Shown: in pieces, positions 1-64,000 of the stretch
Numbering within the stretch: the stretch's first letter is position 1
Layout of the letters: the number at the start of each line of letters is the position of its first letter
DNA from: Terrabacter aerolatus
Lineage (GTDB): Bacteria; Actinomycetota; Actinomycetes; Actinomycetales; Dermatophilaceae
Direction of reading: 5' to 3'
Assembly (NCBI RefSeq): GCF_007991735.1
Contig: NZ_BJYX01000011.1
Span: 1 to 64,000 of the forward strand
Length of the DNA stretch: 64,000 nucleotides
Notes under the pieces: generated by a model
Told to the model about the DNA's origin: nothing
The model's database searches: none
What the model saw: the letters and a program-made list of their open reading frames with translations, nothing else
Position numbers and translations under genes: made by a program

Positions 1-24
1 CCATGACCGGGTACACCTAGGCCC

Positions 25-37
25 TACGATCTGCGGG
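25..37 (+). promoter_or_regulatory. -10 box of leaderless pabB
   Basis: TACGAT at 25-30 ends six bases before the GTG start at 37. An actinobacterial TANNNT box at this distance puts the transcription start on or next to the start codon, so the mRNA is probably leaderless. An in-frame TGA at 4-6 shows the gene is not cut by the window edge. No Shine-Dalgarno sequence is visible. Confidence 0.6.
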
Positions 38-1092
38 TGGACCACGCCCGCTTCGCCGACCGGGACGCCCGCGGGGTCATCGACGTCCGACACGGCCCGG
101 AAGCCCTCGACGCCATCTCCGGCGAGGGCTTCTGGGCCGTCGTCGCGACCTTCGAGGGCGACGTGACCGCCGTGCGCTTCGCCGAGGTCACCCCGAGGCC
201 GTATGCCGTGAGCAGCAGCGTCCCAGATGGCGCCGTCCCGACCGACGCGGCGTGGCGGCCGCTCGACCGGCGCTGGGCCAGCTCGCTCGACCGGACGGCA
301 TACGTCCAGGCCGTCCGCGAGGTGCGCGAGCGCATCGCGGCGGGGACCGTCTACCAGGTCAACGTGTGCCGGGTGCTCAGCCATGCGCTCGACGACGTTG
401 CTGACCTCGACGGGCTCGACACCCTTCTGCGGCAAGGCAACCCAGCCCCGCACGCCGCCCGGGTCCGCTGCGTGGCGGCCGGTCTCGACGTCGTCAGCGC
501 GTCGCCCGAGCTCTTCCTCTCGCGTCGCGACGGACGTCTCGTCACCCGCCCGATCAAGGGGACGGCCGAGACCGCCGAGCAGATGCTGCCCAAGGACTTC
601 GCCGAGAACGTCATGATCGTCGACCTCATGCGCAACGACCTCTCGGGCGTCTGCGAGCCGGGCACGGTGTCGGTCGACGAGCTGTGCGCCCTCGAGCGCC
701 ACCCCGGCCTGGTGCACCTCGTGTCCACCGTCAGCGGGCGTCTGCGTGACGGCGTGGGCTGGCCGGACGTCTTCGCGGCCGCCTATCCACCCGGCTCCGT
801 CTCGGGTGCCCCGAAGTCGAGCGCGCTCGACGCGATCCGCGAGCTCGAACCCACCCCGCGGGGCCCGTACTGCGGGGCGGTCGGCTGGGTCGACGCCGAC
901 CGGTGCGAGGCGGAGCTCGCCGTCGGCATCCGCACGTTCTGGGCCGAACACGACGACGCCGGAGCGCGGTGGCTGCGGTTCGGCACCGGGGCCGGCATCA
1001 CGTGGCACTCCGACCCCGAGGGGGAGTGGGCCGAGACCGAGCTCAAGGCGGCCCGCCTCATCGGCCTGGCCGCCGGCACTGTGACACCATGA
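37..1092 (+). CDS. pabB: aminodeoxychorismate synthase component I (PabB)
   Basis: 351 aa, chorismate-binding fold. It aminates chorismate to 4-amino-4-deoxychorismate for folate synthesis, using ammonia from a glutaminase partner that is not in the window. The motif PIKGT has its lysine at K174; this lysine is typical of PabB, whereas anthranilate synthase TrpE has PIAGT. Other family signatures are SASPELF, the metal-binding DLMRNDL, GSVSGAPK and the C-terminal ETELKAARL. The length fits a stand-alone domain without the longer N-terminal half of many PabB proteins. The next gene, a pabC-type lyase, supplies the following step, so 37-1990 forms a p-aminobenzoate unit. The GTG start is chosen from the -10 box at 25-30. 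Confidence 0.85.
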   Translation: MDHARFADRDARGVIDVRHGPEALDAISGEGFWAVVATFEGDVTAVRFAEVTPRPYAVSSSVPDGAVPTDAAWRPLDRRWASSLDRTAYVQAVREVRERIAAGTVYQVNVCRVLSHALDDVADLDGLDTLLRQGNPAPHAARVRCVAAGLDVVSASPELFLSRRDGRLVTRPIKGTAETAEQMLPKDFAENVMIVDLMRNDLSGVCEPGTVSVDELCALERHPGLVHLVSTVSGRLRDGVGWPDVFAAAYPPGSVSGAPKSSALDAIRELEPTPRGPYCGAVGWVDADRCEAELAVGIRTFWAEHDDAGARWLRFGTGAGITWHSDPEGEWAETELKAARLIGLAAGTVTP

Positions 1093-1144
1093 TGACTCCC
1101 GTCGGGCGCCTTCCGGGCGGCCGCCGAGCCCCCAGGAAGGGACC

Positions 1145-1990
1145 ATGAGCACGACCACGCGCGTCTGGGTCGACGGCGACCTCGTCGACCCGACCGGCCC
1201 CTCCGTCTCGGCCCTGGACCACTCGGTCACGGTCGGTGACGGTGTCTTCGAGACGGCCAAGATCGCCGGAGGGCAGCCGTTCGCCCTGACGCGGCACCAC
1301 CGACGGCTCGAACGATCCGCCGCCGGGCTCGGGCTGCCGCCGCTCGACCTCGCCTTCGTCGACAAGGGCGTCGCGGCCGTCCTCGACGGGCCCGCCATCG
1401 ACTTCGGCCGGCTGCGCTACAGCGTCACCGGCGGCATCGGACCGCTCGGCTCGGACCGCGACGACGCCTCCCTGACCTACATCGCGCTGGCGGCCCCGCA
1501 GCCGCTCCCGCCCGCGAGCGGGAAGCTGACCGTCGTGCCCTGGACGCGCAACGAGCGCTCGGCCGTCGTCGGGCTCAAGACGACGTCGTACGCCGAGAAC
1601 GTCGTCGCCCTGGCGCGTGCCAAGGCGGAGGGGGCCGTCGAGGCGGTCTTCGGCAACACCCGTGGCGAGCTGTGCGAGTGCACGGGCAGCAACATCTTCG
1701 TCGTGGTCGACGGTGTCGTGCTGACGCCACCGGCCGAGTCGGGGCTGCTGCTCGGGATCACCCGCGAGCTGACGATCGAGTGGGGCCGCGCCGCCGGAAT
1801 CGAGGTGCGCGAGGAGACGTTGCCGCTCGACGTGCTCCAGAGCGCAGACGAGGTCTTCATCACCAGCTCGACCAAGGACGTCCTGCCGATCCATGCGGTC
1901 GACGACCGGATGTTGTCGGCCGACGGCCCCGTGACGAGCGAGCTCCGACGCATCTTCCGGAGCAACGCCGAGCGGGACTGCGACCCGTGA
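1145..1990 (+). CDS. pabC: aminodeoxychorismate lyase-like, fold type IV PLP enzyme
   Basis: 281 aa, class IV aminotransferase fold. It probably converts aminodeoxychorismate to p-aminobenzoate plus pyruvate. K145 in GLKTTSYAEN is the expected PLP-binding lysine, and the phosphate-binding segment ECTGSNIF and the loop SGLLLGITR are present. The ATG follows a clear ribosome site, AGGAAGGGA. The family also contains branched-chain and D-amino-acid aminotransferases, which motifs alone cannot exclude, but the position directly after pabB favours PabC. The 3' end overlaps the next gene by four bases. Confidence 0.75.
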   Translation: MSTTTRVWVDGDLVDPTGPSVSALDHSVTVGDGVFETAKIAGGQPFALTRHHRRLERSAAGLGLPPLDLAFVDKGVAAVLDGPAIDFGRLRYSVTGGIGPLGSDRDDASLTYIALAAPQPLPPASGKLTVVPWTRNERSAVVGLKTTSYAENVVALARAKAEGAVEAVFGNTRGELCECTGSNIFVVVDGVVLTPPAESGLLLGITRELTIEWGRAAGIEVREETLPLDVLQSADEVFITSSTKDVLPIHAVDDRMLSADGPVTSELRRIFRSNAERDCDP

Positions 1991-2478
1991 CGGCCGACGG
2001 TCGGGACGGCGACACGGGCAGGGCGGGGGGCCCGGCGTCCGTCGACTACTCGGACCCGAACGCGACTCTCGACGCGGGCGAGGACCGCTGGGCCTGGCGT
2101 GCCCGGCTGCGCCGCAACCCGGTGACCCACGCCATCTGGCGTACCGCCGTCGGCGTCGTCGGAGGCGTCGTCACGGTCGTCGGCCTCATCATGGTCCCCG
2201 CGCCGGGTCCGGGCTGGCTCGTCGTCTTCTTCGGACTGCTCATCCTCGCGAGCGAGTTCGAGTTCGCGCAACGCTGGCTCGACTTCGCCCGACGCCACGT
2301 CAGCCGGTGGAACGACTGGATCATGGGTCAGGCCGTCTGGGTGCGCGGTGTCGTGGCGCTCGGGACGCTGCTCGTCGTGTGGGGGGTCCTCTGGGGCTAT
2401 CTCGCCTGGGCCGGCGTCTCGCAGTTCGTCCCGGAGTGGGCCGATCAGCTGCTGACACGGGTGCCGGGGGTCGACTGA
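1987..2478 (+). CDS. PGPGW (TIGR02611-type) membrane protein
   Basis: 163 aa if started at the GTG that overlaps the pabC stop (GTGA). After a charged N-terminus of about 45 residues there are two hydrophobic segments (about 50-85 and 115-140). The first holds the diagnostic VPAPGPGW motif, followed by the acidic turn SEFEFAQRW. The family is widespread in actinobacteria and has no known function. The overlap suggests translational coupling to pabC. A longer upstream reading frame exists but would overlap pabC extensively. Confidence 0.75.
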   Translation: MTADGRDGDTGRAGGPASVDYSDPNATLDAGEDRWAWRARLRRNPVTHAIWRTAVGVVGGVVTVVGLIMVPAPGPGWLVVFFGLLILASEFEFAQRWLDFARRHVSRWNDWIMGQAVWVRGVVALGTLLVVWGVLWGYLAWAGVSQFVPEWADQLLTRVPGVD

Positions 2479-2511
2479 CATCGCGGCCGGTCGGCCCGCC
2501 ACCGGGGCGAT

Positions 2512-2541
2512 TTCCGTGCGGACGTCCGCACCGGCTATTGT
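2512..2541 (+). promoter_or_regulatory. tRNA-Val promoter with internal perfect palindrome
   Basis: TATTGT at 2536-2541 is a good -10 box 43 bases before the tRNA, and TTCCGT at 2512-2517 is a weak -35 box 18 bases upstream. Between them lies the perfect 16-base palindrome GTGCGGACGTCCGCAC (2516-2531). It may be an operator or chance. Confidence 0.5.
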
Positions 2542-2583
2542 TTCGATCCGACGCCCCGACGCCCTGTCGGGACAGGGGCGCCC

Positions 2584-2657
2584 GGACGTGTAGCTCAGCT
2601 GGTTAGAGCGCTCGCTTCACACGCGAGAGGTCAGGGGTTCGAGTCCCTTCACGTCCA
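2584..2657 (+). tRNA. tRNA-Val (anticodon CAC)
   Basis: The cloverleaf is complete. The acceptor stem GGACGTG pairs with CACGTCC, the D arm contains AGCTCAGCTGGTTAGAG, the anticodon stem CTCGC/GCGAG carries the loop TTCACAC (anticodon CAC, reading GTG), and the T arm contains GGTTCGAGTCC. The discriminator is A2657 and CCA is not encoded. Window proteins use GTC and GTG heavily, so this is a major isoacceptor. Confidence 0.95.
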
Positions 2658-2756
2658 CCCTCGAGAGACCTCGTCGGTCCTCGCGCCCCGCCCGTGTGGC
2701 CACGTCGTCACCGGAGTGCTCGCGGCGGTTCCCCTCGGCCGGTGTGAGAGCGGGTG

Positions 2757-3170
2757 TCAGGGTGCGAACGTGCGGAACGCCCGGTGGAACGCCTCGGCCC
2801 TGTTGCCGCCCGGTGTGCGCGGAGCGTTCCTGCCGTCGAGGTAGTCGTTGAATCCGGGCACCGACCGGGTCTGCTCGTCCGACAGCTCGCGGAAGCCCAT
2901 GCTCCAGTCGGGGAAGTGCCGCTCGTCCACCTGCTCGTGCAGCGCGACCGACACGGACCGGTGGCGGGTGTCGCGCGAGATCCGGGCGAAGGTCTCCTCG
3001 ACGACGTCGTCGGGACCCTCGAGGGTCTGCACGAAGCTCCCGTCGGCATAGAGGAGCAGCCCGGTCAGGCCGACCGACGCGTTGCGCGACCTCGTGCGCT
3101 CGAGCAGCTCGCGCAGGTCGTCCGCGTCGAGCGGAGTCGTCGCCGTGCTGAAGTACGTGAGGGATAGCAC
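2757..3170 (-). CDS. stand-alone BLUF-domain blue-light sensor
   Basis: 137 aa from the GTG at 3170, which follows the strong ribosome site GGGAGGAAC. The whole protein is one BLUF domain, which binds FAD and changes a hydrogen-bond network under blue light. Every residue of the photocycle is present with the spacing of the AppA reference: Y6, N30, Q48, W89 and M91 correspond to Y21, N45, Q63, W104 and M106, a constant offset of 15. There is no attached output domain, so it should act through a partner protein. No EAL, GGDEF or regulator gene lies next to it. A longer start (ATG near 3222) adds an unconserved basic leader and is less likely. A TAGGAT box on this strand at 3254-3259 may be the promoter. 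Confidence 0.88.
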   Translation of the reverse strand: MLSLTYFSTATTPLDADDLRELLERTRSRNASVGLTGLLLYADGSFVQTLEGPDDVVEETFARISRDTRHRSVSVALHEQVDERHFPDWSMGFRELSDEQTRSVPGFNDYLDGRNAPRTPGGNRAEAFHRAFRTFAP

Positions 3171-3474
3171 CCTGTTCCTCCCGATCCGGCCCGGGCCGGG
3201 AGGTTCCCGGGACGGTGCCATCGTCGGGCGCCTCTGCTTGATGCCCGCGCGACATCCTAGACGGGGCACGACCTCGGGCCCGAAGGGACGCGCGGCGTGC
3301 CCGGAGTCGTCGCGACCTGCACCCGCCCCACGGACCGGGCAGCCCCGAGTCGCTCACCGTCGAGGCCAGGGACCAAGGCCCCTGCTGTCCCGGGCCCTCA
3401 GGGGGTGACGATGAGGTGGGCGCCGGAGTGCGTTCGCGAGGGTCGCTCGGTGCCCAAGTCGAGGGAGGCCGACG
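3171..3474. other. divergent intergenic region, BLUF / phosphoribosyltransferase
   Basis: 304 bases. The reverse strand carries TAGGAT (3254-3259), a plausible -10 for the BLUF gene with a leader of about 77 bases. The forward strand has the ribosome site GGGAGG just before 3475, but I see no clear forward -10 box. No convincing small gene is present. Confidence 0.4.
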
Positions 3475-4179
3475 ATGGTGGTGTTCGACGACCGGGTGGA
3501 CGCGGGACGACAGCTGTCGCAGCTGCTCGCGAGCCTTCGGGACGAGGACGTCGTCGTCCTCGGACTTCCCCGGGGCGGGGTGCCGGTCGCCGCTGTCGTG
3601 GCCGAGTCGCTGGGCGCGCCGCTCGAGGTCATCGTCGTACGCAAGCTCGGGGTCCCCGTCCACCCGGAGCTCGCGATGGGCGCCATCGGCGAGGGCGGCG
3701 TCGAGGTCGTCGACCGCGACCTCCTCGCTCGCGCCGGGGTCGGCCCGGAGGACCTGGCGACCGTCGAGCGCCGGGAGCGCGCCGTCCTCGACGCCCGTGT
3801 CGAGCGCCTGCGCCGGGGCCGGCTCCGGGTCGACCTGCACGGACGGGTCGCCGTCGTCGTGGACGACGGCATCGCGACCGGCGCCACGGCAAAGGTCGCC
3901 TGCATCGTCGCCAGGCAGCTGGGGGCCGAGCGCGTCGTCCTGGCCGTACCCGTCGCGCCGGCCCGGACGGTGAGGGAGCTGACGGAGGCCGACACCGTCG
4001 TCTGCGTCTCGACGCCGGAACGCTTCCGCGCCGTGGGCGAGCACTACGAGGACTTCACCCCGACGAGCGACGACGAGGTCGTGACCCTGCTGGAGCGAGC
4101 CGACCGCCGCCTGCGGTCGGCGGCTCCCCGGGGCGAACGGCCCGATCGCCGGGAGGGCCCGGAGCGACGGGAGCGGTGA
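3475..4179 (+). CDS. phosphoribosyltransferase-family protein
   Basis: 234 aa. The type I phosphoribosyltransferase signature VVVDDGIATGATA (about residues 125-137) is intact, preceded by LGLPRGGVPVA and VRKLGVP typical of the Rv0571c-like group. The substrate is unknown. In many actinobacteria this domain is fused to a C-terminal dienelactone-hydrolase domain. Here the reading frame stops after a basic tail rich in Arg and Glu, and a fragment of such a hydrolase follows in another frame. The ATG is preceded by GGGAGGCCGACG. The domain itself looks functional. Confidence 0.8.
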   Translation: MVVFDDRVDAGRQLSQLLASLRDEDVVVLGLPRGGVPVAAVVAESLGAPLEVIVVRKLGVPVHPELAMGAIGEGGVEVVDRDLLARAGVGPEDLATVERRERAVLDARVERLRRGRLRVDLHGRVAVVVDDGIATGATAKVACIVARQLGAERVVLAVPVAPARTVRELTEADTVVCVSTPERFRAVGEHYEDFTPTSDDEVVTLLERADRRLRSAAPRGERPDRREGPERRER

Positions 4180-4207
4180 GAGCGGTCGCGACACGACCGA
4201 TGGGGTC

Positions 4208-4477
4208 GTGGTGATCCCGGCGGGTCCGGCGCGGTTGGAAGGGCGCCTTCGGCTCTCGGCCGTGCGGGCACCGACCCTGCTCATCGTCGGAGGAGCCGAC
4301 CGGGAGGTCCTCGCCCTCAGCCGTCGGGCGCGGGAGGCGCTGACCGGCTGCACGTGCCGGCTGGCCGTCGTCCCCGGTGCGACCCACCTCTTCGAGGAGC
4401 CGGGGACCCTCCCGCCGGCCGCTGCGCTCGCGCGGGACTGGTTCGTCGAGCACCTCGGTGCGAGCGCCACGGCGTGA
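4208..4477 (+). pseudogene. C-terminal remnant of an alpha/beta-hydrolase
   Basis: A frame of 89 codons beginning GTG GTG matches only the last third of a dienelactone-hydrolase-type domain. APTLLIVGGAD is the strand carrying the acid residue, and PGATHLFEEPG carries the catalytic histidine. The nucleophile elbow and the first roughly 120 residues are absent. It lies 28 bases downstream of the phosphoribosyltransferase and in a different frame, as expected if a fused two-domain gene lost an internal segment. A short independent gene is possible but could not be catalytic alone. Confidence 0.6.
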
Positions 4478-4564
4478 GCTCCACGGCGTGGGCTCTCCCG
4501 AGGCAGCCTGAGGCTTCCCCACCGGCCACGGAGCGGCTGCGCGGCGTGAGCGTCCGTCGCGGGC

Positions 4565-4570
4565 TAGCGT
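4565..4570 (+). promoter_or_regulatory. -10 box, leaderless MOSC-like gene
   Basis: TAGCGT ends seven bases before the ATG at 4578. The spacing implies transcription starting at or next to the start codon. Confidence 0.5.
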
Positions 4571-4577
4571 GTGCAGC

Positions 4578-4928
4578 ATGATCGCCACGGTCTCGAGCCT
4601 CTACATCTATCCCGACTCCGACGCGCCCGGGCAGGAGCTCGACTCGGTCGCGATCACCGAGACGGGCCCGGAGGGCAACCGTGCCAAGAAGCACGCCGTC
4701 CACCTCGTGTCGGTCGACGACTACGTCGAGAGCCACCCCAAGGCCAACATCGTGCTCGACATGGACTCCTCGGGGCTCGACAAGCTCGTCGGCCGGGTCG
4801 TCCGGCTGGGGGGCTGCACGCTCGAGATCACCCAGGCGCCGTCGCAGTGCGCCGGTGTCTACGCGCGGGTCGTCGAGCCGGGTGAGGTGTCGGTCGACGA
4901 CGCCCTCCTCGTGGCCGAGCCGGAGTGA
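4578..4928 (+). CDS. small MOSC-like domain protein
   Basis: 116 aa. It opens with VSSLYIYP, as MOSC domains do, and ends with a segment resembling the sulfur-carrier part of MOSC (LGGCTLEITQ, then PSQCAGVYARVVEPGEV with a conserved cysteine). MOSC domains carry sulfur for molybdenum-enzyme cofactors or hydroxylamine-reducing proteins. The protein is shorter than typical MOSC proteins (150 aa or more), so function is uncertain. It is followed 40 bases later by a flavin-reductase-like gene, perhaps one transcript. Confidence 0.5.
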   Translation: MIATVSSLYIYPDSDAPGQELDSVAITETGPEGNRAKKHAVHLVSVDDYVESHPKANIVLDMDSSGLDKLVGRVVRLGGCTLEITQAPSQCAGVYARVVEPGEVSVDDALLVAEPE

Positions 4929-4968
4929 CGGAGCACGGACGGTCGCGGTCGCCGCGGGTGCGGCTGCG

Positions 4969-5490
4969 ATGACGATCCACACCGAGCACCCCTTCGACAC
5001 CCCCGACGAGGACCGTGACCCGGTCCGGCGGCTGCGCGGGCGCATCGGTGGCGCCGTCTCGCTGTGGACCTCGGGCGAGGGCATCGAGCGGGTGGGGCTG
5101 ACCGTCTCGTCCTACCTCGTCGCGACCGGCGACCCCGGCCGGGTCGTCGGGCTGCTCCACCCCGACTCCGACCTGCTCGACGCCCTCGTAGAGACGGGCA
5201 CGGCCGTCGTCACGCTCCTGGGTGCGCGCGACGAGCGGCTCGCGGACGTCTTCGCGGGCGTCATGCCGGCACCGGGGGGTGCGTTCAGGCTCGTCGAGTG
5301 GGAGCAGACCGAGTGGGGGCCGCGACCGAGCCACGCGACGTCATGGATGGGCGTGCGGCTCGACCCGGGCAGCCGGCGCGACGTCGGCTGGTCGGTCCTC
5401 GTCGAGGCGACGATCGAGCACGCCGAGGTCGGGGCCGAGGACGCCCCTCTCGTGCACCGTCGCGGTCGCTACCAGCACCCGACCGCGTGA
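4969..5490 (+). CDS. flavin-reductase-like (split-barrel FMN-binding) protein
   Basis: 173 aa. The pattern GGAVSLWTSG - GLTVSSYLVATGDPGRVVGLL - DSDLLDAL matches the FMN-binding split-barrel family (flavin reductases and related flavoproteins). The ATG at 4969 starts just before the domain and no strong ribosome site is visible. The partner is unknown; the MOSC-like gene upstream is the nearest candidate. Its 3' end faces the fadE5-like gene across a shared hairpin. Confidence 0.65.
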   Translation: MTIHTEHPFDTPDEDRDPVRRLRGRIGGAVSLWTSGEGIERVGLTVSSYLVATGDPGRVVGLLHPDSDLLDALVETGTAVVTLLGARDERLADVFAGVMPAPGGAFRLVEWEQTEWGPRPSHATSWMGVRLDPGSRRDVGWSVLVEATIEHAEVGAEDAPLVHRRGRYQHPTA

Positions 5491-5504
5491 CCTGCGTCCG
5501 ACCC

Positions 5505-5532
5505 CGCCCGGACGGCATACGCCCTCCGGGCG
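5505..5532. terminator. bidirectional terminator hairpin with GTATGCCG-family loop
   Basis: CGCCCGGA (5505-5512) pairs with TCCGGGCG (5525-5532). The 12-base loop contains CGGCATAC on the + strand. It sits between two convergent genes and can serve both. Confidence 0.6.
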
Positions 5533-5533
5533 G

Positions 5534-7483
5534 TCAGGCCGTCCCCGACATCTCCGTGGTGAGCAGGCCCTCGGGGATCCCGAAGGCCTCGACGAGCGTC
5601 GTCGCGTGGGGGCGCAGCTCCGTGCAGACGTCGTTGACGAGCGCGGTGAGCGCCTTGGCGCGAGCCGGGCTCAGCCGGTCGTGCTCGAGGTACCACGCCT
5701 TGTGCCGCTCGATCGTCGAGAGCGCGTAGAGGTCGCAGACACGCGCCAGCACGCCGCGGGCGCTCTCGTCGGCGCACGCCTCGACCGAGGCGGCGAAGGT
5801 CTCGGCGAGCATTCGCTCGACGTGGGCGGTCGCGGCATCGACGAGGTGGTCCTGGCTCGCGTTGAACACGGCGAACGCATCGGCTCCCGGCGCCGTGGCT
5901 CGCCGCAACCGGCGGGCGAGCCCCTCGACGAGGTGCTCCTCGCGCTCGCGCAGCAGTCGCAGCTGCGTGCCCCGGATCCCGAAGGTGACGTCCTCCTCGC
6001 GACCCGGGGCCGCGTCGACGAGCCGTTGGATGATCCCCCGCGCCGACGAGCGCTCGATGACGGTGCCCCCGACGAGCCGGGCGCCGAACCGGACGATGCC
6101 GGCCGTGTCGAGGTCGCCGAACGTGGCCTGGTAGTCGGCGAGGAGCGACTTGGCGACGAGCTGGAGCAGGACGGTGTTGTCGCCCTCGAACGTCGTGAAG
6201 ATGTCGGTGTCGGCCTTGAGCGCGGCGAGGCGGTTGGCCCAGAGGTAGCCTGCGCCACCGCACAGCTCGCGGCACTCCTGGATGGTGTCGGTCGCGTGGC
6301 GCGTCGTCAGCACCTTGATGCCCGCGGCCCGGGTCTCGAGCAGTCGCTGGTCGTGCTCGCTGGTCGCGCGCCCGGCGAGCACGTCGTCCATCGCCGAGAC
6401 GAGCTCGTGCTGGGCGAGCTGGAGGGCGTATGCCGTGGCGATCCTCGGCAGCAGCCGCCGTTGGTAGGTGCGGTAGTCGAGGACCGTCGTCTCCACGTCG
6501 CTCCCGGGGGCCGCGAACTGACGCCGCCCCACGGCATACCTCGTCGTGACGGCGAGCGCCGAGCGGGCAGCCGCCCCGGCGCCACCGGCGACCGAGATGC
6601 GTCCCCGGACGAGGGTGCCGAGCATCGTGAAGAAGCGGCGTCCCGGGTTGTCGATGGGGCTCGCGTAGGTGCCGTCCTCGCCGATGTCGCCGTAGCGGCC
6701 GAGCAGGTTGGTGCGCGGGACCCGGACGTGGTCGAAGAGGAGGCGGCCGTTGTCGACGCCACCCAGGCCGAGCTTGGGACCGCAGTCCTCGATGGTGACG
6801 CCCCTTGCGGGAGTGCCGGACTCGTCGCGAATCGGGACGAGGACGCAGTGCACCCCCCGAGACTCGCCGTCGACGACGAGCTGGGCGAAGACGGCTGCGA
6901 GCCGTCCGTCCCGGGCGGCGTTGCCGATGTAGTCCTTGCGTGCGGCAGGCCCGGGCGAGTGGACGACGAGCTCGTCCGACGCAGGATCGAACGTCGCGGT
7001 CGTCAGGAGGTTCTGCACGTCGCTGCCGTGGCCGGTCTCGGTCATCGCGAAGCACCCCTGCAGCTCGCCCGAGATGATGCGGGGCAACAGGTCGTCGTGG
7101 CGGCTGGTCCCGAGGAGCGACACGGCGCCCCCGAAGAGACCCCACTGGACGCCGGCCTTGACGAAGAGCGAGAGGTCGGAGTGCCCGAGCATCTCGAACG
7201 CGGCGACCGCCTCGCCATAGCGCGCCGTCCCACCCTGGTGTTCCGGAAAGCCATGGGCCGCATAGGGCTGCGACGCCAGGTCGGCCATCTGCGAGGCGAC
7301 GCGGGCTCGGTGCTCTTCCATGGGAAGGGGCGCGGGCAGGGCCCCGAAGGTCGCCGGGTCGAGGGCGCGGCAGTGCTCGCGCACGGCGCCGAACGGGCCG
7401 TTGAGGTGGCGTCGCAGCGCGGCGGTGAGAGCGCCGGACGGGTCGGGTGCGGGCTGGGTGGGGGAGTCGGTGGCCGTCGACAT
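5534..7483 (-). CDS. acyl-CoA dehydrogenase/oxidase, FadE5-like
   Basis: 649 aa. A flavoenzyme that introduces the trans-2 double bond into acyl-CoA, the first step of beta-oxidation. CFAMTETGHGSD is the FAD/substrate loop, GNAARDG and DNGRLLFDHVRVPR follow, and the catalytic glutamate is E433 in TTFEGDN. The extended C-terminal half (about 450-649) is like acyl-CoA oxidases and the mycobacterial FadE5 group. It is transcribed away from a thiolase/FabG/MaoC operon, the same partners found around FadE5 in Mycobacterium tuberculosis (Rv0241c-Rv0244c). The TetR gene immediately upstream on the same strand is the likely regulator. Dehydrogenase versus oxidase activity cannot be decided from sequence. 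Confidence 0.85.
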   Translation of the reverse strand: MSTATDSPTQPAPDPSGALTAALRRHLNGPFGAVREHCRALDPATFGALPAPLPMEEHRARVASQMADLASQPYAAHGFPEHQGGTARYGEAVAAFEMLGHSDLSLFVKAGVQWGLFGGAVSLLGTSRHDDLLPRIISGELQGCFAMTETGHGSDVQNLLTTATFDPASDELVVHSPGPAARKDYIGNAARDGRLAAVFAQLVVDGESRGVHCVLVPIRDESGTPARGVTIEDCGPKLGLGGVDNGRLLFDHVRVPRTNLLGRYGDIGEDGTYASPIDNPGRRFFTMLGTLVRGRISVAGGAGAAARSALAVTTRYAVGRRQFAAPGSDVETTVLDYRTYQRRLLPRIATAYALQLAQHELVSAMDDVLAGRATSEHDQRLLETRAAGIKVLTTRHATDTIQECRELCGGAGYLWANRLAALKADTDIFTTFEGDNTVLLQLVAKSLLADYQATFGDLDTAGIVRFGARLVGGTVIERSSARGIIQRLVDAAPGREEDVTFGIRGTQLRLLREREEHLVEGLARRLRRATAPGADAFAVFNASQDHLVDAATAHVERMLAETFAASVEACADESARGVLARVCDLYALSTIERHKAWYLEHDRLSPARAKALTALVNDVCTELRPHATTLVEAFGIPEGLLTTEMSGTA

Positions 7484-7505
7484 CGAATGCCTTCCGGTCT
7501 GGACC

Positions 7506-8255
7506 TCAGGAGGTCGGGGTGGAGGTCGTGGTGGTCGGGGACGTGAGGACGGGAGCGAGCCCGTGCCACGCGAGCTCGGTGAGCGAGGCGACGACGTCGG
7601 CCCGAGGTGCCCGGTCGCCCTCGGCCGTGGCCAGCCAGTCGTCGGCGACGGCGCGGACCGAGCCGACGAGCGCGATGGCCCAGGTGCGGGCCCGGGACGG
7701 GTCCGTGCCGGGAGCGGTCAGGGACTCCAGCAGCAGGCCGGTGAGCTGGTCGGTGACCTGGTCGACGGTGCCGCCCACCGGGTCGTCCGTCAGGGGCAGG
7801 TCGACGAGGGGACGGTTGACGACGAACCGGTAGACCTCGGTGTCGGACTCGACGAGGGCGAGGTAGGCATCGACGGTCGACGCGACGAGCTCGCGCGGAC
7901 CGACGGCCTGGGAGTCCGCGGAGTCCGCGGAGTCCGGGGAGTCAGTGGGGTCCGGGGCGTGCGAGCGGGCGAGGGCGGCCCCGACGTTGCGGACGACGCG
8001 GCCGTCGATGCGGGCTGCGACCGCCCGGTAGAGCCCCGCCTTGTCCTCGAAGTGGCGGTAGATCACGGTCTTGGACGTGCCGGCCTCAGCGGCGATGTCG
8101 TCCATGCCGACGCCGGCCCCGTGGGCGCGGATGGCGCGGATCGTCGCGTCCACCAGGGCTGTTCGGCGCTCCTCGCGGTGCCGCTCCCAGCGGGCGTCGC
8201 GTCCGTCCCGGGTCGGGGTGCGCGTTCCCGCAGAGGTGGCCACGTCGTCGTCCAT
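7506..8255 (-). CDS. TetR-family transcriptional regulator
   Basis: 249 aa from the ATG at 8255. The DNA-binding helix-turn-helix is at about residues 35-75 (MDDIAAEAGTSKTVIYRHFEDK), followed by a variable ligand domain. A short Ser/Asp/Pro repeat (SPDSADSADS) comes from repeated DNA near 7915-7945. It lies between the fadE5-like gene and the divergent thiolase operon, so it probably controls both and responds to an acyl-CoA or lipid ligand. TACTTT (8262-8267, reverse strand) six bases before the ATG suggests a leaderless message. Earlier in-frame starts would run through the promoter region and are unlikely. Confidence 0.85.
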   Translation of the reverse strand: MDDDVATSAGTRTPTRDGRDARWERHREERRTALVDATIRAIRAHGAGVGMDDIAAEAGTSKTVIYRHFEDKAGLYRAVAARIDGRVVRNVGAALARSHAPDPTDSPDSADSADSQAVGPRELVASTVDAYLALVESDTEVYRFVVNRPLVDLPLTDDPVGGTVDQVTDQLTGLLLESLTAPGTDPSRARTWAIALVGSVRAVADDWLATAEGDRAPRADVVASLTELAWHGLAPVLTSPTTTTSTPTS

Positions 8256-8351
8256 GTCACGAAAGTAACAGGTACTGCCTGTATCGACTACTGGCAGTTT
8301 CGGATACCTTGGAACCGACGACAGGTTCGACCCCGACCCCAGGAGAGATCC
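8256..8351. promoter_or_regulatory. divergent control region, tetR / thiolase operon
   Basis: Contains the leaderless -10 of tetR on the reverse strand (8262-8267), a forward TACCTT (8305-8310) serving the thiolase, and between them two inverted repeats. These are ACAGG-N5-CCTGT (8268-8282) and ACTGCC-N13-GGCAGT (8275-8299). They are good candidates for the TetR operator because they lie between both promoters. The thiolase ribosome site AGGAGAG ends at about 8347. Confidence 0.5.
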
Positions 8352-9659
8352 ATGGCATCCCAGTCCGCCCAGAGGACCGCCCCCCGCGCGCCGCGCCGTG
8401 TCGCGATCGTCGGGGGCAACCGCATCCCCTTCGCCCGGTCCAACGGCCCCTACGCCAAGGCCTCCAACCAGGACATGCTCACCGCGGCCGTCGACGGGCT
8501 CGTCGCGCGTCACGGACTCGCCGGCGAGCGACTCGGCGAGGTCGTCGCCGGAGCAGTCCTCAAGCACAGCCGCGACTTCAACCTCACGCGCGAGACCGTA
8601 CTCGGCACGCGCCTCGACCCGACGACGCCGGCCTACGACATCCAGCAGGCCTGCGGTACCGGTCTGGAGGCGGCGATCCTCGTGGCCAACAAGATCGCCC
8701 TGGGCCAGGTCGACGCCGGCATCGCCGGAGGGGTGGACAGCGCCAGCGACGCCCCCATCGCCGTGAGCGAGGGCCTGCGCCGGACGCTCCTGGCCGCCAA
8801 CCGCGCCCGGTCGGCGGGCGAGCGCGCCAAGGCGCTGGCGGGGCTGCGTCCCGCCCACCTGGTGCCCGCCATCCCGGAGAACGTCGAGCCGCGCACGGGT
8901 CTGTCGATGGGCGAGCACATGGCGCTGACGGCCGCCCAGTGGGGCATCACCCGCGAGGCCCAGGACGAGCTCGCGGCGGCGAGCCACCAGCACCTCGCCG
9001 CAGCCTACGAGCGCGGCTTCTTCGACTACCTCGTCACGCCGTACCTCGGAGTCTCACGTGACACTAACCTGCGGCCGGACTCCAGCGTGGAGAAGCTGTC
9101 CACCCTGAAGCCCGCGTTCGGCAAGGGCGACGGCGCGACGATGACGGCCGGCAACTCGACGCCGCTCACCGACGGCGCGTCGGCCGTGCTCCTCGCGAGC
9201 GAGGAGTGGGCGGCCGAGCACCGGCTGACACCGCTCGCCTGGTTCGTCGACGCCGAGACCGCTGCCGTCGACTACGTCCACGGCCACGAGGGGCTGCTCA
9301 TGGCGCCCGCGTATGCCGTGCCGCGGCTGCTCGCCCGAAACGGACTGACCTTGCAGGACTTCGACTTCTACGAGATCCACGAGGCGTTCGCCGCCACGGT
9401 GCTCACGACCCTCAAGGCCTGGGAGGATCCCGACTTCTGCCGCGAGCGTCTCGGGCTCGAGGCGCCGCTCGGCTCGATCGACCGGAGCCGGCTCAACGTC
9501 AACGGCTCGTCGCTGGCGGCGGGTCACCCGTTCGCCGCGACCGGCGGGCGCATCGTGGCCTCGCTCGCCAAGCAGCTCAAGGAGGCGGGCGGTGGCCGAG
9601 GCCTCATCTCCATCTGCGCCGCCGGCGGCCAGGGCGTCGTCGCGATCCTGGAGGCATGA
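8352..9659 (+). CDS. acetyl-CoA acyltransferase (thiolase), FadA2-like
   Basis: 435 aa. It cleaves 3-ketoacyl-CoA, or condenses two acyl-CoA in reverse. Catalytic elements are the nucleophile cysteine in QQACGTGLEA, the histidine in GHPFAATGGR and the second cysteine near the end in CAAGGQG. The ATG follows AGGAGAG. The stop overlaps the next gene (ATGA), so thiolase, reductase and dehydratase are translationally linked. With the divergent acyl-CoA dehydrogenase these genes cover all four chemical steps of a beta-oxidation or reverse cycle. Confidence 0.88.
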   Translation: MASQSAQRTAPRAPRRVAIVGGNRIPFARSNGPYAKASNQDMLTAAVDGLVARHGLAGERLGEVVAGAVLKHSRDFNLTRETVLGTRLDPTTPAYDIQQACGTGLEAAILVANKIALGQVDAGIAGGVDSASDAPIAVSEGLRRTLLAANRARSAGERAKALAGLRPAHLVPAIPENVEPRTGLSMGEHMALTAAQWGITREAQDELAAASHQHLAAAYERGFFDYLVTPYLGVSRDTNLRPDSSVEKLSTLKPAFGKGDGATMTAGNSTPLTDGASAVLLASEEWAAEHRLTPLAWFVDAETAAVDYVHGHEGLLMAPAYAVPRLLARNGLTLQDFDFYEIHEAFAATVLTTLKAWEDPDFCRERLGLEAPLGSIDRSRLNVNGSSLAAGHPFAATGGRIVASLAKQLKEAGGGRGLISICAAGGQGVVAILEA

Positions 9660-10981
9660 GCATGACCGACCTGTTCACGACCATCGTCAGCTCACCCGTG
9701 GCCAAGCGAGTCGGCGTCCCCCAGCCGACCCGGCTGCGACGCTACGAGCCGGGCCTCCCGCTGTGCGAGGGACCCGTCCTCGTCGCCGGTGGTGGCCGGT
9801 TCGCCGAGGGCATCGCCTCCTGGCTGGCTCGCGCCGGGGTCGCGACCGTGTCGACGGCGGCCGACGCGGAGGGCAAGATCGGTGCCGTCGTGCTCGACCT
9901 CAGCGCCGCCGCCGATCCCGGTGAGCTCGACCAGCTGCGCCTGCTGGGGGCCCCGGCCGTCAAGGCGCTGAAGCGCAACGGGCGCGTCGTCGTCATCGGC
10001 ACCGACCCGGCGACGCTCACCGACGTCGCCGAGGTGACCACCCAGCGAGCCCTCGAGGGCGCCGTGCGATCGCTCGGCAAGGAGCTGCGCGCGGGAGCCA
10101 CCGCCAACCTCGTCCTCGCGCAGGGCGACGCGCCGGACGGCGTCCGCTCCGCCGTCGAGTTCTTCCTCTCCGGGCGATCGGCCTACGTCGACGGCCAGGT
10201 CGTGCGGGTCGACGAGTCCACGAGCGGTGAGGTCGACGCGCTCCGCCCGCTCGAGGGCAAGGTCGCCGTCGTCACCGGTGCCGCACGAGGCATCGGAGCG
10301 GAGATCGCCACGGTGCTCGCACGCGACGGTGCGACCGTCGTGGCGGTCGACGTGCCCGCCGCCGGCGATGCCCTGGCCCGCGTGGCCAACGAGGTGAAGG
10401 GGACCGCGCTCCAGCTCGACGTGACCTCCGACGACGCGGGCCGTCGGATCGTGGAGCACGCCACGGCGCGCCACGGCGGCCTCGACATCGTCGTGCACAA
10501 CGCCGGCATCACGCGCGACAAGCTCTTCGTCAACATGGACGACGCCCGCTGGCGCAGCGTCATGGACGTCAACCTCCGCTCGGTCCTGCGGATGAACGAC
10601 GCGATCCTCGGCGAAGGTGGCCTGGCCGACGGCGGCCGGATCGTCTGCGTCGCCTCGATCGCGGGCATCGCCGGCAACCGCGGCCAGACGAACTACGGCG
10701 CGAGCAAGGCCGGCGTCATCGGCCTCGTCACGGCGTTGTCGCGCCAGGTCGCCGACCGTGGGATCACGGTCAACGCCGTCGCTCCCGGGTTCATCGAGAC
10801 GGAGATGACCGCGCGGATCCCGTTTGCCACGAGGGAGATCGGGCGTCGCATGAACTCCCTCCAGCAGGGGGGACAGCCCAAGGACGTCGCAGAGACCATC
10901 GCGTGGTTCGTCCAGCCCGGCGCCGCCGCCGTGACCGGCCAGGTCGTCCGCGTCTGCGGGCAGAGCCTGCTCGGCGCGTGA
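9656..10981 (+). CDS. high-molecular-weight 3-oxoacyl reductase, FabG4-like
   Basis: 441 aa in two parts. The first 190 or so residues form an N-terminal flavodoxin/Rossmann-like domain lacking catalytic residues. A classical short-chain reductase domain starts at about 200: nucleotide motif TGAARGIGAE, HNAGIT, the catalytic serine in VASIAG and YGASK. Such long FabG proteins are known in actinobacteria as FabG4 (Rv0242c) and act on 3-oxoacyl-CoA with NADH. The start ATG overlaps the thiolase stop. A second ATG lies two codons downstream. The MaoC-type dehydratase follows 17 bases later. Confidence 0.85.
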   Translation: MSMTDLFTTIVSSPVAKRVGVPQPTRLRRYEPGLPLCEGPVLVAGGGRFAEGIASWLARAGVATVSTAADAEGKIGAVVLDLSAAADPGELDQLRLLGAPAVKALKRNGRVVVIGTDPATLTDVAEVTTQRALEGAVRSLGKELRAGATANLVLAQGDAPDGVRSAVEFFLSGRSAYVDGQVVRVDESTSGEVDALRPLEGKVAVVTGAARGIGAEIATVLARDGATVVAVDVPAAGDALARVANEVKGTALQLDVTSDDAGRRIVEHATARHGGLDIVVHNAGITRDKLFVNMDDARWRSVMDVNLRSVLRMNDAILGEGGLADGGRIVCVASIAGIAGNRGQTNYGASKAGVIGLVTALSRQVADRGITVNAVAPGFIETEMTARIPFATREIGRRMNSLQQGGQPKDVAETIAWFVQPGAAAVTGQVVRVCGQSLLGA

Positions 10982-10998
10982 GGGGGAGTGACGCCGCG

Positions 10999-11856
10999 AT
11001 GACCAAGGAGATCACGCTCGACGGAGCCCCCGACCTGCGCCGCATCTACGCGACCGCGGCGCTGCGGCGGGGCAACGACAGCGACACCCTGCCCGACGTG
11101 CGCTACTCGCGAGCCGGCATACGCGTCGACGTCGACGACCTCGTCGCCTACTCGCGCGTGTGCCGGTTCCCGGTGACCGGAGCCCTGCCGTCGACGTACC
11201 TCCACCTCGTCGCCTTCCCCCTCCAGATGCAGGTCATGAGCGGAGACCGCTTTCCCCTGCCGCTGCTCGGCGCCGTGCACGTCGAGAACCGCATCGAGGC
11301 CACCCGGCCCGTCGGGGTCGACGAGCCGCTGGACGTCTCGGTCTGGGCGCAGGACCTCCGCCCGCACCGCCGTGGGCGCCAGGTCGACCTCGTGTCCGAG
11401 GCCTCGGTCCGAGGCGAGACGGTCTGGCGCGGCATCAGCACCTATCTCTCGCGCGGCACCGAGCACGCGGACACCGAGTCGTCCGACCCACCCTCGACGG
11501 AGCAGCTCGCATCCGTAGGCGCCGGCCCGCTCTGGCTGCTCGCCGAGGGCACCGGCCGGTCGTATGCCGCGGTGTCGGGTGACTGGAACCCCATCCACGT
11601 GCACGCTCTCACGGCCAGGCCGCTCGGCTTCCCCACCGCGATCGCGCACGGGATGTACTCCTACGCACGGGTGCTCGCGTCGCTCGGTCCGAGGCTTCCC
11701 GCGTCGGGACTGACGAGCCGGGTGTGGTTCCGCAAGCCGGTGCGGCTCCCGTCGACCGTGCGCCTGCGGACCGCCTTCGAGCGCTCACGCACCCTGTCGG
11801 TGCTCGAGAACGCCACGGGCGAGATCGAGCACGCCGTCGTCGAGAACAGCTGGTGA
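10999..11856 (+). CDS. MaoC-type (R)-hydroxyacyl dehydratase, HtdX-like
   Basis: 285 aa, double hot-dog protein. The C-terminal hot-dog carries the hydratase-2 motif GDWNPIHVHALTARPLGF with catalytic Asp and His, then AHGMYS. The N-terminal hot-dog (about 20-170) is the inactive half that lengthens the substrate pocket. It should interconvert 3-hydroxyacyl and trans-2-enoyl thioesters, working with the FabG4-like enzyme upstream, as HtdX (Rv0241c) does next to FabG4. Last gene of the operon. Confidence 0.82.
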   Translation: MTKEITLDGAPDLRRIYATAALRRGNDSDTLPDVRYSRAGIRVDVDDLVAYSRVCRFPVTGALPSTYLHLVAFPLQMQVMSGDRFPLPLLGAVHVENRIEATRPVGVDEPLDVSVWAQDLRPHRRGRQVDLVSEASVRGETVWRGISTYLSRGTEHADTESSDPPSTEQLASVGAGPLWLLAEGTGRSYAAVSGDWNPIHVHALTARPLGFPTAIAHGMYSYARVLASLGPRLPASGLTSRVWFRKPVRLPSTVRLRTAFERSRTLSVLENATGEIEHAVVENSW

Positions 11857-11914
11857 CCCCTGCTTCCCGCCCCCTGAGAGCCAAACCGCGTCGCCCGCCC
11901 CGTCGCTGTCTCGA

Positions 11915-11974
11915 TACCCTTGCGGGGCCGCACCTGAGCGGCGCCACCCAGGACCCGTCACCCACGACGGGTCC
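11915..11974 (+). promoter_or_regulatory. thrS promoter and leader hairpin
   Basis: TACCCT at 11915-11920 is a plausible -10, giving a leader of about 70 bases. A perfect 9-bp hairpin (GGACCCGTC at 11951-11959 with GACGGGTCC at 11966-11974) ends 9 bases before the GAGGAG ribosome site. No T-box consensus is visible. The hairpin may affect translation or mRNA stability. Confidence 0.45.
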
Positions 11975-11997
11975 CTGTCGAACGAGGAGCACCAACC

Positions 11998-13983
11998 GTG
12001 TCTGCACAGATCACCGTCACCGTCGCCGGAAGCGAGCGATCGGTCGCGGAGCAGACGACGGCGGGTGAGCTCTTCGAGGGTGACCGCGCCGTCGTCGTCG
12101 CGCGCGTCAACGGTCAGCTGCGCGACCTGTTCCACATCCTCGCCGAGGGCGATGTCGTCGAGCCCGTGACTGTCGACAGTGAGGACGGGCTCGCCGTCCT
12201 GCGCCACTCGACCGCCCACGTGCTCGCCCAGGCCGTGCAGTCGCTCCACGCGGACGCCAAGCTCGGCATCGGCCCGCCCATCCGAGACGGCTTCTACTAC
12301 GACTTCGACGTCGAGACCCCCTTCAATCCCGATGACCTCAAGGCCCTCGAGAAGGCCATGCAGAAGATCATCAACGAGGGACAGACCTTCGCCCGCCGGG
12401 TCGTCACCGACGCCGACGCGCTCGAGGAGCTCAAGGACGAGCCGTACAAGTGCGAGCTCGTCGGCCTCAAGGGCGGCAACGCCGACGAGGCCGCCGAAGG
12501 CGCCGGGGTCGAGGTGGGCGCCGGCGAGCTGACGATCTACGACAACATCCGACGTGACGGCACGCGTGCGTGGGGCGACCTGTGCCGCGGTCCGCACATC
12601 CCCAGCACCAAGCTCATCGGCAACGCCTTCAAGCTGATGCGCTCGGCAGCCGCGTACTGGCGTGGCTCGGAGAAGAACCCGCAGCTGCAGCGCGTCTACG
12701 GCACCGCGTGGCCGACGAAGGACGAGCTCAAGGCCTACCTCGACCGGCTCGCCGAGGCCGAGCGGCGCGACCACCGTCGCATCGGCGCCGAGATGGACCT
12801 CTTCAGCTTCCCCGACGAGCTGGGCTCCGGCCTCGTCGTGTTCCACCCCAAGGGTGGTGTCATCAAGCGGGAGATGGAGGACTACGTCCGCCGTCGGCAC
12901 ATCGAGGAGGGCTTCTCCTACGTCGGCACCCCGCACATCAGCAAGGAGGCGCTGTTCCACACCTCCGGGCACCTGCCGTACTACGCCGACACGATGTTCC
13001 CGCCCATGGAGCTCGAGGGGGCGAAGTACCAGCTCAAGGCGATGAGCTGCCCCATGCACAACCTCATCTACCAGTCGCGCGGCCGCTCGTACCGTGAGCT
13101 GCCCCTGCGCCTCTTCGAGTTCGGCGGCGTCTACCGCTACGAGAAGTCCGGTGTCGTGCACGGCCTGACCCGCGTGCGCGGCATGACGCAGGACGACTCG
13201 CACAGCTACGTCACCGCCGAGCAGGCTCCGGGGGAGATCAAGCACCTGCTCGACTTCGTGCTCGGCCTGCTCAAGGACTTCGGCCTCGACGACTTCTACC
13301 TCGAGCTGTCGACCCGCGACACCGAGGGCGAGAAGTCCTCGAAGTTCATCGGGTCCGACGAGCAGTGGGAGGTCGCGACGAAGGTCCTCGAGGACGTCGC
13401 CACCGCCTCCGGTCTCGAGCTCGTGCCCGACCCGGGCGGTGCGGCCTTCTACGGCCCGAAGATCTCGGTGCAGGCGCGTGACGCCATCGGTCGCACCTGG
13501 CAGATGTCGACGATCCAGTACGACTTCAACCAGCCCGAGCGCTTCGGCCTCGAGTACCAGGCCGCCGACGGCACCCGGCAGCAGCCGGTCATGATCCACT
13601 CGGCCAAGTTCGGCTCGATCGAGCGCTTCCTCGGGGTGCTCGTCGAGCACTACGCCGGAGCCTTCCCGGTGTGGCTGGCGCCCGTCCAGGCGCTGGGCGT
13701 GCCGGTCGCGGAGGACTACGCCGACTACCTCGGTGAGGTGCTGGAGCGTTTGAAGCGCAAGGGAGTTCGCGTCGAGCTCGACGCCAGCGACGACCGCTTC
13801 CCGAAGAAGATCCGCAACGCGAGCAAGTCGAAGGTCCCCTTCACGCTCATCGCCGGCGAGGAGGACAAGGCCGCGGGCGCCGTGTCGTTCCGCTACCGCG
13901 ACGGCTCGCAGAAGAACGGCGTCCCGGTCGACGACGCGATCGCCGAGATCCTGGCCGCGATCGAGAGCCGCGCCCAGGTCTGA
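11998..13983 (+). CDS. thrS: threonyl-tRNA synthetase
   Basis: 661 aa, class II synthetase. Order: TGS domain (1-60), editing domain (about 70-230, with FYYDF and the CRGPH segment), catalytic core (about 270-540) and anticodon-binding domain (about 545-661). The zinc site that recognises threonine starts with C351 in MSCPMHN; class II motif 2 FRY-like (FGGVYRYE) and motif 3 (SIERFLGVL) are intact. GTG start with GAGGAG upstream. In M. tuberculosis thrS directly precedes the HIT - pgsA1 - pimA genes; here a GH92 gene is inserted between them. Confidence 0.97.
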
Positions 13984-14002
13984 GGCCGCCGGCCACGACG
14001 GC

Positions 14003-14108
14003 GTATGCCGTGTGGTGACGCGGGAGGAGCCCTTGCCGACCTCGTCGGCGGGGGCTCCTTCGCTGCGCGCGGGGCGGCCGTGGCCGCGGACGGGGCACAC
14101 GGCATACG
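14003..14108 (+). terminator. thrS terminator nested in a GTATGCCG inverted repeat
   Basis: Core hairpin: AGGAGCCC (14025-14032) and GCCGAC (14035-14040) pair with GTCGGC (14044-14049) and GGGCTCCT (14052-14059), a strong terminator-like stem. Around it, CGTATGCCGTGTG (14002-14014) is exactly complementary to CACACGGCATACG (14096-14108), so the whole 107 bases can fold into one closed structure. Confidence 0.6.
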
Positions 14109-14115
14109 ACCTCTT

Positions 14116-14142
14116 TGTCCGATGTCCGGCGTCCATCGGACA
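14116..14142. promoter_or_regulatory. 27-base palindrome upstream of GH92 gene
   Basis: TGTCCGATG-N9-CATCGGACA, with perfect 9-base arms, 86 bases before the GH92 start. It is operator-like, and the spacing suits a LacI- or GntR-type regulator. No regulator gene is adjacent. It lies just past the thrS terminator, so it belongs to the GH92 gene. Confidence 0.5.
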
Positions 14143-14227
14143 GGACAGGCGTCTCGGGTTGCCGGTCACACCGGACGACACGAGTCTCGGGAAGGACACC
14201 GTCGTCGCCCTCCCCGAAGGAACGTCC

Positions 14228-17200
14228 ATGCGCACCGTGCTCCGCTCGCTCGGCACCGTCGTCCTCGCCGCCACCGCCCTCGGGCCGGTCCTGCCGTCGG
14301 ACGCACCCCCGACAGCGGCGGCTGCCGCACCGCTCGTCGGCTCCGTCAACCCGTTCATCGGCACCCAGGACAACGGCAACACCTTCCCGGGTGCCAGCGC
14401 GCCGTTCGGGATGGTGCAGGTCAGCCCGGACACCGGGGGAGAGGGGGGCTACGACTACTCGCAGAAGTCGATCTACGGCTTCAGCCAGACCCACCTGTCC
14501 GGCGTCGGCTGCCCCGTCGTGGGGGAGCTGCCCGTCATGCCGACGAGCGGGGCCGTCACGAGCGTCGACCCCTCGCGCTACGCGTCGACCTACTCCCACT
14601 CCGACGAGGAGGCGAGCCCCGGCTACTACCGTGTCGGCCTGCCGACCTACGGCGTCACGGCCGAGCTGACGGCGACGGACCGCACGGGGTGGCAGCGGTT
14701 CACCTTCCCGGCCGACAAGGCCGCGAACGTCCTGCTCAACACGGGCAAGGCCAACATGCGGGTCTTCGACTCCGAGGTCCACGTCGTCGGCGACCGCGTC
14801 GTCGAGGGCCGCATCCACGACGGCAACTTCTGCGCCGGCAAGGACGAGCACACCGTCTACTTCCGCGCCGAGTTCGACCGTCCCTTCAGCTCGTTCAGCA
14901 CCTGGAGCGGGTCCACGCTGACCGCCGGCGCCCGCGACGCGGCCACCACGGCAGGTGGCAACGGCGCGGCACTGACGTTCCCGTCCGGCACGACCTCGGT
15001 CACGATGAAGGTCGGCCTCAGCTACACGGGGGCGGACGGTGCCCGCGCCAACCTCTCCCGGGAGACCGGCGGCGGCTTCGACTTCGACGCGACCCGGGCG
15101 GCGCTGACCCAGCGCTGGGAGGAGCAGCTCGGCCACGCGCGCATCACGGGCGGCACGCACGAGCGCAGGACGGCGTACTACACCGCGCTCTACCACTCGC
15201 TCATGCACCCCAACCTCGCCTCGGACGTCGACGGGACCTACCACGGCTGGGACGGCAGGAACCACGTCGCCCAGGGCTACACGCCCCGGCAGAACTTCTC
15301 GCTGTGGGACACCTACCGGCCCCAGAACCAGCTGCTCGAGGTGCTCGCCCCAGACGTGGCCCGCGACTCCTACCTCTCGGTGCTCGCCATCGGGCGCGAG
15401 GGCGGCTGGCTGCCGCGGTGGGCGCTCGTCAACAGCGAGACGAACATCATGACCGGCGACCCCGTGACGCCGTTCCTCGTCGAGGGCTGGAGCAAGGGCT
15501 TCCTCGCCGGCCACGAGGCGGAGGCCTACGCCCTCCTCAAGCAGAACGTGACCAAGCAACCACCTGCCGACAGCCAGTACAACGGGCGCTCGGGCCAGCA
15601 CTACTACGAGAAGCTCGGCTACATCCCGTTCGGCCTGCGGGTCGGCACCGACTGCGTCTCCCACGGCGGGGACAACGACTGCGCCCACCCGGCCTCGGCG
15701 ACGATGGAGTACGCCGCGGCTGACGCGTCGCTCGCGATCATGGCCAAGGGACTCGGCCACACCTCCGACGCCTCGATGCTCACCGAGCGCAGCGGCTGGT
15801 ACAAGAACCTCTGGGACGCCGGCACGCAGTCCTTCCGGCCGAGGATGGCCGACGGCACGTGGCTCGACCCGTACGACCCCGTCGAGGCCTCGCACGCCTT
15901 CCACGAGGGCGGCTCCTACCAGTACCAGTGGCTCGCACCGCAGGACCCCGCCGGCCTGGTCAAGCTCATGGGCGGCCGTGCGTCGACGGAGAAGCGGCTC
16001 GACGACTTCTTCGCCTACGACAAGCTGCTCGCCGACCCTGCTCGGACGGCCCGGACCGACTGGATCGAGGCGACCTACGCCTACTACAGCAAGCCGACGT
16101 ACAACCCGAACAACGAGCCCGACCTGCTCGCGCCGTACGTCTACGCGTGGGTGCAGCAGCCGGCCAAGATCGCGACCGTCGCCCGGGCGGCCTTCACCCT
16201 CTTCACCGACGGTGCGGACGGCATGACCGGCAACGACGACCTCGGCACCATGAGCGCCTGGTACGTCTTCTCCTCCTGGGGGCTCTACCCGACGATGAGC
16301 GGCGCCAACTTCTTCGTCGTCAGCTCTCCCCAGTTCGAGCGCGTCGACATCGACGTCGCCCGACCGGGCTCGGTGAGCACCGGCCAGGGTGGCCGCCTCA
16401 CGATCACCGCCCCCGGTGTCTCGGACGACCGGCGCTACGTGCAGAGCCTCGAGATCAACGGCAGCAGGAGCACGAAGAGCTGGGTCGACTGGAAGGCCCT
16501 GCGCAGCGGCGGCACCATTGCCCACACCGTCGGCACGAGCCCGAGCCGCTGGGGCACGACGCCTGCGGACGTGCCACCGTCGGCGGTGCAGGCGGGCCGC
16601 GACCCGCGGCTGTCCCTGTCGATGACGGCACGACCGAACCCTGTCGTCGTGCCCACCGGGGCACGTGAGGCGCGCTTCTCCGTCGACCTCGTGGGCCAGG
16701 CGCCCAAGAGCCTCCCCGTCCAGGTGGCGGTCGCAGCACCACAGGGTTGGTCGGCCGCCGTCGGGTCGGGCGGTGACGGGGCGACCGTGCTGCACAGCGA
16801 CGGTGTCCCGGCCGGCTCCTCGGTGCCGGTGACGCTCCGGCTCCCGGCCGGTCTCGGCGTCGGCTCCCACGAGGTGACCGTCACGTCGTCGGCCCCCGGT
16901 GTCGCACCGGTGACGAAGGTCGTCACCGTGCAGCTGCAGCAGGCCCTCGCCTGTGTGCCGGGCGCCGCCGGGTGCGCCGTCGACCTCGCGGCCGCCCGCG
17001 ACCACGACGGCACCGCCACGGTCGCCGCGCCGAGCGACGGCAACTTCGACGGCAGCGGGTGGAGCTACGACGCCGCCCTGCTGCCCGCGGCGGGCACCTG
17101 GGACTGGAACGGCGTCACGTATGCGGCGCCCGTCACGTCCGGCACGACACCGAACTTCGTCGAGGGCGGCGGCCAGACGATCCTCGTGCCCGCAGCGAGC

Positions 17201-17509
17201 CGCAGTGCGATCCACGTCATCGGGTCGACGCACAACGGCGACGTGTCGACGGCCCTGCGCGTGACCTACACCGACGGGAGCGTGCAGTCGGTGCCGATCT
17301 CGCTCACCGACTGGGCGGCCGGCAGCGGTCACAACGGCAACCAGGTCGCCATCGCGATGGACCACCGGATCAAGGGCGGCGCCGGAGTCGACGGACCCCC
17401 GGTCCAGCTCTTCGGCACCACCGTGGCCGTGGACCGCTCGAAGCAGCTCCAGTCGATCACGCTGCCCGGCGACGACCGTTTCGAGGTGTATGCCGTGTCG
17501 CTCGGCTGA
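14228..17509 (+). CDS. secreted GH92 alpha-mannosidase
   Basis: 1093 aa. A signal peptide (about 1-35, hydrophobic run TVVLAATALGPVL) is followed by the GH92 entry motif NPFIGTQDNGNTFPGA. The catalytic (alpha/alpha)6 domain contains the hallmark GNDDLGTMSAWY with acidic residues D670/D671. After about residue 780 come accessory domains: an NPCBM-associated NEW3-like domain (about 800-900) and a C-terminal beta-sandwich (about 910-1093) resembling carbohydrate-binding modules. GH92 enzymes are calcium-dependent exo-mannosidases, mostly alpha-1,2, acting on mannans or N-glycans. The ATG follows GAAGGAACG. The gene interrupts the conserved thrS - HIT neighbourhood and has its own palindrome and terminators, so it is probably a later insertion. 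Confidence 0.9.
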   Translation: MRTVLRSLGTVVLAATALGPVLPSDAPPTAAAAAPLVGSVNPFIGTQDNGNTFPGASAPFGMVQVSPDTGGEGGYDYSQKSIYGFSQTHLSGVGCPVVGELPVMPTSGAVTSVDPSRYASTYSHSDEEASPGYYRVGLPTYGVTAELTATDRTGWQRFTFPADKAANVLLNTGKANMRVFDSEVHVVGDRVVEGRIHDGNFCAGKDEHTVYFRAEFDRPFSSFSTWSGSTLTAGARDAATTAGGNGAALTFPSGTTSVTMKVGLSYTGADGARANLSRETGGGFDFDATRAALTQRWEEQLGHARITGGTHERRTAYYTALYHSLMHPNLASDVDGTYHGWDGRNHVAQGYTPRQNFSLWDTYRPQNQLLEVLAPDVARDSYLSVLAIGREGGWLPRWALVNSETNIMTGDPVTPFLVEGWSKGFLAGHEAEAYALLKQNVTKQPPADSQYNGRSGQHYYEKLGYIPFGLRVGTDCVSHGGDNDCAHPASATMEYAAADASLAIMAKGLGHTSDASMLTERSGWYKNLWDAGTQSFRPRMADGTWLDPYDPVEASHAFHEGGSYQYQWLAPQDPAGLVKLMGGRASTEKRLDDFFAYDKLLADPARTARTDWIEATYAYYSKPTYNPNNEPDLLAPYVYAWVQQPAKIATVARAAFTLFTDGADGMTGNDDLGTMSAWYVFSSWGLYPTMSGANFFVVSSPQFERVDIDVARPGSVSTGQGGRLTITAPGVSDDRRYVQSLEINGSRSTKSWVDWKALRSGGTIAHTVGTSPSRWGTTPADVPPSAVQAGRDPRLSLSMTARPNPVVVPTGAREARFSVDLVGQAPKSLPVQVAVAAPQGWSAAVGSGGDGATVLHSDGVPAGSSVPVTLRLPAGLGVGSHEVTVTSSAPGVAPVTKVVTVQLQQALACVPGAAGCAVDLAAARDHDGTATVAAPSDGNFDGSGWSYDAALLPAAGTWDWNGVTYAAPVTSGTTPNFVEGGGQTILVPAASRSAIHVIGSTHNGDVSTALRVTYTDGSVQSVPISLTDWAAGSGHNGNQVAIAMDHRIKGGAGVDGPPVQLFGTTVAVDRSKQLQSITLPGDDRFEVYAVSLG

Positions 17510-17551
17510 GAGCCGCCCACCGGCTCCGGCGTGGCGCGACCGACACGCCGG
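17510..17551 (+). terminator. tandem terminator hairpins after GH92
   Basis: GAGCCG/CGGCTC (17510-17515 with 17521-17526) begins right after the GH92 stop. It is followed by CCGGCGTG/CACGCCGG (17526-17533 with 17544-17551). Neither has a long T tail, which is usual at this base composition. Confidence 0.5.
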
Positions 17552-17601
17552 ACCCGGTCGGTGCCCCGGTGAGAAAGGTGGCGCGAATGTTTCGGAAACG
17601 G

Positions 17602-17630
17602 TTGCGCCCCGGGCCGCGCGGGGTTACAAA
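17602..17630 (+). promoter_or_regulatory. strong vegetative promoter for candidate small RNA
   Basis: TTGCGC (17602-17607), a 17-base spacer, then TACAAA (17625-17630) followed by T. One of the best sigma-70-type promoters visible in the window. No annotated gene starts within 390 bases downstream. Confidence 0.5.
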
Positions 17631-17636
17631 TGAAGG

Positions 17637-17722
17637 ACCGAACCGCTTCGGCGGGACGGTTTCCGAATCGCTTCGGCGATGAAGAAGAGAAGGCCCGGGA
17701 ACTCATACTTCCCGGGCCTTCA
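17637..17722 (+). ncRNA. candidate structured small RNA (about 85 nt)
   Basis: Downstream of the promoter at 17602-17630 lie two perfect UUCG tetraloop hairpins, CCGC-TTCG-GCGG (17643-17654) and ATCGC-TTCG-GCGAT (17667-17680). A purine-rich single strand (GAAGAAGAGA) follows, then a perfect 12-bp terminator stem AAGGCCCGGGAA/TTCCCGGGCCTT (17690-17701 with 17709-17720, loop CTCATAC). Promoter, folded body and terminator fit a trans-acting sRNA. I do not recognise the family. A 36-codon frame from ATG 17630 to TGA 17740 covers the same DNA, but its start codon overlaps the -10 box. Confidence 0.5.
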
Positions 17723-18013
17723 CCTTCCTCCCACCTGTGACCGACCACGTCGGCGCAGGTCCCGGGATGGCCGGCCCTGCGGCTCTCACACCCGCAGGGT
17801 CGTTCCGTGTCCGGAGGCCGGTCGCAGGGACCGTCCCGGGGGCCGTCGCGGGAACAGGTCAGGCCCGGGGACGACGAAGGCCCTGCGGTCTCACACACCG
17901 CAGGGCCCGTGTCCTATTGAACCCAAGGTCGGGCCGCTCGCGAAATCGACACGCTGGCGGCCAGGACGGCCATGGGCCCGCGACCGGCGTCCGGCGTCCG
18001 GCGGCGGTCGCCC
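17723..18013 (+). other. intergenic region with two further look-alike hairpins
   Basis: CCCTGCGG/CCGCAGGG (17775-17782 with 17792-17799) and GGCCCTGCGGT/ACCGCAGGGCC (17879-17889 with 17897-17907) both have loops ending CTCACAC, close to the CTCATAC loop of the hairpin at 17690-17720. The second is followed by CGTGTCCTATT and looks like a terminator. No protein-coding gene is convincing here. Confidence 0.5.
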
Positions 18014-18019
18014 TAGGAT
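18014..18019 (+). promoter_or_regulatory. -10 box of the HIT gene
   Basis: TAGGAT ends eight bases before the ATG at 18028, consistent with a leaderless or near-leaderless message. Confidence 0.5.
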
Positions 18020-18027
18020 CTGTCACC

Positions 18028-18582
18028 ATGACGACGCAGGGCAGTGGCACGGAGTCGGCGGCGGACTTCGCCCACGTCGAGGACGGGTTCGAGAGGCTCT
18101 GGACCCCTCACCGGATGGCCTACATCCTCGGCGACAAGCCGACCGAGGAGGCCGGGCACGGCTGCCCCTTCTGCGCGGCGCCCGGCAAGTCCGACGAGGA
18201 GGGCCTCATCGTCCACCGGGGTGAGCACTGCTACGTCGTGATGAACCTCTTCCCGTACAACCCGGGGCACGTGCTCGTCTGCCCCTACCGCCACGTCTCC
18301 CTCTACATCGACCTCACCGACGAGGAGACGGCCGAGTTCACGGCCCTGACGAAGCAGGTCGTGCGCGTCCTGCAGGCGGCGTCGGAGCCGCACGGCTTCA
18401 ACCTGGGCATGAACCAGGGGGCCGTAGCCGGCGCCGGTGTCGCCGCCCACCTGCACCAGCACGTCGTCCCGCGGTGGAGCGGGGACTCGAACTTCCTCCC
18501 GATCGTCGCGCAGACCAAGGCGCTTCCCGTGCTCCTCGAGGACACCCGTTCCCGACTCGTGGCCGCCTGGCCCACGGACTGA
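18028..18582 (+). CDS. HIT-family nucleotide phosphorylase/hydrolase (AP4A phosphorylase-like)
   Basis: 184 aa. The histidine triad is HLHQHVVPRW (about residues 142-151), and a GCPFC pair near residue 48 suggests a metal site. The long N-terminal extension, and the position before pgsA1, patA and pimA, match Rv2613c of M. tuberculosis, characterised as a diadenosine tetraphosphate phosphorylase. Expected role: removing AP4A, which synthetases such as the nearby ThrRS produce. The ATG is set by the -10 box at 18014-18019. Confidence 0.85.
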   Translation: MTTQGSGTESAADFAHVEDGFERLWTPHRMAYILGDKPTEEAGHGCPFCAAPGKSDEEGLIVHRGEHCYVVMNLFPYNPGHVLVCPYRHVSLYIDLTDEETAEFTALTKQVVRVLQAASEPHGFNLGMNQGAVAGAGVAAHLHQHVVPRWSGDSNFLPIVAQTKALPVLLEDTRSRLVAAWPTD

Positions 18583-18618
18583 GCCGAGCGCCGTCGGCAC
18601 GCACGCCCGGACGGTCAG

Positions 18619-18624
18619 TACGCT
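18619..18624 (+). promoter_or_regulatory. -10 box of the PIP synthase operon
   Basis: TACGCT ends nine bases before the ATG at 18634. Likely start of the pgsA1 - patA - pimA - LemA-like transcript, with little or no leader. Confidence 0.45.
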
Positions 18625-18633
18625 GTCCCCACC

Positions 18634-19257
18634 ATGCTCAACAGACTCCTGCGCGCGTCGATGACCAAGATCCTCGGTCCGATCGCCCACCTGTTCCTCC
18701 GGCTCGGCATCAGCCCCGACGTCGTCACGATCGTCGGCACGGTCGGCGTGTGCGTCGGCGCCCTGGCCTTCTTCCCGCGCGGGCAGATCTGGGTCGGGGT
18801 CCTCGTCATCACCGCCTTCGTCTTCTCCGACACGGTCGACGGCATCATGGCGCGCGAGTCCGGGCGGTCCAGCAAGTGGGGCGCCTACCTCGACTCCACG
18901 CTCGACCGCATGGGCGACTCGGCCATCTTCGGCGGTCTCGTCCTCTTCTACGCGGGCCGCGGCAACAACCAGCTCATGGCCGGTCTCGCGCTCGCCTGCC
19001 TCATCCTCGGCAGCGTCGTCTCCTACGCCAAGGCGCGCGCCGAGGGCCTCGGCTACACGGCCGACGTCGGCATCGCCGAGCGTGCCGACCGGCTCGTCGC
19101 CGTGCTCGTCGCGGCGTTCTTCGCGGACCTCTTCGACTCGACGCTGCTGCTCGGGGTCGTCCTCGGGCTGCTGGCGGTGGCGAGCTTCGTCACGGTGCTG
19201 CAGCGGATGCTCACGGTGCGCCGTCAGGCGCTCGCCTCCGGAGAGGTGGGCGCGTGA
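18634..19257 (+). CDS. pgsA1: phosphatidylinositol phosphate synthase (CDP-alcohol phosphatidyltransferase)
   Basis: 207 aa, about six membrane helices. The family motif DG-x2-AR-x8-G-x3-D-x3-D is intact (DGIMARESG then GAYLDSTLD). It joins CDP-diacylglycerol with inositol-1-phosphate, the first membrane step towards phosphatidylinositol and its mannosides. Assignment to the inositol branch rests on the following PatA- and PimA-type genes; a separate glycerol-phosphate enzyme lies at 60.8 kb. The stop overlaps the next start (GTGA). Confidence 0.88.
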   Translation: MLNRLLRASMTKILGPIAHLFLRLGISPDVVTIVGTVGVCVGALAFFPRGQIWVGVLVITAFVFSDTVDGIMARESGRSSKWGAYLDSTLDRMGDSAIFGGLVLFYAGRGNNQLMAGLALACLILGSVVSYAKARAEGLGYTADVGIAERADRLVAVLVAAFFADLFDSTLLLGVVLGLLAVASFVTVLQRMLTVRRQALASGEVGA

Positions 19258-20261
19258 CCAGCTTCCCGCGCCGGGCGACCCAGACGGTCAGCGTGCTGGG
19301 GTTCAAGCTCGGGTGGTCGGTCGTGCGCGCCCTCCCGGAGCGGGCTGCCTACGGCCTCTTCGACCGCGTGGCCGACCTCTCCGTCCGACGCGGGGGCAAG
19401 GGCATCGAGCGGCTGCGCTCGAACTACCGCCGCGTGCGACCCGAGCTGTCGGAGTCCGAGCTCGACGCCCTCGTGCGCCAGGGGATGCGCTCGTACATGC
19501 GCTACTACTGCGAGGCGTTCCGGCTCCCGTCCCTCTCGCGCTCGCAGATCGAGGGCGCGGTCGTGGTGCGCGGCGACGCCAGCGTGCGTGAGCTGAGCGC
19601 CCGGGGCGAGGCGAGCGTCGTCTTCGTCGGCCACCTGGGCAACTTCGACCTCGGCGCGGCATGGTCGGCCGGCAGCCTCCTGCCCGTCACGACGGTGGCC
19701 GAGCGGCTCGAGCCCGAGGAGGTCTTCCAGGAGTTCGTCGCCTTCCGGCGCAGCATCGATATGGACATCATCCCGCTGACGGGCGGCGACGACCCCTTCC
19801 ACGGACTGCTGTCCGCGGCCCGCGCCGGCGGCCGGATCATCGCCCTCGCCTCCGACCGGGACCTCACCAACGGCGGCGTCGAGGTCGACCTGCTCGGCCA
19901 TCGCGCCCGGATGGCCAAGGGACCCGCCGTCCTCTCACTCATGACCGGCGCGCCGCTCTACGCGGCGCGGATCTGGTACGAGCCCGCACCGCGCGGCGAG
20001 GGCCTGGGCGGCTACCGCAGCGTCATCGAGTTCAGCGAGCCGCTCGTGCCGCGGGTCCAGGGCACGACGGCCGTCCGCGCCGCCGACCTCATCCAGCAGT
20101 GTGCCGACTTCATCGCCGTGGCGATCCGCGAGCACACGTCGAGCTGGCACATGCTCCAGCGCGTCTTCGTCGACGACCTGGCGGCCCCGGTGTCCACCGC
20201 GCCGAGCACGGCCACCGAGTCCGCGCCGTCCGCGCCGTCCACGCCGGGTGCGACATCGTGA
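19254..20261 (+). CDS. phosphatidylinositol mannoside acyltransferase (PatA-like)
   Basis: 335 aa, LpxL/HtrB-type membrane-associated acyltransferase. The catalytic H-x4-D is in GHLGNFD (about residue 125). It transfers palmitate to the mannose of PIM1/PIM2 at the cytoplasmic face, as Rv2611c does. GTG start overlaps the pgsA1 stop. The C-terminal 25 residues are a disordered Ala/Pro/Ser/Thr tail from repeated GCGCCGTCC-like DNA (20200-20250). Confidence 0.87.
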   Translation: MTSFPRRATQTVSVLGFKLGWSVVRALPERAAYGLFDRVADLSVRRGGKGIERLRSNYRRVRPELSESELDALVRQGMRSYMRYYCEAFRLPSLSRSQIEGAVVVRGDASVRELSARGEASVVFVGHLGNFDLGAAWSAGSLLPVTTVAERLEPEEVFQEFVAFRRSIDMDIIPLTGGDDPFHGLLSAARAGGRIIALASDRDLTNGGVEVDLLGHRARMAKGPAVLSLMTGAPLYAARIWYEPAPRGEGLGGYRSVIEFSEPLVPRVQGTTAVRAADLIQQCADFIAVAIREHTSSWHMLQRVFVDDLAAPVSTAPSTATESAPSAPSTPGATS

Positions 20262-21430
20262 GGATCGGCATCGTCTGCCCGTACTCGTTCGACGTGCCGG
20301 GCGGGGTGCAGTTCCACGTCCGCGACCTCGCCGAGCACCTCATCGGTCAGGGCCACGAGGTGTCGGTGCTGGCCCCGGCCGACAGCGAGACCGAGCTGCC
20401 CGACTACGTCACGTCCGCCGGGCGCGCCACCGCCGTGCGCTACAACGGCTCGGTGGCCCGGCTCAACTTCGGGCCCGTGACGGCCGCCAAGGTCAACCGC
20501 TGGCTCGACGCCGGACAGTTCGACGTGCTGCACCTGCACGAGCCCGTCACGCCGAGCATCAGTGTCCTCGCGCTCATGGCGGCCGAGGGGCCGATCGTGG
20601 CCACCTTCCACACGTCCATGCTGCGGTCGCGGACGATGCAGACGGCATACCCCATCATCCGGCCGAGCCTGGAGAAGATCTCCGGCCGCATCGCCGTGAG
20701 CGAGGACGCCCGCCGCACCGTGACGACCCACGTCGGCGGCGACGCCGTCGTCATCCCGAACGGCGTCTACGTGGACCGGTTCGCGAGCGCCCCCCGCCGG
20801 TCCGCGTGGATCGGCACGCCGGCATCGCCCACCATCGCCTTCCTCGGCCGGATGGGGGAGCCGCGCAAGGGGCTGCCCGTCCTCGCTGCCGCGCTGCCCG
20901 ACGTGCTGCGCTCGATCCCCGGCCTGCGCGTCCTCGTCGCCGGCCCCGGCGACCCCGACGAGGTCACGGAGGGCTGGCCCCCCGAGGTCCGTGCGGCGTG
21001 CGAGTTCCTCGGCTCCGTCTCCGACGACGACAAGGCCTCGCTGCTCGCGTCGGTCGACGTCTACGTCGCCCCCAACACGGGGGGAGAGAGCTTCGGCATC
21101 ATCCTCATCGAGGCGATGAGCGCGGGGGCGTGCGTGCTCGCCAGCGACCTCTCGGCCTTCTCCCGCGTGCTCGACGGCGGCACGGCCGGGGCCATGTTCG
21201 CCAACGAGCAGCCCGACGACCTCGCCCGCACGCTCGTCGACCTGCTCCGCCGACCGGAGCGCCGGGCCGAGCTCGCGGCCGCCGGCCAGCACCGGGCGCG
21301 GCTCTTCGACTGGTCGGTCGTGGCCGACGAGATCCTCGCCGTCTACGAGACCGTCATCGAGGGACGGGCCGCCGCGGACTTCCAGCCCCAAGGACGCTGG
21401 AACCGCTTCCTGCGCGGGGGTTCCCGATGA
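20258..21430 (+). CDS. pimA: phosphatidylinositol alpha-mannosyltransferase PimA
   Basis: 390 aa, GT4 retaining glycosyltransferase. It transfers the first mannose from GDP-mannose to phosphatidylinositol. The N-terminal half begins VRIGIVCPYSFDVPGGVQFH with the donor/acceptor glycine loop. The C-terminal GT4 signature is GESFGIILIEAMSAG (about 282-296), which contains the E-x7-E nucleotide-sugar motif. GTG start overlaps the patA stop and its own stop overlaps the next gene. Length equals that of mycobacterial PimA. Confidence 0.92.
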   Translation: MRIGIVCPYSFDVPGGVQFHVRDLAEHLIGQGHEVSVLAPADSETELPDYVTSAGRATAVRYNGSVARLNFGPVTAAKVNRWLDAGQFDVLHLHEPVTPSISVLALMAAEGPIVATFHTSMLRSRTMQTAYPIIRPSLEKISGRIAVSEDARRTVTTHVGGDAVVIPNGVYVDRFASAPRRSAWIGTPASPTIAFLGRMGEPRKGLPVLAAALPDVLRSIPGLRVLVAGPGDPDEVTEGWPPEVRAACEFLGSVSDDDKASLLASVDVYVAPNTGGESFGIILIEAMSAGACVLASDLSAFSRVLDGGTAGAMFANEQPDDLARTLVDLLRRPERRAELAAAGQHRARLFDWSVVADEILAVYETVIEGRAAADFQPQGRWNRFLRGGSR

Positions 21431-21978
21431 GCGAGGTGCTGTCCTGGGTCTTCGCGGTCCTCTTCGTCCTCGTCGTCATCGCCTGGTACCTCTCCTACAC
21501 GGCGGCGCGCGTCGACCGCCTCCACGTCCGGCTGAGTGGCACCCTCGCCGCGCTCGACGCCCGGCTCGTGCGACGGGCCGAGGCAGCGGTCGAGCTCGCC
21601 AACAGCGGACTGCTCGACGGCGCGACGTCGCTCATCCTCGCCAACGCCGCCGCCGAGTCGCTCGAGGCGCCGGCGGAGCACGGCGAGGCCCGCGAGCTGG
21701 CGGAGAACGACCTCACCGAGGCCCTCGACCTCGCCCTGACCCCCGACGTCGTCAGCTCGCTGCGGTCGAGCGCCCTGGGCGAGGACGTGCTGGGCCGCCT
21801 CAGCTCGGCGTGCCTGCGCGTCCAGCTCGCGCGGCGCTTCCACAACGACGCCGTCACCGACGTGCGTCGCATGCGCCGGACGTGGACGATCCGGCTCTTC
21901 CACCTGGCCGGGCACACGCCGATGCCGCACACCGTCGAGTTCGACGACGCGTCGCCCGAGCACCTCGTCGCCGTCTGA
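21427..21978 (+). CDS. LemA-like single-pass membrane protein
   Basis: 183 aa. One N-terminal transmembrane segment (about 4-26) precedes a helical domain. The end, [18 protein letters not shown] followed by an [12 protein letters not shown]-type stretch, resembles the C-terminus of LemA proteins. Similar proteins commonly follow pimA in actinobacteria, but no function is known. The start overlaps the pimA stop (ATGA), so it is co-translated with the PIM genes. Confidence 0.65.
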
Positions 21979-22088
21979 CGGCGCGCAAGCCGGCCCACCC
22001 CCCGGCTTCGTCGGTGGCTCCGCCGTGCCGCGTACCACGTCCGTCGCCCCTGGGGCGGACCGGGTCGTGGACCCGGCACGCGTGGGCC

Positions 22089-22094
22089 TACGCT
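22089..22094 (+). promoter_or_regulatory. -10 box of pdxS
   Basis: TACGCT lies 41 bases before the pdxS GTG, giving a leader of about 35 bases that contains the ribosome site GCAGGA. Confidence 0.45.
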
Positions 22095-22135
22095 TTGAGG
22101 CAACCCACCTCCGGATCACGGGAAAGCAGGACATC

Positions 22136-23068
22136 GTGAGCACCACCCCGACCACGGGCACCACGTCCGCGGCTGACCAGCACGCCGCCTCCACCGGCAC
22201 GACGCGCGTCAAGCGCGGCATGGCCGAGATGCTCAAGGGCGGCGTCATCATGGACGTCGTCACGGCCGAGCAGGCCAAGATCGCCGAGGACGCCGGCGCC
22301 GTCGCCGTCATGGCCCTCGAGCGGGTCCCCGCCGACATCCGCGCCCAGGGCGGCGTGTCCCGGATGAGCGACCCCGACATGATCGACAGCATCATCGAGG
22401 CCGTCTCGATCCCCGTCATGGCCAAGGCCCGCATCGGCCACTTCGTCGAGGCGCAGGTGCTCCAGAGCCTCGGCGTCGACTACATTGACGAGTCCGAGGT
22501 GCTCACCCCGGCCGACTACGCCAACCACATCGACAAGTGGCAGTTCACGGTGCCCTTCGTCTGCGGCGCGACCAACCTCGGCGAGGCCCTGCGCCGCATC
22601 ACCGAGGGTGCGGCGATGATCCGCTCCAAGGGCGAGGCGGGCACCGGTGACGTCTCCAACGCGACGACGCACATGCGCACCCTCCGCGCCGAGCTCAACC
22701 GCCTGCGCTCGATGAGCCCCGACGAGCTCTACGTCGCGGCCAAGGAGCTCCAGGCGCCCTACGAGCTCGTCAAGGAGGTCGCCGAGGCCGGCAAGCTGCC
22801 CGTCGTGCTCTTCACCGCCGGCGGCATCGCCACCCCGGCCGATGCGGCCATGATGATGCAGCTCGGCGCCGAGGGCGTCTTCGTCGGCTCCGGCATCTTC
22901 AAGTCGGGCAACCCGGCCCAGCGCGCCGAGGCCATCGTCAAGGCGACGACCTTCCACGACGACCCCGACGTCATCGCCAAGGTCTCGCGCGGCCTCGGCG
23001 AGGCCATGGTCGGCATCAACGTCGACGAGATCCCGCAGCCGCACCGGCTCGCCGAGCGCGGTTGGTGA
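22136..23068 (+). CDS. pdxS: pyridoxal 5'-phosphate synthase lyase subunit PdxS
   Basis: 310 aa, TIM-barrel synthase. It makes PLP from ribose 5-phosphate, glyceraldehyde 3-phosphate and ammonia from PdxT. Catalytic lysines are in VMAKARIGH and RSKGEAGTG, with the phosphate site [12 protein letters not shown] start with GCAGGA. pdxT lies 2.7 kb downstream, separated by a DUF4037 gene and kynU. PLP links it to PabC and KynU in this window. Confidence 0.97.
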
Positions 23069-23093
23069 CCTTCGGCCACCCAGCCACCTGCTG

Positions 23094-23132
23094 ACGTATG
23101 CCGTCGCGCCCACCCGGCGCGGCGGCATACGT
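23094..23132 (+). terminator. pdxS terminator made from paired GTATGCCG motifs
   Basis: ACGTATGCCGTCGCGCC (23094-23110) pairs over 17 positions, one of them a T-G wobble, with 23116-23132 around the loop CACCC. Each arm contains one copy of the 8-mer, in inverted orientation. Confidence 0.75.
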
Positions 23133-23157
23133 CGTCCTGCGGCCCTCCCCACCGACC

Positions 23158-23232
23158 CCGCAACACACCGAGAAGGTCACAACGCACCGGTGTCGGATCC
23201 CGGTGAGTTGCGACCTGCACGGTGTGTTGCGG
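23158..23232. repeat. 75-base near-perfect inverted repeat, CAACNCACCG type
   Basis: Left arm 23158-23189 and right arm 23201-23232 match at 28 of 32 positions around an 11-base loop. Each arm contains two copies of CAACNCACCG. It stands after the pdxS terminator and 26 bases before the DUF4037 start, so it could be a second terminator, an operator or a mobile hairpin element. Confidence 0.7.
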
Positions 23233-23257
23233 GTCTGGGGACTGGCACCATCGTGGC

Positions 23258-24286
23258 GTGGCCCCGTCCGGATCCGAGCTCTCCAGGTCCTACTTCGAGC
23301 ACGTCGTGCGTCCGGCCGTCGAGGCGCGCTGGCCGAGGCTTGCGTATGCCGCCGCCCGCCTCGGGAGCGGATCCGACGTCCTCGGCCTCGACGACGCGAT
23401 GTCGCGCGACCACGACTGGGGCCTGCGGCTCGACCTCCTCGTCCCGGCCGGGCTCGTCGACGACGTCGACGCCCACCTCACGGAGAGCCTGCCCGAGTCG
23501 TTCGCCGGTCACCCGACGAGGTTCGCGACGACGTGGGACCCGGCGGTGCGCCACCGCGTGCAGGTCGGGACGGCGCGCGACCTCGCCGTCTCGCGGCTCG
23601 GGCTGGACCCCACGACCGTCCTCACCGTCGCCGACTGGCTCTCCCTGACGGGTCAGGCCGTCCTCGAGGTCACCGCGGGCGAGGTGTTCGTCGACCGCGC
23701 GGGCGAGCTGTCCGGCATACGCCGCCGGCTCGGGTGGTACCCCGACGACGTCTGGCGTCACGTCGTCGCGGTCGACTGGGCGCGGATCGCCCAGGAGCTG
23801 CCCTTCGTCGGCCGGACGGGTCAGCGCGGCGACGACCTCGGCTCGCGCGTCGTCGCGGCGAGGCTCGCGGGGATCGCGATGCACCTCGGCCACCTGCTCG
23901 AGCGTCGCTGGCCGCCCTACGCCAAGTGGCTGGGCACGAGCTTCACCCGGCTACCGCGAGCAGGTGCGGCTGCTGAGGCCCTGCAGGCCGCGGTGACCGC
24001 CGACGGGTGGCGCGAGCGCGAGGACGGTCTCGTCGCGGCGCTCCGGATGCTGCACCGGACCCAGGGTGCGGCGGGGTTGCCGACCGTCGAAGACCCGGTC
24101 GAGCCGTTCTGGGACCGTCCCTACCGGGGCGTCCGTGAGGCTGCCGTCCGGGTGGTGGAGGAGAGCATCGCCGATCCGGCCGTGCGGGCCCTGCCGCGCG
24201 GCGTCGGGTCGCTGGAGCAGCGCAGCGACAACGTCGACGTGCTGATGAGTCGCGGTCCGGTCGGCCGGGGCCGAGCCCGGCCATGA
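23258..24286 (+). CDS. DUF4037 domain protein (nucleotidyltransferase-like)
   Basis: 342 aa. The region GLDDAMSRDHDWGLRLDLLVP (about 40-60) resembles the acidic active-site strand of nucleotidyltransferases, and the remainder matches the DUF4037 layout (SYFEHVVRP at the start, later WARIAQELPFVGR). Substrate unknown. GTG at 23258 is chosen because the conserved part begins immediately after it; a CACCAT box ends six bases before it. The reading frame extends upstream into the inverted repeat, but that part is not protein-like. Confidence 0.75.
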   Translation: MAPSGSELSRSYFEHVVRPAVEARWPRLAYAAARLGSGSDVLGLDDAMSRDHDWGLRLDLLVPAGLVDDVDAHLTESLPESFAGHPTRFATTWDPAVRHRVQVGTARDLAVSRLGLDPTTVLTVADWLSLTGQAVLEVTAGEVFVDRAGELSGIRRRLGWYPDDVWRHVVAVDWARIAQELPFVGRTGQRGDDLGSRVVAARLAGIAMHLGHLLERRWPPYAKWLGTSFTRLPRAGAAAEALQAAVTADGWREREDGLVAALRMLHRTQGAAGLPTVEDPVEPFWDRPYRGVREAAVRVVEESIADPAVRALPRGVGSLEQRSDNVDVLMSRGPVGRGRARP

Positions 24287-24297
24287 GGTTGCCGACG

Positions 24298-24339
24298 GTG
24301 CTGCGCCTGGTGGGGTGATGACCCCACCGGACGCAGCAC
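24298..24339. terminator. bidirectional terminator between DUF4037 gene and kynU
   Basis: GTGCTGCG (24298-24305) pairs with CGCAGCAC (24332-24339), and inside it GGTGGGGT (24309-24316) pairs with ACCCCACC (24321-24328), loop GATG. It serves two convergent genes. Several TGCAGCA/TGCTGCA repeats follow to 24375. Confidence 0.7.
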
Positions 24340-24381
24340 GATGTGCAGCACGATCTGCTGCAAATCCTGCTGCACGACGGG

Positions 24382-25635
24382 TCAGGTGACGGCGCCGCGC
24401 TCGGCGAACTCGGGGCGCTCGAACTCGCGGCCCTCGATGACCTCCGCGACGTGGACGGCGGCGCGCACGGCGTCGACGTGGGTCACGTAGAGCGGGGCGA
24501 ACCCGAGCCGGATGATGTCGGGCTCCCGGAAGTCGCCGATGACGCCGCGGGCGATGAGCGCCTGCACGACGGCGAAGGCCTGGGGGTGGCGCAGCGACAC
24601 CTGCGAGCCACGCCGCTCCGGGTCGCGCGGCGTCGCGAGCGGCAGGTCGACCCCGAGCGCGTCGAGCGCCTCGATGAACGTCCCGGTCACCGACACCGAC
24701 GCCGCCCGCACGTCGGCGGGGGAGAGCCCGTCGTATGCCGTCAGCGCAGCCTCGAGGGCGAGCACCGAGAGCAGGGGCGGGGTGCCCACCCGGGCTCGGG
24801 TGATCCCGGGTGCCGGCTCGTAGTCCGGACGCATCTCGAAGGGGTGGGCGTGGCCCTGCCAGCCCGTCAGCGGCTGGTCGAAGTCGTCCTGGTGGCGGGT
24901 CGCGACGTAGAGGAAGGCCGGAGCGCCGGGGCCGCCGTTGAGGTACTTGTAGCCGCAGCCGACGGCGAGGTCGGCACCTCCGGCGTCGAGATCGACCTCG
25001 ATCACCCCGGCCGAGTGGCAGAGGTCCCAGCAGGCGAGTCCGCCGACGGCGTGCGCGGCATCCGTGATCTCCCGCAGGTCCCAGAGCTCGCCCGTGCGGT
25101 AGTCGACGCTCGAGTACGACGCGAGGACGAGCGCGTCGCCGACCTCGGCGATGGCGGCCACGGCGTCGCGCGGGTGCACGCGGCGCACCTCGAGGCCGGC
25201 GAGGGCCGCGGCCGACTCCGTCATGTACAGGTCGGTGGGGAACGAGTCCGGGTCGGTGAGCACGACGGTGCGTCCGGGGCGGAGGCGTCCGGCGCCGATG
25301 ACCGCCTTGAAGAGGTTGACCGACGTCGAGTCCGTCACGACGACCTGCCCGGGGGCAGCGCCGACGAGACGTCCCACGCGGTCGCCGACCCGGGTCTGGG
25401 CGCCCCACCAGTCGGCCTCGTTCCAGGACCGGATGAGCCGCTCGCCCCACTGGCGGTGCATGACGTCGTCGACGACGGCGGGGACGGCGCTCGGCAGCGC
25501 CCCGAGCGAGTTGCCGTCGAGGTAGATGACGCCCTCGGGCAGGCTGAAGAGGTCTCTCGTGCCCTGCAGCGCAGAGGCCGCGTCGGCGTCCGTTGCGCGG
25601 GCGATCAGGTCGTCGTGGGTGTGCACCGTCGTCAT
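24382..25635 (-). CDS. kynU: kynureninase
   Basis: 417 aa, PLP fold type I. It hydrolyses L-kynurenine (or the 3-hydroxy form) to anthranilate (or hydroxyanthranilate) plus alanine. YLDGNSLG near the start, the cofactor aspartate in WDLCHSAG and K230 in GYKYLNGGPG are diagnostic. No tryptophan dioxygenase or arylformamidase gene is in the window. TACGTT (25642-25647, reverse strand) six bases before the ATG indicates a leaderless message. It lies between pdxS and pdxT, where its cofactor is made. Confidence 0.92.
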   Translation of the reverse strand: MTTVHTHDDLIARATDADAASALQGTRDLFSLPEGVIYLDGNSLGALPSAVPAVVDDVMHRQWGERLIRSWNEADWWGAQTRVGDRVGRLVGAAPGQVVVTDSTSVNLFKAVIGAGRLRPGRTVVLTDPDSFPTDLYMTESAAALAGLEVRRVHPRDAVAAIAEVGDALVLASYSSVDYRTGELWDLREITDAAHAVGGLACWDLCHSAGVIEVDLDAGGADLAVGCGYKYLNGGPGAPAFLYVATRHQDDFDQPLTGWQGHAHPFEMRPDYEPAPGITRARVGTPPLLSVLALEAALTAYDGLSPADVRAASVSVTGTFIEALDALGVDLPLATPRDPERRGSQVSLRHPQAFAVVQALIARGVIGDFREPDIIRLGFAPLYVTHVDAVRAAVHVAEVIEGREFERPEFAERGAVT

Positions 25636-25641
25636 GGCCGC

Positions 25642-25647
25642 AACGTA
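25642..25647 (-). promoter_or_regulatory. -10 box of leaderless kynU
   Basis: Reverse-strand TACGTT with six bases to the ATG at 25635. Confidence 0.55.
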
Positions 25648-25749
25648 TCCGGTGGCGTCCTGCTCACGTCAGGGCAGGCCCCGGCTCCGTCTCGCATGCC
25701 AGACGATTCCCGGCCTCGACCCCTGCTCACCGCACCCGTGCCCGCGCTC

Positions 25750-25755
25750 TAGGCT
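25750..25755 (+). promoter_or_regulatory. -10 box of leaderless pdxT
   Basis: TAGGCT with six bases (GGGTCG) to the GTG at 25762. The same hexamer stands before the MBL-hydrolase and pgsA genes. Confidence 0.6.
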
Positions 25756-25761
25756 GGGTCG

Positions 25762-26469
25762 GTGAGCACCACCAGCACCCTGACCCTGCCCCGAATCGGC
25801 GTCCTCGCCGTCCAGGGCGACGTCCGCGAGCACCTCGCGGCCCTGACCGCCCTCGGCGCGGAGGCGGTGACGGTCCGACGTCCGGACGAGGTCGAGCAGG
25901 TCGACGGTCTCGTGATCCCCGGCGGCGAGTCGACGGTGATGGACAAGCTGGTCCGTGCCTTCGACCTGCGCGAGCCCCTCGTGCGCCGCATCGCCGAGGG
26001 ACTGCCCGTCTACGGCTCCTGCGCGGGCATGATCATGCTCGCCGACCGCATCGCGGACGGCCGACCCGACCAGCAGACCCTCGGCGGCCTCGACATCACG
26101 GTGCGGCGCAACGCCTTCGGCCGCCAGGTCGACTCCTTCGAGCAGGACCTCGACTACGCCTGGAGCGACCCAGCCGTCTCCGGGACGACCGGACCGACCG
26201 GGAGGACCGGCCCCGTGCACGCCGTCTTCATCCGCGCGCCGTGGGTCGAGCAGGCCGGTCCTGCCGTCCAGGTGCTCGCCCGCGTCGGCGAGGGCCCCGC
26301 CGCCGGTAAGATCGTCGCGGTCCGGCAGGGCAACCTCATGGCCACGTCCTTCCACCCGGAGGTGGGGGCCGACCGCCGGATCCACGCCGAGTTCGTCTCG
26401 ATCGTCAGAGAGCACCGACTCCAGCAGTCGGGCGCACGCCAGTCACCGGAACGCGAGGACACTGCATGA
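25762..26469 (+). CDS. pdxT: pyridoxal 5'-phosphate synthase glutaminase subunit PdxT
   Basis: 235 aa, class I glutamine amidotransferase that feeds ammonia to PdxS. GGEST is the oxyanion region, the nucleophile cysteine is in YGSCAGM, and the His/Glu of the triad are in SFHPEV. An insertion of about 15 residues rich in Gly, Thr and Pro (near residue 140) lengthens a surface loop, which explains the size above the usual 190-200 aa. Its stop overlaps yebC (ATGA), the order seen in many actinobacteria. Confidence 0.95.
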
Positions 26470-27227
26470 GCGGCCACTCCAAATGGGCCACCACGAAGCA
26501 CCAGAAGGCGGCCAAGGACGCCAAGCGCGGCAAGCTCTTCGCCAAGCTCATCAAGAACATCGAGGTCGCGGCCCGTCAGGGCGGCGCCGACCCCGCCGGC
26601 AACCCGACGCTCTACGACGCCATCCAGAAGGCGAAGAAGACCTCGGTGCCCAACGACAACATCGACCGAGCGGTCAAGCGTGCCTCGGGGGCCGAGGCGG
26701 GCGCGGCCGACTGGCAGACGATCATGTACGAGGGATACGCGCCCAACGGTGTCGCCGTGCTCATCGAGTGCCTCACCGACAACCGCAACCGTGCCGCCGC
26801 GGAGGTGCGCACCGCGCTGACCCGCAACGGCGGCCAGCTGGCCGACCCCGGTTCGGTCTCGTACGTCTTCAACCGCAAGGGTGTCGTGACCGTCCTCAAG
26901 GAGGCCGGCACCGAGGACGACATCCTCGAGGTCGTCCTCGAGGCGGGCGCCGAGGAGGTCAACGACAACGGCGACACGTGGGAGATCATCTCCGAGGCCA
27001 CCGACTTCGTCGCGGTCCGCAAGGCGATCCAGGACGCCGGCATCGACTACGAGTCGGCCGAGGCGTCGTTCGTGCCGAACCTCCAGGTGCCCCTCGACCT
27101 CGACGGGGCGCGGAAGATGATCCGCGTCATCGAGGCCCTCGAGGACAGCGACGACGTGCAGAACGTCTTCGCCAACGGCGACATCCCCGACGACGTGCTC
27201 GCGCAGCTCGACGACGACGAGGACTGA
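26466..27227 (+). CDS. YebC/TACO1-family protein
   Basis: 253 aa. Starts with the family hallmark [20 protein letters not shown] and has the usual three-domain length. YebC proteins are annotated as transcriptional regulators; related members have been linked to translation of proline-rich sequences. Here it sits between pdxT and ruvC, the standard genomic place, and ends in a strong terminator. Confidence 0.95.
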
Positions 27228-27243
27228 GCCGGCCCTCGACCGC

Positions 27244-27285
27244 AGCACGGGAGGCACGCCGGGACCGGCGTGCCTCCCGTGCTTT
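27244..27285 (+). terminator. intrinsic terminator after yebC
   Basis: A perfect 19-bp stem (27244-27262 with 27265-27283; arm begins AGCACGGGAGG) followed by TTT. The most classical intrinsic terminator in the window. It separates pdxT-yebC from ruvC. Confidence 0.85.
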
Positions 27286-27360
27286 CGGGGGAGCGCGGTT
27301 AGCGTGGTCCCGAACACCTGTTCGGATCGCCCGTCCCGCCCACAGACCTGGAGGTATGCC

Positions 27361-28032
27361 GTGCGCGTCCTCGCGGTCGACCCCGGGCTCACGCGCTGTG
27401 GCGTCGGCGTCGTCGACGGGGTTCCGGGGCGCAAGCTCGCCCTCGTCGACGTGGGCGTCATCCGCACGCCGTCCACCGATCCCACCCCGCGACGCCTCGT
27501 CGCGGTCGAGGACGAGATGCGCCAGTGGTTCGCCCGGCACCGGCCCGAGGCGGTCGCGATCGAGCGCGTCTTCGCCGACACCAACGTCTCGACCGTCATG
27601 GGCACCGCGCAGGTGACCGGCATCGTCATGATCATCGCGGAGCGGCTCGGGTTGCCCGTCACGCTGCACACGCCCACCGAGGTCAAGGCCGCGGTCAGCG
27701 GCAGCGGTCGGGCCGACAAGGCGCAGGTCACCACCATGGTCACGCGCCTGCTCGGGCTCGACACGCCCCCGAAGCCGGCCGACGCCGCCGACGCGCTCGC
27801 GCTCGCGATCTGCCACGTGTGGCGTGGCGGCACGCAGAACCGGCTCGAGGAGGCACGGCTCGAGGTCATGGCCCGCACCGGGAACCGGGGGAGCGGCATA
27901 CCCCGTCGTGTCCCGCCCGGAGCCATGCCGCCCGTGCAGCGCCTGCGGGCCGTGTCCACCCAGACCTCCAGGGCCGCCCGGCCCACCCCGTCCGACCGCA
28001 CCCCACCGCACTCTGGAGCCTCGCCCCGATGA
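27361..28032 (+). CDS. ruvC: Holliday junction endonuclease RuvC
   Basis: 223 aa. It resolves Holliday junctions with RuvAB. Acidic catalytic residues are in AVDPGL (start), AIERVF (middle) and DAADALA (end). The C-terminal 50 residues are a Pro/Arg/Thr-rich extension absent from shorter RuvC proteins. The GTG start follows GGAGG, and the GTATGCCG motif (27354-27361) fills the space between the ribosome site and the start and includes the G of GTG. The stop overlaps ruvA. Confidence 0.94.
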
Positions 28033-28631
28033 TCGCCTCGCTCTCCGGCACCGTCCTCAAGGTCGGCCTCGACTCCGTCGTCGTCGGCGTGGGAGGCGTC
28101 GGCATGCTCGTCCACACGACGCCCGCGACCGCCACGTCGGTGCGACTCGGACAGCCCACCGAGCTCGCCACCAGCCTCGTCGTGCGCGAGGACTCGCTGA
28201 CGCTCTACGGCTTCGCCACCGACGACGAGAAGCACGTCTTCGAGACGGTCCAGACCGTCTCCGGCGTCGGGCCCCGCCTCGCGCTCGCGGTGCTCGCGGT
28301 GCACTCGCCCGACGCGGTGCGCATCGCGCTCGGCACGGGCGACCTCGTGGCGCTGACCAAGGTCCCGGGCATCGGCAAGAAGGGCGCCGAACGCATGGTG
28401 CTCGAGCTCAAGGACAAGCTCGGCGCGCTGCCGGGCTCGGCCGGCCAGGCCGAGGCCGTGCACCTCGACACCGGCGAGGCCTGGCGCGAGCAGGTCCGCG
28501 AGGCCCTCGTCGGCCTCGGCTGGACGGCGCGCCAGGCCGACGACGCGCTCGACAAGGTGGCGCCGCTCGCCGCCGACGGCGCGGGCGTCTCCGCCCTGCT
28601 GCGCGCGGCCCTGCAGGAGCTCGGACGATGA
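28029..28631 (+). CDS. ruvA: Holliday junction helicase subunit RuvA
   Basis: 200 aa. OB-fold (1-65), two helix-hairpin-helix elements ([28 protein letters not shown]) and the C-terminal RuvB-binding domain (about 150-200). It binds four-way junctions as a tetramer and loads RuvB. ATGA overlaps at both ends keep ruvC, ruvA and ruvB in one translational unit. Confidence 0.96.
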
Positions 28632-29752
28632 GCGTCGACCGTCCGTGGGAGATCGAGCAGGTCCCCGACGTCTGGGACGACGGCTCCTTCGACGCGACCG
28701 CGCGCATCGTCGACGCCGCCGGTGACACCGACGAGCGGCAGGTCGAGGCAGCCCTGCGACCCAAGCGGCTCGAGGACTTCCCGGGCCAGACACGGGTGCG
28801 CGACCAGCTCGGTCTCGTCCTCCAGGCGGCCAAGCGCCGCGGCACCCCGCCCGACCACGTCCTCCTCTCGGGACCACCCGGGCTGGGCAAGACGACCCTC
28901 GCGATGATCGTGGCCGGCGAGCTCGAGCAGCCCATCCGCATCACCTCGGGGCCGGCCATCCAGCACGCCGGCGACCTCGCCTCGGTCCTGTCCTCGCTCG
29001 CCGAGGGCGAGGTGCTCTTCCTCGACGAGATCCACCGCATGTCCCGGTCGGCAGAGGAGATGCTCTACCTCGCCATGGAGGACTTCCGGGTCGACGTCAT
29101 CATCGGCAAGGGGCCGGGCGCCACCGCGATCCCGCTGGAGCTGCCACCGTTCACGGTGGTCGGTGCCACGACGCGGGCGGGACTGCTGCCGGCACCGTTG
29201 CGCGACCGGTTCGGCTTCACCGGGCACCTCGACTACTACGCCGCGGCCGACCTCGTGACGATCCTGCACCGGTCCGCCCGGCTGCTCGGGCTCGAGGCCG
29301 ACGAGGACGGCATCCGCGAGATCGCGCTGCGCTCGCGCGGCACGCCCCGCATCGCCAACCGCCTGCTGCGGCGCGTGCGCGACTGGGCCCAGGTCCACGG
29401 CGAGGACCGCGTGACCCACACGGCGGCACGGCAGGCCCTCGAGCTGTTCGACGTCGACGAGCGCGGCCTCGACCGGCTCGACCGTGCCGTCCTCGAGGCG
29501 CTGTGCCGCCGGTTCAACGGGGGACCGGTGGGGCTCTCCACGCTGGCCGTGGCCGTGGGCGAGGAGCCCGACACCGTCGAGACGGTCGCCGAGCCCTACC
29601 TCGTGCGCGAGGGCTTCATGGTGCGAACCCCGCGCGGCCGCGCCGCGTCGGGGCTCGCGTGGGAGCACCTCGGGCTCGTCCCGCCCGTCGAGGCGCAGTC
29701 GCTGTGGACCGCCACGCTGCCGATCGACGAGGCCGGCGGCGCCCGTTTCTAG
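28628..29752 (+). CDS. ruvB: Holliday junction branch-migration ATPase RuvB
   Basis: 374 aa AAA+ motor. Walker A is GPPGLGKTT, Walker B LFLDEIH, sensor 1 GATTRAG, and the arginine finger lies in LRDRFGF; a winged-helix DNA-binding domain ends the protein. The first 35 residues are an acidic extension common in actinobacteria. Confidence 0.97.
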
Positions 29753-29833
29753 GCCTGTCGCGACTCAACCCCCGGGGCGCCCGAGCGCGACCAAAACGTG
29801 ACCCGCACCCGTTGCGCCACGGCCCGATCCGGT

Positions 29834-29862
29834 CTGACAAACTGCACCGGCGCACGTAGACT
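29834..29862 (+). promoter_or_regulatory. promoter of the yajC-secD-secF operon
   Basis: CTGACA (29834-29839), a 17-base spacer, then TAGACT (29857-29862). This gives a leader of about 125 bases before yajC. A good vegetative promoter; I see no obvious structured element in the leader. Confidence 0.6.
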
Positions 29863-29994
29863 CCTGCGGGCACCATCGCCGCTGCCGCGGCACCATCCGG
29901 TGCCCTCGGTCGTTGACGCGACATCCGCCCACCCGATCGAGGGTGTGGCGCGTGTGTGCACCGACCGGACGAAGACACGAAGGACTGAGCTGAC

Positions 29995-30357
29995 ATGAAC
30001 AACAACGGGACCTTCTCGTTGCTGATTTTCGCCCTGCCCATCCTGCTGCTGGGTTGGCTGTTCTTCACCCAGAACAAGCGGATGAAGCAGATGCGCGACT
30101 TCAGCTCGGCGCTCAACGTCGGGGACCGCATCGTCACGTCCTCGGGCATCTACGGCACGGTCAAGCACCTCGACGACGCGAGCGCGTGGCTCGAGATCGC
30201 CGAGGGGACGACGATCCGCGTGGACCGCCGCGCCATCGCGATGAAGCAGGCCGACGAGACGCCGGTCGGCGGCATCCCCGACGCCACGCCGGCCACCGAC
30301 GTCGCGTCCGACGACGCTCCGGGCAGCACGCCCGGCTCCCAGCAGAACGGTCAGTGA
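29995..30357 (+). CDS. yajC: Sec translocon accessory protein YajC
   Basis: 120 aa. One N-terminal transmembrane helix (about 8-26), then the YajC core (QNKRMKQMRDF, NVGDRIVTSSGIYGTV) and an acidic, Pro/Ala-rich tail. It joins SecDF in the holo-translocon. secD starts seven bases after the stop. Confidence 0.93.
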   Translation: MNNNGTFSLLIFALPILLLGWLFFTQNKRMKQMRDFSSALNVGDRIVTSSGIYGTVKHLDDASAWLEIAEGTTIRVDRRAIAMKQADETPVGGIPDATPATDVASDDAPGSTPGSQQNGQ

Positions 30358-30364
30358 GGGTTTC

Positions 30365-32281
30365 GTGGCACGCAGCTCCACCAAGAAGTCGGCGAGACGC
30401 AGCCTCCTGGCGCTCATCGTCGTCATCCTCGGCCTCAGCGCCCTGGCAGCAGGTCTGACGAAGTGGGGCGACGGGTCATTGACCCCGCGCCTCGGACTCG
30501 ACCTCGAGGGCGGCACGGAGCTCGTGCTCCAGCCCCAGCTCACCGGCACCGAGACGATCAGCGAGGGCCAGGTCAACCGCGCGGTCGACATCATCCGGCA
30601 GCGCATCGACGCCAACGGTGTCTCCGAGGCGGAGATCACGACCCAAGGTGGCCGCAGCATCGTCGTCTCCATCCCGGGACAGCCCACGGCCGAGCAGCTC
30701 GACGCGCTGAAGAAGCCGTCGCAGCTGCGCTTCCGGGCGGTCTACGTCCAGGCGCTCGACCCCAACGCCTCGCAGGCCAACCCCGGCGCCACGCCCTCGG
30801 GCACCGCCACCGGCACGGCCACGCCGTCCGGCACGGCGACCGGCACCGGCACGCCCACCGCGACCGGCACCGCGACCCCGTCGACGTCGAGCACCGCCCA
30901 GAACGGCGCCGTTCCCGACGCCCTGCGCGCCGCGACCACCCCGGCCACGCCCACGGGGAGCGCCACGACGCCGGCCGCCGGCGCGACCACCCCGGCACCC
31001 GCCGCCACGACGCCCGCACCGGCGCCCACGGCCGCGCAGACCGAGGCCGCGATCAAGGCACAGGCGAGCACGGGTCTCGTCGGCCTGGGCTGGGACAAGG
31101 CGAAGGCCGACGCGGCCGCCGCCAAGGTGGCCAAGGACTACACGGCCCTCAACTGCTCCAAGGCCGGCGCCATCGACGCCATCGCGGACGACCCGGCCCT
31201 GCCGCTCGCCACGTGCGGCGAGGACCGCGTCACCAAGTACGTCCTCGGCCCGAGCGAGATCGACGGCAGCGAGATCGCCGACGCCACGAGCGGCTACCAG
31301 CCCGGCCCCAACGGCCAGCCCACCTCGATCGTCGAGGTCGCCCTGTCGTTCAAGGACGCCGGCAAGGCCAAGTTCGCCGCGGTGACCAAGCGTCTCTACG
31401 GCCTGCAGTCGCAGCCGCCGCTCGACCAGTTCGCCGTCGTGCTCGACAAGGCCGTCATCACGGCGCCGCAGGCCCGAGCCGTCATCACCGACGGACGCGC
31501 CTCGATCACCGGCTCGTTCACCATCGACTCGGCCAAGCAGCTCGCCGAGCAGCTGAAGTTCGGCGCGCTGCCGATCTCCTTCGCCCTGCAGACGCAGGAC
31601 AACATCACCCCCCAGCTCGGCAAGGAGCAGCTGCGCATCGGTCTGCTCGCCGGCCTCATCGGGCTGCTGCTCGTCGTCATCTACTCCCTGATCCAGTACC
31701 GCGCGCTCGGGTTCGTCACGGTCGCCTCGCTCGTCGTCGCGTCCGTCATCACCTACCTCGCGGTCACGGTGCTCGGGACCACCCACGGCTTCCGCCTCAC
31801 CATGGCGGGGGTCACGGGTCTCATCGTGGCGATCGGTGTCACCGCCGACAGCTTCATCGTCTACTTCGAGCGCATCCGCGACGAGGTGCGTGACGGTCGA
31901 CCCCTCGTCGCCGCCGTCGAGACGGGCTGGAAGCGGGCGCGCCGCACGATCATCGCGGCCGACGCCGTCAACTTCATCGCGGCCGGCGTGCTCTACTTCC
32001 TGGCCTCGAGCAACGTCCGCGGCTTCGCCTTCACCCTCGGCCTGACGACCCTCATCGACCTGCTCGTCGTCATGCTCTTCACGCACCCGATGGTGCAGCT
32101 GCTCGCCCGCACCGAGTTCTTCGGCAACGGACACAAGTGGTCCGGTCTCGACCCGCAGCGCCTCGGCGCCAAGGAGTCGGTCCGCTACCGCGGTCGCGGC
32201 CAGTTCGGGGCACCCGGCGCGCAGCGCCCGCCCGCCACCGTGGGCTCGGCCCGCATCGCCGATGGGAAGGCCCAGGCATGA
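30365..32281 (+). CDS. secD: protein translocase subunit SecD with low-complexity insert
   Basis: 638 aa. TM1 near the N-terminus, the periplasmic P1 region (RLGLDLEGGTELVL, IIRQRIDANGVSEAEI), then five C-terminal helices with the SecD family signature (GVTGLIVAIGVTADSFIVYFER). SecDF uses the proton gradient to complete export. About residues 139-221 are almost pure Thr/Ala/Pro/Gly, built from repeats of GGCACCGCGAC-like DNA, and insert into the extracellular domain. GTG start; stop overlaps secF. Confidence 0.95.
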   Translation: MARSSTKKSARRSLLALIVVILGLSALAAGLTKWGDGSLTPRLGLDLEGGTELVLQPQLTGTETISEGQVNRAVDIIRQRIDANGVSEAEITTQGGRSIVVSIPGQPTAEQLDALKKPSQLRFRAVYVQALDPNASQANPGATPSGTATGTATPSGTATGTGTPTATGTATPSTSSTAQNGAVPDALRAATTPATPTGSATTPAAGATTPAPAATTPAPAPTAAQTEAAIKAQASTGLVGLGWDKAKADAAAAKVAKDYTALNCSKAGAIDAIADDPALPLATCGEDRVTKYVLGPSEIDGSEIADATSGYQPGPNGQPTSIVEVALSFKDAGKAKFAAVTKRLYGLQSQPPLDQFAVVLDKAVITAPQARAVITDGRASITGSFTIDSAKQLAEQLKFGALPISFALQTQDNITPQLGKEQLRIGLLAGLIGLLLVVIYSLIQYRALGFVTVASLVVASVITYLAVTVLGTTHGFRLTMAGVTGLIVAIGVTADSFIVYFERIRDEVRDGRPLVAAVETGWKRARRTIIAADAVNFIAAGVLYFLASSNVRGFAFTLGLTTLIDLLVVMLFTHPMVQLLARTEFFGNGHKWSGLDPQRLGAKESVRYRGRGQFGAPGAQRPPATVGSARIADGKAQA

Positions 32282-33438
32282 TCAACTTCGCCCAGGTCGG
32301 CAACGACCTCTACACCGGCAAGCGCTCGATCGACTTCATCAAGCGCCAGAAGACGTGGTACGCCCTGTCGGCCGTGCTCATCGCCCTCGCCCTCGTCGGC
32401 ATCTTCGTCAAGGGCCTGAACTTCGGCATCGAGTTCAGCGGCGGCTCGGAGTTCCGCGTCCAGGGCGTGACGAACAGCCAGGGCTACGAGGAGAAGGCGC
32501 AGGCCGCCATCTCCAAGTCCGGCATCGAGGGCAACGTCATCTCGACGATCGTCGGCCAGGACACCGTCCGGGTGCAGTCCGAGGCCGCCTCGGACCGCAC
32601 CGACGAGGCGTCGGCCGCGCTGGCCCAGCAGTTCGGCGTCGACAAGAGCGCGGTCAGCGCCTCGCTCATCGGCCCCAGCTGGGGGCAGTCGGTCAGCCAG
32701 CAGGCGATCCGGGGCCTGATCGTCTTCCTCATCCTCGTCACCATCGTCATGGCCCTCTACTTCCGCACGTGGAAGATGGCCGTGTCCGGTCTCGTGGCGC
32801 TGCTGCACGACCTCGTCATCACGGTCGGCATCTACGCCCTCTTCGGGTTCGAGATCACGCCGTCGTCGATGATCGGCTTCCTGACGATCCTCGGCTACTC
32901 GCTCTACGACACCGTCGTCGTCTTCGACAAGGTGCGCGAGAACACGGCCGAGGCCTTCCGCACCAAGCGCATGACCTACTCCGCGGCGGCCAACCTCGCG
33001 GTCAACCAGACCCTGGTCCGCTCGATCAACACGACGGTCGTCGCGCTGCTGCCCATCGCGGCGGTGCTCTTCGTCGGCTTCACCCTGCTGGGTCCGGGCA
33101 CCCTGCTCGACCTCTCGCTGGCCCTGTTCATCGGCATCGCCGTCGGCGCCTACTCCTCGATCTTCATCGCGACGCCCCTGCTCGTCGACCTCCGTCGCAA
33201 CGAACCGGCCGTGCGTGAGCTGGCGAAGTACGTCGAGCGCCACGGCGCCAAGCCGCACGTCGCCGGACAGCAGGGATCGCCCGAGCCGGCCGTCGTCGGC
33301 GCCGACGCCACCGGGGCGGCCTCCGGCACTGCCGCCGTCTCGTCCGTGCCCAGCGAGGGCGGCGCCCGTCCCGTGCACAAGTACGCCCAGCCGGGTCCGC
33401 GCAACCAGCCGAAGCGCGCGCCGAAGTCTCGTCGCTGA
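32278..33438 (+). CDS. secF: protein translocase subunit SecF
   Basis: 386 aa, six helices. The start of the periplasmic part carries FGIEFSGGSEFRVQ, and the conserved cytoplasmic/TM signature is SLYDTVVVFDKVREN. The C-terminal 70 residues form a basic, disordered tail typical of actinobacterial SecF. The ATG overlaps the secD stop. Confidence 0.95.
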   Translation: MINFAQVGNDLYTGKRSIDFIKRQKTWYALSAVLIALALVGIFVKGLNFGIEFSGGSEFRVQGVTNSQGYEEKAQAAISKSGIEGNVISTIVGQDTVRVQSEAASDRTDEASAALAQQFGVDKSAVSASLIGPSWGQSVSQQAIRGLIVFLILVTIVMALYFRTWKMAVSGLVALLHDLVITVGIYALFGFEITPSSMIGFLTILGYSLYDTVVVFDKVRENTAEAFRTKRMTYSAAANLAVNQTLVRSINTTVVALLPIAAVLFVGFTLLGPGTLLDLSLALFIGIAVGAYSSIFIATPLLVDLRRNEPAVRELAKYVERHGAKPHVAGQQGSPEPAVVGADATGAASGTAAVSSVPSEGGARPVHKYAQPGPRNQPKRAPKSRR

Positions 33439-33477
33439 GCAGTCCCACACCGTACGTTCGACCCCCCAGGAGACGGC

Positions 33478-34002
33478 GTGAGCCAGATCAGTGACCTCGT
33501 CGCGAGCAAGCTGCGTGACATCCCGGACTTCCCGAAGCCCGGCGTCCTCTTCAAGGACTTCACGCCGCTCATCGCCGACGGCCCCGCCCTGGGGGAGCTG
33601 GTGCGCGACATCGCCCGGCGCTACGAGGGGCACATCGACGTCGTCGTCGGCATCGAGGCCCGTGGCTTCATCCTCGGGGCGGCGGTGGCCTACGAGCTGG
33701 GTCTCGGCATGGTCCCGGTCCGCAAGGCCGGCAAGCTGCCGGGGGAGACCCTCAAGGAGTCCTACGCCCTCGAGTACGGCACGGCCGAGATCGAGGTCCA
33801 CACCGACGCCTTCGAGCCCGGACAGCGCGTGCTCGTCCTCGACGACGTGCTCGCCACCGGCGGCACCGCGGAGGCCTGCGCCCAGCTCGTCGAGCGCGCC
33901 GGGGCGAAGGTCACCGCCATCGAGGTCGTCCTCGAGCTCGCCTTCCTCGAGGGACGCAAGCGTCTGGCCGACCGGCCGGTCAACGCCATCCTCACGCTGT
34001 GA
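33478..34002 (+). CDS. apt: adenine phosphoribosyltransferase
   Basis: 174 aa. It salvages adenine to AMP. The PRPP loop is VLVLDDVLATGGTA, with FPKPGVLFKD at the start and GIEARGF upstream. GTG start after AGGAGA. Between secF and rel, the common actinobacterial order (secD-secF-apt-rel). Confidence 0.94.
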   Translation: MSQISDLVASKLRDIPDFPKPGVLFKDFTPLIADGPALGELVRDIARRYEGHIDVVVGIEARGFILGAAVAYELGLGMVPVRKAGKLPGETLKESYALEYGTAEIEVHTDAFEPGQRVLVLDDVLATGGTAEACAQLVERAGAKVTAIEVVLELAFLEGRKRLADRPVNAILTL

Positions 34003-34018
34003 TCCCGGACGGACCGCC

Positions 34019-34024
34019 TAGACT
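34019..34024 (+). promoter_or_regulatory. -10 box of leaderless rel
   Basis: TAGACT ends six bases before the ATG at 34031. The same hexamer is used by the yajC promoter. Confidence 0.6.
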
Positions 34025-34030
34025 CTCTTC

Positions 34031-36316
34031 ATGAGCGAGGACGTCCACAACGAGCTGTCCACCCCGTCGCGGGTGCGCGCCCGTTTCGCGCGTTTCGGGG
34101 CCACGCGTCCGGCCGGGAACCCGGTCCTCGAGCCGCTCATGACAGCGGTCCGCCAGAACCACCCGAAGGCCGACCTGTCGGTCATCGAGCGGGCGTATGC
34201 CGTCGCCGAGCACGCGCACGAGGGCCAGATGCGCAAGAGCGGCGACGCCTACATCACGCACCCGCTCGCCGTGACGACGATCCTCGCCGAGCTGGGGATG
34301 ACACCCCCGACCCTCGCGGCCGCGCTGCTGCACGACACCGTCGAGGACACGGCATACAGCCTCGACGAGCTGCGGCGCGACTTCGGCGACGAGATCGCCA
34401 TGCTCGTCGACGGCGTCACCAAGCTCGACAAGGTGACCTACGGCGAGGCAGCCCAGGCCGAGACCGTGCGCAAGATGGTCATCGCCATGGCCCGCGACAT
34501 CCGGGTGCTCGTCATCAAGCTCGCCGACCGGCTGCACAACGCGCGGACGTGGCGCTACGTCAGCCCCGAGTCGGCCAAGCGCAAGGCCAACGAGACGCTC
34601 GAGATCTACGCGCCGCTCGCGCACCGCCTCGGCATGAACACCATCAAGTGGGAGCTCGAGGACCTCTCGTTCGCGACGCTCTACCCCAAGGTCTACGACG
34701 AGATCGTGCGTCTCGTGGCCGAGCGTGCGCCGGCGCGTGAGGAGTACCTCGCCGGGGTGCGCAGCCAGGTCACCGAGGACCTCACCGCGGCCAAGATCAA
34801 GGCCGTCGTCACCGGTCGCCCCAAGCACTACTACTCGGTGTACCAGAAGATGATCGTGCGCGGTCGCGACTTCGAGGAGATCTACGACCTCGTCGCGGTG
34901 CGCGTGCTCGTCGACACGGTGCGCGACTGCTACGCGGCGCTGGGCGCCCTTCACTCGCGGTGGAACCCGGTCCCCGGCCGGTTCAAGGACTACATCGCGA
35001 TGCCGAAGTTCAACATGTACCAGTCGCTGCACACGACCGTGATCGGTCCGCAGGGCAAGCCCGTCGAGATCCAGATCCGCACGCACACCATGCACCGACG
35101 CGCCGAGTACGGCGTGGCCGCCCACTGGAAGTACAAGGACCAGAGCAACGGCGGCGGACCTGCCCGACCCGGCGAGATCACGCCGCAGAACGACATGGCC
35201 TGGCTGCGCCAGCTGCTCGACTGGCAGCGCGAGACCGAGGACCCGGGCGAGTTCCTCGACTCGCTCCGCTTCGAGATGGGCAGCAGCGAGGTCTACGTCT
35301 TCACCCCGAAGGGCTCGGTCGTCGCCCTTCCCGTGGGCGGCACCCCCGTCGACTTCGCGTATGCCGTCCACACCGAGGTCGGGCACCACTGCATCGGCGC
35401 GCGCGTCAACGGCCGCCTCGTGCCCCTCGAGTCGACGCTCGAGAACGGCGACGTCGTCGAGGTGCTGACGTCCAAGGCCGACGGCGCGGGACCCTCGCGC
35501 GACTGGCTCCAGTTCGTCAAGAGCCCGCGGGCCCGCAACAAGATCAAGCAGTGGTTCTCCAAGGAGCGGCGCGAGGAGGCCGTCGAGGCCGGCAAGGACT
35601 CGATCGCCAAGGCGCTGCGCAAGCAGAACCTGCCCCTGCAGAGGCTGATGAGCCACGAGTCGATGACGGCCGTCGCGACCGACCTGCGCTACCAGGACAT
35701 CGAGGCGCTGTATGCCGCCGTGGGCGAGGGGCACGTCTCCGCGCAGCACGTCGTGGGCAAGGTCGTCGCCTCCATGGGCGGCGTCGACGGGGCGACCGAG
35801 GACCTCGCCGAGGCCACCGTCCCCACCCGGGCTGCGAGCCGCCGCAAGCCCGGTGACCCCGGCGTCGTCGTGGTCGGCACGGCCGACGTGTGGGTCAAGC
35901 TCGCCAAGTGCTGCACGCCCGTGCCGGGTGACCCCATCATCGGCTTCGTGACGCGCGGCAACGGCGTCTCGGTCCACCGGGTCGACTGCACGAACGCCGA
36001 CCAGCTGACGGCCAACCCGGAGCGCCTCATCGACGTCGAGTGGGCGCCGAGCTCGGCGAGCGTCTTCCTCGTCCAGCTGCAGGTCGAGGCGCTCGACCGC
36101 AACAGGCTGCTCAGTGACGTCACGCGCGTGCTGTCCGACCAGCACGTCAACATCCTGTCGGCGTCGGTCCAGACCTCGCGCGACCGGGTGGCCATCTCAC
36201 GCTTCACGTTCGAGATGGGCGACCCGGCCCACCTCGACCACGTCATCAAGGCGGTGCGCAAGATCGACGGCGTCTTCGACGTCTACCGCGTCAACGGCGG
36301 CAAGTCGACGATGTGA
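34031..36316 (+). CDS. rel: bifunctional (p)ppGpp synthetase/hydrolase Rel
   Basis: 761 aa. HD hydrolase domain (about 40-200, metal pair H101-D102 in LLHDTVEDT), synthetase domain (about 240-400, with YDLVAVRV and VEIQIRT), TGS (about 440-500, [12 protein letters not shown]), helical/zinc-finger region ([10 protein letters not shown]) and a C-terminal ACT domain. Both catalytic halves look intact, so it should both make and degrade the alarmone in the stringent response. A TAGACT box six bases upstream indicates a leaderless mRNA. Four GTATGCCG-family motifs lie in this one gene, the highest number in any gene here. Confidence 0.96.
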
Positions 36317-36370
36317 CTCGCCGGGGTGGCCCGCGCCCCCGTCGCCGCCCACCCCGCCCCGACTCCCATA

Positions 36371-36461
36371 GTCGAGTGGGCACTTCGACGCGTCTGTCCA
36401 CACGAGCCTGTGCCCCAGGCGGAGCAAAGTGCCCACTCGACGTGGGGGTCGAGTGGGCACT
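36371..36461. repeat. inverted repeat GTCGAGTGGGCACTT with a third copy
   Basis: GTCGAGTGGGCACTT (36371-36385) is exactly complementary to 36427-36441 across a 41-base spacer. A third copy, direct to the first, follows at 36448-36461. It lies between the convergent rel and DUF349 genes and may act as a two-way terminator, but the extra copy suggests a dispersed repeat. Confidence 0.75.
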
Positions 36462-36480
36462 GTCGCGCGTGTGGGGTCGG

Positions 36481-38280
36481 TCAGCCGCCGAACTCGGCGA
36501 CGCCGGCCCGGGCCTGGTCGAGCCAGACCTGACGGGCGTCGAGCGCCTCACGCGCCTTCTTGATCTTGCTCGCGCTGCCGGACGCCTCGGCCTTGGCCAG
36601 GTCGTCCTGCAGGTCGGCGACCGCGCGCTCGAGCTGCTCGACCATCGCCTTGGCGCGGGCTGCGACCTCCGGGTTGCTCGACTTCCACTTGCGGTCCTCG
36701 GCATCGCGGACGGTCTGCTCGACCCGTCGCATCGCCTTCTCGACGCGCTCCATGTCGGACCTCGGGACCTTGCCGGCGGCATCCCACTTGTCCTGGATGA
36801 CGCGCAGCTGGCCCTTGGCCTTCTCGAGGTCGGTGACGGGCAGGATCGCCTCGGCCTCGACGAGCAGGGCCTCCTTGACGGTGAGGTTGCCGCGGTACTG
36901 CTCCTCCTCGACCGCGACGACCTCGTCCTTGGCCGCGAAGAAGGCGTCCTGGGCGGCCTTGAAGCGGGCCCACAGCTTGTCGTCGTCGGTACGGCTCGCG
37001 CGACCGGCGTTGCGCCACTCGTCCATGAGCCGCTTGAAGGCGCCGGCCGTGGCGGCCCAGTCGGTGCTCGTCGCGAGCTTCTCGGCGTCGGCGACGAGCC
37101 GCTCCTTGGCGCTCTTGGCGTCGGCGTGCTGGGCGTCCAGGCCCGCGAAGTGGCTGCGGCGCGCCTTGTCGAAGCCGTTGCGAGCCGAGCTGAAGCGCTG
37201 CCAGAGGCTCGACTCCGTCTCGCGGTCGAGACGGGTCGCCGAACGCTGGTGCGCCTTCCACTCGTCGAGCAGCTCGCGCATGCGCGCCCCGCTCGTCTTC
37301 CACTGGATCCGGTTCTCGGGCTGCCCGGCGATGGACTCGGCCTCGGCCACGATCTTCTCGCGCTCGGCCGTGGCCGCGACGCGCGCCTCGGCCCGGTGCT
37401 GCTGCTCGACGTTGCGCTTGGCGGCCAGACCCGACTGGATCTGGTCGAGCTTGGCGGCCAGGGCGTCGAGGTCGCCGACGACGGTCGCGTCCTTGACCTG
37501 TGCCGTCAGGGTCTTGAGGCCCTCGGCGACGTCCTTGGACGGCACCTCGGGCTGCGAGAGCCGCTGCTCGAGGAGGACGGCGGAGGCGAAGAGCTCGTCG
37601 TACTTGCGCGCGAAGTAGGTCAGCGCCTGCTCGTCGCTGGCTCCGGGGTAGGAGCCGACCTCCTGCTCCTCGCCGTCCTTGGTGCGGACGAAGACCGTGC
37701 CGTTCTCGTCGACCCGCCCGAACGCGGCGGACGCCGAGTGGTCGGTCGTGATGAGCGCCGGAGCGGCGGGCGTCACGGTCGGGTGCGGCACCGCTTTGGC
37801 CAGGGCGGCGGGCGTCGGGATCGCGGACGGCTTGGGCACGGCGGCGGGCGACGGGGACGGCGTCTCTGCCTGCGCCGGTGTCTCGGTCGCCGACTCGGTC
37901 TCACTCGCCGACTCGGCTGCGGCGTCGGCCTCGGCGGCCGGCTCGTCGGCCTCGGCGGTCGTCTCGTGCCCGGCATCGCTCGTCGCCTCGGAGGTGGGCT
38001 CGGAGGTGGGCTCGGAGGTGGGCTCGGAGGTGGCCTCGGCCGTCACCTCCGTCGTGTCACCGGCCTCGGTGCTGCTGACCGAGGCGATGACGTCGGCCGT
38101 CGCGGCGTCAGCCGGCTCTACGTCAGCCGGCTCCGCCGCCACGTCAGCCGCCACGTCAGCCTCCGCTGCGGCCGCGGGTGCGGCCCCGTCCGTCTCGGGG
38201 GCGGGTGTCGCCGGGGTGGCCGAGGAGTCCGTCACGGGCTCGGAGCTCTCGTCGGTCTGGGGGTGCTGGATGTCGGTCAT
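36481..38280 (-). CDS. DUF349 domain protein
   Basis: 599 aa. The first 165 residues are disordered and very rich in Ala, Glu, Thr, Ser and Pro, with a four-fold TSEP-type repeat (about 81-97) from a 12-base DNA repeat. The rest is a helical array of DUF349 units, recognisable by repeated W-x-RF/W-x-AAG patterns (SLWQRFSSARNGF, LWARFKAAQDAFF, WDAAGKVPRSDMERVEKAMR). Function is unknown. It overlaps the cyclophilin gene by ATGA, so the two are co-expressed. Confidence 0.8.
   Translation of the reverse strand: MTDIQHPQTDESSEPVTDSSATPATPAPETDGAAPAAAAEADVAADVAAEPADVEPADAATADVIASVSSTEAGDTTEVTAEATSEPTSEPTSEPTSEATSDAGHETTAEADEPAAEADAAAESASETESATETPAQAETPSPSPAAVPKPSAIPTPAALAKAVPHPTVTPAAPALITTDHSASAAFGRVDENGTVFVRTKDGEEQEVGSYPGASDEQALTYFARKYDELFASAVLLEQRLSQPEVPSKDVAEGLKTLTAQVKDATVVGDLDALAAKLDQIQSGLAAKRNVEQQHRAEARVAATAEREKIVAEAESIAGQPENRIQWKTSGARMRELLDEWKAHQRSATRLDRETESSLWQRFSSARNGFDKARRSHFAGLDAQHADAKSAKERLVADAEKLATSTDWAATAGAFKRLMDEWRNAGRASRTDDDKLWARFKAAQDAFFAAKDEVVAVEEEQYRGNLTVKEALLVEAEAILPVTDLEKAKGQLRVIQDKWDAAGKVPRSDMERVEKAMRRVEQTVRDAEDRKWKSSNPEVAARAKAMVEQLERAVADLQDDLAKAEASGSASKIKKAREALDARQVWLDQARAGVAEFGG
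37991..38038. repeat. 12-base tandem repeat inside the DUF349 gene
   Basis: Four units of GAGGTGGGCTCG, the last with one change. In the coding strand they spell Ser-Glu-Pro-Thr. Copy number could vary by slippage without breaking the frame. Confidence 0.75.
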
Positions 38281-39143
38281 GCCTTCTTCTCCGTCACGCT
38301 GACGCTGAGGATGCTGATCGGGGAGACGGGGGTCCCGTCCGCCGGGCTGGGGGGCAGGGCCTTGTTGGCCGCAATCTTCTCAACGATGTCGAGGCCCTTG
38401 GTCACCTTCCCGAAGATCGTGTAGCCACCACCGTCGGTCGGCAACTGGGTTTCCTTGTAGGTGATGAAGAACTGGCCACCGTTGCTGTTCGGGTCCGAGG
38501 TGCGGGCCATGGCGAGGACGCCGGTGGCGTACTTCCCGTCCTTGGGCGCGTTCTCGATGCCGAAGGTGTAGCCGGGGCCGCCCTGGCCGGTGCCGGTGGG
38601 GTCGCCGCACTGGAGCACGTAGATGCCCTCGGTCGTGACCCGGTGGCACGGGCTCGGGGCCCAGTAGCCGGTCTTGGCGAGGTTGATGAACGACGCCACG
38701 GTCTGCGGCGCCTTGGCGCCGTCGAGCTCGAACGTCAGGTCGCCACACGTCGTCTTGACCGTCGCGACGAAGGTCTTGCCCGCCGCGGCGGCCTTGGCGG
38801 GGACCTCCTTCTGCTGCTTGGGGGTCGTCTGGTTGGCCGGGGGAGCCGTGCAGCCCGCGGCGAGCTTCTGCCCCGCCGCCAGGCCTCCGGTCGACGTCGG
38901 GGTGCTCGTCGCCGTGCCCGTCGCGGTGCTCGCCGGAGTCGTCGCGCCGGCCGCAGGGGCGGGGCTGTCGGAGCTGCCGACGATCTTGGGCACGACGATG
39001 ACGGCTGCGACGATGAGGATGACCGCGAGGATCACACCGAAGACCTGCTTGTCGCGCGTCGAGTCGCCCACCGGCGGCTTGGCGCTCTTCTGCTGTTCCT
39101 CGTGGCGGCGGCGCGCACGTGCGCGTTCCTGCTCTTTGGTCAC
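38277..39143 (-). CDS. membrane-anchored cyclophilin peptidyl-prolyl isomerase
   Basis: 288 aa. A charged N-terminus and one transmembrane helix (about 34-54) are followed by an Ala/Thr/Ser linker and a cyclophilin domain (about 115-285: FVATVKTTCGDLTFEL, NSNGGQFFITY, YTIFGKVTKGLDIVEKI). The classic F-H-R-V catalytic segment appears as PCHRV. It probably folds exported proteins outside the membrane. GTG start at 39143 after AGGAGAGG. In M. tuberculosis the cyclophilin ppiB likewise lies between rel and hisS. Confidence 0.9.
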   Translation of the reverse strand: MTKEQERARARRRHEEQQKSAKPPVGDSTRDKQVFGVILAVILIVAAVIVVPKIVGSSDSPAPAAGATTPASTATGTATSTPTSTGGLAAGQKLAAGCTAPPANQTTPKQQKEVPAKAAAAGKTFVATVKTTCGDLTFELDGAKAPQTVASFINLAKTGYWAPSPCHRVTTEGIYVLQCGDPTGTGQGGPGYTFGIENAPKDGKYATGVLAMARTSDPNSNGGQFFITYKETQLPTDGGGYTIFGKVTKGLDIVEKIAANKALPPSPADGTPVSPISILSVSVTEKKA

Positions 39144-39191
39144 GAACCTCTCCTCGTACGGGCCACATGGGCGGTCCCCGGGCGTCCGGTC

Positions 39192-39197
39192 ATTTTA
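39192..39197 (-). promoter_or_regulatory. -10 box of the cyclophilin-DUF349 operon
   Basis: Reverse-strand TAAAAT, unusually A/T-rich for this genome, about 50 bases before the GTG at 39143. The leader contains the AGGAGAGG ribosome site. Confidence 0.5.
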
Positions 39198-39230
39198 TGG
39201 AACGACGGAGGCGCCGGTGCAGCGGGACCG

Positions 39231-39325
39231 GTCACGAGTCCGTGACATCTCCCGTCGGGAGCGGGGAGATGCCGTCCGCGAGGCGCGCGGACGGCATACC
39301 GCGTCGTCGTCGAGGGCGTATGCCG
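39231..39325. repeat. hairpin cluster between two divergent promoters
   Basis: GTCACG/CGTGAC (39231-39236 with 39241-39246), CATCTCCC/GGGAGATG (39246-39253 with 39264-39271) and ATGCCGTCCGCG/CGCGGACGGCAT (39269-39280 with 39286-39297) follow one another. The second and third share three bases, so they cannot both be complete. Two GTATGCCG-family motifs are here (39292, reverse; 39318, forward). Neither neighbouring gene ends here. Confidence 0.6.
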
Positions 39326-39348
39326 GGTGCCGCAGACCGCGTCGTCGC

Positions 39349-39354
39349 TAGGCT
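39349..39354 (+). promoter_or_regulatory. -10 box of leaderless MBL-hydrolase gene
   Basis: TAGGCT ends six bases before the GTG at 39361. Confidence 0.6.
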
Positions 39355-39360
39355 CCCAGC

Positions 39361-40062
39361 GTGCTGACCATCGCGTTCCCGGCCCAGGCGTTCGACACCA
39401 ACTGCTACGTCCTCGCCCCGGAGGCGGGGGAGGAGTGCGTCATCGTCGACCCGGGGGTCGGCGTCGAGGAGACGCTCCGGGAGATCCTGTCGCAGCACCG
39501 GCTGCGGCCGGCTGCGGTGCTGCTGACCCACGGGCACGTCGACCACGTCTACTCGGTCACGCCGGTGTGCGGGTCCGACACCGCGGCCTACATCCACGCG
39601 GACGACCGCTACCGGCTGCACGACCTCCTCGGTCGCAGCAACCCCGGGCTCATCGCCATGTTCGAGCAGCAGTTCGGCGCGGCCGCGACGTGGACCGAGC
39701 CGACGAACGTCGTCGAGATCGGCGACGGCACGCGGCTGACGCTGGCCGGCATGGACTTCGACGTGCTCCACGCCCCGGGGCACACCGAGGGATCGGTGAT
39801 GTTCGGCACCGACCGCGTCCCGGACGGCATCCGCGAGCAGGTCGACGTCGACCGGACCATGATCACCGGTGACGTGCTCTTCGCCGGCTCCGTGGGCCGC
39901 ACCGACCTGCCCGGCGGCGACCCGGCCGCGATGCAGCGCAGCCTGCGTGACGTCGTGCTGCCCCTGCCCGACACGACGCTCGTGCTGCCCGGCCACTACC
40001 AGGCCACGACGATGGCCCAGGAGCGCGCCACCAACCCCTACCTGAAAGACTTGCCCGCGTGA
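39361..40062 (+). CDS. metallo-beta-lactamase-fold hydrolase (glyoxalase II-like)
   Basis: 233 aa. The dinuclear metal motif is THGHVDH (about 57-63), with further ligands in HAPGHTEGS, ITGDVLF and LPGHY. It resembles hydroxyacylglutathione hydrolase-type enzymes; in actinobacteria the thiol substrate would be a mycothiol conjugate, which is inference. The stop overlaps hisS (GTGA), the same pair as Rv2581c-hisS in M. tuberculosis. Confidence 0.85.
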   Translation: MLTIAFPAQAFDTNCYVLAPEAGEECVIVDPGVGVEETLREILSQHRLRPAAVLLTHGHVDHVYSVTPVCGSDTAAYIHADDRYRLHDLLGRSNPGLIAMFEQQFGAAATWTEPTNVVEIGDGTRLTLAGMDFDVLHAPGHTEGSVMFGTDRVPDGIREQVDVDRTMITGDVLFAGSVGRTDLPGGDPAAMQRSLRDVVLPLPDTTLVLPGHYQATTMAQERATNPYLKDLPA

Positions 40063-41411
40063 GCACCCCGCAGCCCAAGGCCGCCAAGGTCATGCCGATC
40101 AGTGGCTTCCCCGAGTACCTCCCGTCCGAGCGCATCGTCGAGCAGCGCTTCCTCGACGTCATCCGCGAGACGTTCGAGCTGCACGGCTTCTCGTCCGTCG
40201 AGACCCGGTCCATCGAGCCGATCGACCGCCTGAGCTCCCAGGGTGAGGACGCCGACAAGGAGATCTACGCGGTCTCCCGACTCGCCGGGGGCAGTGACGA
40301 CGACGCCCGGTGGGGCCTGCACTTCGACATGACGGTCCCGTTCGCGCGCTACGTGCTCGAGAACGCCGGCAAGCTCTCCTTCCCCTTCCGCCGGTACCAG
40401 ATCCAGAAGGCGTGGCGCGGCGAGCGACCCCAGGAGGGCCGCTACCGCGAGTTCACTCAGGCCGACATCGACGTCGTGGACGTCGGCCAGCTCTCGCCGC
40501 ACTTCGAGGCGGAGATGCCGCTCGTCATCGCCGACGTTTTCGGCAAGTTCCCGGTGGGCGAGTTCGTCATCCAGGTCAACGACCGCAAGATCCCCAACGG
40601 CTTCTACCAGGGCATCGGCATCACCGACGTCATCGGGACGCTGCGCATCGTCGACAAGCTCGACAAGATCGGCCCGGAGAAGGTCAAGGCGCTGTTGCTC
40701 GAGTCAGGCACGACCGACGAGCAGGCCGACCAGTGCCTCGCCCTCGCCGCGATCCGCTCGACCGACCTCGGCTTCGTCGAGCAGGTCCGCGCCCTCGGTG
40801 TGGAGCACCCGCTGCTCGACGAGGGCCTCGAGTCGCTGGCACGGGTCATCCGTACCGGAATGGCCCACGCACCGGGCAAGCTCGTCGCCGACCTCCGGAT
40901 CGCCCGCGGTCTCGACTACTACACCGGCACCGTCTACGAGACCCAGTTCGTCGGTCACGAGTCGTGGGGCTCGTTCTGCTCCGGCGGTCGCTACGACGCC
41001 CTCGCCAGTGACGGCCGGACGACCTACCCGGGCGTCGGCATCTCGATCGGCGTGACGCGCATCCTCGGTCTGCTCATCGGCCGTGGTCTCGTGACGGCCT
41101 CCCGCTCGACCCCCGCCGCCGTGCTCGTCGCCCTCACCGACGACGAGTCGCGCGAGGAGGCGGTGGCGGTCGCGACGGCCCTGCGCAGACGCGGCATCGC
41201 CTGTGAGGTGGCGCCCTCGGCAGCCCGCTTCGGCAAGCAGATCCGCTACGCCGAACGCCGGGGCATCCCTTTCGTCTGGTTCCCGGGTGCGGGGGAGTCG
41301 GGTGACGAGGTCAAGGACATCCGCTCGGGCGAGCAGGTTCCGGCCGCGGCCGACTCGTGGAGCCCGCCCGCGCAGGACCTCGTGCCCCAGGTGACGCGCA
41401 CCGACACCTGA
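40059..41411 (+). CDS. hisS: histidyl-tRNA synthetase
   Basis: 450 aa, class II. Motif 2 is in RYQIQKAWRGERPQEGRYREFTQ, the histidine-specific ARGLDYYTGTVYE is present, motif 3 is GVGISIGVTRIL, and the anticodon-binding domain starts at about 340. It carries a long segment (REIYAVSRLAGG-type region, about 70-85) found in the actinobacterial/eukaryote-like form. Start overlaps the hydrolase gene. Confidence 0.94.
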   Translation: MSTPQPKAAKVMPISGFPEYLPSERIVEQRFLDVIRETFELHGFSSVETRSIEPIDRLSSQGEDADKEIYAVSRLAGGSDDDARWGLHFDMTVPFARYVLENAGKLSFPFRRYQIQKAWRGERPQEGRYREFTQADIDVVDVGQLSPHFEAEMPLVIADVFGKFPVGEFVIQVNDRKIPNGFYQGIGITDVIGTLRIVDKLDKIGPEKVKALLLESGTTDEQADQCLALAAIRSTDLGFVEQVRALGVEHPLLDEGLESLARVIRTGMAHAPGKLVADLRIARGLDYYTGTVYETQFVGHESWGSFCSGGRYDALASDGRTTYPGVGISIGVTRILGLLIGRGLVTASRSTPAAVLVALTDDESREEAVAVATALRRRGIACEVAPSAARFGKQIRYAERRGIPFVWFPGAGESGDEVKDIRSGEQVPAAADSWSPPAQDLVPQVTRTDT

Positions 41412-41419
41412 CCCGGGGC

Positions 41420-41444
41420 GCGACCACCGTGGGGGGTCGGTCGC
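41420..41444. terminator. short hairpin between hisS and convergent membrane gene
   Basis: GCGACC (41420-41425) pairs with GGTCGC (41439-41444) in the 35-base gap between two convergent genes. A weak terminator, but the only structure available. Confidence 0.4.
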
Positions 41445-41446
41445 GG

Positions 41447-42058
41447 TCACGTGCCGGGCGGCGGCCGCAGCCCCTGCTCCCTCAGCTCGAGCAGGGCGAG
41501 CCGGTGGATGACGTCGCGGTCCTGGCGCCGCCAGGCGCCCGCAGGGTCGTCGGACACCCGCGCCAGCGCCCGCATCGGTTGCGTCGCCAGGGCCCGCAGC
41601 GCGAACAGGTCGAGGTCCTCGCCGGCGTCGATGAACCGCTGCGACCGGGTGGCGTTGCGCACGAAGCGGACCCGGACGTAGAGCCAGACCGCGAGCACGA
41701 TCAGGATGGGCACGAGCGCCGTGGCGAGCCCCAGCACGACGGCGAGCGTGTCGACGGTCTCCGCCATGGAGGTCCCGGCCGACTGGAGCGTCTTGCCCGA
41801 CCCCGCGGCCTGGGTCAGCCAGCCCTTCAGCTGGTCGCCCACGAGCGGGAGCTGGCCCGCCTGGTTGCCCGCGCCCGTCAGGGCGCCGTCGACCGAACGG
41901 CCCGCCGAGGTGATCGAGTCGGCGGGGGCGCGGAGGCGGTCGACGGTGTCGTGGACCTGGCGGCCGGCATACACCCACACCCCGAGCCAGAGCAGCATGA
42001 ACACGTCCGACAGGATCTGCCGGGTGCGTCGGGCGGGCGCGTCCGCGTAGAGCCTCAC
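41447..42058 (-). CDS. two-helix membrane protein of unknown function
   Basis: 203 aa from the GTG at 42058, which overlaps the stop of the upstream gene (GTGA). One hydrophobic segment near the start (LSDVFMLLWLGVWVYAG), a central region rich in Gly/Ala/Ser between about 35 and 105, and a second segment at about 110-132. The polar C-terminus ends DVIHRLALLELREQGLRP. I do not recognise a family. The reading frame stays open far upstream, but that part is the antisense of the neighbouring gene. Confidence 0.65.
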   Translation of the reverse strand: MRLYADAPARRTRQILSDVFMLLWLGVWVYAGRQVHDTVDRLRAPADSITSAGRSVDGALTGAGNQAGQLPLVGDQLKGWLTQAAGSGKTLQSAGTSMAETVDTLAVVLGLATALVPILIVLAVWLYVRVRFVRNATRSQRFIDAGEDLDLFALRALATQPMRALARVSDDPAGAWRRQDRDVIHRLALLELREQGLRPPPGT

Positions 42059-42444
42059 CACAGGGTCGCGGTGGTGAAGAGGACGGCGACGAACAGGTAC
42101 AGCGCCGCGACGCCGCCGACCGCAGCGGCCACCGACCCGACGAGGAACCCCTGCGCGAACGCGCGCAGCCGCGGCAGTGCGACGGCCACGGCCGACGCGG
42201 CGACTCCCATGGCGACGACGGTGAGGCCGAGGGACAGGGTGAGTCCGGTGACGACCGTCGCCCCGACGCTCACGAGGGCGAAGACCCCACCTGCGACGGC
42301 ACCCTGGCGACGGGTGAGGCCCACCGGCCGGGCGCCCTCGGACGACGGCTGCGGCCGGACCGGTCGGTCGTCCGGCCCCGTGGTGGGCGGCGACGACGGG
42401 GTCGTGGGCCACGTGTAGCCCTCCTGTGGCGTCGGGTCGGTCAT
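42055..42444 (-). CDS. small membrane protein of unknown function
   Basis: 129 aa from the ATG at 42444, chosen because GGGAGGAG lies five bases before it; an ATG nine codons further upstream has no such site. A polar Pro/Thr-rich N-terminus (about 40 residues) is followed by three or four hydrophobic stretches. The pair with the next gene is likely a small membrane complex, function unknown. Confidence 0.6.
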   Translation of the reverse strand: MTDPTPQEGYTWPTTPSSPPTTGPDDRPVRPQPSSEGARPVGLTRRQGAVAGGVFALVSVGATVVTGLTLSLGLTVVAMGVAASAVAVALPRLRAFAQGFLVGSVAAAVGGVAALYLFVAVLFTTATLW

Positions 42445-42555
42445 GTCGGCTCCTCCCTGGTCGTCTGACATGTGCACCGCTGCCCACACTCTGGCAGGAG
42501 CGCCGTGTCGAGGGGCGGTTGGGCGAGCACGTGAACGGTCCGCGGGGCCCATGGA

Positions 42556-42611
42556 TACAGTGGCTTCGCGGCCCCTGCGGGCCTCTTCTCACCACGGCAA
42601 CGGCGCCGTGG
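42556..42611 (+). promoter_or_regulatory. ald promoter and leader hairpin
   Basis: TACAGT (42556-42561) is a plausible -10, leaving a leader of about 73 bases. CCACGGC/GCCGTGG (42592-42598 with 42605-42611) forms a hairpin that ends 11 bases before the GGAAGGAAG ribosome site. Confidence 0.45.
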
Positions 42612-42641
42612 CCGAGTCAGTCCGGAAGGAAGTGCAGCACC

Positions 42642-43757
42642 ATGAAGGTCGGCATCCCCCGCGAGGTCAAGAACCACGAGTACCGCGTGGCCATCACCCC
42701 CTCAGGCGTCCACGAGCTCGTCGAGAACGGGCACGACGTGCTCGTCGAGAAGGACGCCGGCATCGGGTCCCAGATCAGCGACGACGACTACGCGGCCGCG
42801 GGGGCTCGGGTCATCGGTTCCGCGGACGACGTCTGGGGCGAGTCCGACATGGTGCTCAAGGTCAAGGAGCCGGTGGCCGAGGAGTACCACCGCATGCGTG
42901 AGGGCCTGACCCTCTTCACCTACCTCCATCTCGCCGCCGACAAGCCGCTCACCGAGGAGCTCGTCAAGCGGAAGGTCACCGGCATCGCCTACGAGACGGT
43001 GCAGCTGCCGTCCGGCGGCCTGCCGCTGCTCTACCCGATGTCCGAGGTGGCCGGCTGCCTCGCGCCGCAGGTCGGCGCGCACGCGCTGATGCGCGCCCAG
43101 GGCGGCCGCGGCGTCCTCATGGGCGGCGTCGGCGGCGTGGCCAACGCCAAGGTCGTCATCCTCGGCGCCGGGGTCTCCGGCCAGAACGCCGCGAACATCG
43201 CGCTCGGCATGGGCGCCGACGTCACGCTCCTCGACACCGACCTCGACAAGCTGCGGATGTCGTTCTGGCGCTACGAGAACCAGGTTCACGGACTCGCCTC
43301 CAACCGGCTCACCGTGCAGCAGCAGGTGCAGGAGGCCGACATGGTCATCGGCGCCGTCCTCATCCCCGGGGCGGCCGCCCCCAAGCTCGTCTCCAACCAG
43401 CTCGTATCGCAGATGAAGCCGGGCTCCGTGCTCGTCGACATCGCCATCGACCAGGGCGGTTGCTTCGAGGACAGCCACCCGACGACGCACGCCGACCCGA
43501 CCTACCGCGTGCACGACTCGGTCTTCTACTGCGTGGCCAACATGCCGGGCGCCGTGCCCAACACCTCCACCTACGCCCTGACCAACTCGACGCTGCCGTA
43601 TGCCGTGAAGCTGGCCAACCAGGGGTGGCGTGACGCCCTGCGCAGCGACCACGCCCTCGGCCTCGGGCTCAACACCCATGACGGACACGTCACCTACGCG
43701 GGCGTGGCCGAGGCGCACGGCATGCAGTCGGTCTCGCTCGACGAGGCCCTGTCCTGA
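42642..43757 (+). CDS. ald: alanine dehydrogenase
   Basis: 371 aa. NAD-dependent interconversion of L-alanine and pyruvate plus ammonia. [17 protein letters not shown] is the family start, [13 protein letters not shown] the NAD-binding loop, and TYLHLAADK carries the catalytic histidine; length matches the family exactly. Ribosome site GGAAGGAAG. Its last codons overlap the inferred CTG start of xerD. Not part of the conserved xerD-der block in mycobacteria. Confidence 0.95.
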
Positions 43758-44740
43758 CCGACCAGGTCGTCACCGGGCCACCCGCGGCACGGCTCTCGCG
43801 CCTCGAGCGCGACGTCCGCGGGTGGCTCGACCACGTCCGGGTCGAGAGGGGCGCCTCCGACAACACCCTGAAGTCCTACGCCCGCGACCTGCGCGCCTAC
43901 ACCGCCTACCTGGCCGCCAGGGGCGTCGACGAGCCCGGGCGGGTCACCGAGGCGGACGTCACCGACTTCCTCGCCTCCCTGCGTGAGCGCGGGCTGGCCG
44001 CGTCGTCGGCGGCGCGCACGCTCGTGGCGGTGCGCGGCTTCCACCGCTTCCTCGCGCTCGAGGGCGAGGTCGCCGGCGACCCCGCCGCCAACGTCGCACC
44101 GCCCAAGCCGCCCGCCCGCCTGCCCAAGGCCATCCCGATCGAGGCCGTCGAGCGTCTCCTCGCGGCCGCGTCGGTCGGCGACACGCCCGAGTCGCTGCGC
44201 GACCGCGCCCTGCTGGAGGTCCTCTACGGCATCGGCGCACGCATCAGCGAGGCCGTCGGCCTCGACGTCGACGACATCGAGACGGCCGGCCCGGACGAAC
44301 CCGCGGCCGCGGGTGCGGCGCGCGGGGGAACGGCGTCGGTGCGCCTGCGCGGCAAGGGCGGCAAGGAGCGCATCGTCCCGGTCGGTCGCTACGCCGTCGA
44401 GGCCGTGACGGCATACCTCGTCCGGGGGCGGCCGGCCCTCGCCACGCACGGGACGGGCGGTCCGGCGCTCTTCCTCAACCAGCGCGGCGCGCGCCTCTCC
44501 CGCCAGTCCGCCTGGGCCGTCATCCGTCGCGCGGCCGAGCGGGCCGACCTCACCGAGCACGTCTCGCCGCACACGCTGCGGCACTCCTTCGCAACGCACC
44601 TGCTCGACGGCGGAGCCGACGTGCGCGTCGTGCAGGAGCTGCTCGGGCACGCCTCGGTGACCACGACCCAGATCTACACGATGGTCTCGGTGCACCGACT
44701 CCGCGAGGTCTATGCGGGCGCCCACCCCCGCGCCCGCTGA
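43754..44740 (+). CDS. xerD: site-specific tyrosine recombinase XerD (apparent CTG start)
   Basis: 328 aa. With XerC it resolves chromosome dimers at dif under FtsK control. The catalytic set is complete: R163, K204, H273, R276, H299 and the nucleophile Y308. The N-terminal core-binding domain (about 15-100, [19 protein letters not shown] onwards) is conserved, yet the first ATG/GTG in frame is at 44024, inside that domain. The only start that fits is CTG at 43754, which overlaps the ald stop as CTGA, the same architecture as the ATGA/GTGA junctions elsewhere here. Position before parA-scpA-scpB supports XerD rather than a phage integrase. Confidence 0.88.
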
Positions 44741-44746
44741 TAAGGT
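44741..44746 (+). promoter_or_regulatory. -10 box of the parA-scpAB operon
   Basis: TAAGGT immediately after the xerD stop codon (the first TGA base run is shared with its surroundings). Transcription would start about 60 bases before the parA start. Confidence 0.4.
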
Positions 44747-44813
44747 CACACGTGATCAGCGCGAGGCTGACCGCAGCATCCCAGGGCCAGGCCGAGCGGA
44801 GTGGGAACACCCG

Positions 44814-45782
44814 GTGAACGAGGAGTCACACGACACCATGCAGTCCGTGCCGTCGGAGCAGCTCGACCAGACCCGCGACACCCCGGTGAGCGCCGTCCCG
44901 CGAGTCGCGCAGCTGCCGGGCACCGAGTCCGCTGGATCCGGCGCCATGGGTCCCACCGGTCGCCCGCTGCCTGACTTCCCGGACCCCGGTCCGCTCTCGA
45001 ACCACGGCCCGGCGCGCATCATCGCCATGTGCAACCAGAAGGGCGGCGTCGGCAAGACGACGACGACCATCAACCTCGGTGCGGCCCTGGCCGAGCTGGG
45101 CCGCAAGGTCCTCGTCATCGACTTCGACCCGCAGGGTGCGCTCTCGGTCGGCCTCGGCGTCAACGCCCAGGAGCTCGACACGACGATCTACAACCTCCTC
45201 ATCGAGCGCGGCCACGACGTCCACGACGTCATCCAGCAGACGCGCACGCCGAACCTCGACCTCGTGCCGGCCAACATCGACCTGTCGGCGGCCGAGGTGC
45301 AGCTCGTCGGCGAGGTCGCCCGCGAGCAGATCCTCTCCCGCGTGCTGCGCCCCGTCGTCGACGAGTACGACGTCGTCCTCATCGACTGCCAGCCCTCGCT
45401 CGGCCTGCTCACGGTCAACGCTCTGACAGCCGCCCACGGCGTCGTCATCCCGCTCGAGTGCGAGTTCTTCGCCATGCGCGGCGTCGCCCTGCTCATCGAC
45501 ACCATCGACAAGATCACCGACCGCCTCAACCCGCGCCTGCAGGTCGACGGCATCCTGGCCACGATGTACGACAGCCGCACGCTGCACAGCCGGGAGGTCG
45601 TGCGCTCGGTCGTCGACCACTTCGGCGAGCAGGTCTTCCACACCGTCATCAGCCGCACGGTGAAGTTCCCCGACGCGACCCTGGCCGCCGAGCCGATCAC
45701 GTCGTACTCCTCCGAGCACTCCGGTGCCAACGCCTACCGCCAGCTCGCTCGCGAGCTCATCGCGCGCGGCGGCGCAGCCTGA
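44814..45782 (+). CDS. ParA-family chromosome partitioning ATPase
   Basis: 322 aa from GTG 44814; ATG 44838 is an alternative with GAGGAG upstream. After a disordered leader of about 65 residues comes a deviant Walker A, CNQKGGVGKTTT, then VIDFDPQG and DCQPSLGLLTVNAL. It belongs to the Rv1708 group, the ParA/MinD-like protein encoded before scpA and scpB, and is distinct from the origin-linked ParA. It probably acts with ScpAB/SMC in chromosome organisation. Confidence 0.85.
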   Translation: MNEESHDTMQSVPSEQLDQTRDTPVSAVPRVAQLPGTESAGSGAMGPTGRPLPDFPDPGPLSNHGPARIIAMCNQKGGVGKTTTTINLGAALAELGRKVLVIDFDPQGALSVGLGVNAQELDTTIYNLLIERGHDVHDVIQQTRTPNLDLVPANIDLSAAEVQLVGEVAREQILSRVLRPVVDEYDVVLIDCQPSLGLLTVNALTAAHGVVIPLECEFFAMRGVALLIDTIDKITDRLNPRLQVDGILATMYDSRTLHSREVVRSVVDHFGEQVFHTVISRTVKFPDATLAAEPITSYSSEHSGANAYRQLARELIARGGAA

Positions 45783-45796
45783 TCCGCAGTGATCTG

Positions 45797-46834
45797 ATGA
45801 CCGAGCAGGACACCGTCGACCGCCCCGCGGTCGACGTCGACGACGCTGCCGTGCCCCCGGAGACGACGGTCGAGATCGCCCCCGCGCCGGAGCTGACCCC
45901 CGGTGGCGTCATCACGCGCCGCGCCTCCTCACCCTTCGAGGTGCACCTCGAGATCTTCTCCGGTCCCTTCGACCTGCTGCTCGGCCTCATCAGCAAGCAC
46001 AAGCTCGACATCACCGAGGTCGCGCTCGCCCAGGTCACCGACGAGTTCGTCGCGCACATCAAGAAGGCCCAGGCGGCCGACAGCGACTGGGACCTCGGCC
46101 AGGCCTCGGAGTTCCTGCTCATCGCCGCGACCCTGCTCGAGCTCAAGGCGGCGCGCCTGCTCCCGCAGTCCGGCCCGCAGGACGACGAGGACCTCGCGCT
46201 CATCGAGGCCCGCGACCTGCTCTTCGCTCGACTGCTGCAGTACCGCGCCTACAAGGAGATCGCCGGCATCTTCCGCGACCGGATGGCGACGGTCGGACGC
46301 ATCACCCCGCGCCAGGCCGGCCTCGAGCCCGAGTTCGCGAGCCTGCTGCCCGAGCTCGTCATCGCCATCACGCCGGAGCAGTTCGCGATGATCGCCGCCC
46401 GGGCGATGACGCCGAAGATCGCGCCGACCGTCGGCCTGGAGCACCTGCACGCCCCGCAGGTCAGCGTGCGCGAGCAGGCCGCCATCATCGTCGACCGGCT
46501 GCGCCACCGCGGCCAGGTCTCCTTCCGCAGCCTCGTCGCCGACGCCGACAGCACGCTCGTCATCGTCGCGCGCTTCCTCGCGCTGCTCGAGCTGTTCAAG
46601 GAGGCCGCCATCGCCTTCGAGCAGGCCGAGGCGCTCGGCGAGCTCGACATCCGCTGGACCGGCACGGAGGACGGCGACATCGCCATCGACGACGAGTTCG
46701 ACGAGGACGACACCGAGGACGACACCGAGGACGAGACCGAGGGCGACCAGGGGGACCCGGGCGACCTGGACTCGAACGATCCCGACGAGACGGGCGGCGA
46801 CACCGCTGCACGGACAGGAGCAGACGATGAGTGA
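45797..46834 (+). CDS. scpA: segregation and condensation protein A
   Basis: 345 aa kleisin. The N-terminal SMC-binding part has FEVHLEIFSGPFDLLLGLIS and the C-terminal winged helix is near 215-290. The last 50 residues are strongly acidic (runs of Asp/Glu from GACGACACCGAG repeats). It bridges SMC heads and binds ScpB. It overlaps scpB by eight bases. Confidence 0.93.
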   Translation: MTEQDTVDRPAVDVDDAAVPPETTVEIAPAPELTPGGVITRRASSPFEVHLEIFSGPFDLLLGLISKHKLDITEVALAQVTDEFVAHIKKAQAADSDWDLGQASEFLLIAATLLELKAARLLPQSGPQDDEDLALIEARDLLFARLLQYRAYKEIAGIFRDRMATVGRITPRQAGLEPEFASLLPELVIAITPEQFAMIAARAMTPKIAPTVGLEHLHAPQVSVREQAAIIVDRLRHRGQVSFRSLVADADSTLVIVARFLALLELFKEAAIAFEQAEALGELDIRWTGTEDGDIAIDDEFDEDDTEDDTEDETEGDQGDPGDLDSNDPDETGGDTAARTGADDE

Positions 46835-47510
46835 CCAGTCGGCGCAGGGGCCCGACGCGACCGCCGAGGCGGACGTGGCCGTGGAGCCCGACGTGGCCGT
46901 GGAGCCCGACGACCACGACGGTGCCGACGAGCAGATCGCCTTCGACATCAACGACTTCCCGGGCGGCGCCCGGTCTGCCCTCGAGGCCGTGCTCATGGTC
47001 GTCGACGAGCCCGTGACCGAGGTGGCGTTGGCGTCGGCGCTCGAGCTCCCCGTCGAGGACGTGCGCGGGCACCTGCACGCCCTCGAGGAGGAGTATGCCG
47101 CCGCGCAGCGCGGGTTCACGCTGCGCAGCGTGGCCGGCGGGTGGCGCGTCTACAGCCGGTCCGACTTCGCGCCCGTCGTGGAGAAGTTCGTCCTCGACGG
47201 GCAGCAGGCCAAGCTGACGCAGGCCTCGCTCGAGACGCTGGCCGTCATCGCCTACCGCCAGCCCGTCTCGCGCGCCCGCGTCAGCGCGGTCCGGGGCGTC
47301 AACGTCGACGGTGTGGTGCGCACACTGACGTCGCGCGGACTCATCGAAGAGGTCGAGGACCTCGGGGAGAGCGGTGCGATGCTCTATCGCACGACCCCCT
47401 ACTTCCTCCAACGCATGGGACTGTCGTCGCTCGACGACCTCCCGGCGCTGGCGCCCTACCTACCGGACGCCGACGTCATCGACGAGCTCATCGAGGAAGG
47501 ACACGCATGA
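46827..47510 (+). CDS. scpB: segregation and condensation protein B
   Basis: 227 aa. Two winged-helix domains (about 50-125 and 130-210); QASLETLAVIAYRQPVSRARVSAVRGV is the family signature. Acidic N-terminal 45 residues with a VAVEPDVAVEPD duplication. Forms a dimer on ScpA. The stop overlaps the pseudouridine synthase start (ATGA). Confidence 0.94.
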   Translation: MSDQSAQGPDATAEADVAVEPDVAVEPDDHDGADEQIAFDINDFPGGARSALEAVLMVVDEPVTEVALASALELPVEDVRGHLHALEEEYAAAQRGFTLRSVAGGWRVYSRSDFAPVVEKFVLDGQQAKLTQASLETLAVIAYRQPVSRARVSAVRGVNVDGVVRTLTSRGLIEEVEDLGESGAMLYRTTPYFLQRMGLSSLDDLPALAPYLPDADVIDELIEEGHA

Positions 47511-48505
47511 GCGAGTACTCCAGGTCACCCCGCCAGCCACGCAAGAAGGGGTCCGGCTCGTCCGGTTCGTCAGGGGGCACCGGCGGCGCCCGCCGAGGGG
47601 GTCCCGCGGCCGCCCGTGGTGGCTCCGGTTCCAAGGGGCGCACCGGTCGACCCGTCGCGGGCGGACGCAGCGGGGGAGGCGCCAAGGGCGCGGGACCGCG
47701 TTTCGCCGGCTCGACCAAGGCGAGCCAGCCCACCAAGCTGCCCGAGCGCAGGGCCACTCCCGAGATCGACGTGCACGACCCCGACGGCGTGCGCCTCCAG
47801 AAGCTCATGGCCGCCGGCGGGGTGGGCTCGCGGCGCGTCTGCGAGAACCTCATCGAGCAGGGCCGTGTCGAGGTCGACGGTCAGATCGTCACCGAGCTCG
47901 GCGTGCGCATCAACCCGCAGACCCAGGTCGTCCACGTCGACGGGGTGCGGGTCAACCTCGACGAGGACCGCGTCTACCTCGCCTTCAACAAGCCCAAGGG
48001 CGTCGTCACGACGATGCACGACGAGCTCGGGCGCATCTCGCTCGAGGACTACGTCGGCAACCGCGAGGAGCGGCTCTTCCACGTCGGGCGCCTCGACGCC
48101 GACACCGAGGGCCTGCTGCTGCTCACCAACGACGGAGACCTGGCCCACCGGCTGCAGCACCCGGCATACGGCGTGCTCAAGACGTACATCGCGACGATCC
48201 GCGGACCGGTCCAGCGCGACGTCGGCAAGCGGCTGCGTGACGGTGTCGAGCTCGATGACGGCCCGGTGAGCGTGGACTCGTTCCGCATCGTCGACCACCA
48301 ACCCGGCAAGGCCATGGTCGAGGTGGTGCTGCACGAGGGGCGCAAGCACGTCGTGCGCCGCATGCTCGAGGCCGTCGGCCACCCGGTGCTCGAGCTCGTG
48401 CGCACCGAGGTCGGGCCCATCCGTCTCGCCGACCTCAAGTCGGGGCGCCTGCGCCGGCTCAACAAGGCCGAGATCGGCGCGCTCTACAAGGCCGCCGGTC
48501 TGTGA
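47507..48505 (+). CDS. rRNA pseudouridine synthase, RsuA/RluB family
   Basis: 332 aa. A 75-residue basic, Gly/Ser/Arg-rich N-terminal tail, an S4 RNA-binding domain (about 90-140: RLQKLMAAGGVGSRRVCENLI) and the catalytic domain with GRLDADTEGLLLLTND, whose first Asp is the nucleophile. Probably modifies 23S rRNA as RluB does. The tail is longer than in mycobacterial homologues and likely binds RNA. Confidence 0.92.
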   Translation: MSEYSRSPRQPRKKGSGSSGSSGGTGGARRGGPAAARGGSGSKGRTGRPVAGGRSGGGAKGAGPRFAGSTKASQPTKLPERRATPEIDVHDPDGVRLQKLMAAGGVGSRRVCENLIEQGRVEVDGQIVTELGVRINPQTQVVHVDGVRVNLDEDRVYLAFNKPKGVVTTMHDELGRISLEDYVGNREERLFHVGRLDADTEGLLLLTNDGDLAHRLQHPAYGVLKTYIATIRGPVQRDVGKRLRDGVELDDGPVSVDSFRIVDHQPGKAMVEVVLHEGRKHVVRRMLEAVGHPVLELVRTEVGPIRLADLKSGRLRRLNKAEIGALYKAAGL

Positions 48506-48539
48506 TCCGGACGCCCCGCCGGCGTGACGACACCCTCGC

Positions 48540-48545
48540 TACGCT
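48540..48545 (+). promoter_or_regulatory. -10 box of leaderless tyrA
   Basis: TACGCT ends six bases before the GTG at 48552. Confidence 0.6.
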
Positions 48546-48551
48546 GACGGG

Positions 48552-49634
48552 GTGAGCACGCACGTCCACATCGTCGGTACGGGGCTGATCGGCACCAGTC
48601 TTGGAATCGCTCTGTCCCACAACGGGTTTCGAGTGTCCCTGGCTGACCCTTCCCCGACCGCGGTTCGTCTGGCGCGTGATCTCCAGGCGGGCGAGGTCGC
48701 CGACGACGAGACCTCTGCACCCGATGTCGTCGTCGTCGCCGCGCCCCCCGACGTCACGGCGCGCGTCGTCGTGGACGTCCTGGACCGGTGGCCCGATGCC
48801 GTCGTGACCGACGTCGCCTCGGTCAAGGAGTCGGTGCTGCGCGTCGTGCTCGACTCCGGCGCCGACGCCAGCCGCTACGTCGGCTCGCACCCGATGGCCG
48901 GGCGCGAGCGCTCCGGCGCAGCGGCAGCGCGCGCCGACCTCTTCGACGGCCGGGCCTGGGTCATCGTCCCCCACGAGGGCTCCACCGACGCAGCCGTCCG
49001 CCGCGTGCGCGAGGTGGCCCTCGCCGTCGGCTCCGCCGTCCGCGTCATGCCCGCGCACGAGCACGACGAGGCCGTCGCCGCCGTGTCGCACGTCCCGCAG
49101 CTGGCCGCGAGCATCGTCGCGGCGTGCCTGCGCGAGCTGCCCGAGTCGGCCGTGGGGCTCGCCGGCCAGGGGTTGCGTGACGTCACGCGGATCGCCGCGA
49201 GCGACCCACGCCTCTGGACCCAGATCCTCGCCGGCAACGCGCCGGCCGTGCGCGACGTCCTGCGCCTCGTCCGTGACCAGGTCGACGACGTCGTCGGGGC
49301 GCTCGACGCACTCGTGGACGCCGACGGGGACGGGTCGCTCGGCACGCTGAGTCGCGTCCTCGAAGCCGGCAACCTCGGCCACGCGCGCATCCCCGGCAAG
49401 CACGGTGCCGCCCCTGCGGCATACGAGGTGGTCTCGGTCGTGGTCCCCGACGAGGCCGGCGCGCTGGCCCGGCTGCTCACCGACGTCGGCGAGGCCGGCA
49501 TCAACCTCGAGGACCTCCACCTCGAGCACGGTCTGGGACAGGCGGTCGGCGTGGCCGAGATCTCCGTCGTGCCCGCCTCCGTCGAACCGTTGCGCGCCGA
49601 GCTGGCACGGCTCGGCTGGCGCGTCCACGACTGA
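48552..49634 (+). CDS. tyrA: prephenate dehydrogenase
   Basis: 360 aa. Oxidative decarboxylation of prephenate for tyrosine synthesis. NAD loop VGTGLIGTSLG, substrate motif GSHPMAGRERSG, catalytic region VSHVPQLAAS, and a C-terminal ACT-like domain (about 285-360: VVPDEAGALARLLTDVGEAGINLEDL) that probably senses tyrosine. Within the first 45 bases of coding sequence the codon use is less G+C-rich than the rest. Confidence 0.93.
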   Translation: MSTHVHIVGTGLIGTSLGIALSHNGFRVSLADPSPTAVRLARDLQAGEVADDETSAPDVVVVAAPPDVTARVVVDVLDRWPDAVVTDVASVKESVLRVVLDSGADASRYVGSHPMAGRERSGAAAARADLFDGRAWVIVPHEGSTDAAVRRVREVALAVGSAVRVMPAHEHDEAVAAVSHVPQLAASIVAACLRELPESAVGLAGQGLRDVTRIAASDPRLWTQILAGNAPAVRDVLRLVRDQVDDVVGALDALVDADGDGSLGTLSRVLEAGNLGHARIPGKHGAAPAAYEVVSVVVPDEAGALARLLTDVGEAGINLEDLHLEHGLGQAVGVAEISVVPASVEPLRAELARLGWRVHD

Positions 49635-49678
49635 CGGTCCGGCCCCCGGGCACGTCCGGGCGGACGACGTCCAGGCAC

Positions 49679-49684
49679 TATCCT
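49679..49684 (+). promoter_or_regulatory. -10 box of leaderless cmk
   Basis: TATCCT ends seven bases before the ATG at 49692. Confidence 0.55.
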
Positions 49685-49691
49685 CGTCCGC

Positions 49692-50399
49692 ATGCCGCAG
49701 AGCCCCGATGACCACCTGTCCGGATTCGTCGTCGCCGTGGACGGGCCCTCCGGCTCCGGCAAGTCGAGCGTCAGCAAGCAGGTCGCGCGCGCCCTCGGCT
49801 ACGGCTACCTCGACACCGGCGCCATGTACCGCGCGCTGACGTGGTGGTGCCTCCACGAAGGTGTCGACCTCACCGACCCGGACGCGATCACCGCTGCGGC
49901 ACAACGGTTCCCGCTGCACATCGGCACGGACCCCGACGCCCCGACCGTTGCGGTCGACGGCACCGACGTCGCCGCTGCGATCCGCGAGACCGGCATCTCG
50001 ACCAACGTCTCGGCGGTGGCCACGGTCATCCCCGTGCGCGAGATCCTCCGGGTCCTGCAGCGCCGGCTCATCTCCGAGGCCGCGGCCGCGCAGGGTGGGG
50101 TCGTCGCCGAGGGCCGCGACATCACGACCGTCGTCGCCCCCGATGCGCCCGTCCGCATCCTGCTGACGGCGTCCGAGGAGGCCCGGCTCGCCCGCCGCTC
50201 CACCGAGCTCCACGGGGCCGCCGACGCCGCCGCGGTCGCCGCGACCCGCTCGCAGATCGTCGACCGCGACAAGGCCGACTCGGCCGTGTCCGAGTTCACC
50301 GTGGCGGCAGACGGGGTCACGACGATCGACACCTCGCACCTCGACTTCGACGGCTCGGTCGAGGCGGTGCTCAAGGTGGTCGAGGCGGCGCGGGCGTGA
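49692..50399 (+). CDS. cmk: cytidylate kinase
   Basis: 235 aa. Phosphorylates CMP and dCMP. P-loop DGPSGSGKSS, GYLDTGAMYRALTWW for nucleotide binding and the CMP-specific region GRDITTVVAPDA. Stop overlaps the acyltransferase gene (GTGA). Confidence 0.95.
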   Translation: MPQSPDDHLSGFVVAVDGPSGSGKSSVSKQVARALGYGYLDTGAMYRALTWWCLHEGVDLTDPDAITAAAQRFPLHIGTDPDAPTVAVDGTDVAAAIRETGISTNVSAVATVIPVREILRVLQRRLISEAAAAQGGVVAEGRDITTVVAPDAPVRILLTASEEARLARRSTELHGAADAAAVAATRSQIVDRDKADSAVSEFTVAADGVTTIDTSHLDFDGSVEAVLKVVEAARA

Positions 50400-51061
50400 G
50401 CCAGGCGGTCGCTCCCCACCCGAGCCGGGCCCGGATCGGCCGCCCGATCGGCAAGGTCATCTTCAGCACCCTCTACCGCGGCACGGCGCTGCACGCGGAC
50501 CGCGTCCCGCGCACTGGTCCGGTCATCCTCGTGGCCAACCACGCGGCCTTCCTCGACGGGCCCCTCGTCTTCGGCCTCGCGCCCCGCCCGGTCAGCTTCC
50601 TCGTCAAGCAGGAGGCCTTCTCGGGCTTCTGGGGCTGGACCATCCGCAACGTCGGCCAGATCCCGATCGACCGGTCGGTGGGCGACCGCGCCGCCCTCGC
50701 GTCGTCGAGCGCCGTCCTCGAGGCCGGGGGAGCGGTGGGCATCTTCCCCGAGGGCAACCGCGGCGACGGCGAGGTCCACGAGATCAACCACGGCGCCGCG
50801 TGGATCGCCCTGCGCACCGACGCCCAGATCGTGCCGGTGGCGGTGAGCGGCACCCGCGTCCCCGGCGCGAGCAAGGACGACTGGCCGGCCTTCCGCTCAC
50901 GTCTGGTCGTCGACTTCGGAGACCCCTTCCGGCTCGTCACGGAGGCCGGAGTGCCCGGCCGGGACCGCCTCAGACTGGCCAGCGACCAGCTGCGCGAGGC
51001 GCTCGCGTCACATGTACGCCGCTCGCGGGTGGAGAATGGTCCCTCAACAGACGTTCACTGA
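50396..51061 (+). CDS. PlsC-like 1-acylglycerol-phosphate acyltransferase
   Basis: 221 aa. Acyltransferase motif I NHAAFLDGP (H-x4-D) and motif III FPEGNR are intact. It probably makes phosphatidic acid at the membrane. Encoded between cmk and der in many actinobacteria and translated from a GTG overlapping cmk. Confidence 0.87.
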   Translation: MSQAVAPHPSRARIGRPIGKVIFSTLYRGTALHADRVPRTGPVILVANHAAFLDGPLVFGLAPRPVSFLVKQEAFSGFWGWTIRNVGQIPIDRSVGDRAALASSSAVLEAGGAVGIFPEGNRGDGEVHEINHGAAWIALRTDAQIVPVAVSGTRVPGASKDDWPAFRSRLVVDFGDPFRLVTEAGVPGRDRLRLASDQLREALASHVRRSRVENGPSTDVH

Positions 51062-51073
51062 TTCGAGGACACC

Positions 51074-52573
51074 GTGACTGACGAGACCGCCCGCCCCATC
51101 GACGAGGGCGCTCCGATCTCGACCCCCGCCCCCGTCGTCGACGACGCCGCCGTGGAGCGAGCCCTGCGCGCCGGGCTCGAGGACTTCGAGCTGAGCCCCG
51201 AGGACCAGGCCCTGCTCGACGCCCAGGGCGGCCTGTCCGCCGACGCCGGCCCCCAGGGCCCGCTGCCGGTGGTGGCCGTGGTCGGCCGCCCGAACGTCGG
51301 CAAGTCGAGCCTCGTCAACCGCATCCTGCGCCGGCGCGAGGCCGTCGTCGAGGACGTCCCGGGCGTGACGCGTGACCGGGTGTCCTACGAGGCCGAGTGG
51401 GGCGGTCGCCGCTTCACCATCGTCGACACCGGCGGCTGGGAGGCCGACGCCACCGGCATCCACCTACGGGTCGCCGAGCAGGCCGAGATCGCCATCGACC
51501 TCGCCGACGTCGTCATGTTCGTCGTCGACGCCACCGTCGGAGCGACCGACGACGACGAGGCCGTCGTCAAGCTGCTGCGCCGCTCGGGCAAGCCCGTCGT
51601 CCTCGTCGCCAACAAGGTCGACGACCAGCGGGGCGAGGCCGACGCGGCCATGCTGTGGAACCTCGGCCTCGGCCAGCCGTTCCCGGTGTCGGCCGTGCAC
51701 GGCCGCGGCAGCGGAGACGCGCTCGACGCCGTGCTCGCCGTCCTGCCCGACGTCTCGGCCCACGGCGCCTACGCGCAGGGTGGCCCGCGCCGGGTCGCTC
51801 TCGTCGGCCGGCCCAACGTCGGCAAGTCGAGCCTGCTCAACCGCCTCGCCGGATCGGACCGCGTCGTCGTCGACAACGTCGCCGGCACGACCCGTGACCC
51901 CGTCGACGAGCTCATCGAGCTCGGTGGCACGACCTGGCGCTTCGTCGACACGGCCGGCATCCGCCGTCGCGTCCACCAGAGCCGCGGTGCCGACTTCTAT
52001 GCCTCACTGCGCACGCAGACCGCCCTCGAGAAGGCCGAGGTCGCCGTCGTGCTCATCGACGCCGAGGAGCCGATCGCCGAGCAGGACATCCGCGTCGTGC
52101 AGCAGGTCATCGACTCGGGTCGCGCCCTCGTCATCGCCTACAACAAGTGGGACCTGCTCGACGAGGAGCGTCGCCACTACCTCGAGCGCGAGATCGAGAA
52201 GGAGCTCGTGCAGGTCCCGTGGGCCCCGCGCGCCAACATCTCGGCCCGCACGGGTCGGCACATGGACCGCCTCGTACCGGCCATCGAGACCGCCCTGGAG
52301 TCCTGGGACACCCGGGTCCCCACCGGCCGTCTCAACGCCTTCCTCGGCGAGATTGTGGCCTCGCACCCGCACCCGCTCCGGGGTGGCAAGCAGCCGCGCA
52401 TCCTCTTCGCCACCCAGGCGTCGACGCGTCCGCCGCGCTTCGTCATCTTCGCGTCGGGCTTCATCGAGGCGGGCTACCGCCGCTTCATCGAGCGTCGCCT
52501 GCGTGAGCAGTTCGGTTTCGAGGGCACGCCGATCGAGGTCTCGGTGCGGGTCCGCGAGAAGCGTCGCCGCTGA
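51074..52573 (+). CDS. der: ribosome-assembly GTPase Der (EngA)
   Basis: 499 aa. Two tandem GTPase domains, each with GRPNVGKS (residues 71-78 and 245-252), and a C-terminal KH-like domain (about 410-499) that contacts the 50S subunit. The first 65 residues are an acidic extension. GTG start with CGAGGACACC upstream. Last protein gene of the conserved block; tRNA-Pro follows. Confidence 0.96.
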
Positions 52574-52606
52574 CCCGAGCGGGAGACTGCCTCTCGCGGG
52601 GGCCGA

Positions 52607-52637
52607 TTGGGAACAGTGGCGCCCGGTGCGCTACTGT
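52607..52637 (+). promoter_or_regulatory. tRNA-Pro promoter
   Basis: TACTGT (52632-52637) is a -10 box 22 bases before the tRNA. TTGGGA (52607-52612) may be the -35, with a long spacer of 19. Confidence 0.5.
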
Positions 52638-52659
52638 TCCTTTCGCCCCGAGGGGCATT

Positions 52660-52733
<74 letters not shown>

Positions 52734-52770
52734 CCGAATCGCAGGTTGTAGGAATCCGCTGAAGACCTGC

Positions 52771-52826
52771 GGAGACGACGAAGGCCCGTGCCGGAGCACC
52801 ATCCGGCACGGGCCTTCGTCGTCTCC
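52771..52826. terminator. exceptionally long terminator hairpin after tRNA-Pro
   Basis: The arms 52771-52795 and 52802-52826 are perfectly complementary over 25 bp around the loop GCACCA. A smaller inverted repeat (CGCAGGT at 52740 with ACCTGCG at 52765) precedes it. No T tract follows, and the symmetry allows action on either strand. Confidence 0.75.
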
Positions 52827-52845
52827 GCGACCAGCTGGGCGTGCC

Positions 52846-52926
52846 GTCCGGGTCGTCCGGGTCGCCCGGTTCGCCCGGATCGCCCGGATCGCCCGGATCG
52901 CCCGGATCGCCCGGATCGCCCGAGGG
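52846..52926. repeat. nine-base tandem repeat array
   Basis: Nine consecutive 9-base units: two GTCCGGGTC, one GCCCGGTTC, five identical GCCCGGATC, and a final GCCCGAGGG. The graded changes at the left suggest expansion by slippage. It follows the tRNA-Pro terminator in an otherwise gene-free 297-base stretch (52734-53030). The rest of that stretch shows only a ribosome site before 53031. Confidence 0.85.
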
Positions 52927-53030
52927 CGGGTGGGTGCCGCTTCCAGCAGATTCACGTCGGCGTGTCGTCGTACGCCCATGTCCGTGCCCCACTGTGTGAC
53001 TGAACTCGTCACGACAAGGCAGGGGGCGCG

Positions 53031-54206
53031 GTGACCGTGCAACGTTCCGAGGAGGACGCAGCCGTCTGGCCGCTGTCCCGCGACTGGCTTCGGGGGACGT
53101 GCCGCAGGGAGCTGCTGCCGGTGTGGCTCGTCCTCGGCGGCTGGACCGTGCTCTGGGGGGCCTATGCGGTCCAGAACCTGCTGATGCGCTCCTGGGGCAT
53201 CTTCCCGATGGCTGCCCGGATCCTGCTCTCCGGCGGACCCAGCGGAGGGTTGCACCTCTACTCGGTCCGGCCCGACTTCCAGTTCGGCCCGGTGTCGGTC
53301 CTCGTCGCTGCGCCTCTCGCGCACCTGTCCCTGCACGGCTCGAAGTGGGTCGCCGGGGTCCTCATGACGGTCGCCGGACTCTGGCTGGTCGCCGTCATCG
53401 CCGGATCCAAGGCGCGCGACGTGGGCATCCCCGCACGACGGCCACTGCTCGTCGGCGGCCTGCTCGTCATGCCGGTCTGGCCCCTCCTCTCCCTGACCAG
53501 TGGCCATCTCGACGACGTCCTCGCCCTCGGGTTCGGCCTGTTCGGGATCCTCCAGGTCCAACGGCGCAACCCGGTCTGGGCTGCAGCCCTGCTCGCCCTC
53601 GCCGTCGACAGCAAGCCCTGGGCCCTTCCCTTCGGGGTGGCCCTGCTGGCGCTGCCCCGCACACAGTGGCTCAAGGCCGCGGCCGTCTTCGGCGGGCTCG
53701 TCGCCGCGGCGTGGCTGCCCTTCTTCATCGCCGACCCGGCGACGATCGCCGCGGTCAAGTTCCAGCTGCACATCTCGTACGGGTCGGTGCTGTCGATCTT
53801 CCACCTCAGCGGACCGATCCCGCCCTGGGTGCGCCCGGCACAGCTCGTCGTCGCGGTCGCCATCGGGATGCTCGCCGTCCGCGCGGGAGTGCTCCAGGCG
53901 ATCCTGCTCGCGACGGTCGCGGGCCGGATCCTGCTCGACCCGGCCATCGCGTCCTACTACACGGCCGGGGCCGTCATGGTCGCGTTCTTCATGGACCGCA
54001 CTCGGAGCTGGCGCGTGCCGTGGTTCACCGTGGCAGTCGTGGTGCTGCTCTGGGCGCCGCAGCTGGTCCAGCTCGGCAACGACTGGTACGTCGTCACCCG
54101 CTGGCTGCGCCTGCTCTGGGGGGTCGGGACCCTCGCCGCGCTCGTGGTGACCCTGCTTCGGCACGGTCGCCCTGTCGCCCAGGAGGCGGGGCAGACGGCG
54201 GCCTGA
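53031..54206 (+). CDS. GT87-like polyprenol-dependent glycosyltransferase
   Basis: 391 aa, about ten hydrophobic helices. The layout resembles GT-C enzymes of the GT87/DUF2029 group, which use polyprenyl-phosphate mannose: an acidic loop near the first helices, the segment TSGHLDDVLALGFGLFG and the conserved LAVDSKPWALPFG. GTG start with GGCAGGGGG before it. It may add mannose to a lipoglycan or wall glycan, but the acceptor is unknown. Confidence 0.65.
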   Translation: MTVQRSEEDAAVWPLSRDWLRGTCRRELLPVWLVLGGWTVLWGAYAVQNLLMRSWGIFPMAARILLSGGPSGGLHLYSVRPDFQFGPVSVLVAAPLAHLSLHGSKWVAGVLMTVAGLWLVAVIAGSKARDVGIPARRPLLVGGLLVMPVWPLLSLTSGHLDDVLALGFGLFGILQVQRRNPVWAAALLALAVDSKPWALPFGVALLALPRTQWLKAAAVFGGLVAAAWLPFFIADPATIAAVKFQLHISYGSVLSIFHLSGPIPPWVRPAQLVVAVAIGMLAVRAGVLQAILLATVAGRILLDPAIASYYTAGAVMVAFFMDRTRSWRVPWFTVAVVVLLWAPQLVQLGNDWYVVTRWLRLLWGVGTLAALVVTLLRHGRPVAQEAGQTAA

Positions 54207-54359
54207 CCGCCTGCCCTGACCACGTTCCCTGACGGTTCTCCACGGGGTGCCGGGGATTCGGGGCAAAGGACAGGTATCTGGGGACGGCAGCCAACACACT
54301 GTTGGTAAGCCTCGAGGAGCCGGGCTCGTCGGGGACGTGTCTAGTGAACGGAGTCCCCG
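54207..54359 (+). other. intergenic region before the protealysin-like gene
   Basis: 153 bases. A small hairpin CAACA/TGTTG lies around 54290-54303, and the weak ribosome site GGAG stands nine bases before the ATG. I see no convincing -10 box. Confidence 0.3.
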
Positions 54360-55409
54360 ATGTCCCTTCAGCCCCTCGCCTGCATCATCCCGCCGGACCT
54401 GCTCGCCGCCGTCGCCCGAGAGGCGGACGCGACGCAACGGCAGGCCCTGCTCGACACCCTCCAGCTCGACCAGAGCTTCCGCGTCGTCCGTGCCGAGAAC
54501 GCGGCCCGGACCGTCGAGACCACCCGGGCGCTCACGCCGCGCGTGGGCGCCGGCACGCCGAGCCGGTCGATCTACGACCAGAAGCACTCGACGGCCACCA
54601 CCCCCGGAACGCTGGCCCGCTCGGAGGGCCAGGCGCCGGTGGCCGACGTCTCGGTGAACCAGGCCTACGACAACTTCGGCTACACCTACAAGCTCTACTG
54701 GGACATCTTCCACCGCGACTCGATCGACGACCAGGGCCTGCCGATCGAGGGTCTGGTCCACTTCGGGGCGAACTACGACAACGCCTTCTGGGACGGTGCC
54801 GGCCACATGTTCTTCGGTGACGGCGACGGTCAGATGCTCACCGACACGACCAAGGGCATCGACGTGGTCGGGCACGAGCTCACCCACGGGGTGACCCAGC
54901 ACGAGGCGAACCTCACGTACTCCGGGCAGTCCGGGGCCCTCAACGAGTCGGTGTCCGACGTCTTCGGCTCGCTGGTCAAGCAGTACCACCTGGGCCAGGA
55001 CGTGGCGACCGCCGACTGGCTCATCGGCGCCGACATCGTCGGCCCGCAGCTCGCACCCGCCCTACGGTCGATGAAGGCACCGGGCACCGCGAACCACTAC
55101 GACAACCAGCCCGCGACGATGGACGGCTACGTCCACACGACCTCCGACAACGGCGGCGTCCACACGAACTCGGGCATCCCCAACCACGCCTTCTACGTCA
55201 TCGCCACGACCATCGGGGGCAACGCCTGGGAGGCAGCGGGACAGATCTGGTACGACACGCTCGTCGACCCGAGGCTGCGGCCGAACGCGACGTTCTCGAA
55301 GTTCGCCGCCCTCACGCTGCGGTCGGCTCGGACCCGTTACGGGGCATCGAGCAACGAGGCAGCCGCCGTCAAGACGGGCTGGGACGAGGTGAAGGTCAGG
55401 GTGCGGTGA
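54360..55409 (+). CDS. protealysin-like M4 metalloprotease
   Basis: 349 aa. Zinc site HELTH (172-176) and third ligand E196 in NESVSD; the transition-state histidine is in NGGVHTNSGIPNHA. There is no signal peptide; the N-terminus starts with CIIPPDLL, the short propeptide motif of protealysin-type rather than thermolysin-type enzymes. Such proteases act inside the cell or leave it by unknown means and cleave actin in some hosts. The next gene, overlapping by GTGA, encodes an emfourin-like inhibitor. Confidence 0.9.
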   Translation: MSLQPLACIIPPDLLAAVAREADATQRQALLDTLQLDQSFRVVRAENAARTVETTRALTPRVGAGTPSRSIYDQKHSTATTPGTLARSEGQAPVADVSVNQAYDNFGYTYKLYWDIFHRDSIDDQGLPIEGLVHFGANYDNAFWDGAGHMFFGDGDGQMLTDTTKGIDVVGHELTHGVTQHEANLTYSGQSGALNESVSDVFGSLVKQYHLGQDVATADWLIGADIVGPQLAPALRSMKAPGTANHYDNQPATMDGYVHTTSDNGGVHTNSGIPNHAFYVIATTIGGNAWEAAGQIWYDTLVDPRLRPNATFSKFAALTLRSARTRYGASSNEAAAVKTGWDEVKVRVR

Positions 55410-55804
55410 ACCTGCCCGGTTCCACCGGTGACCCAAGCGGGTTACCGGACCCGGCCCACCCCCGGGACATGAGCGACGCCGGACTGCACGTCACGTACCG
55501 TCGTAGCGGCGGGATCGCGGGCCTGGACCTGGTGGCCGAGTGCGCCGGCTCCGACCTCCCGCAGGACCACGCCCGGGTGGCGCGGGACCTCCTCGACGCC
55601 CCGGCGGATGAGCCGGGCAGGGGCGGCACGGAGCGTGAAGCGGCCGTGGTCCCCGCGGGCGCCGACCGGTTCACCTACACCGTGCACATCACCGACGGGA
55701 CCCGGCACCGGACCCTCACATGGTCCGAGGGCGCCGTCCCCTCCGCCGCGGAGCCGCTCCTGGCGAGCCTGGGTGGCCTCGCCACCCCGCAACGGGCGCC
55801 GTGA
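55406..55804 (+). CDS. emfourin-like inhibitor of the adjacent protease
   Basis: 132 aa from the GTG overlapping the protease stop; ATG 55469 is a possible later start. The core LHVTYRRSGGIAGLDL and the end FTYTVHITDGTRHRTLTWSEGAVP match the emfourin (M4-protease inhibitor) pattern. Emfourins bind protealysin-type enzymes and are usually encoded directly downstream, which supports the call strongly. Function as inhibitor is inferred. Confidence 0.75.
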   Translation: MNLPGSTGDPSGLPDPAHPRDMSDAGLHVTYRRSGGIAGLDLVAECAGSDLPQDHARVARDLLDAPADEPGRGGTEREAAVVPAGADRFTYTVHITDGTRHRTLTWSEGAVPSAAEPLLASLGGLATPQRAP

Positions 55805-55813
55805 CCCGTGACC

Positions 55814-55884
55814 CGTGGAGCAGGACCTCCACGAGGCACCTGACAGCGACGGGCCGTGCTCTCCTCCGAGAGCGCGGCCCGTCG
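55814..55884 (+). terminator. two terminator hairpins after the protease operon
   Basis: CGTGGAG/CTCCACG (55814-55820 with 55827-55833), then a 17-bp stem with one wobble (55847-55863 with 55868-55884; arm begins CGACGGGCCG, loop CTCC). A GTATGCCG motif follows at 55893-55900. Confidence 0.7.
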
Positions 55885-56120
55885 TCGTTGTCGTATGCCG
55901 TCCGCGCCCTTGCGACGGTTGGCGGCGCCTCGCGAATCCGCCCGTAACGCAAGCCTTCCCGGCCTTCGCTGCAAGGACTCCCTTGGCGCCACAAGCGTTC
56001 CGCAAGGTATGCGCAACATTGCCCGACGTGCCCTGTTTCCGGCTGATTCGCGTGTCAGTGTTGCACCAGCAGATCACCAAGAAACGGTAAAACCACTCGA
56101 GGGAAAGGTCATGGGGGACC
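55885..56120 (+). other. leader/promoter region of the surface-protein operon
   Basis: About 235 bases with a locally lower G+C content (56000-56100). The ribosome site GGGGGA precedes the ATG at 56121. Several TTG- and TA-rich hexamers are present, but no promoter pair has convincing spacing. No additional gene seen. Confidence 0.35.
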
Positions 56121-56648
56121 ATGCGCACTGAGAAGAACTCCGCGAAGAAGAGCTCCGCCAGGAAGAACTCCACGAAGAAGAAGTCCGCTGCCTTCCTCGC
56201 CGCCGGCGTCATCGGTCTCGCGACGGCCGGCGGGGCCTACGCCTACTGGACCAGCCTCGGTGGCGGCAGCGGCACCGCGTCGACCCGTGGCGGAGCCTCC
56301 AACGTCTTCCAGGTCACCGGCAACGTCGCCAACGCGATGTACCCCGGCGACAGCGCCCAGACGGTCACCGCGACGGTCACGAACAACGGCAGCGAGAACT
56401 ACAAGCTCCAGGCCGTCAAGGCCTACGTCTCGACCGACAAGCAGGGCTGCGACGGGAGCGACTACAAGCTCAACGGCGCCGTGGCCCCGACGAACGCCAC
56501 GGACGCCGTCGCCATCGCGGTCACGCAGGCCGACCTCGCCCCGGCAGCCACGACCAGCGGCACCTTCACCATGCAGTTCAACAACAAGTCGACGAACCAG
56601 GACGCCTGCAAGGGCGCTGCCGTGACCATCACGTACATCGCCAGCTGA
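56121..56648 (+). CDS. exported surface protein with alternate (SipW/TasA-type) signal
   Basis: 175 aa. A Lys/Ser-rich N-terminus (about 20 residues) precedes a hydrophobic helix ending GGAYAYWTSLGGG, the pattern of actinobacterial alternate-type signal peptides. The mature part is a small beta-rich domain (VTATVTNNGSENYKLQ, later TSGTFTMQFNN) with two cysteines that may form a disulphide. It resembles camelysin/TasA-like fibre proteins in layout only. First gene of a three-gene operon; no signal peptidase gene lies beside it. Confidence 0.6.
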   Translation: MRTEKNSAKKSSARKNSTKKKSAAFLAAGVIGLATAGGAYAYWTSLGGGSGTASTRGGASNVFQVTGNVANAMYPGDSAQTVTATVTNNGSENYKLQAVKAYVSTDKQGCDGSDYKLNGAVAPTNATDAVAIAVTQADLAPAATTSGTFTMQFNNKSTNQDACKGAAVTITYIAS

Positions 56649-56753
56649 GACCCCGGCGGGGTGGGCCGCCGCATCGACCCCGGCGCCCACCCCGTCCGCC
56701 TCCACCCGAGCCTCCAGCAGGCCGTGACGCCGTCCAGACAGGGAGCTCGAACC

Positions 56754-57488
56754 GTGAAGACGCCGACATCCACCAGGCACACCGCCTTGGGGCTGTTCGG
56801 CGTCGTCGTCGTTCTCGCCACGTCTGCGGACGCCGCGAAGACGGTCGCCCCGGGCGTGCTGCTCGCGGCCCCGGTGCTGCGCTCGGTGCCGGCCGACCCG
56901 ACCTCGACGGTGACCAACACGGTCGCGTGGATCCACCCCCGGCCCGGGGTGGGCTTCCGCTGCACCACCGACGACCGCGACTGGTTCCCCTGCACCTCAC
57001 CGCTGACGTGGGAGCTGGACCCGGCGACGGACGGTCGTCACACGTTCTCGGTGCGCGCCGTCGACGCCTCCGGCCGCGAGTCCCTCCCGGCCCGCTACAC
57101 GTTCGCCTACCGGGACGCGCTGCGTGCCTCCAGTGTGCGGCTCACGGTGACGGGCAGCGTCGACGGTCTCGCTCCCGGTGTCTGGGTCCCGGTGCCGGTC
57201 CGCGTCAGCAACCCGGGACCCGTCCCGGTGCACCTCACCTCGCTCGAGCTCCACGTCGCGGCCGACAGCACACCGCCCGGGTGCTCGGCCGCGACGAACC
57301 TCGAGGTGCGGCAGCCGCAGGTCACCGGCGGCGACCGGGTGCTCGTCCCGGCGCGCTCGACCGTCACCCTGCCGGTCGCGGGAACCGCCCCGGCGGCGAT
57401 CCGTCTGCGTGACCTACCCACGGTCAACCAGGACGTCTGTAAGGCCAAGAGCTTCGCGCTCAGCTGGTCCGGGACGGCGGAGCACTGA
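56754..57488 (+). CDS. exported beta-sandwich protein of unknown function
   Basis: 244 aa from the GTG at 56754, chosen by the ribosome site GGGAG; a start at 56661 is possible. A hydrophobic signal segment (about 8-27) is followed by a stretch resembling an Ig-like or chitobiase-type cap (FRCTTDDRDWFPCTSPLTW) and a second beta-domain (about 120-244) similar in theme to the preceding protein (VRVSNPGPVPVHLTSLELHV). The shared theme suggests both assemble outside the cell. The stop shares one base with the next start (TGATG). Confidence 0.5.
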   Translation: MKTPTSTRHTALGLFGVVVVLATSADAAKTVAPGVLLAAPVLRSVPADPTSTVTNTVAWIHPRPGVGFRCTTDDRDWFPCTSPLTWELDPATDGRHTFSVRAVDASGRESLPARYTFAYRDALRASSVRLTVTGSVDGLAPGVWVPVPVRVSNPGPVPVHLTSLELHVAADSTPPGCSAATNLEVRQPQVTGGDRVLVPARSTVTLPVAGTAPAAIRLRDLPTVNQDVCKAKSFALSWSGTAEH

Positions 57489-59233
57489 TGCCGCACCGGA
57501 CGACCCCGAAGACGCGCGCACGCCGTGCCGCCCCGAGCCGCGGCGTGCGCGCCCTTCACGTCGGCCTCCTGCTGACCGTCCTCATGACCGTGTCGGGGAC
57601 CGCCTGGGCCGCCTGGTCTACGGCGGGTGGCGGGACGGGCAGCGGGTCCACGGGCACCCTCTCGGCGCCGTCGGCCGTCACGGCGACCGCCGCCGGCGGG
57701 GGCTCAAGCGTCTCCGTGTCCTGGAGCGCCCCGTCCACCGGGGTCGCGCCCGCGGGATACCGCGTGGACCGCACCGACACCACGTCCGGGACCATCGCCG
57801 GGGCCTGTGGCTCGTCGAGCACGTCACTCGTCACCGGTACCTCGTGCACCGACGCGTCGGTGCCCGACGGCACCTACCGCTACACGGTCGTGGCGATCCG
57901 CTCGGGATGGACGGCCACGAGCGCCACGAGCGCCGCGGTCACGGTCCGCGCCGCGGTGTCCACGACCACGACCCTCGCCTCGTCGGCCACCCCGTCGGTC
58001 GTCGGACAGACGGTGACCCTCACCGCGACGGTCACCGCAGGAAACGGCACGCCGACGGGCACGGTCGTCTTCCGCGACGGCGGGTCCGCCATCTCGTGCA
58101 GCGGCGGCACCCAGACGCTCGGCTCCGGCACGGCCACCTGCTCGACGACCTGGTCGAGCGCCGGTACACGCAGCCTCACCGCCGCGTATGCCGGGTCGGC
58201 GCCCTACGCTGCGTCGTCCTCGTCCGTCGTGGGCCAGGTCGTCAACGCCGCCTCGACGACCACGAGGGTGGCCTCCTCGACGAGCCCGTCGGTCGTCGGC
58301 CAGTCCGTGACCTACACCGCGACGGTGTCGGCACCGGCCCCCGGGGGCGGCGTACCGTCCGGCACCGTCACCTTCCGTGACGGCGGGTCCACGATCACGT
58401 GCGCCGGGGGCGCCACCCAGACCTTGAGCTCGGGGACGGCGACGTGCGTCGTGGCGTCCGGGTCGGCAGGAACGCACAGCATCACGGCGGTCTACGCCGG
58501 CTCGACCAACCACATCGCCTCCACCTCGTCGGCGACGAGCCAGGTCGTCAACCCCGCCTCGACGACGACGAGCCTGACGAGCTCGGCCGGCAGCGTGACG
58601 CCCGGCCAGAGCCTCATCTTGACGGCCACCGTGGTCGCGGTCGCGCCCGGAGGGGGAGTACCCACGGGTTCGGTCACCTTCAAGGACGGCGCCACCACCC
58701 TGTCGTGCGCCTCCGGAACGCAGACGCTCGACGCCTCCGGGGTGGCTACCTGCACGACGTCGTTCGCCACGACGGGCTCGCGGACGATCACGGCCACGTA
58801 TGCCGGTAGCTCGAACTACGGGACGTCCACGTCCGCCGGGGTGTCCGAGTCTGTCGTCAACGCCTCGGCATCGGGGCTCGGCTTCTCGGGGGTCACCGTG
58901 GACGGCAGTGCCCAGACGCCGACCTGCACCGGCACTCCCGGCTCGGGGTACAGCTGCTCCGTCACGGGCGGCAACAACGCCGTCCTGTCCGCGACGGTCG
59001 GTTTCGTGGACAGGGCGGGCAACCCCGTCGCCTACAACTCGGCGACGGAGACCATCTCGTGGACGACCACGGGCAAGACGGCCGGGAGCGGCACCGTCAC
59101 CGTCGCACCCAACACGACGACCTCGACCAGCAGCGTCTCGGCGACGAAGAAGGGCAGCAACCCGGCATCCATCACGGTGACCTTCAAGACCGCGGCCGGC
59201 GCCACGTGGAGCGCGACCCTCAACCTGAGCTGA
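57488..59233 (+). CDS. secreted repeat protein with Fn3 and three Ig-like domains
   Basis: 581 aa. Basic N-terminus with hydrophobic signal (about 22-42, ending AWAAWST, like the first gene's AYAYWTS). Then a fibronectin type III domain (about 55-152) and three Ig-like (Big_3-type) repeats (about 157-248, 250-347, 349-441). Each repeat begins TTT-L/V-SS and ends YAGS. A C-terminal beta-domain follows (about 445-581). No LPXTG or membrane anchor. Likely a surface or matrix adhesin exported with the two upstream proteins. Confidence 0.7.
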   Translation: MPHRTTPKTRARRAAPSRGVRALHVGLLLTVLMTVSGTAWAAWSTAGGGTGSGSTGTLSAPSAVTATAAGGGSSVSVSWSAPSTGVAPAGYRVDRTDTTSGTIAGACGSSSTSLVTGTSCTDASVPDGTYRYTVVAIRSGWTATSATSAAVTVRAAVSTTTTLASSATPSVVGQTVTLTATVTAGNGTPTGTVVFRDGGSAISCSGGTQTLGSGTATCSTTWSSAGTRSLTAAYAGSAPYAASSSSVVGQVVNAASTTTRVASSTSPSVVGQSVTYTATVSAPAPGGGVPSGTVTFRDGGSTITCAGGATQTLSSGTATCVVASGSAGTHSITAVYAGSTNHIASTSSATSQVVNPASTTTSLTSSAGSVTPGQSLILTATVVAVAPGGGVPTGSVTFKDGATTLSCASGTQTLDASGVATCTTSFATTGSRTITATYAGSSNYGTSTSAGVSESVVNASASGLGFSGVTVDGSAQTPTCTGTPGSGYSCSVTGGNNAVLSATVGFVDRAGNPVAYNSATETISWTTTGKTAGSGTVTVAPNTTTSTSSVSATKKGSNPASITVTFKTAAGATWSATLNLS

Positions 59234-59281
59234 CCACCTCGTGCGCTCGACGGCCCCGGTCCCGTGGGTGTCAGGACGAGG

Positions 59282-60700
59282 TCACCTCGACGTCAGGCGC
59301 GACCGGGCCTCGGCGCGGGTGGTCGGAGGCGGCGGCCCGTCCGCTGCCCGCACGAGGTCGGCCGCCGTCGGTCGGCCGGCCTCCGGGGCGCCGCGGTCCG
59401 ACGGGGCCGCACCGGTCTCGGGGGCGGCTGCCGGTGTGGCGACGCTGGCGCCGCCGACCGTGAGCGCGGCGATGGCCGTCGTGACGGGCACCGCGAGGAC
59501 GAGTCCGATCGCGCTCGAGAGGGTCCGCACGATCTCCTCCGACAGCGACTCCGTCTGGAGCATCTCGAGCACGGGACGGTCGTAGAGGAAGATGAGCAGC
59601 AGCACCGGGAGGGCGGCGCCGGCATACGCGAAGACGATCGTGTAGATCGTCGAGGCGATGTGGTCGCGTCCGATGCGCATCCCCGACCGGAACAGCTCAC
59701 GGCGTCCCATCGACGGCGCGGCCGCACGCAGCTCCCACACGGCCGACGACTGGGTGATGGTCACGTCGTTGAGCACGCCGAGCCCGGCCACGATGATCGC
59801 GCACGTCAGCAGCTCGCGGGGGTTCATCGTCGTGACGAACGACGCCAGCGTGGCGCCCTCGTCGTTGGCGACGCCGCTCAAGCGCGCCATGTCGACGGCC
59901 AGCAGGCCCAGGCCGGCGGTGATGCCCACACCGAAGAGCGTGCCCGCGAGGGCCGTGCTCGTGCGCACCGACAACCCGTGGGCGAGGTAGAGGACGACGA
60001 ACATGATGGCCGACGAGCCGATGAGGGCCACGAGCAGGCCGGACTGCCCCTCGAGGAGGGCCGGCAGCATGAACCTGGCGACGACGAGCCCGCCGAAGCC
60101 GAGGCCGGCCAGGGCGAGCACGCCACGCCACCGCGCCACGGCGGCCACGACGACGAGGAAGAGGGCCAGCATCAACGACAGGGGAGCGCCGCGCTGGACC
60201 TGGAGGAAGGAGTAGGTCTCGGACTGACCGTTCTGAGCCGGTGTCCGCAGCAGCTGGACGCTGTCGCCCTCGCGCAGCCCCGAGAGCGAGACCGCGGGAG
60301 GCACCTGCACCGACACCGTCGGCCGCACGTCCCCCGAGGTCGGACTGGGCTGCGCCAGCTGCACGGTGATCGCGCCGCACGCCGCTGGCGCATCACCCAC
60401 GCCGCCCGACGGTCCCGACGAAGCCTGGCCGCTCGACCCGGCTCCGGGGCAGACCGGGAGGACCCTCTGCACCTCGGCGACGGGCAGGGTGACCCCGGGG
60501 GCCGCGAAGTCGGTCGTGCCCACGCTGCTGGAGGAGGCCTGCGCGTCGCCGGGCCAGTAGCGCACGATGCCGTAGACCGTGGCAGCCGCGGCCAGGACGA
60601 GCACGAGCGTCAGCCCCACCCGGGCGAGCGTGCTGACGGCGACGTGGCCCGAGGCGCCACGGTCGGCATGCGAATGCGTGTGCGAGTGTCCGCCGGGCAT
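59282..60700 (-). CDS. YibE/F-family membrane protein
   Basis: 472 aa from the ATG at 60700. A His-rich N-terminus (GGHSHTHSHADRG) that could bind metal, one transmembrane segment (about 25-45), an extracellular domain with two cysteines (about 50-165), then seven or so helices with the family signature (AGLGVLNDVTITQSSAVWEL, SGMRIGRDHIASTIYTIVFAYAG). Function of YibE/F is unknown. Reverse-strand CACACT stands seven bases before the ATG. An in-frame extension upstream is rejected because it would cross that box. Confidence 0.85.
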   Translation of the reverse strand: MPGGHSHTHSHADRGASGHVAVSTLARVGLTLVLVLAAAATVYGIVRYWPGDAQASSSSVGTTDFAAPGVTLPVAEVQRVLPVCPGAGSSGQASSGPSGGVGDAPAACGAITVQLAQPSPTSGDVRPTVSVQVPPAVSLSGLREGDSVQLLRTPAQNGQSETYSFLQVQRGAPLSLMLALFLVVVAAVARWRGVLALAGLGFGGLVVARFMLPALLEGQSGLLVALIGSSAIMFVVLYLAHGLSVRTSTALAGTLFGVGITAGLGLLAVDMARLSGVANDEGATLASFVTTMNPRELLTCAIIVAGLGVLNDVTITQSSAVWELRAAAPSMGRRELFRSGMRIGRDHIASTIYTIVFAYAGAALPVLLLIFLYDRPVLEMLQTESLSEEIVRTLSSAIGLVLAVPVTTAIAALTVGGASVATPAAAPETGAAPSDRGAPEAGRPTAADLVRAADGPPPPTTRAEARSRLTSR

Positions 60701-60807
60701 GGTGCCGAGTGTGCCAGAGCCTCGGTCGCGAGGCGGGTCGCGCCATCGCGCCCCAGCCGTGTCCGGATCGATGCCGAAGGCGCGCATCGGCCCTCCGGGG
60801 CGGCCGT

Positions 60808-60813
60808 TAGGCT
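60808..60813 (+). promoter_or_regulatory. -10 box of leaderless pgsA
   Basis: TAGGCT ends seven bases before the GTG at 60821. Confidence 0.55.
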
Positions 60814-60820
60814 AGCCGCC

Positions 60821-61429
60821 GTGGAGGTCGAGAGCACGGGAGAGCGCGAGCACGTCGTGACGGAGCGACTCCTGACGATCCCCAACGTGCTGTCCGTGCT
60901 GCGTCTCGTGGGAGTGCCCGTCTTCCTCTGGGCCATCCTGTCCGAGCGAGACGGGCTCGCCTTCCTGCTGCTGCTCCTGTCCGGCGTCACGGACTACCTC
61001 GACGGCAAGATCGCCCGACAGTTCAACATGGAGAGCCGTCTCGGCCAGTTGCTCGATCCCGTCGCCGACCGGCTCTACATCCTCGCGACGCTCTTCGGAC
61101 TCGTGTGGCGCGACCTCATCCCGGTCTGGCTGGTCGCGGTGATCCTCGCCCGCGAGGTCGTCATGGCCCTCATGCTGGCGTTCCTGCGCACCCGGGGACA
61201 GCTCGGCCTGCCCGTGCACTTCGTCGGCAAGGCCGCGACCTTCAACCTGCTCTACGCCTTCCCGCTCCTGCTGCTCGCGCACCGCGATGACTGGCTGGGC
61301 GCCCTGGCCCGCCCGATCGGGTGGGGCTTCGCGTGGTGGGGCGTCGTGCTCTACTGGCTCGCCGCGGTGCTGTATGCCGTGCACGCCAGGATCGTGCTCG
61401 GGCGGGCTCCGCGGACGGTGACGTCGTGA
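60821..61429 (+). CDS. pgsA: CDP-diacylglycerol-glycerol-3-phosphate 3-phosphatidyltransferase
   Basis: 202 aa, about five helices. CDP-alcohol transferase motif DG-x2-AR-x8-G-x3-D-x3-D is intact (DGKIARQFN, GQLLDPVAD), and the N-terminal TIPNVLSVLRLVGVPVFL is typical of PgsA. It makes phosphatidylglycerol phosphate. It heads a four-gene operon (pgsA - DUF881 - sbp - DUF881) in the same order as Rv1822-Rv1825 of M. tuberculosis. Confidence 0.88.
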   Translation: MEVESTGEREHVVTERLLTIPNVLSVLRLVGVPVFLWAILSERDGLAFLLLLLSGVTDYLDGKIARQFNMESRLGQLLDPVADRLYILATLFGLVWRDLIPVWLVAVILAREVVMALMLAFLRTRGQLGLPVHFVGKAATFNLLYAFPLLLLAHRDDWLGALARPIGWGFAWWGVVLYWLAAVLYAVHARIVLGRAPRTVTS

Positions 61430-62472
61430 TCGCCCCCCGTCGCCCGGACGAGTCGATGACGCTGCTGACGACGATGATGGAGCGTCCGCTCGACGCCGGC
61501 TACCAGGAGGCTGCCGACCGTCGGGCCGCGGCCGGCCTGCCCCCCGCGACGTCGACACGCACGGTGCTCGTCGTCGTGCTCGCGATCCTCGCCGGATTCC
61601 TCTTCGCCGTCGCGGCCCAGTCGCTGCGCCCCAAGCCCACGGCGGCCGTCGCGGTCAAGAAGGTGCTCGTCACCCGCATCGAGACCCTGCAGAAGCACGG
61701 GAGCGACCAGGAGGCCAGGGTCGCGGCACTCGGCAAGCAGGTCCGCGACCTGGAGGCCCTGGCGCTGCAGCAGTCCGGCGGCCCGGACCTGACCGCCCAG
61801 ATCAAGGACCTCGAGGTCCAGGCGGCCGCGGTCCCGCTCAAGGGGCCAGGGGTCACCCTGACCGTCGACGACGCGGCCTCGACGGTGGCCGACGGCACCG
61901 CCGGCAGCCGGCCCAGCAGCGGTTTCGAGGACGGCAGGGTCACCTCGGCCGACCTGCAGATCATCGTCAACGGGCTCTGGGGCTCGGGCGCCGAGGCGAT
62001 CTCCATCAACGGCCACCGGCTCAGCTCGACGGCCGCCATCCGCTTCGCGGGGCAGGCCATCATCGTCGACTTCCGGCCCCTCTCGCGGCCCTACGTCATC
62101 ACGGCGCTCGGCGACCCGCAGGGCATCCAGCAGCTCTTCGAGCCGTCCTTCGCCGGGCTCTACCTCTCCCAGCTGACCGACCAGTACAAGATCCGGTCGG
62201 TCATGGCGGGCGCCGACTCGCTGACCGTGCCGGGCGACTCGTCGGCACGGCTCGAGGTCGCGCAACCCATCGGTCCGACCGTAGGCTCGACGGCGCCCGC
62301 ACCACCCGCGCTGCGGTCCGGCTCCAGCACCCCTCAGGGGAGCGGGGGAGCCAGCAGCACGCCGACGGGCACGAGCAGCTCGAGCCGGCTCACGCCCTCG
62401 GCACCCGCCAGCAGCGCCGCCCAGGGCACCGGAAGCCCGGCGTCCCCGACCAGTCAGGAGAACCCATCGTGA
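61426..62472 (+). CDS. DUF881 membrane protein (first copy)
   Basis: 348 aa. Cytoplasmic leader, one transmembrane helix (about 46-65), a coiled-coil-like stretch (about 75-125) and the DUF881 domain (about 130-275: GPGVTLTVDD, LQIIVNGLWGSGAEAISINGHR), then a Ser/Thr/Pro-rich tail. Function unknown; the gene is conserved next to sbp in actinobacteria and probably acts at the cell envelope. GTG start overlaps the pgsA stop, and its stop overlaps sbp. Confidence 0.85.
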   Translation: MIAPRRPDESMTLLTTMMERPLDAGYQEAADRRAAAGLPPATSTRTVLVVVLAILAGFLFAVAAQSLRPKPTAAVAVKKVLVTRIETLQKHGSDQEARVAALGKQVRDLEALALQQSGGPDLTAQIKDLEVQAAAVPLKGPGVTLTVDDAASTVADGTAGSRPSSGFEDGRVTSADLQIIVNGLWGSGAEAISINGHRLSSTAAIRFAGQAIIVDFRPLSRPYVITALGDPQGIQQLFEPSFAGLYLSQLTDQYKIRSVMAGADSLTVPGDSSARLEVAQPIGPTVGSTAPAPPALRSGSSTPQGSGGASSTPTGTSSSSRLTPSAPASSAAQGTGSPASPTSQENPS

Positions 62473-62801
62473 TCCCCGTTCTCGGCCTCTTGGCCGGACT
62501 CGCGGTGGGACTCTTCCTCGACCCGTCGGTACCGGTGTGGCTCCAGCCCTACCTGCCGATCGCCGTCATCGCGGCCCTCGACGCCGTCTTCGGCGCGATC
62601 CGGGCCATCCTCGACGGCATCTTCAACGACAAGGTCTTCGTCGTGTCGTTCCTGTCGAACGTCGTCGTCGCGGCGTTCATCGTCTTCCTCGGCGACCAGC
62701 TCGGCGTCGGTGCCCAGCTGTCCACCGGTGTGGTCGTCGTCCTCGGCGTGCGGATCTTCTCCAACGTGGCCTCGATCCGCCGGCACCTGTTCAAGGCCTG
62801 A
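62469..62801 (+). CDS. sbp: small basic protein Sbp (DUF1290)
   Basis: 110 aa, three hydrophobic helices with IAVIAALDAVFGAIRA and LGVRIFSNVASIRRHLF, the complete DUF1290 pattern. Function unknown; always with DUF881 genes. GTG start overlapping the first DUF881 gene. Confidence 0.9.
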   Translation: MIPVLGLLAGLAVGLFLDPSVPVWLQPYLPIAVIAALDAVFGAIRAILDGIFNDKVFVVSFLSNVVVAAFIVFLGDQLGVGAQLSTGVVVVLGVRIFSNVASIRRHLFKA

Positions 62802-62803
62802 GC

Positions 62804-63871
62804 ATGGCAAAGCGCAAGAAGGGTCGTCCCGCACAGCCCGACGTCGAGCCGGACGCCACGGTCGTCCCCGGCGGGAGCCTCCCCGACGCGTCCACGAGCC
62901 ATGACGCCGACGCCGACGCTGATGCCGCGTACCCCACGACACCGGACCCCACGCCCGCAATCCCGCCCGTCGACGTGGCGGACGAGCCCGGTCCGGAGCC
63001 CGAGACGCCCTCCGTGCCGGACTCCGCGCACGCCCCGGACCGGGCACCGACCGCCCCACGGGCACCCGTCTTCGGCACGGGCCTCGACGACGGCGCCGAG
63101 GTGGACTTCACCTCCTCGGTGGCGCGCGAGTCCGGGACGAGCCGAGTCCCCGTCGAGGGCGGTGCCGCGTGGAGGCGCCTGCTGAGGATGAGCCGCCCAC
63201 GGGCGACCCGCGCGAACCTCCTCGGGGCCCTGCTCGCCGTCCTGCTGGGCGCCGGCATCGCGGCCCAGGTGCAGCTGACCAACCAGAGGGGCCTCGACGA
63301 GCTGAGCCAGAGCGACCTCGTGCGCCTCCTCGACGACGTCTCGGTGCGCTCGTCGCGCCTCGACCAGCAGGTCCGCGAGCTCGAAGCCACCCGGGACCGG
63401 CTCAAGAACGGAACGGGCACGGCGGCCGAGGCCCTGGACCAGGCGCAGAAGCGCGTCGACACCCTCGGCATCCTGGCCGGCACGTTGGCTGCCAAGGGGC
63501 CCGGGATCACGCTGCGCGTCACCGACCCGACCAAGACCGTGACCGGTCCGATCGTCCTCGACATCATCGAGGAGCTGCGTGACGCGGGTGCGGAGTCCAT
63601 CGACGTCGGAGGCGTCCGGGTCGTCGCGTCCTCGTACGTGGGGGACCGCGGTGGCCAGCTCGTGGTCGACGGGGTCACGGTGCCGCGCCCCCTCGTCATC
63701 AAGGTCATCGGCGACTCCAAGACCCTCTCGTCAGCCATGACCATCCCCGGTGGCATCGTCGAGTCGGTCCGCCAGAAGGGCGCCGAGGCGGTGGTGACCG
63801 AGTCGAGCCTCATCGAGATCACCTCGGTCCACCGGCCCGTCGAGATGACCCACGCCAAGCCGGTCGAGTGA
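62804..63871 (+). CDS. DUF881 membrane protein (second copy)
   Basis: 355 aa. A long acidic/Pro-rich cytoplasmic N-terminus (about 1-130), one transmembrane helix (about 143-160), a coiled coil (SRLDQQVRELEATRDRLK) and a DUF881 domain (about 205-350: GPGITLRVTDP, ILDIIEELRDAGAESIDVGG-like). Paralogue of the gene at 61426 with a different N-terminus, so the two may form a hetero-complex around Sbp. Confidence 0.87.
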   Translation: MAKRKKGRPAQPDVEPDATVVPGGSLPDASTSHDADADADAAYPTTPDPTPAIPPVDVADEPGPEPETPSVPDSAHAPDRAPTAPRAPVFGTGLDDGAEVDFTSSVARESGTSRVPVEGGAAWRRLLRMSRPRATRANLLGALLAVLLGAGIAAQVQLTNQRGLDELSQSDLVRLLDDVSVRSSRLDQQVRELEATRDRLKNGTGTAAEALDQAQKRVDTLGILAGTLAAKGPGITLRVTDPTKTVTGPIVLDIIEELRDAGAESIDVGGVRVVASSYVGDRGGQLVVDGVTVPRPLVIKVIGDSKTLSSAMTIPGGIVESVRQKGAEAVVTESSLIEITSVHRPVEMTHAKPVE

Positions 63872-63879
63872 CGCTCCGG

Positions 63880-63906
63880 GCGCCGGCGACGCACTCGAGC
63901 CGGCGC
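63880..63906 (+). terminator. terminator after the DUF881 operon
   Basis: GCGCCGGC (63880-63887) pairs with GCCGGCGC (63899-63906) nine bases after the stop codon. The remaining 94 bases hold no gene start; the next gene lies outside the window. Confidence 0.6.
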
Positions 63907-64000
63907 ACCGGCGGACCAGCAGGGAGTTCACAGCGCACTCACCGACCCCACTTCCTGCGCGTGCGGCGCCGGCATGGCATCCTCTGGGGTGCCGCGACAT

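What the first reader, a model, noticed from the sequence alone, without database searches (positions are those of the whole stretch)
201..61379. GTATGCCG is a dispersed genome signal resembling DNA-uptake sequences
The 8-mer occurs 20 times forward and 16 times reverse in 64 kb. With an assumed 73% G+C, independent base frequencies predict about two. It is spread evenly and is enriched between genes (9 of 36 copies in about 8% of the sequence). Orientation shows little strand bias, which argues against a polar replication or FtsK-orienting motif. Neisseria and Pasteurellaceae uptake sequences behave the same way: short, non-palindromic, abundant, in both orientations, and often paired in terminators. 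I know of no such signal described for actinobacteria. Alternatives are a methylation site, a nucleoid-protein site or a mutational hotspot.
Basis: partly seen in the sequence, partly recalled or inferred. Interest (0 to 1): 0.88.

Follow-up and report, generated by a model that had tools for sequence, protein, structure and literature searches.

The report
DNA-uptake-like signal in an actinobacterial family
One eight-letter DNA word is stamped about every two kilobases through this bacterium's genome, some relatives carry altered versions of it, and its layout suggests a self-recognition tag for DNA uptake of a kind established in two Gram-negative families, though uptake itself has not been tested.

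Summary
Confirmed, and larger than reported. GTATGCCG occurs 36 times in the window (0.7 expected) and 2163 times in the 4.42-Mb genome, against 195 for the reversed word. In its family 107 of 186 genomes, in 30 of 53 genera, have at least 390 copies; none of 361 sampled genomes of other families in the order exceeds 180. Some relatives lacking it carry another abundant word (CGAAGGGG, GTAGACC, GTACGCCG or GTACGGCG, GGATGCCG), mostly by clade, like dialects of neisserial DNA uptake sequences. The motif is 2.6-fold enriched between genes, most where genes converge, forms inverted pairs and shows no polarity. New feature: copies on one strand avoid each other within 1-3 kb, opposite-strand copies do not; clear in two GTATGCCG genomes, weak or absent in others. 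ComEC and Tad genes are nearly universal: they fit but do not discriminate. Best reading: a DNA-uptake signal kept by transformation drive and acting directionally. Uptake, receptor and methylation are untested; Chi-like and methylation-linked signals remain rivals.

The parts
201..208 (+). GTATGCCG
296..303 (-). GTATGCCG
5513..5520 (-). GTATGCCG, intergenic, convergent
6428..6435 (+). GTATGCCG
6532..6539 (-). GTATGCCG
9311..9318 (+). GTATGCCG
11115..11122 (-). GTATGCCG
11562..11569 (+). GTATGCCG
14003..14010 (+). GTATGCCG, intergenic
14100..14107 (-). GTATGCCG, intergenic
17488..17495 (+). GTATGCCG
20643..20650 (-). GTATGCCG
23096..23103 (+). GTATGCCG, first arm of an inverted pair, 27 bp after the end of the pdxS-like gene
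23123..23130 (-). GTATGCCG, second arm of that pair
23344..23351 (+). GTATGCCG
23713..23720 (-). GTATGCCG
24733..24740 (+). GTATGCCG
27354..27361 (+). GTATGCCG, overlaps a called gene start by one base
27894..27901 (-). GTATGCCG
34195..34202 (+). GTATGCCG
34350..34357 (-). GTATGCCG
35359..35366 (+). GTATGCCG
35710..35717 (+). GTATGCCG
39292..39299 (-). GTATGCCG, first arm of an inverted pair, intergenic
39318..39325 (+). GTATGCCG, second arm of that pair, intergenic
41965..41972 (-). GTATGCCG
43598..43605 (+). GTATGCCG
44409..44416 (-). GTATGCCG
47093..47100 (+). GTATGCCG
48162..48169 (-). GTATGCCG
49417..49424 (-). GTATGCCG
55893..55900 (+). GTATGCCG, intergenic
58186..58193 (+). GTATGCCG
58798..58805 (+). 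GTATGCCG
59620..59627 (-). GTATGCCG
61372..61379 (+). GTATGCCG

Best explanation
GTATGCCG (with a preference for T at position 9) is the self-DNA uptake signal of this actinobacterium. Inferred mechanism: a surface protein of the Tad/Flp transformation pilus, or a partner of ComEA, binds the word on free double-stranded DNA, and the DNA is drawn in and passed as one strand through ComEC. Fragments carrying the word therefore enter and recombine more often, so the word accumulates by transformation drive and is held against mutation. Because the word is not a palindrome, its orientation sets which strand or which side is imported; a second copy in the same orientation within a fragment length adds nothing, while one in the other orientation does. 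That would space each strand separately. When the receptor drifts, a new word accumulates and the old one decays, giving dialects. Shown here: abundance, family limits, other words in relatives, placement, strand-specific spacing in two genomes, partial conservation. Inferred: receptor, uptake preference, directionality, drive.
For: Abundance. Family-limited distribution. Other words in whole genomes: CGAAGGGG 1553-3180 copies in 7 of 7 genomes of two genera against 84-376 in 36 others; GTACGSCG 3660-5257 in 5 genomes, 1933 in a sixth, 223-1335 in the other 37; SGATGCSG 6676-7149 in G017, G034, G178, next highest 4600, of 43; GTAGACC 2110 in G008 against 476-651 in four congeners. Words mostly follow clades. 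64 of 229 copies intergenic (3 more on edges) in 11% of the sequence; per kb about 2.8 convergent, 1.5 tandem, 0.9 divergent. Within 60 bp, 16 inverted and 3 direct pairs. Same-strand pairs under 1 kb 44 versus 118 expected, opposite-strand pairs at 100-1000 bp 101 versus 108; 0 of 150 control words as depleted of same-strand pairs in any bin from 20 bp to 1 kb. 21 of 33 aligned copies kept in a congener against 19 of 66 controls. ComEC 180 of 186, TadE 38 of 38, a shared tadA 28 of 28. Papers, passages seen: M. luteus transformation needs tad genes and ComEC (PMC4322843); dialects and inverted pairs in Neisseriaceae (PMC3630211); DUS spacing matches conversion fragments (PMC2397512).
Against: No uptake data and no receptor found. 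Competence genes do not separate genomes with and without a signal. 11 of the 22 low or intermediate genomes read show no clear word of their own in 40-60 kb, though those looked at have ComEC and Tad. The motif is 8-9 bp, shorter than the neisserial 10-12. Same-strand avoidance is strong in the two GTATGCCG genomes with enough data, but in the CGAAGGGG genome G093 alternation is not significant (115 versus 92) and 6-87 of 150 controls are as depleted per bin below 2 kb, and in ten other dialect genomes pooled it is slight (19 versus 20.9 expected at 100-300 bp, 57 versus 71.6 at 300-1000, 113 versus 98.5 at 1-2 kb). A third GTATGCCG genome, G125, with only 8 copies in 20 kb, goes the other way (1 alternating, 6 same). 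Conservation is not significant against one small control (22 words with TAT, p 0.11).
Confidence: 0.58

Rival explanations
1. Chi-like recombination signal: an end-processing helicase-nuclease (AdnAB or another) reads the word on one strand and switches from degradation to recombination. Orientation-specific reading would also tile each strand separately.
For: Non-palindromic 8-mer with strand-specific spacing; Chi is an over-represented, orientation-read 8-mer (PMC8022716, passages).
Against: Chi candidates are defined by polarity on the leading strand and core-genome excess; here 133+ versus 142- on a 480-kb contig, no 60-kb piece of it departing further than 10 versus 18, and 89/108 and 104/94 on 220 and 200 kb of two relatives. 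Intergenic enrichment and inverted pairs at gene ends are not features I saw listed for Chi. The same word is abundant with RecC (G142, G125, G086) and without it (G000, G173, G007). AdnAB and AddAB were not searched for.
Confidence: 0.14
2. Methylation-linked abundant word, like HIP1 of cyanobacteria: an orphan methyltransferase marks it and a repair process favours it. A non-palindromic mark would be needed on each strand for strand discrimination, which also predicts strand-wise spacing. It could also be combined with uptake: Campylobacter jejuni is reported to need methylated self-DNA for uptake (PMC8468864, start of abstract in a listing).
For: Cyanobacteria lacking HIP1 can have other abundant words, some matching a predicted methyltransferase (PMC4390886, passages). 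Each word counted here has an A as third letter, as I write them.
Against: The HIP words in the passages seen are palindromic; an 8-bp contiguous non-palindromic methylation target would be unusual (recalled). No methyltransferase was searched for.
Confidence: 0.13
3. Binding site of a nucleoid or chromosome-organising protein, spaced for even coverage.
For: Even spacing: per-strand variance/mean 0.45 and 0.53 in 5-kb bins.
Against: Does not predict that opposite-strand copies ignore each other, nor the change or absence of the word among close relatives.
Confidence: 0.06
4. Mutational hotspot, gene-conversion bias or codon-usage artefact.
For: 99 of 162 genic copies share one codon phase, NNG TAT GCC GNN on the sense strand.
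Against: 444 versus 2.8 expected; that phase uses TAT, which is rare (126 TAT to 1470 TAC in 89,727 training codons); enriched outside genes; control words of like abundance do not show its spacing; better conserved than 66 pattern-matched controls.
Confidence: 0.03

Closest known systems
DNA uptake sequence (DUS) of Neisseriaceae, receptor ComP
   Same: Abundant word, dialects that follow phylogeny, intergenic inverted pairs (PMC3630211, abstract and passages); spacing reported to match conversion fragment length (PMC2397512, passages).
   Different: Host is a high-GC actinobacterial family with Tad genes; the word is 8-9 bp; the CTG core of DUS is absent; receptor unknown; same-strand avoidance was not mentioned in the passages I saw.
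Uptake signal sequence (USS) of Pasteurellaceae
   Same: About one copy per kb in H. influenzae and close inverted pairs at gene ends acting as terminators (PMC7811141, passages); two dialects (PMC12616744, passages).
   Different: Sequence unrelated; more words here; Gram-positive-type host (inferred).
Flp/Tad-dependent transformation of Micrococcus luteus
   Same: Also actinobacterial; comEA, comEC and tad genes (PMC4322843, passages).
   Different: The terms uptake sequence, sequence-specific and sequence specific do not occur in that paper's main text.
Chi
   Same: 8-bp non-palindromic over-represented word, orientation-read (PMC8022716, passages).
   Different: No polarity, intergenic enrichment, other words in close relatives, no link to RecC.
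HIP1
   Same: Great abundance, other words in some relatives (PMC4390886, passages).
   Different: HIP1 is palindromic and contains targets of known methyltransferases.

Membership tests
DNA uptake sequence (DUS/USS) | Short word far over-represented through the genome in both orientations | tested here: met
DNA uptake sequence (DUS/USS) | Dialects that follow phylogeny | tested here: met
   tree of 25 genomes from three tad-locus proteins; one word (GGATGCCG in G178 and G034) lies in two separate places
DNA uptake sequence (DUS/USS) | Intergenic enrichment with inverted pairs at gene ends | tested here: met
   terminator function itself not tested
DNA uptake sequence (DUS/USS) | Competence machinery in the carrier | tested here: met
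   not discriminating
DNA uptake sequence (DUS/USS) | A core shared by all dialects | tested here: inconclusive
   The words share A as third letter in the register I chose; no three-letter core in all
DNA uptake sequence (DUS/USS) | Word raises DNA uptake or transformation | not testable with these tools
   needs an assay
DNA uptake sequence (DUS/USS) | Sequence-specific receptor pilin | tested here: inconclusive
   pilins of one tad locus compared; no candidate
Chi | Polarity on the leading strand | tested here: not met
   origin not mapped, but 480 kb of one contig is balanced
Chi | Recognised by RecBCD, AddAB or AdnAB | tested here: inconclusive
   RecC presence not linked to the word in 27 genomes; AdnAB and AddAB not searched
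HIP-type methylation-linked word | Palindrome | tested here: not met
   the sequence itself
HIP-type methylation-linked word | Matching methyltransferase | not tested
   no search made

The most novel reading that the evidence does not exclude
A DNA-uptake signal system in Actinobacteria, outside the two Gram-negative families in which such signals are established, with at least five words or word groups counted in whole genomes, using Tad pili, in which uptake is directional and the genome records this as separate even spacing on each strand, so that the spacing range measures imported fragment length.
Probability: 0.42. Interest if true: 0.93.

Novelty: new variant of a known kind. Interest (0 to 1): 0.85.

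Why it matters
If true, self-recognising DNA uptake evolved in a third, distant lineage and with a different pilus. It would show that sequence-based mating barriers (dialects) arise repeatedly, would give a family-wide system in which to look for a receptor by covariation, and would offer a tag for transforming actinobacteria that are hard to manipulate. The strand-wise spacing gives a test, usable on any genome, of whether an abundant word acts directionally.

Tried and rejected
That the family is Dermatophilaceae in the GTDB sense is my inference from order, size and G+C, not a result.

First dialect calls by Markov excess alone were unsafe, because codon pairs such as GTC TAC inflate words; I replaced them by comparison between genomes and whole-genome counts. 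Two stretches of 1.4 and 4.0 kb (G092, an early one of G096) were too short and were dropped. GTAGCGGC (G114) has no whole-genome count; it is the top 8-mer of 100 kb, but in 7-mers codon repeats (CAGCAGC) rank above its parts. CGATGCGG (G083) is covered only by the degenerate SGATGCSG, where G083 has 4220 in 2.8 Mb, and in a further 11 kb of G083 it was 5 against 7 CGATGCCG: a weak dialect. GTACG words in G090 and G014 were weak in the 40 kb read, then clear for G090 and moderate for G014.

Receptor by divergence: a tad locus whose tadA was found in 28 of 28 genomes was compared in switch and same-word congeners. Switch pairs are mostly more diverged in whatever gene was measurable, and its three pilins were not found in G007, G009, G084, G085 and G114 (the last ends at a contig end), so no candidate came out. 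Genes near comEC did not follow the signal either (23 loci, of which four, G011, G019, G022, G099, gave few called genes).

Largest motif gap as foreign DNA: not supported; two of eight reading frames tested there are flagellar, six had no match. Kinship of GTATGCCGT with the ATGCCGT of neisserial AT-DUS (letters seen): treated as chance, since the CTG core is absent.

Not done: E. coli Chi and true Neisseria or Haemophilus genomes through the same spacing test; search for methyltransferases, AdnAB or AddAB; a fifth-order or codon-preserving whole-genome model; structure prediction.
Full report
What is there. GTATGCCG occurs 36 times in the window, 20 forward and 16 reverse, against 0.7 expected from dinucleotide shuffles. 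The genome (4.42 Mb, 62 contigs) has 1072 + 1091 copies and 90 + 105 of the reversed word, one copy per 2 kb. In 404 kb it is the most over-represented 8-mer by Markov orders 1 and 2 (229 versus 4.9 and 6.4) and second by order 3, after the overlapping TATGCCGT (229 versus 10.5); order 3 estimated with the motif masked expects 2.8 in 824 kb, with 444 seen. The word is sharply defined: the 24 one-mismatch variants together number 539 against 381 expected. Position 9 is T in about half of the copies and position -1 is C in about 60%.

Where it is found. In the family survey all 186 genomes were counted. 107 have at least 390 copies, in 30 of 53 genera (recount of the table); many of the rest sit near the control, some are intermediate. 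In the order survey, a sample, 361 of 396 genomes belong to other families; the highest count among them is 180, with a control of 195 in the same genome. Among the families sampled, the signal is therefore a property of one, with high and background counts mixed even inside genera (G008 in g4, G114 in g42, G084 in g33).

Dialects. I read 40-100 kb of 22 low or intermediate genomes and compared word frequencies between genomes. Eleven showed a dominant word of their own (G008, G114, G084, G052, G064, G093, G178, G083, G015, G014, G090; weakest in G014 and G090), eleven did not (G001, G004, G011, G019, G021, G022, G038, G096, G154, G161, G184). Whole-genome counts on 43 genomes then gave CGAAGGGG in 4 of 4 g27 and 3 of 3 g36 genomes (1553-3180 copies; the other 36 have 84-376), GTACG[CG]CG in G084, G015, G088, G089, G090 (3660-5257) and less in G014 (1933; the other 37 have 223-1335), and [CG]GATGC[CG]G in G017, G034 and G178 (6676-7149; next highest 4600). 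The last two patterns pool words. In the DNA I hold, the excess word is GGATGCCG in G178 (41 in 40 kb) and in G034 (16 in 11 kb). GTAGACC has 2110 copies in G008, 476-651 in its four congeners and 370-916 in 13 other genomes. GTAGCGGC in G114 (32 in 100 kb versus about 4-6 expected) and CGATGCGG in G083 are less secure.

A tree of 25 genomes from three proteins of a shared tad locus places the words mostly by clade: g27 with g36 (CGAAGGGG), G015 with G090 (GTACGCCG), and G178, G084, G008 and G114 each as sister of GTATGCCG species; G034, with GGATGCCG, lies away from G178, and GTATGCCG is scattered over five places. This resembles the report of eight DUS dialects distributed by phylogeny in Neisseriaceae (PMC3630211, abstract and passages). 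The tree rests on three proteins, one deep node has support 0.004, and the label none for four genomes (G184, G096, G161, G001) rests on 40-60 kb each.

Placement. In 404 kb, 64 of 229 copies are intergenic and 3 lie on edges, though only 11% of bases are non-coding by my gene caller (64 of 226, binomial p 6e-13). Density is highest between converging genes: 20 in 7.2 kb, against 34 in 22.3 kb (tandem) and 13 in 14.4 kb (divergent), edges included. Within 60 bp there are 16 inverted pairs (13 facing, 3 diverging) and 3 direct ones in 824 kb. DUS and USS also form such pairs in terminators (PMC2397512, PMC7811141, passages). In genes, 113 copies are sense and 49 antisense; 99 of 162 are in one codon phase, which uses the rare codon TAT (126 against 1470 TAC in the training set).

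Strand-specific spacing. Neighbouring copies alternate in orientation (297 alternating, 143 same in 824 kb; at distances above 300 bp 250 versus 133, fraction 0.653; 300 control words have mean 0.489, maximum 0.622). The cause is avoidance between copies on the same strand: observed/expected 0.25, 0.33, 0.39, 0.39, 0.62, 0.80, 0.79, 0.92, 1.01 over bins from 0-100 bp to 4-6 kb. Opposite-strand pairs lie between 0.71 and 1.20, apart from facing pairs below 300 bp (2.5 and 1.4). Under 1 kb there are 44 same-strand pairs for 118 expected (Poisson p 4e-15), and 101 opposite-strand pairs for 108 expected at 100-1000 bp. Of 150 control words none is as depleted in the bins from 20 bp to 1 kb, 1 at 1-2 kb and 11 at 2-4 kb. 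G142, a second GTATGCCG genome, repeats this (alternation 151 versus 68; controls as depleted: 1 of 20 at 20-100 bp, 0 at 100-300, 0 at 300-1000, 7 at 1-2 kb). In G093 (CGAAGGGG) ratios are 0.58-0.81 at 100-2000 bp, but alternation is not significant (115 versus 92) and 16, 6 and 9 of 150 controls are as depleted at 100-300, 300-1000 and 1000-2000 bp (87 at 20-100). Ten further dialect genomes pooled show little: 0.91, 0.80, 1.15, 1.02 from 100 bp to 4 kb. In short stretches of 15 genomes other than G000, 13 have more alternating than same neighbours, mostly not significant one by one; G008 (12 versus 14) and G125 (1 versus 6) do not. Background copies may dilute the effect in some dialects; I did not test that.

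What this means. A word read without regard to orientation should space itself on both strands together. In G000 and G142 each strand is spaced as if the other were absent. A process that gains from the first copy per strand within 1-3 kb but not from a second fits: import directed by the word's orientation. For N. gonorrhoeae a strand preference of transformation has been reported (Duffin and Seifert 2012, seen only as cited in PMC12061091). Chi-like reading fits the spacing too, which is why I keep it as a rival.

Machinery. ComEC is found in 180 of 186 genomes; of the six misses four are under 85% complete and two (G129, G169) are 93-95% complete but in over 500 contigs. TadE is in 38 of 38 and a shared tadA in 28 of 28 genomes searched. 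M. luteus needs tad genes and ComEC for transformation (PMC4322843, passages). The genes are thus available but do not explain who has the signal.

Conservation. Against congener G172 (87% identity over 52.7 kb aligned) 21 of the 33 alignable copies (of 36) are identical; all 8-mers 40% (p 0.006), words of the same strong/weak pattern 19 of 66 (p 0.0009). Against 22 other words with TAT the difference is not significant (p 0.11). Twelve copies differ in G172 and five G172 copies are not in the window, so sites turn over. Only one congener could be fetched.

Rivals. Chi: no polarity (133/142, 33/34, 35/31, 20/16 on four pieces) and no link to RecC, present in 15 of 27 genomes on both sides. AdnAB is described as confined to Actinobacteria, with RecBCD there serving single-strand annealing (PMC6452273, passages); I did not search for AdnAB. 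Methylation: untested, and not exclusive of uptake.

Novelty. Searches of the paper library: the words themselves (one hit, on another subject by its title), uptake sequences with Actinobacteria or Gram-positive terms and with Intrasporangiaceae showed no title on an uptake signal in Actinobacteria among the listed results; only the first 12 of 2348, 66 and 55 papers were listed. Most subscription papers and all bioRxiv preprints are outside the library, so this is not proof of absence.

Changes on checking. Confidence in the uptake reading went from 0.60 to 0.58 and the novel case from 0.45 to 0.42, because the weak spacing in other dialects and the count of genomes without a word (11 of 22) had been told too lightly, and because only five words or groups, not six, have whole-genome counts.

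Limits. The gene caller is home-made. Genomes other than the own one were sampled by 14-240 kb. Everything about function is inference.

Noticed in passing
window 23156-23233: A near-perfect palindrome of about 77 bp (fold of 23139-23241 -66 kcal/mol as RNA) just after the motif pair behind pdxS. Pieces like it are repeated in congeners (60 and 62 matches of the 6.7-kb query in G170 and G172, most listed ones on this piece), but in 824 kb of the own genome only one further, weak copy was seen: a REP- or MITE-like element.
   Followed up: partly
window 24283-24353: A second dispersed, partly palindromic piece, with two further places in own contig C1.
   Followed up: partly
G052 C1:2712773-2713837 and G064 C1:2670572-2671651: tadA of the widely shared tad locus reads with one in-frame TGA in two species of genus g27; decay, frameshift or sequencing error is open.
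   Followed up: no
G000 C1:128155-138646: Longest stretch without the motif in the DNA read (10.5 kb); it holds flagellar genes (FliQ-like, FlgE-like).
   Followed up: partly
G093 stretches L059, L060: Words of eight G or C count 58 in 40 kb of G093 (overlapping windows counted, 3.8 expected); may be a few long runs.
   Followed up: no
window motif with T at position 9: GTATGCCGT contains ATGCCGT, the first seven letters of neisserial AT-DUS as printed in PMC12061091; taken as coincidence.
   Followed up: no
G002, G003, G004, G017, G018 (genera g3, g9): Intermediate GTATGCCG counts (189-293, four to five times the control) suggest decaying or minor use of the word; G017 is rich in SGATGCSG.
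   Followed up: no
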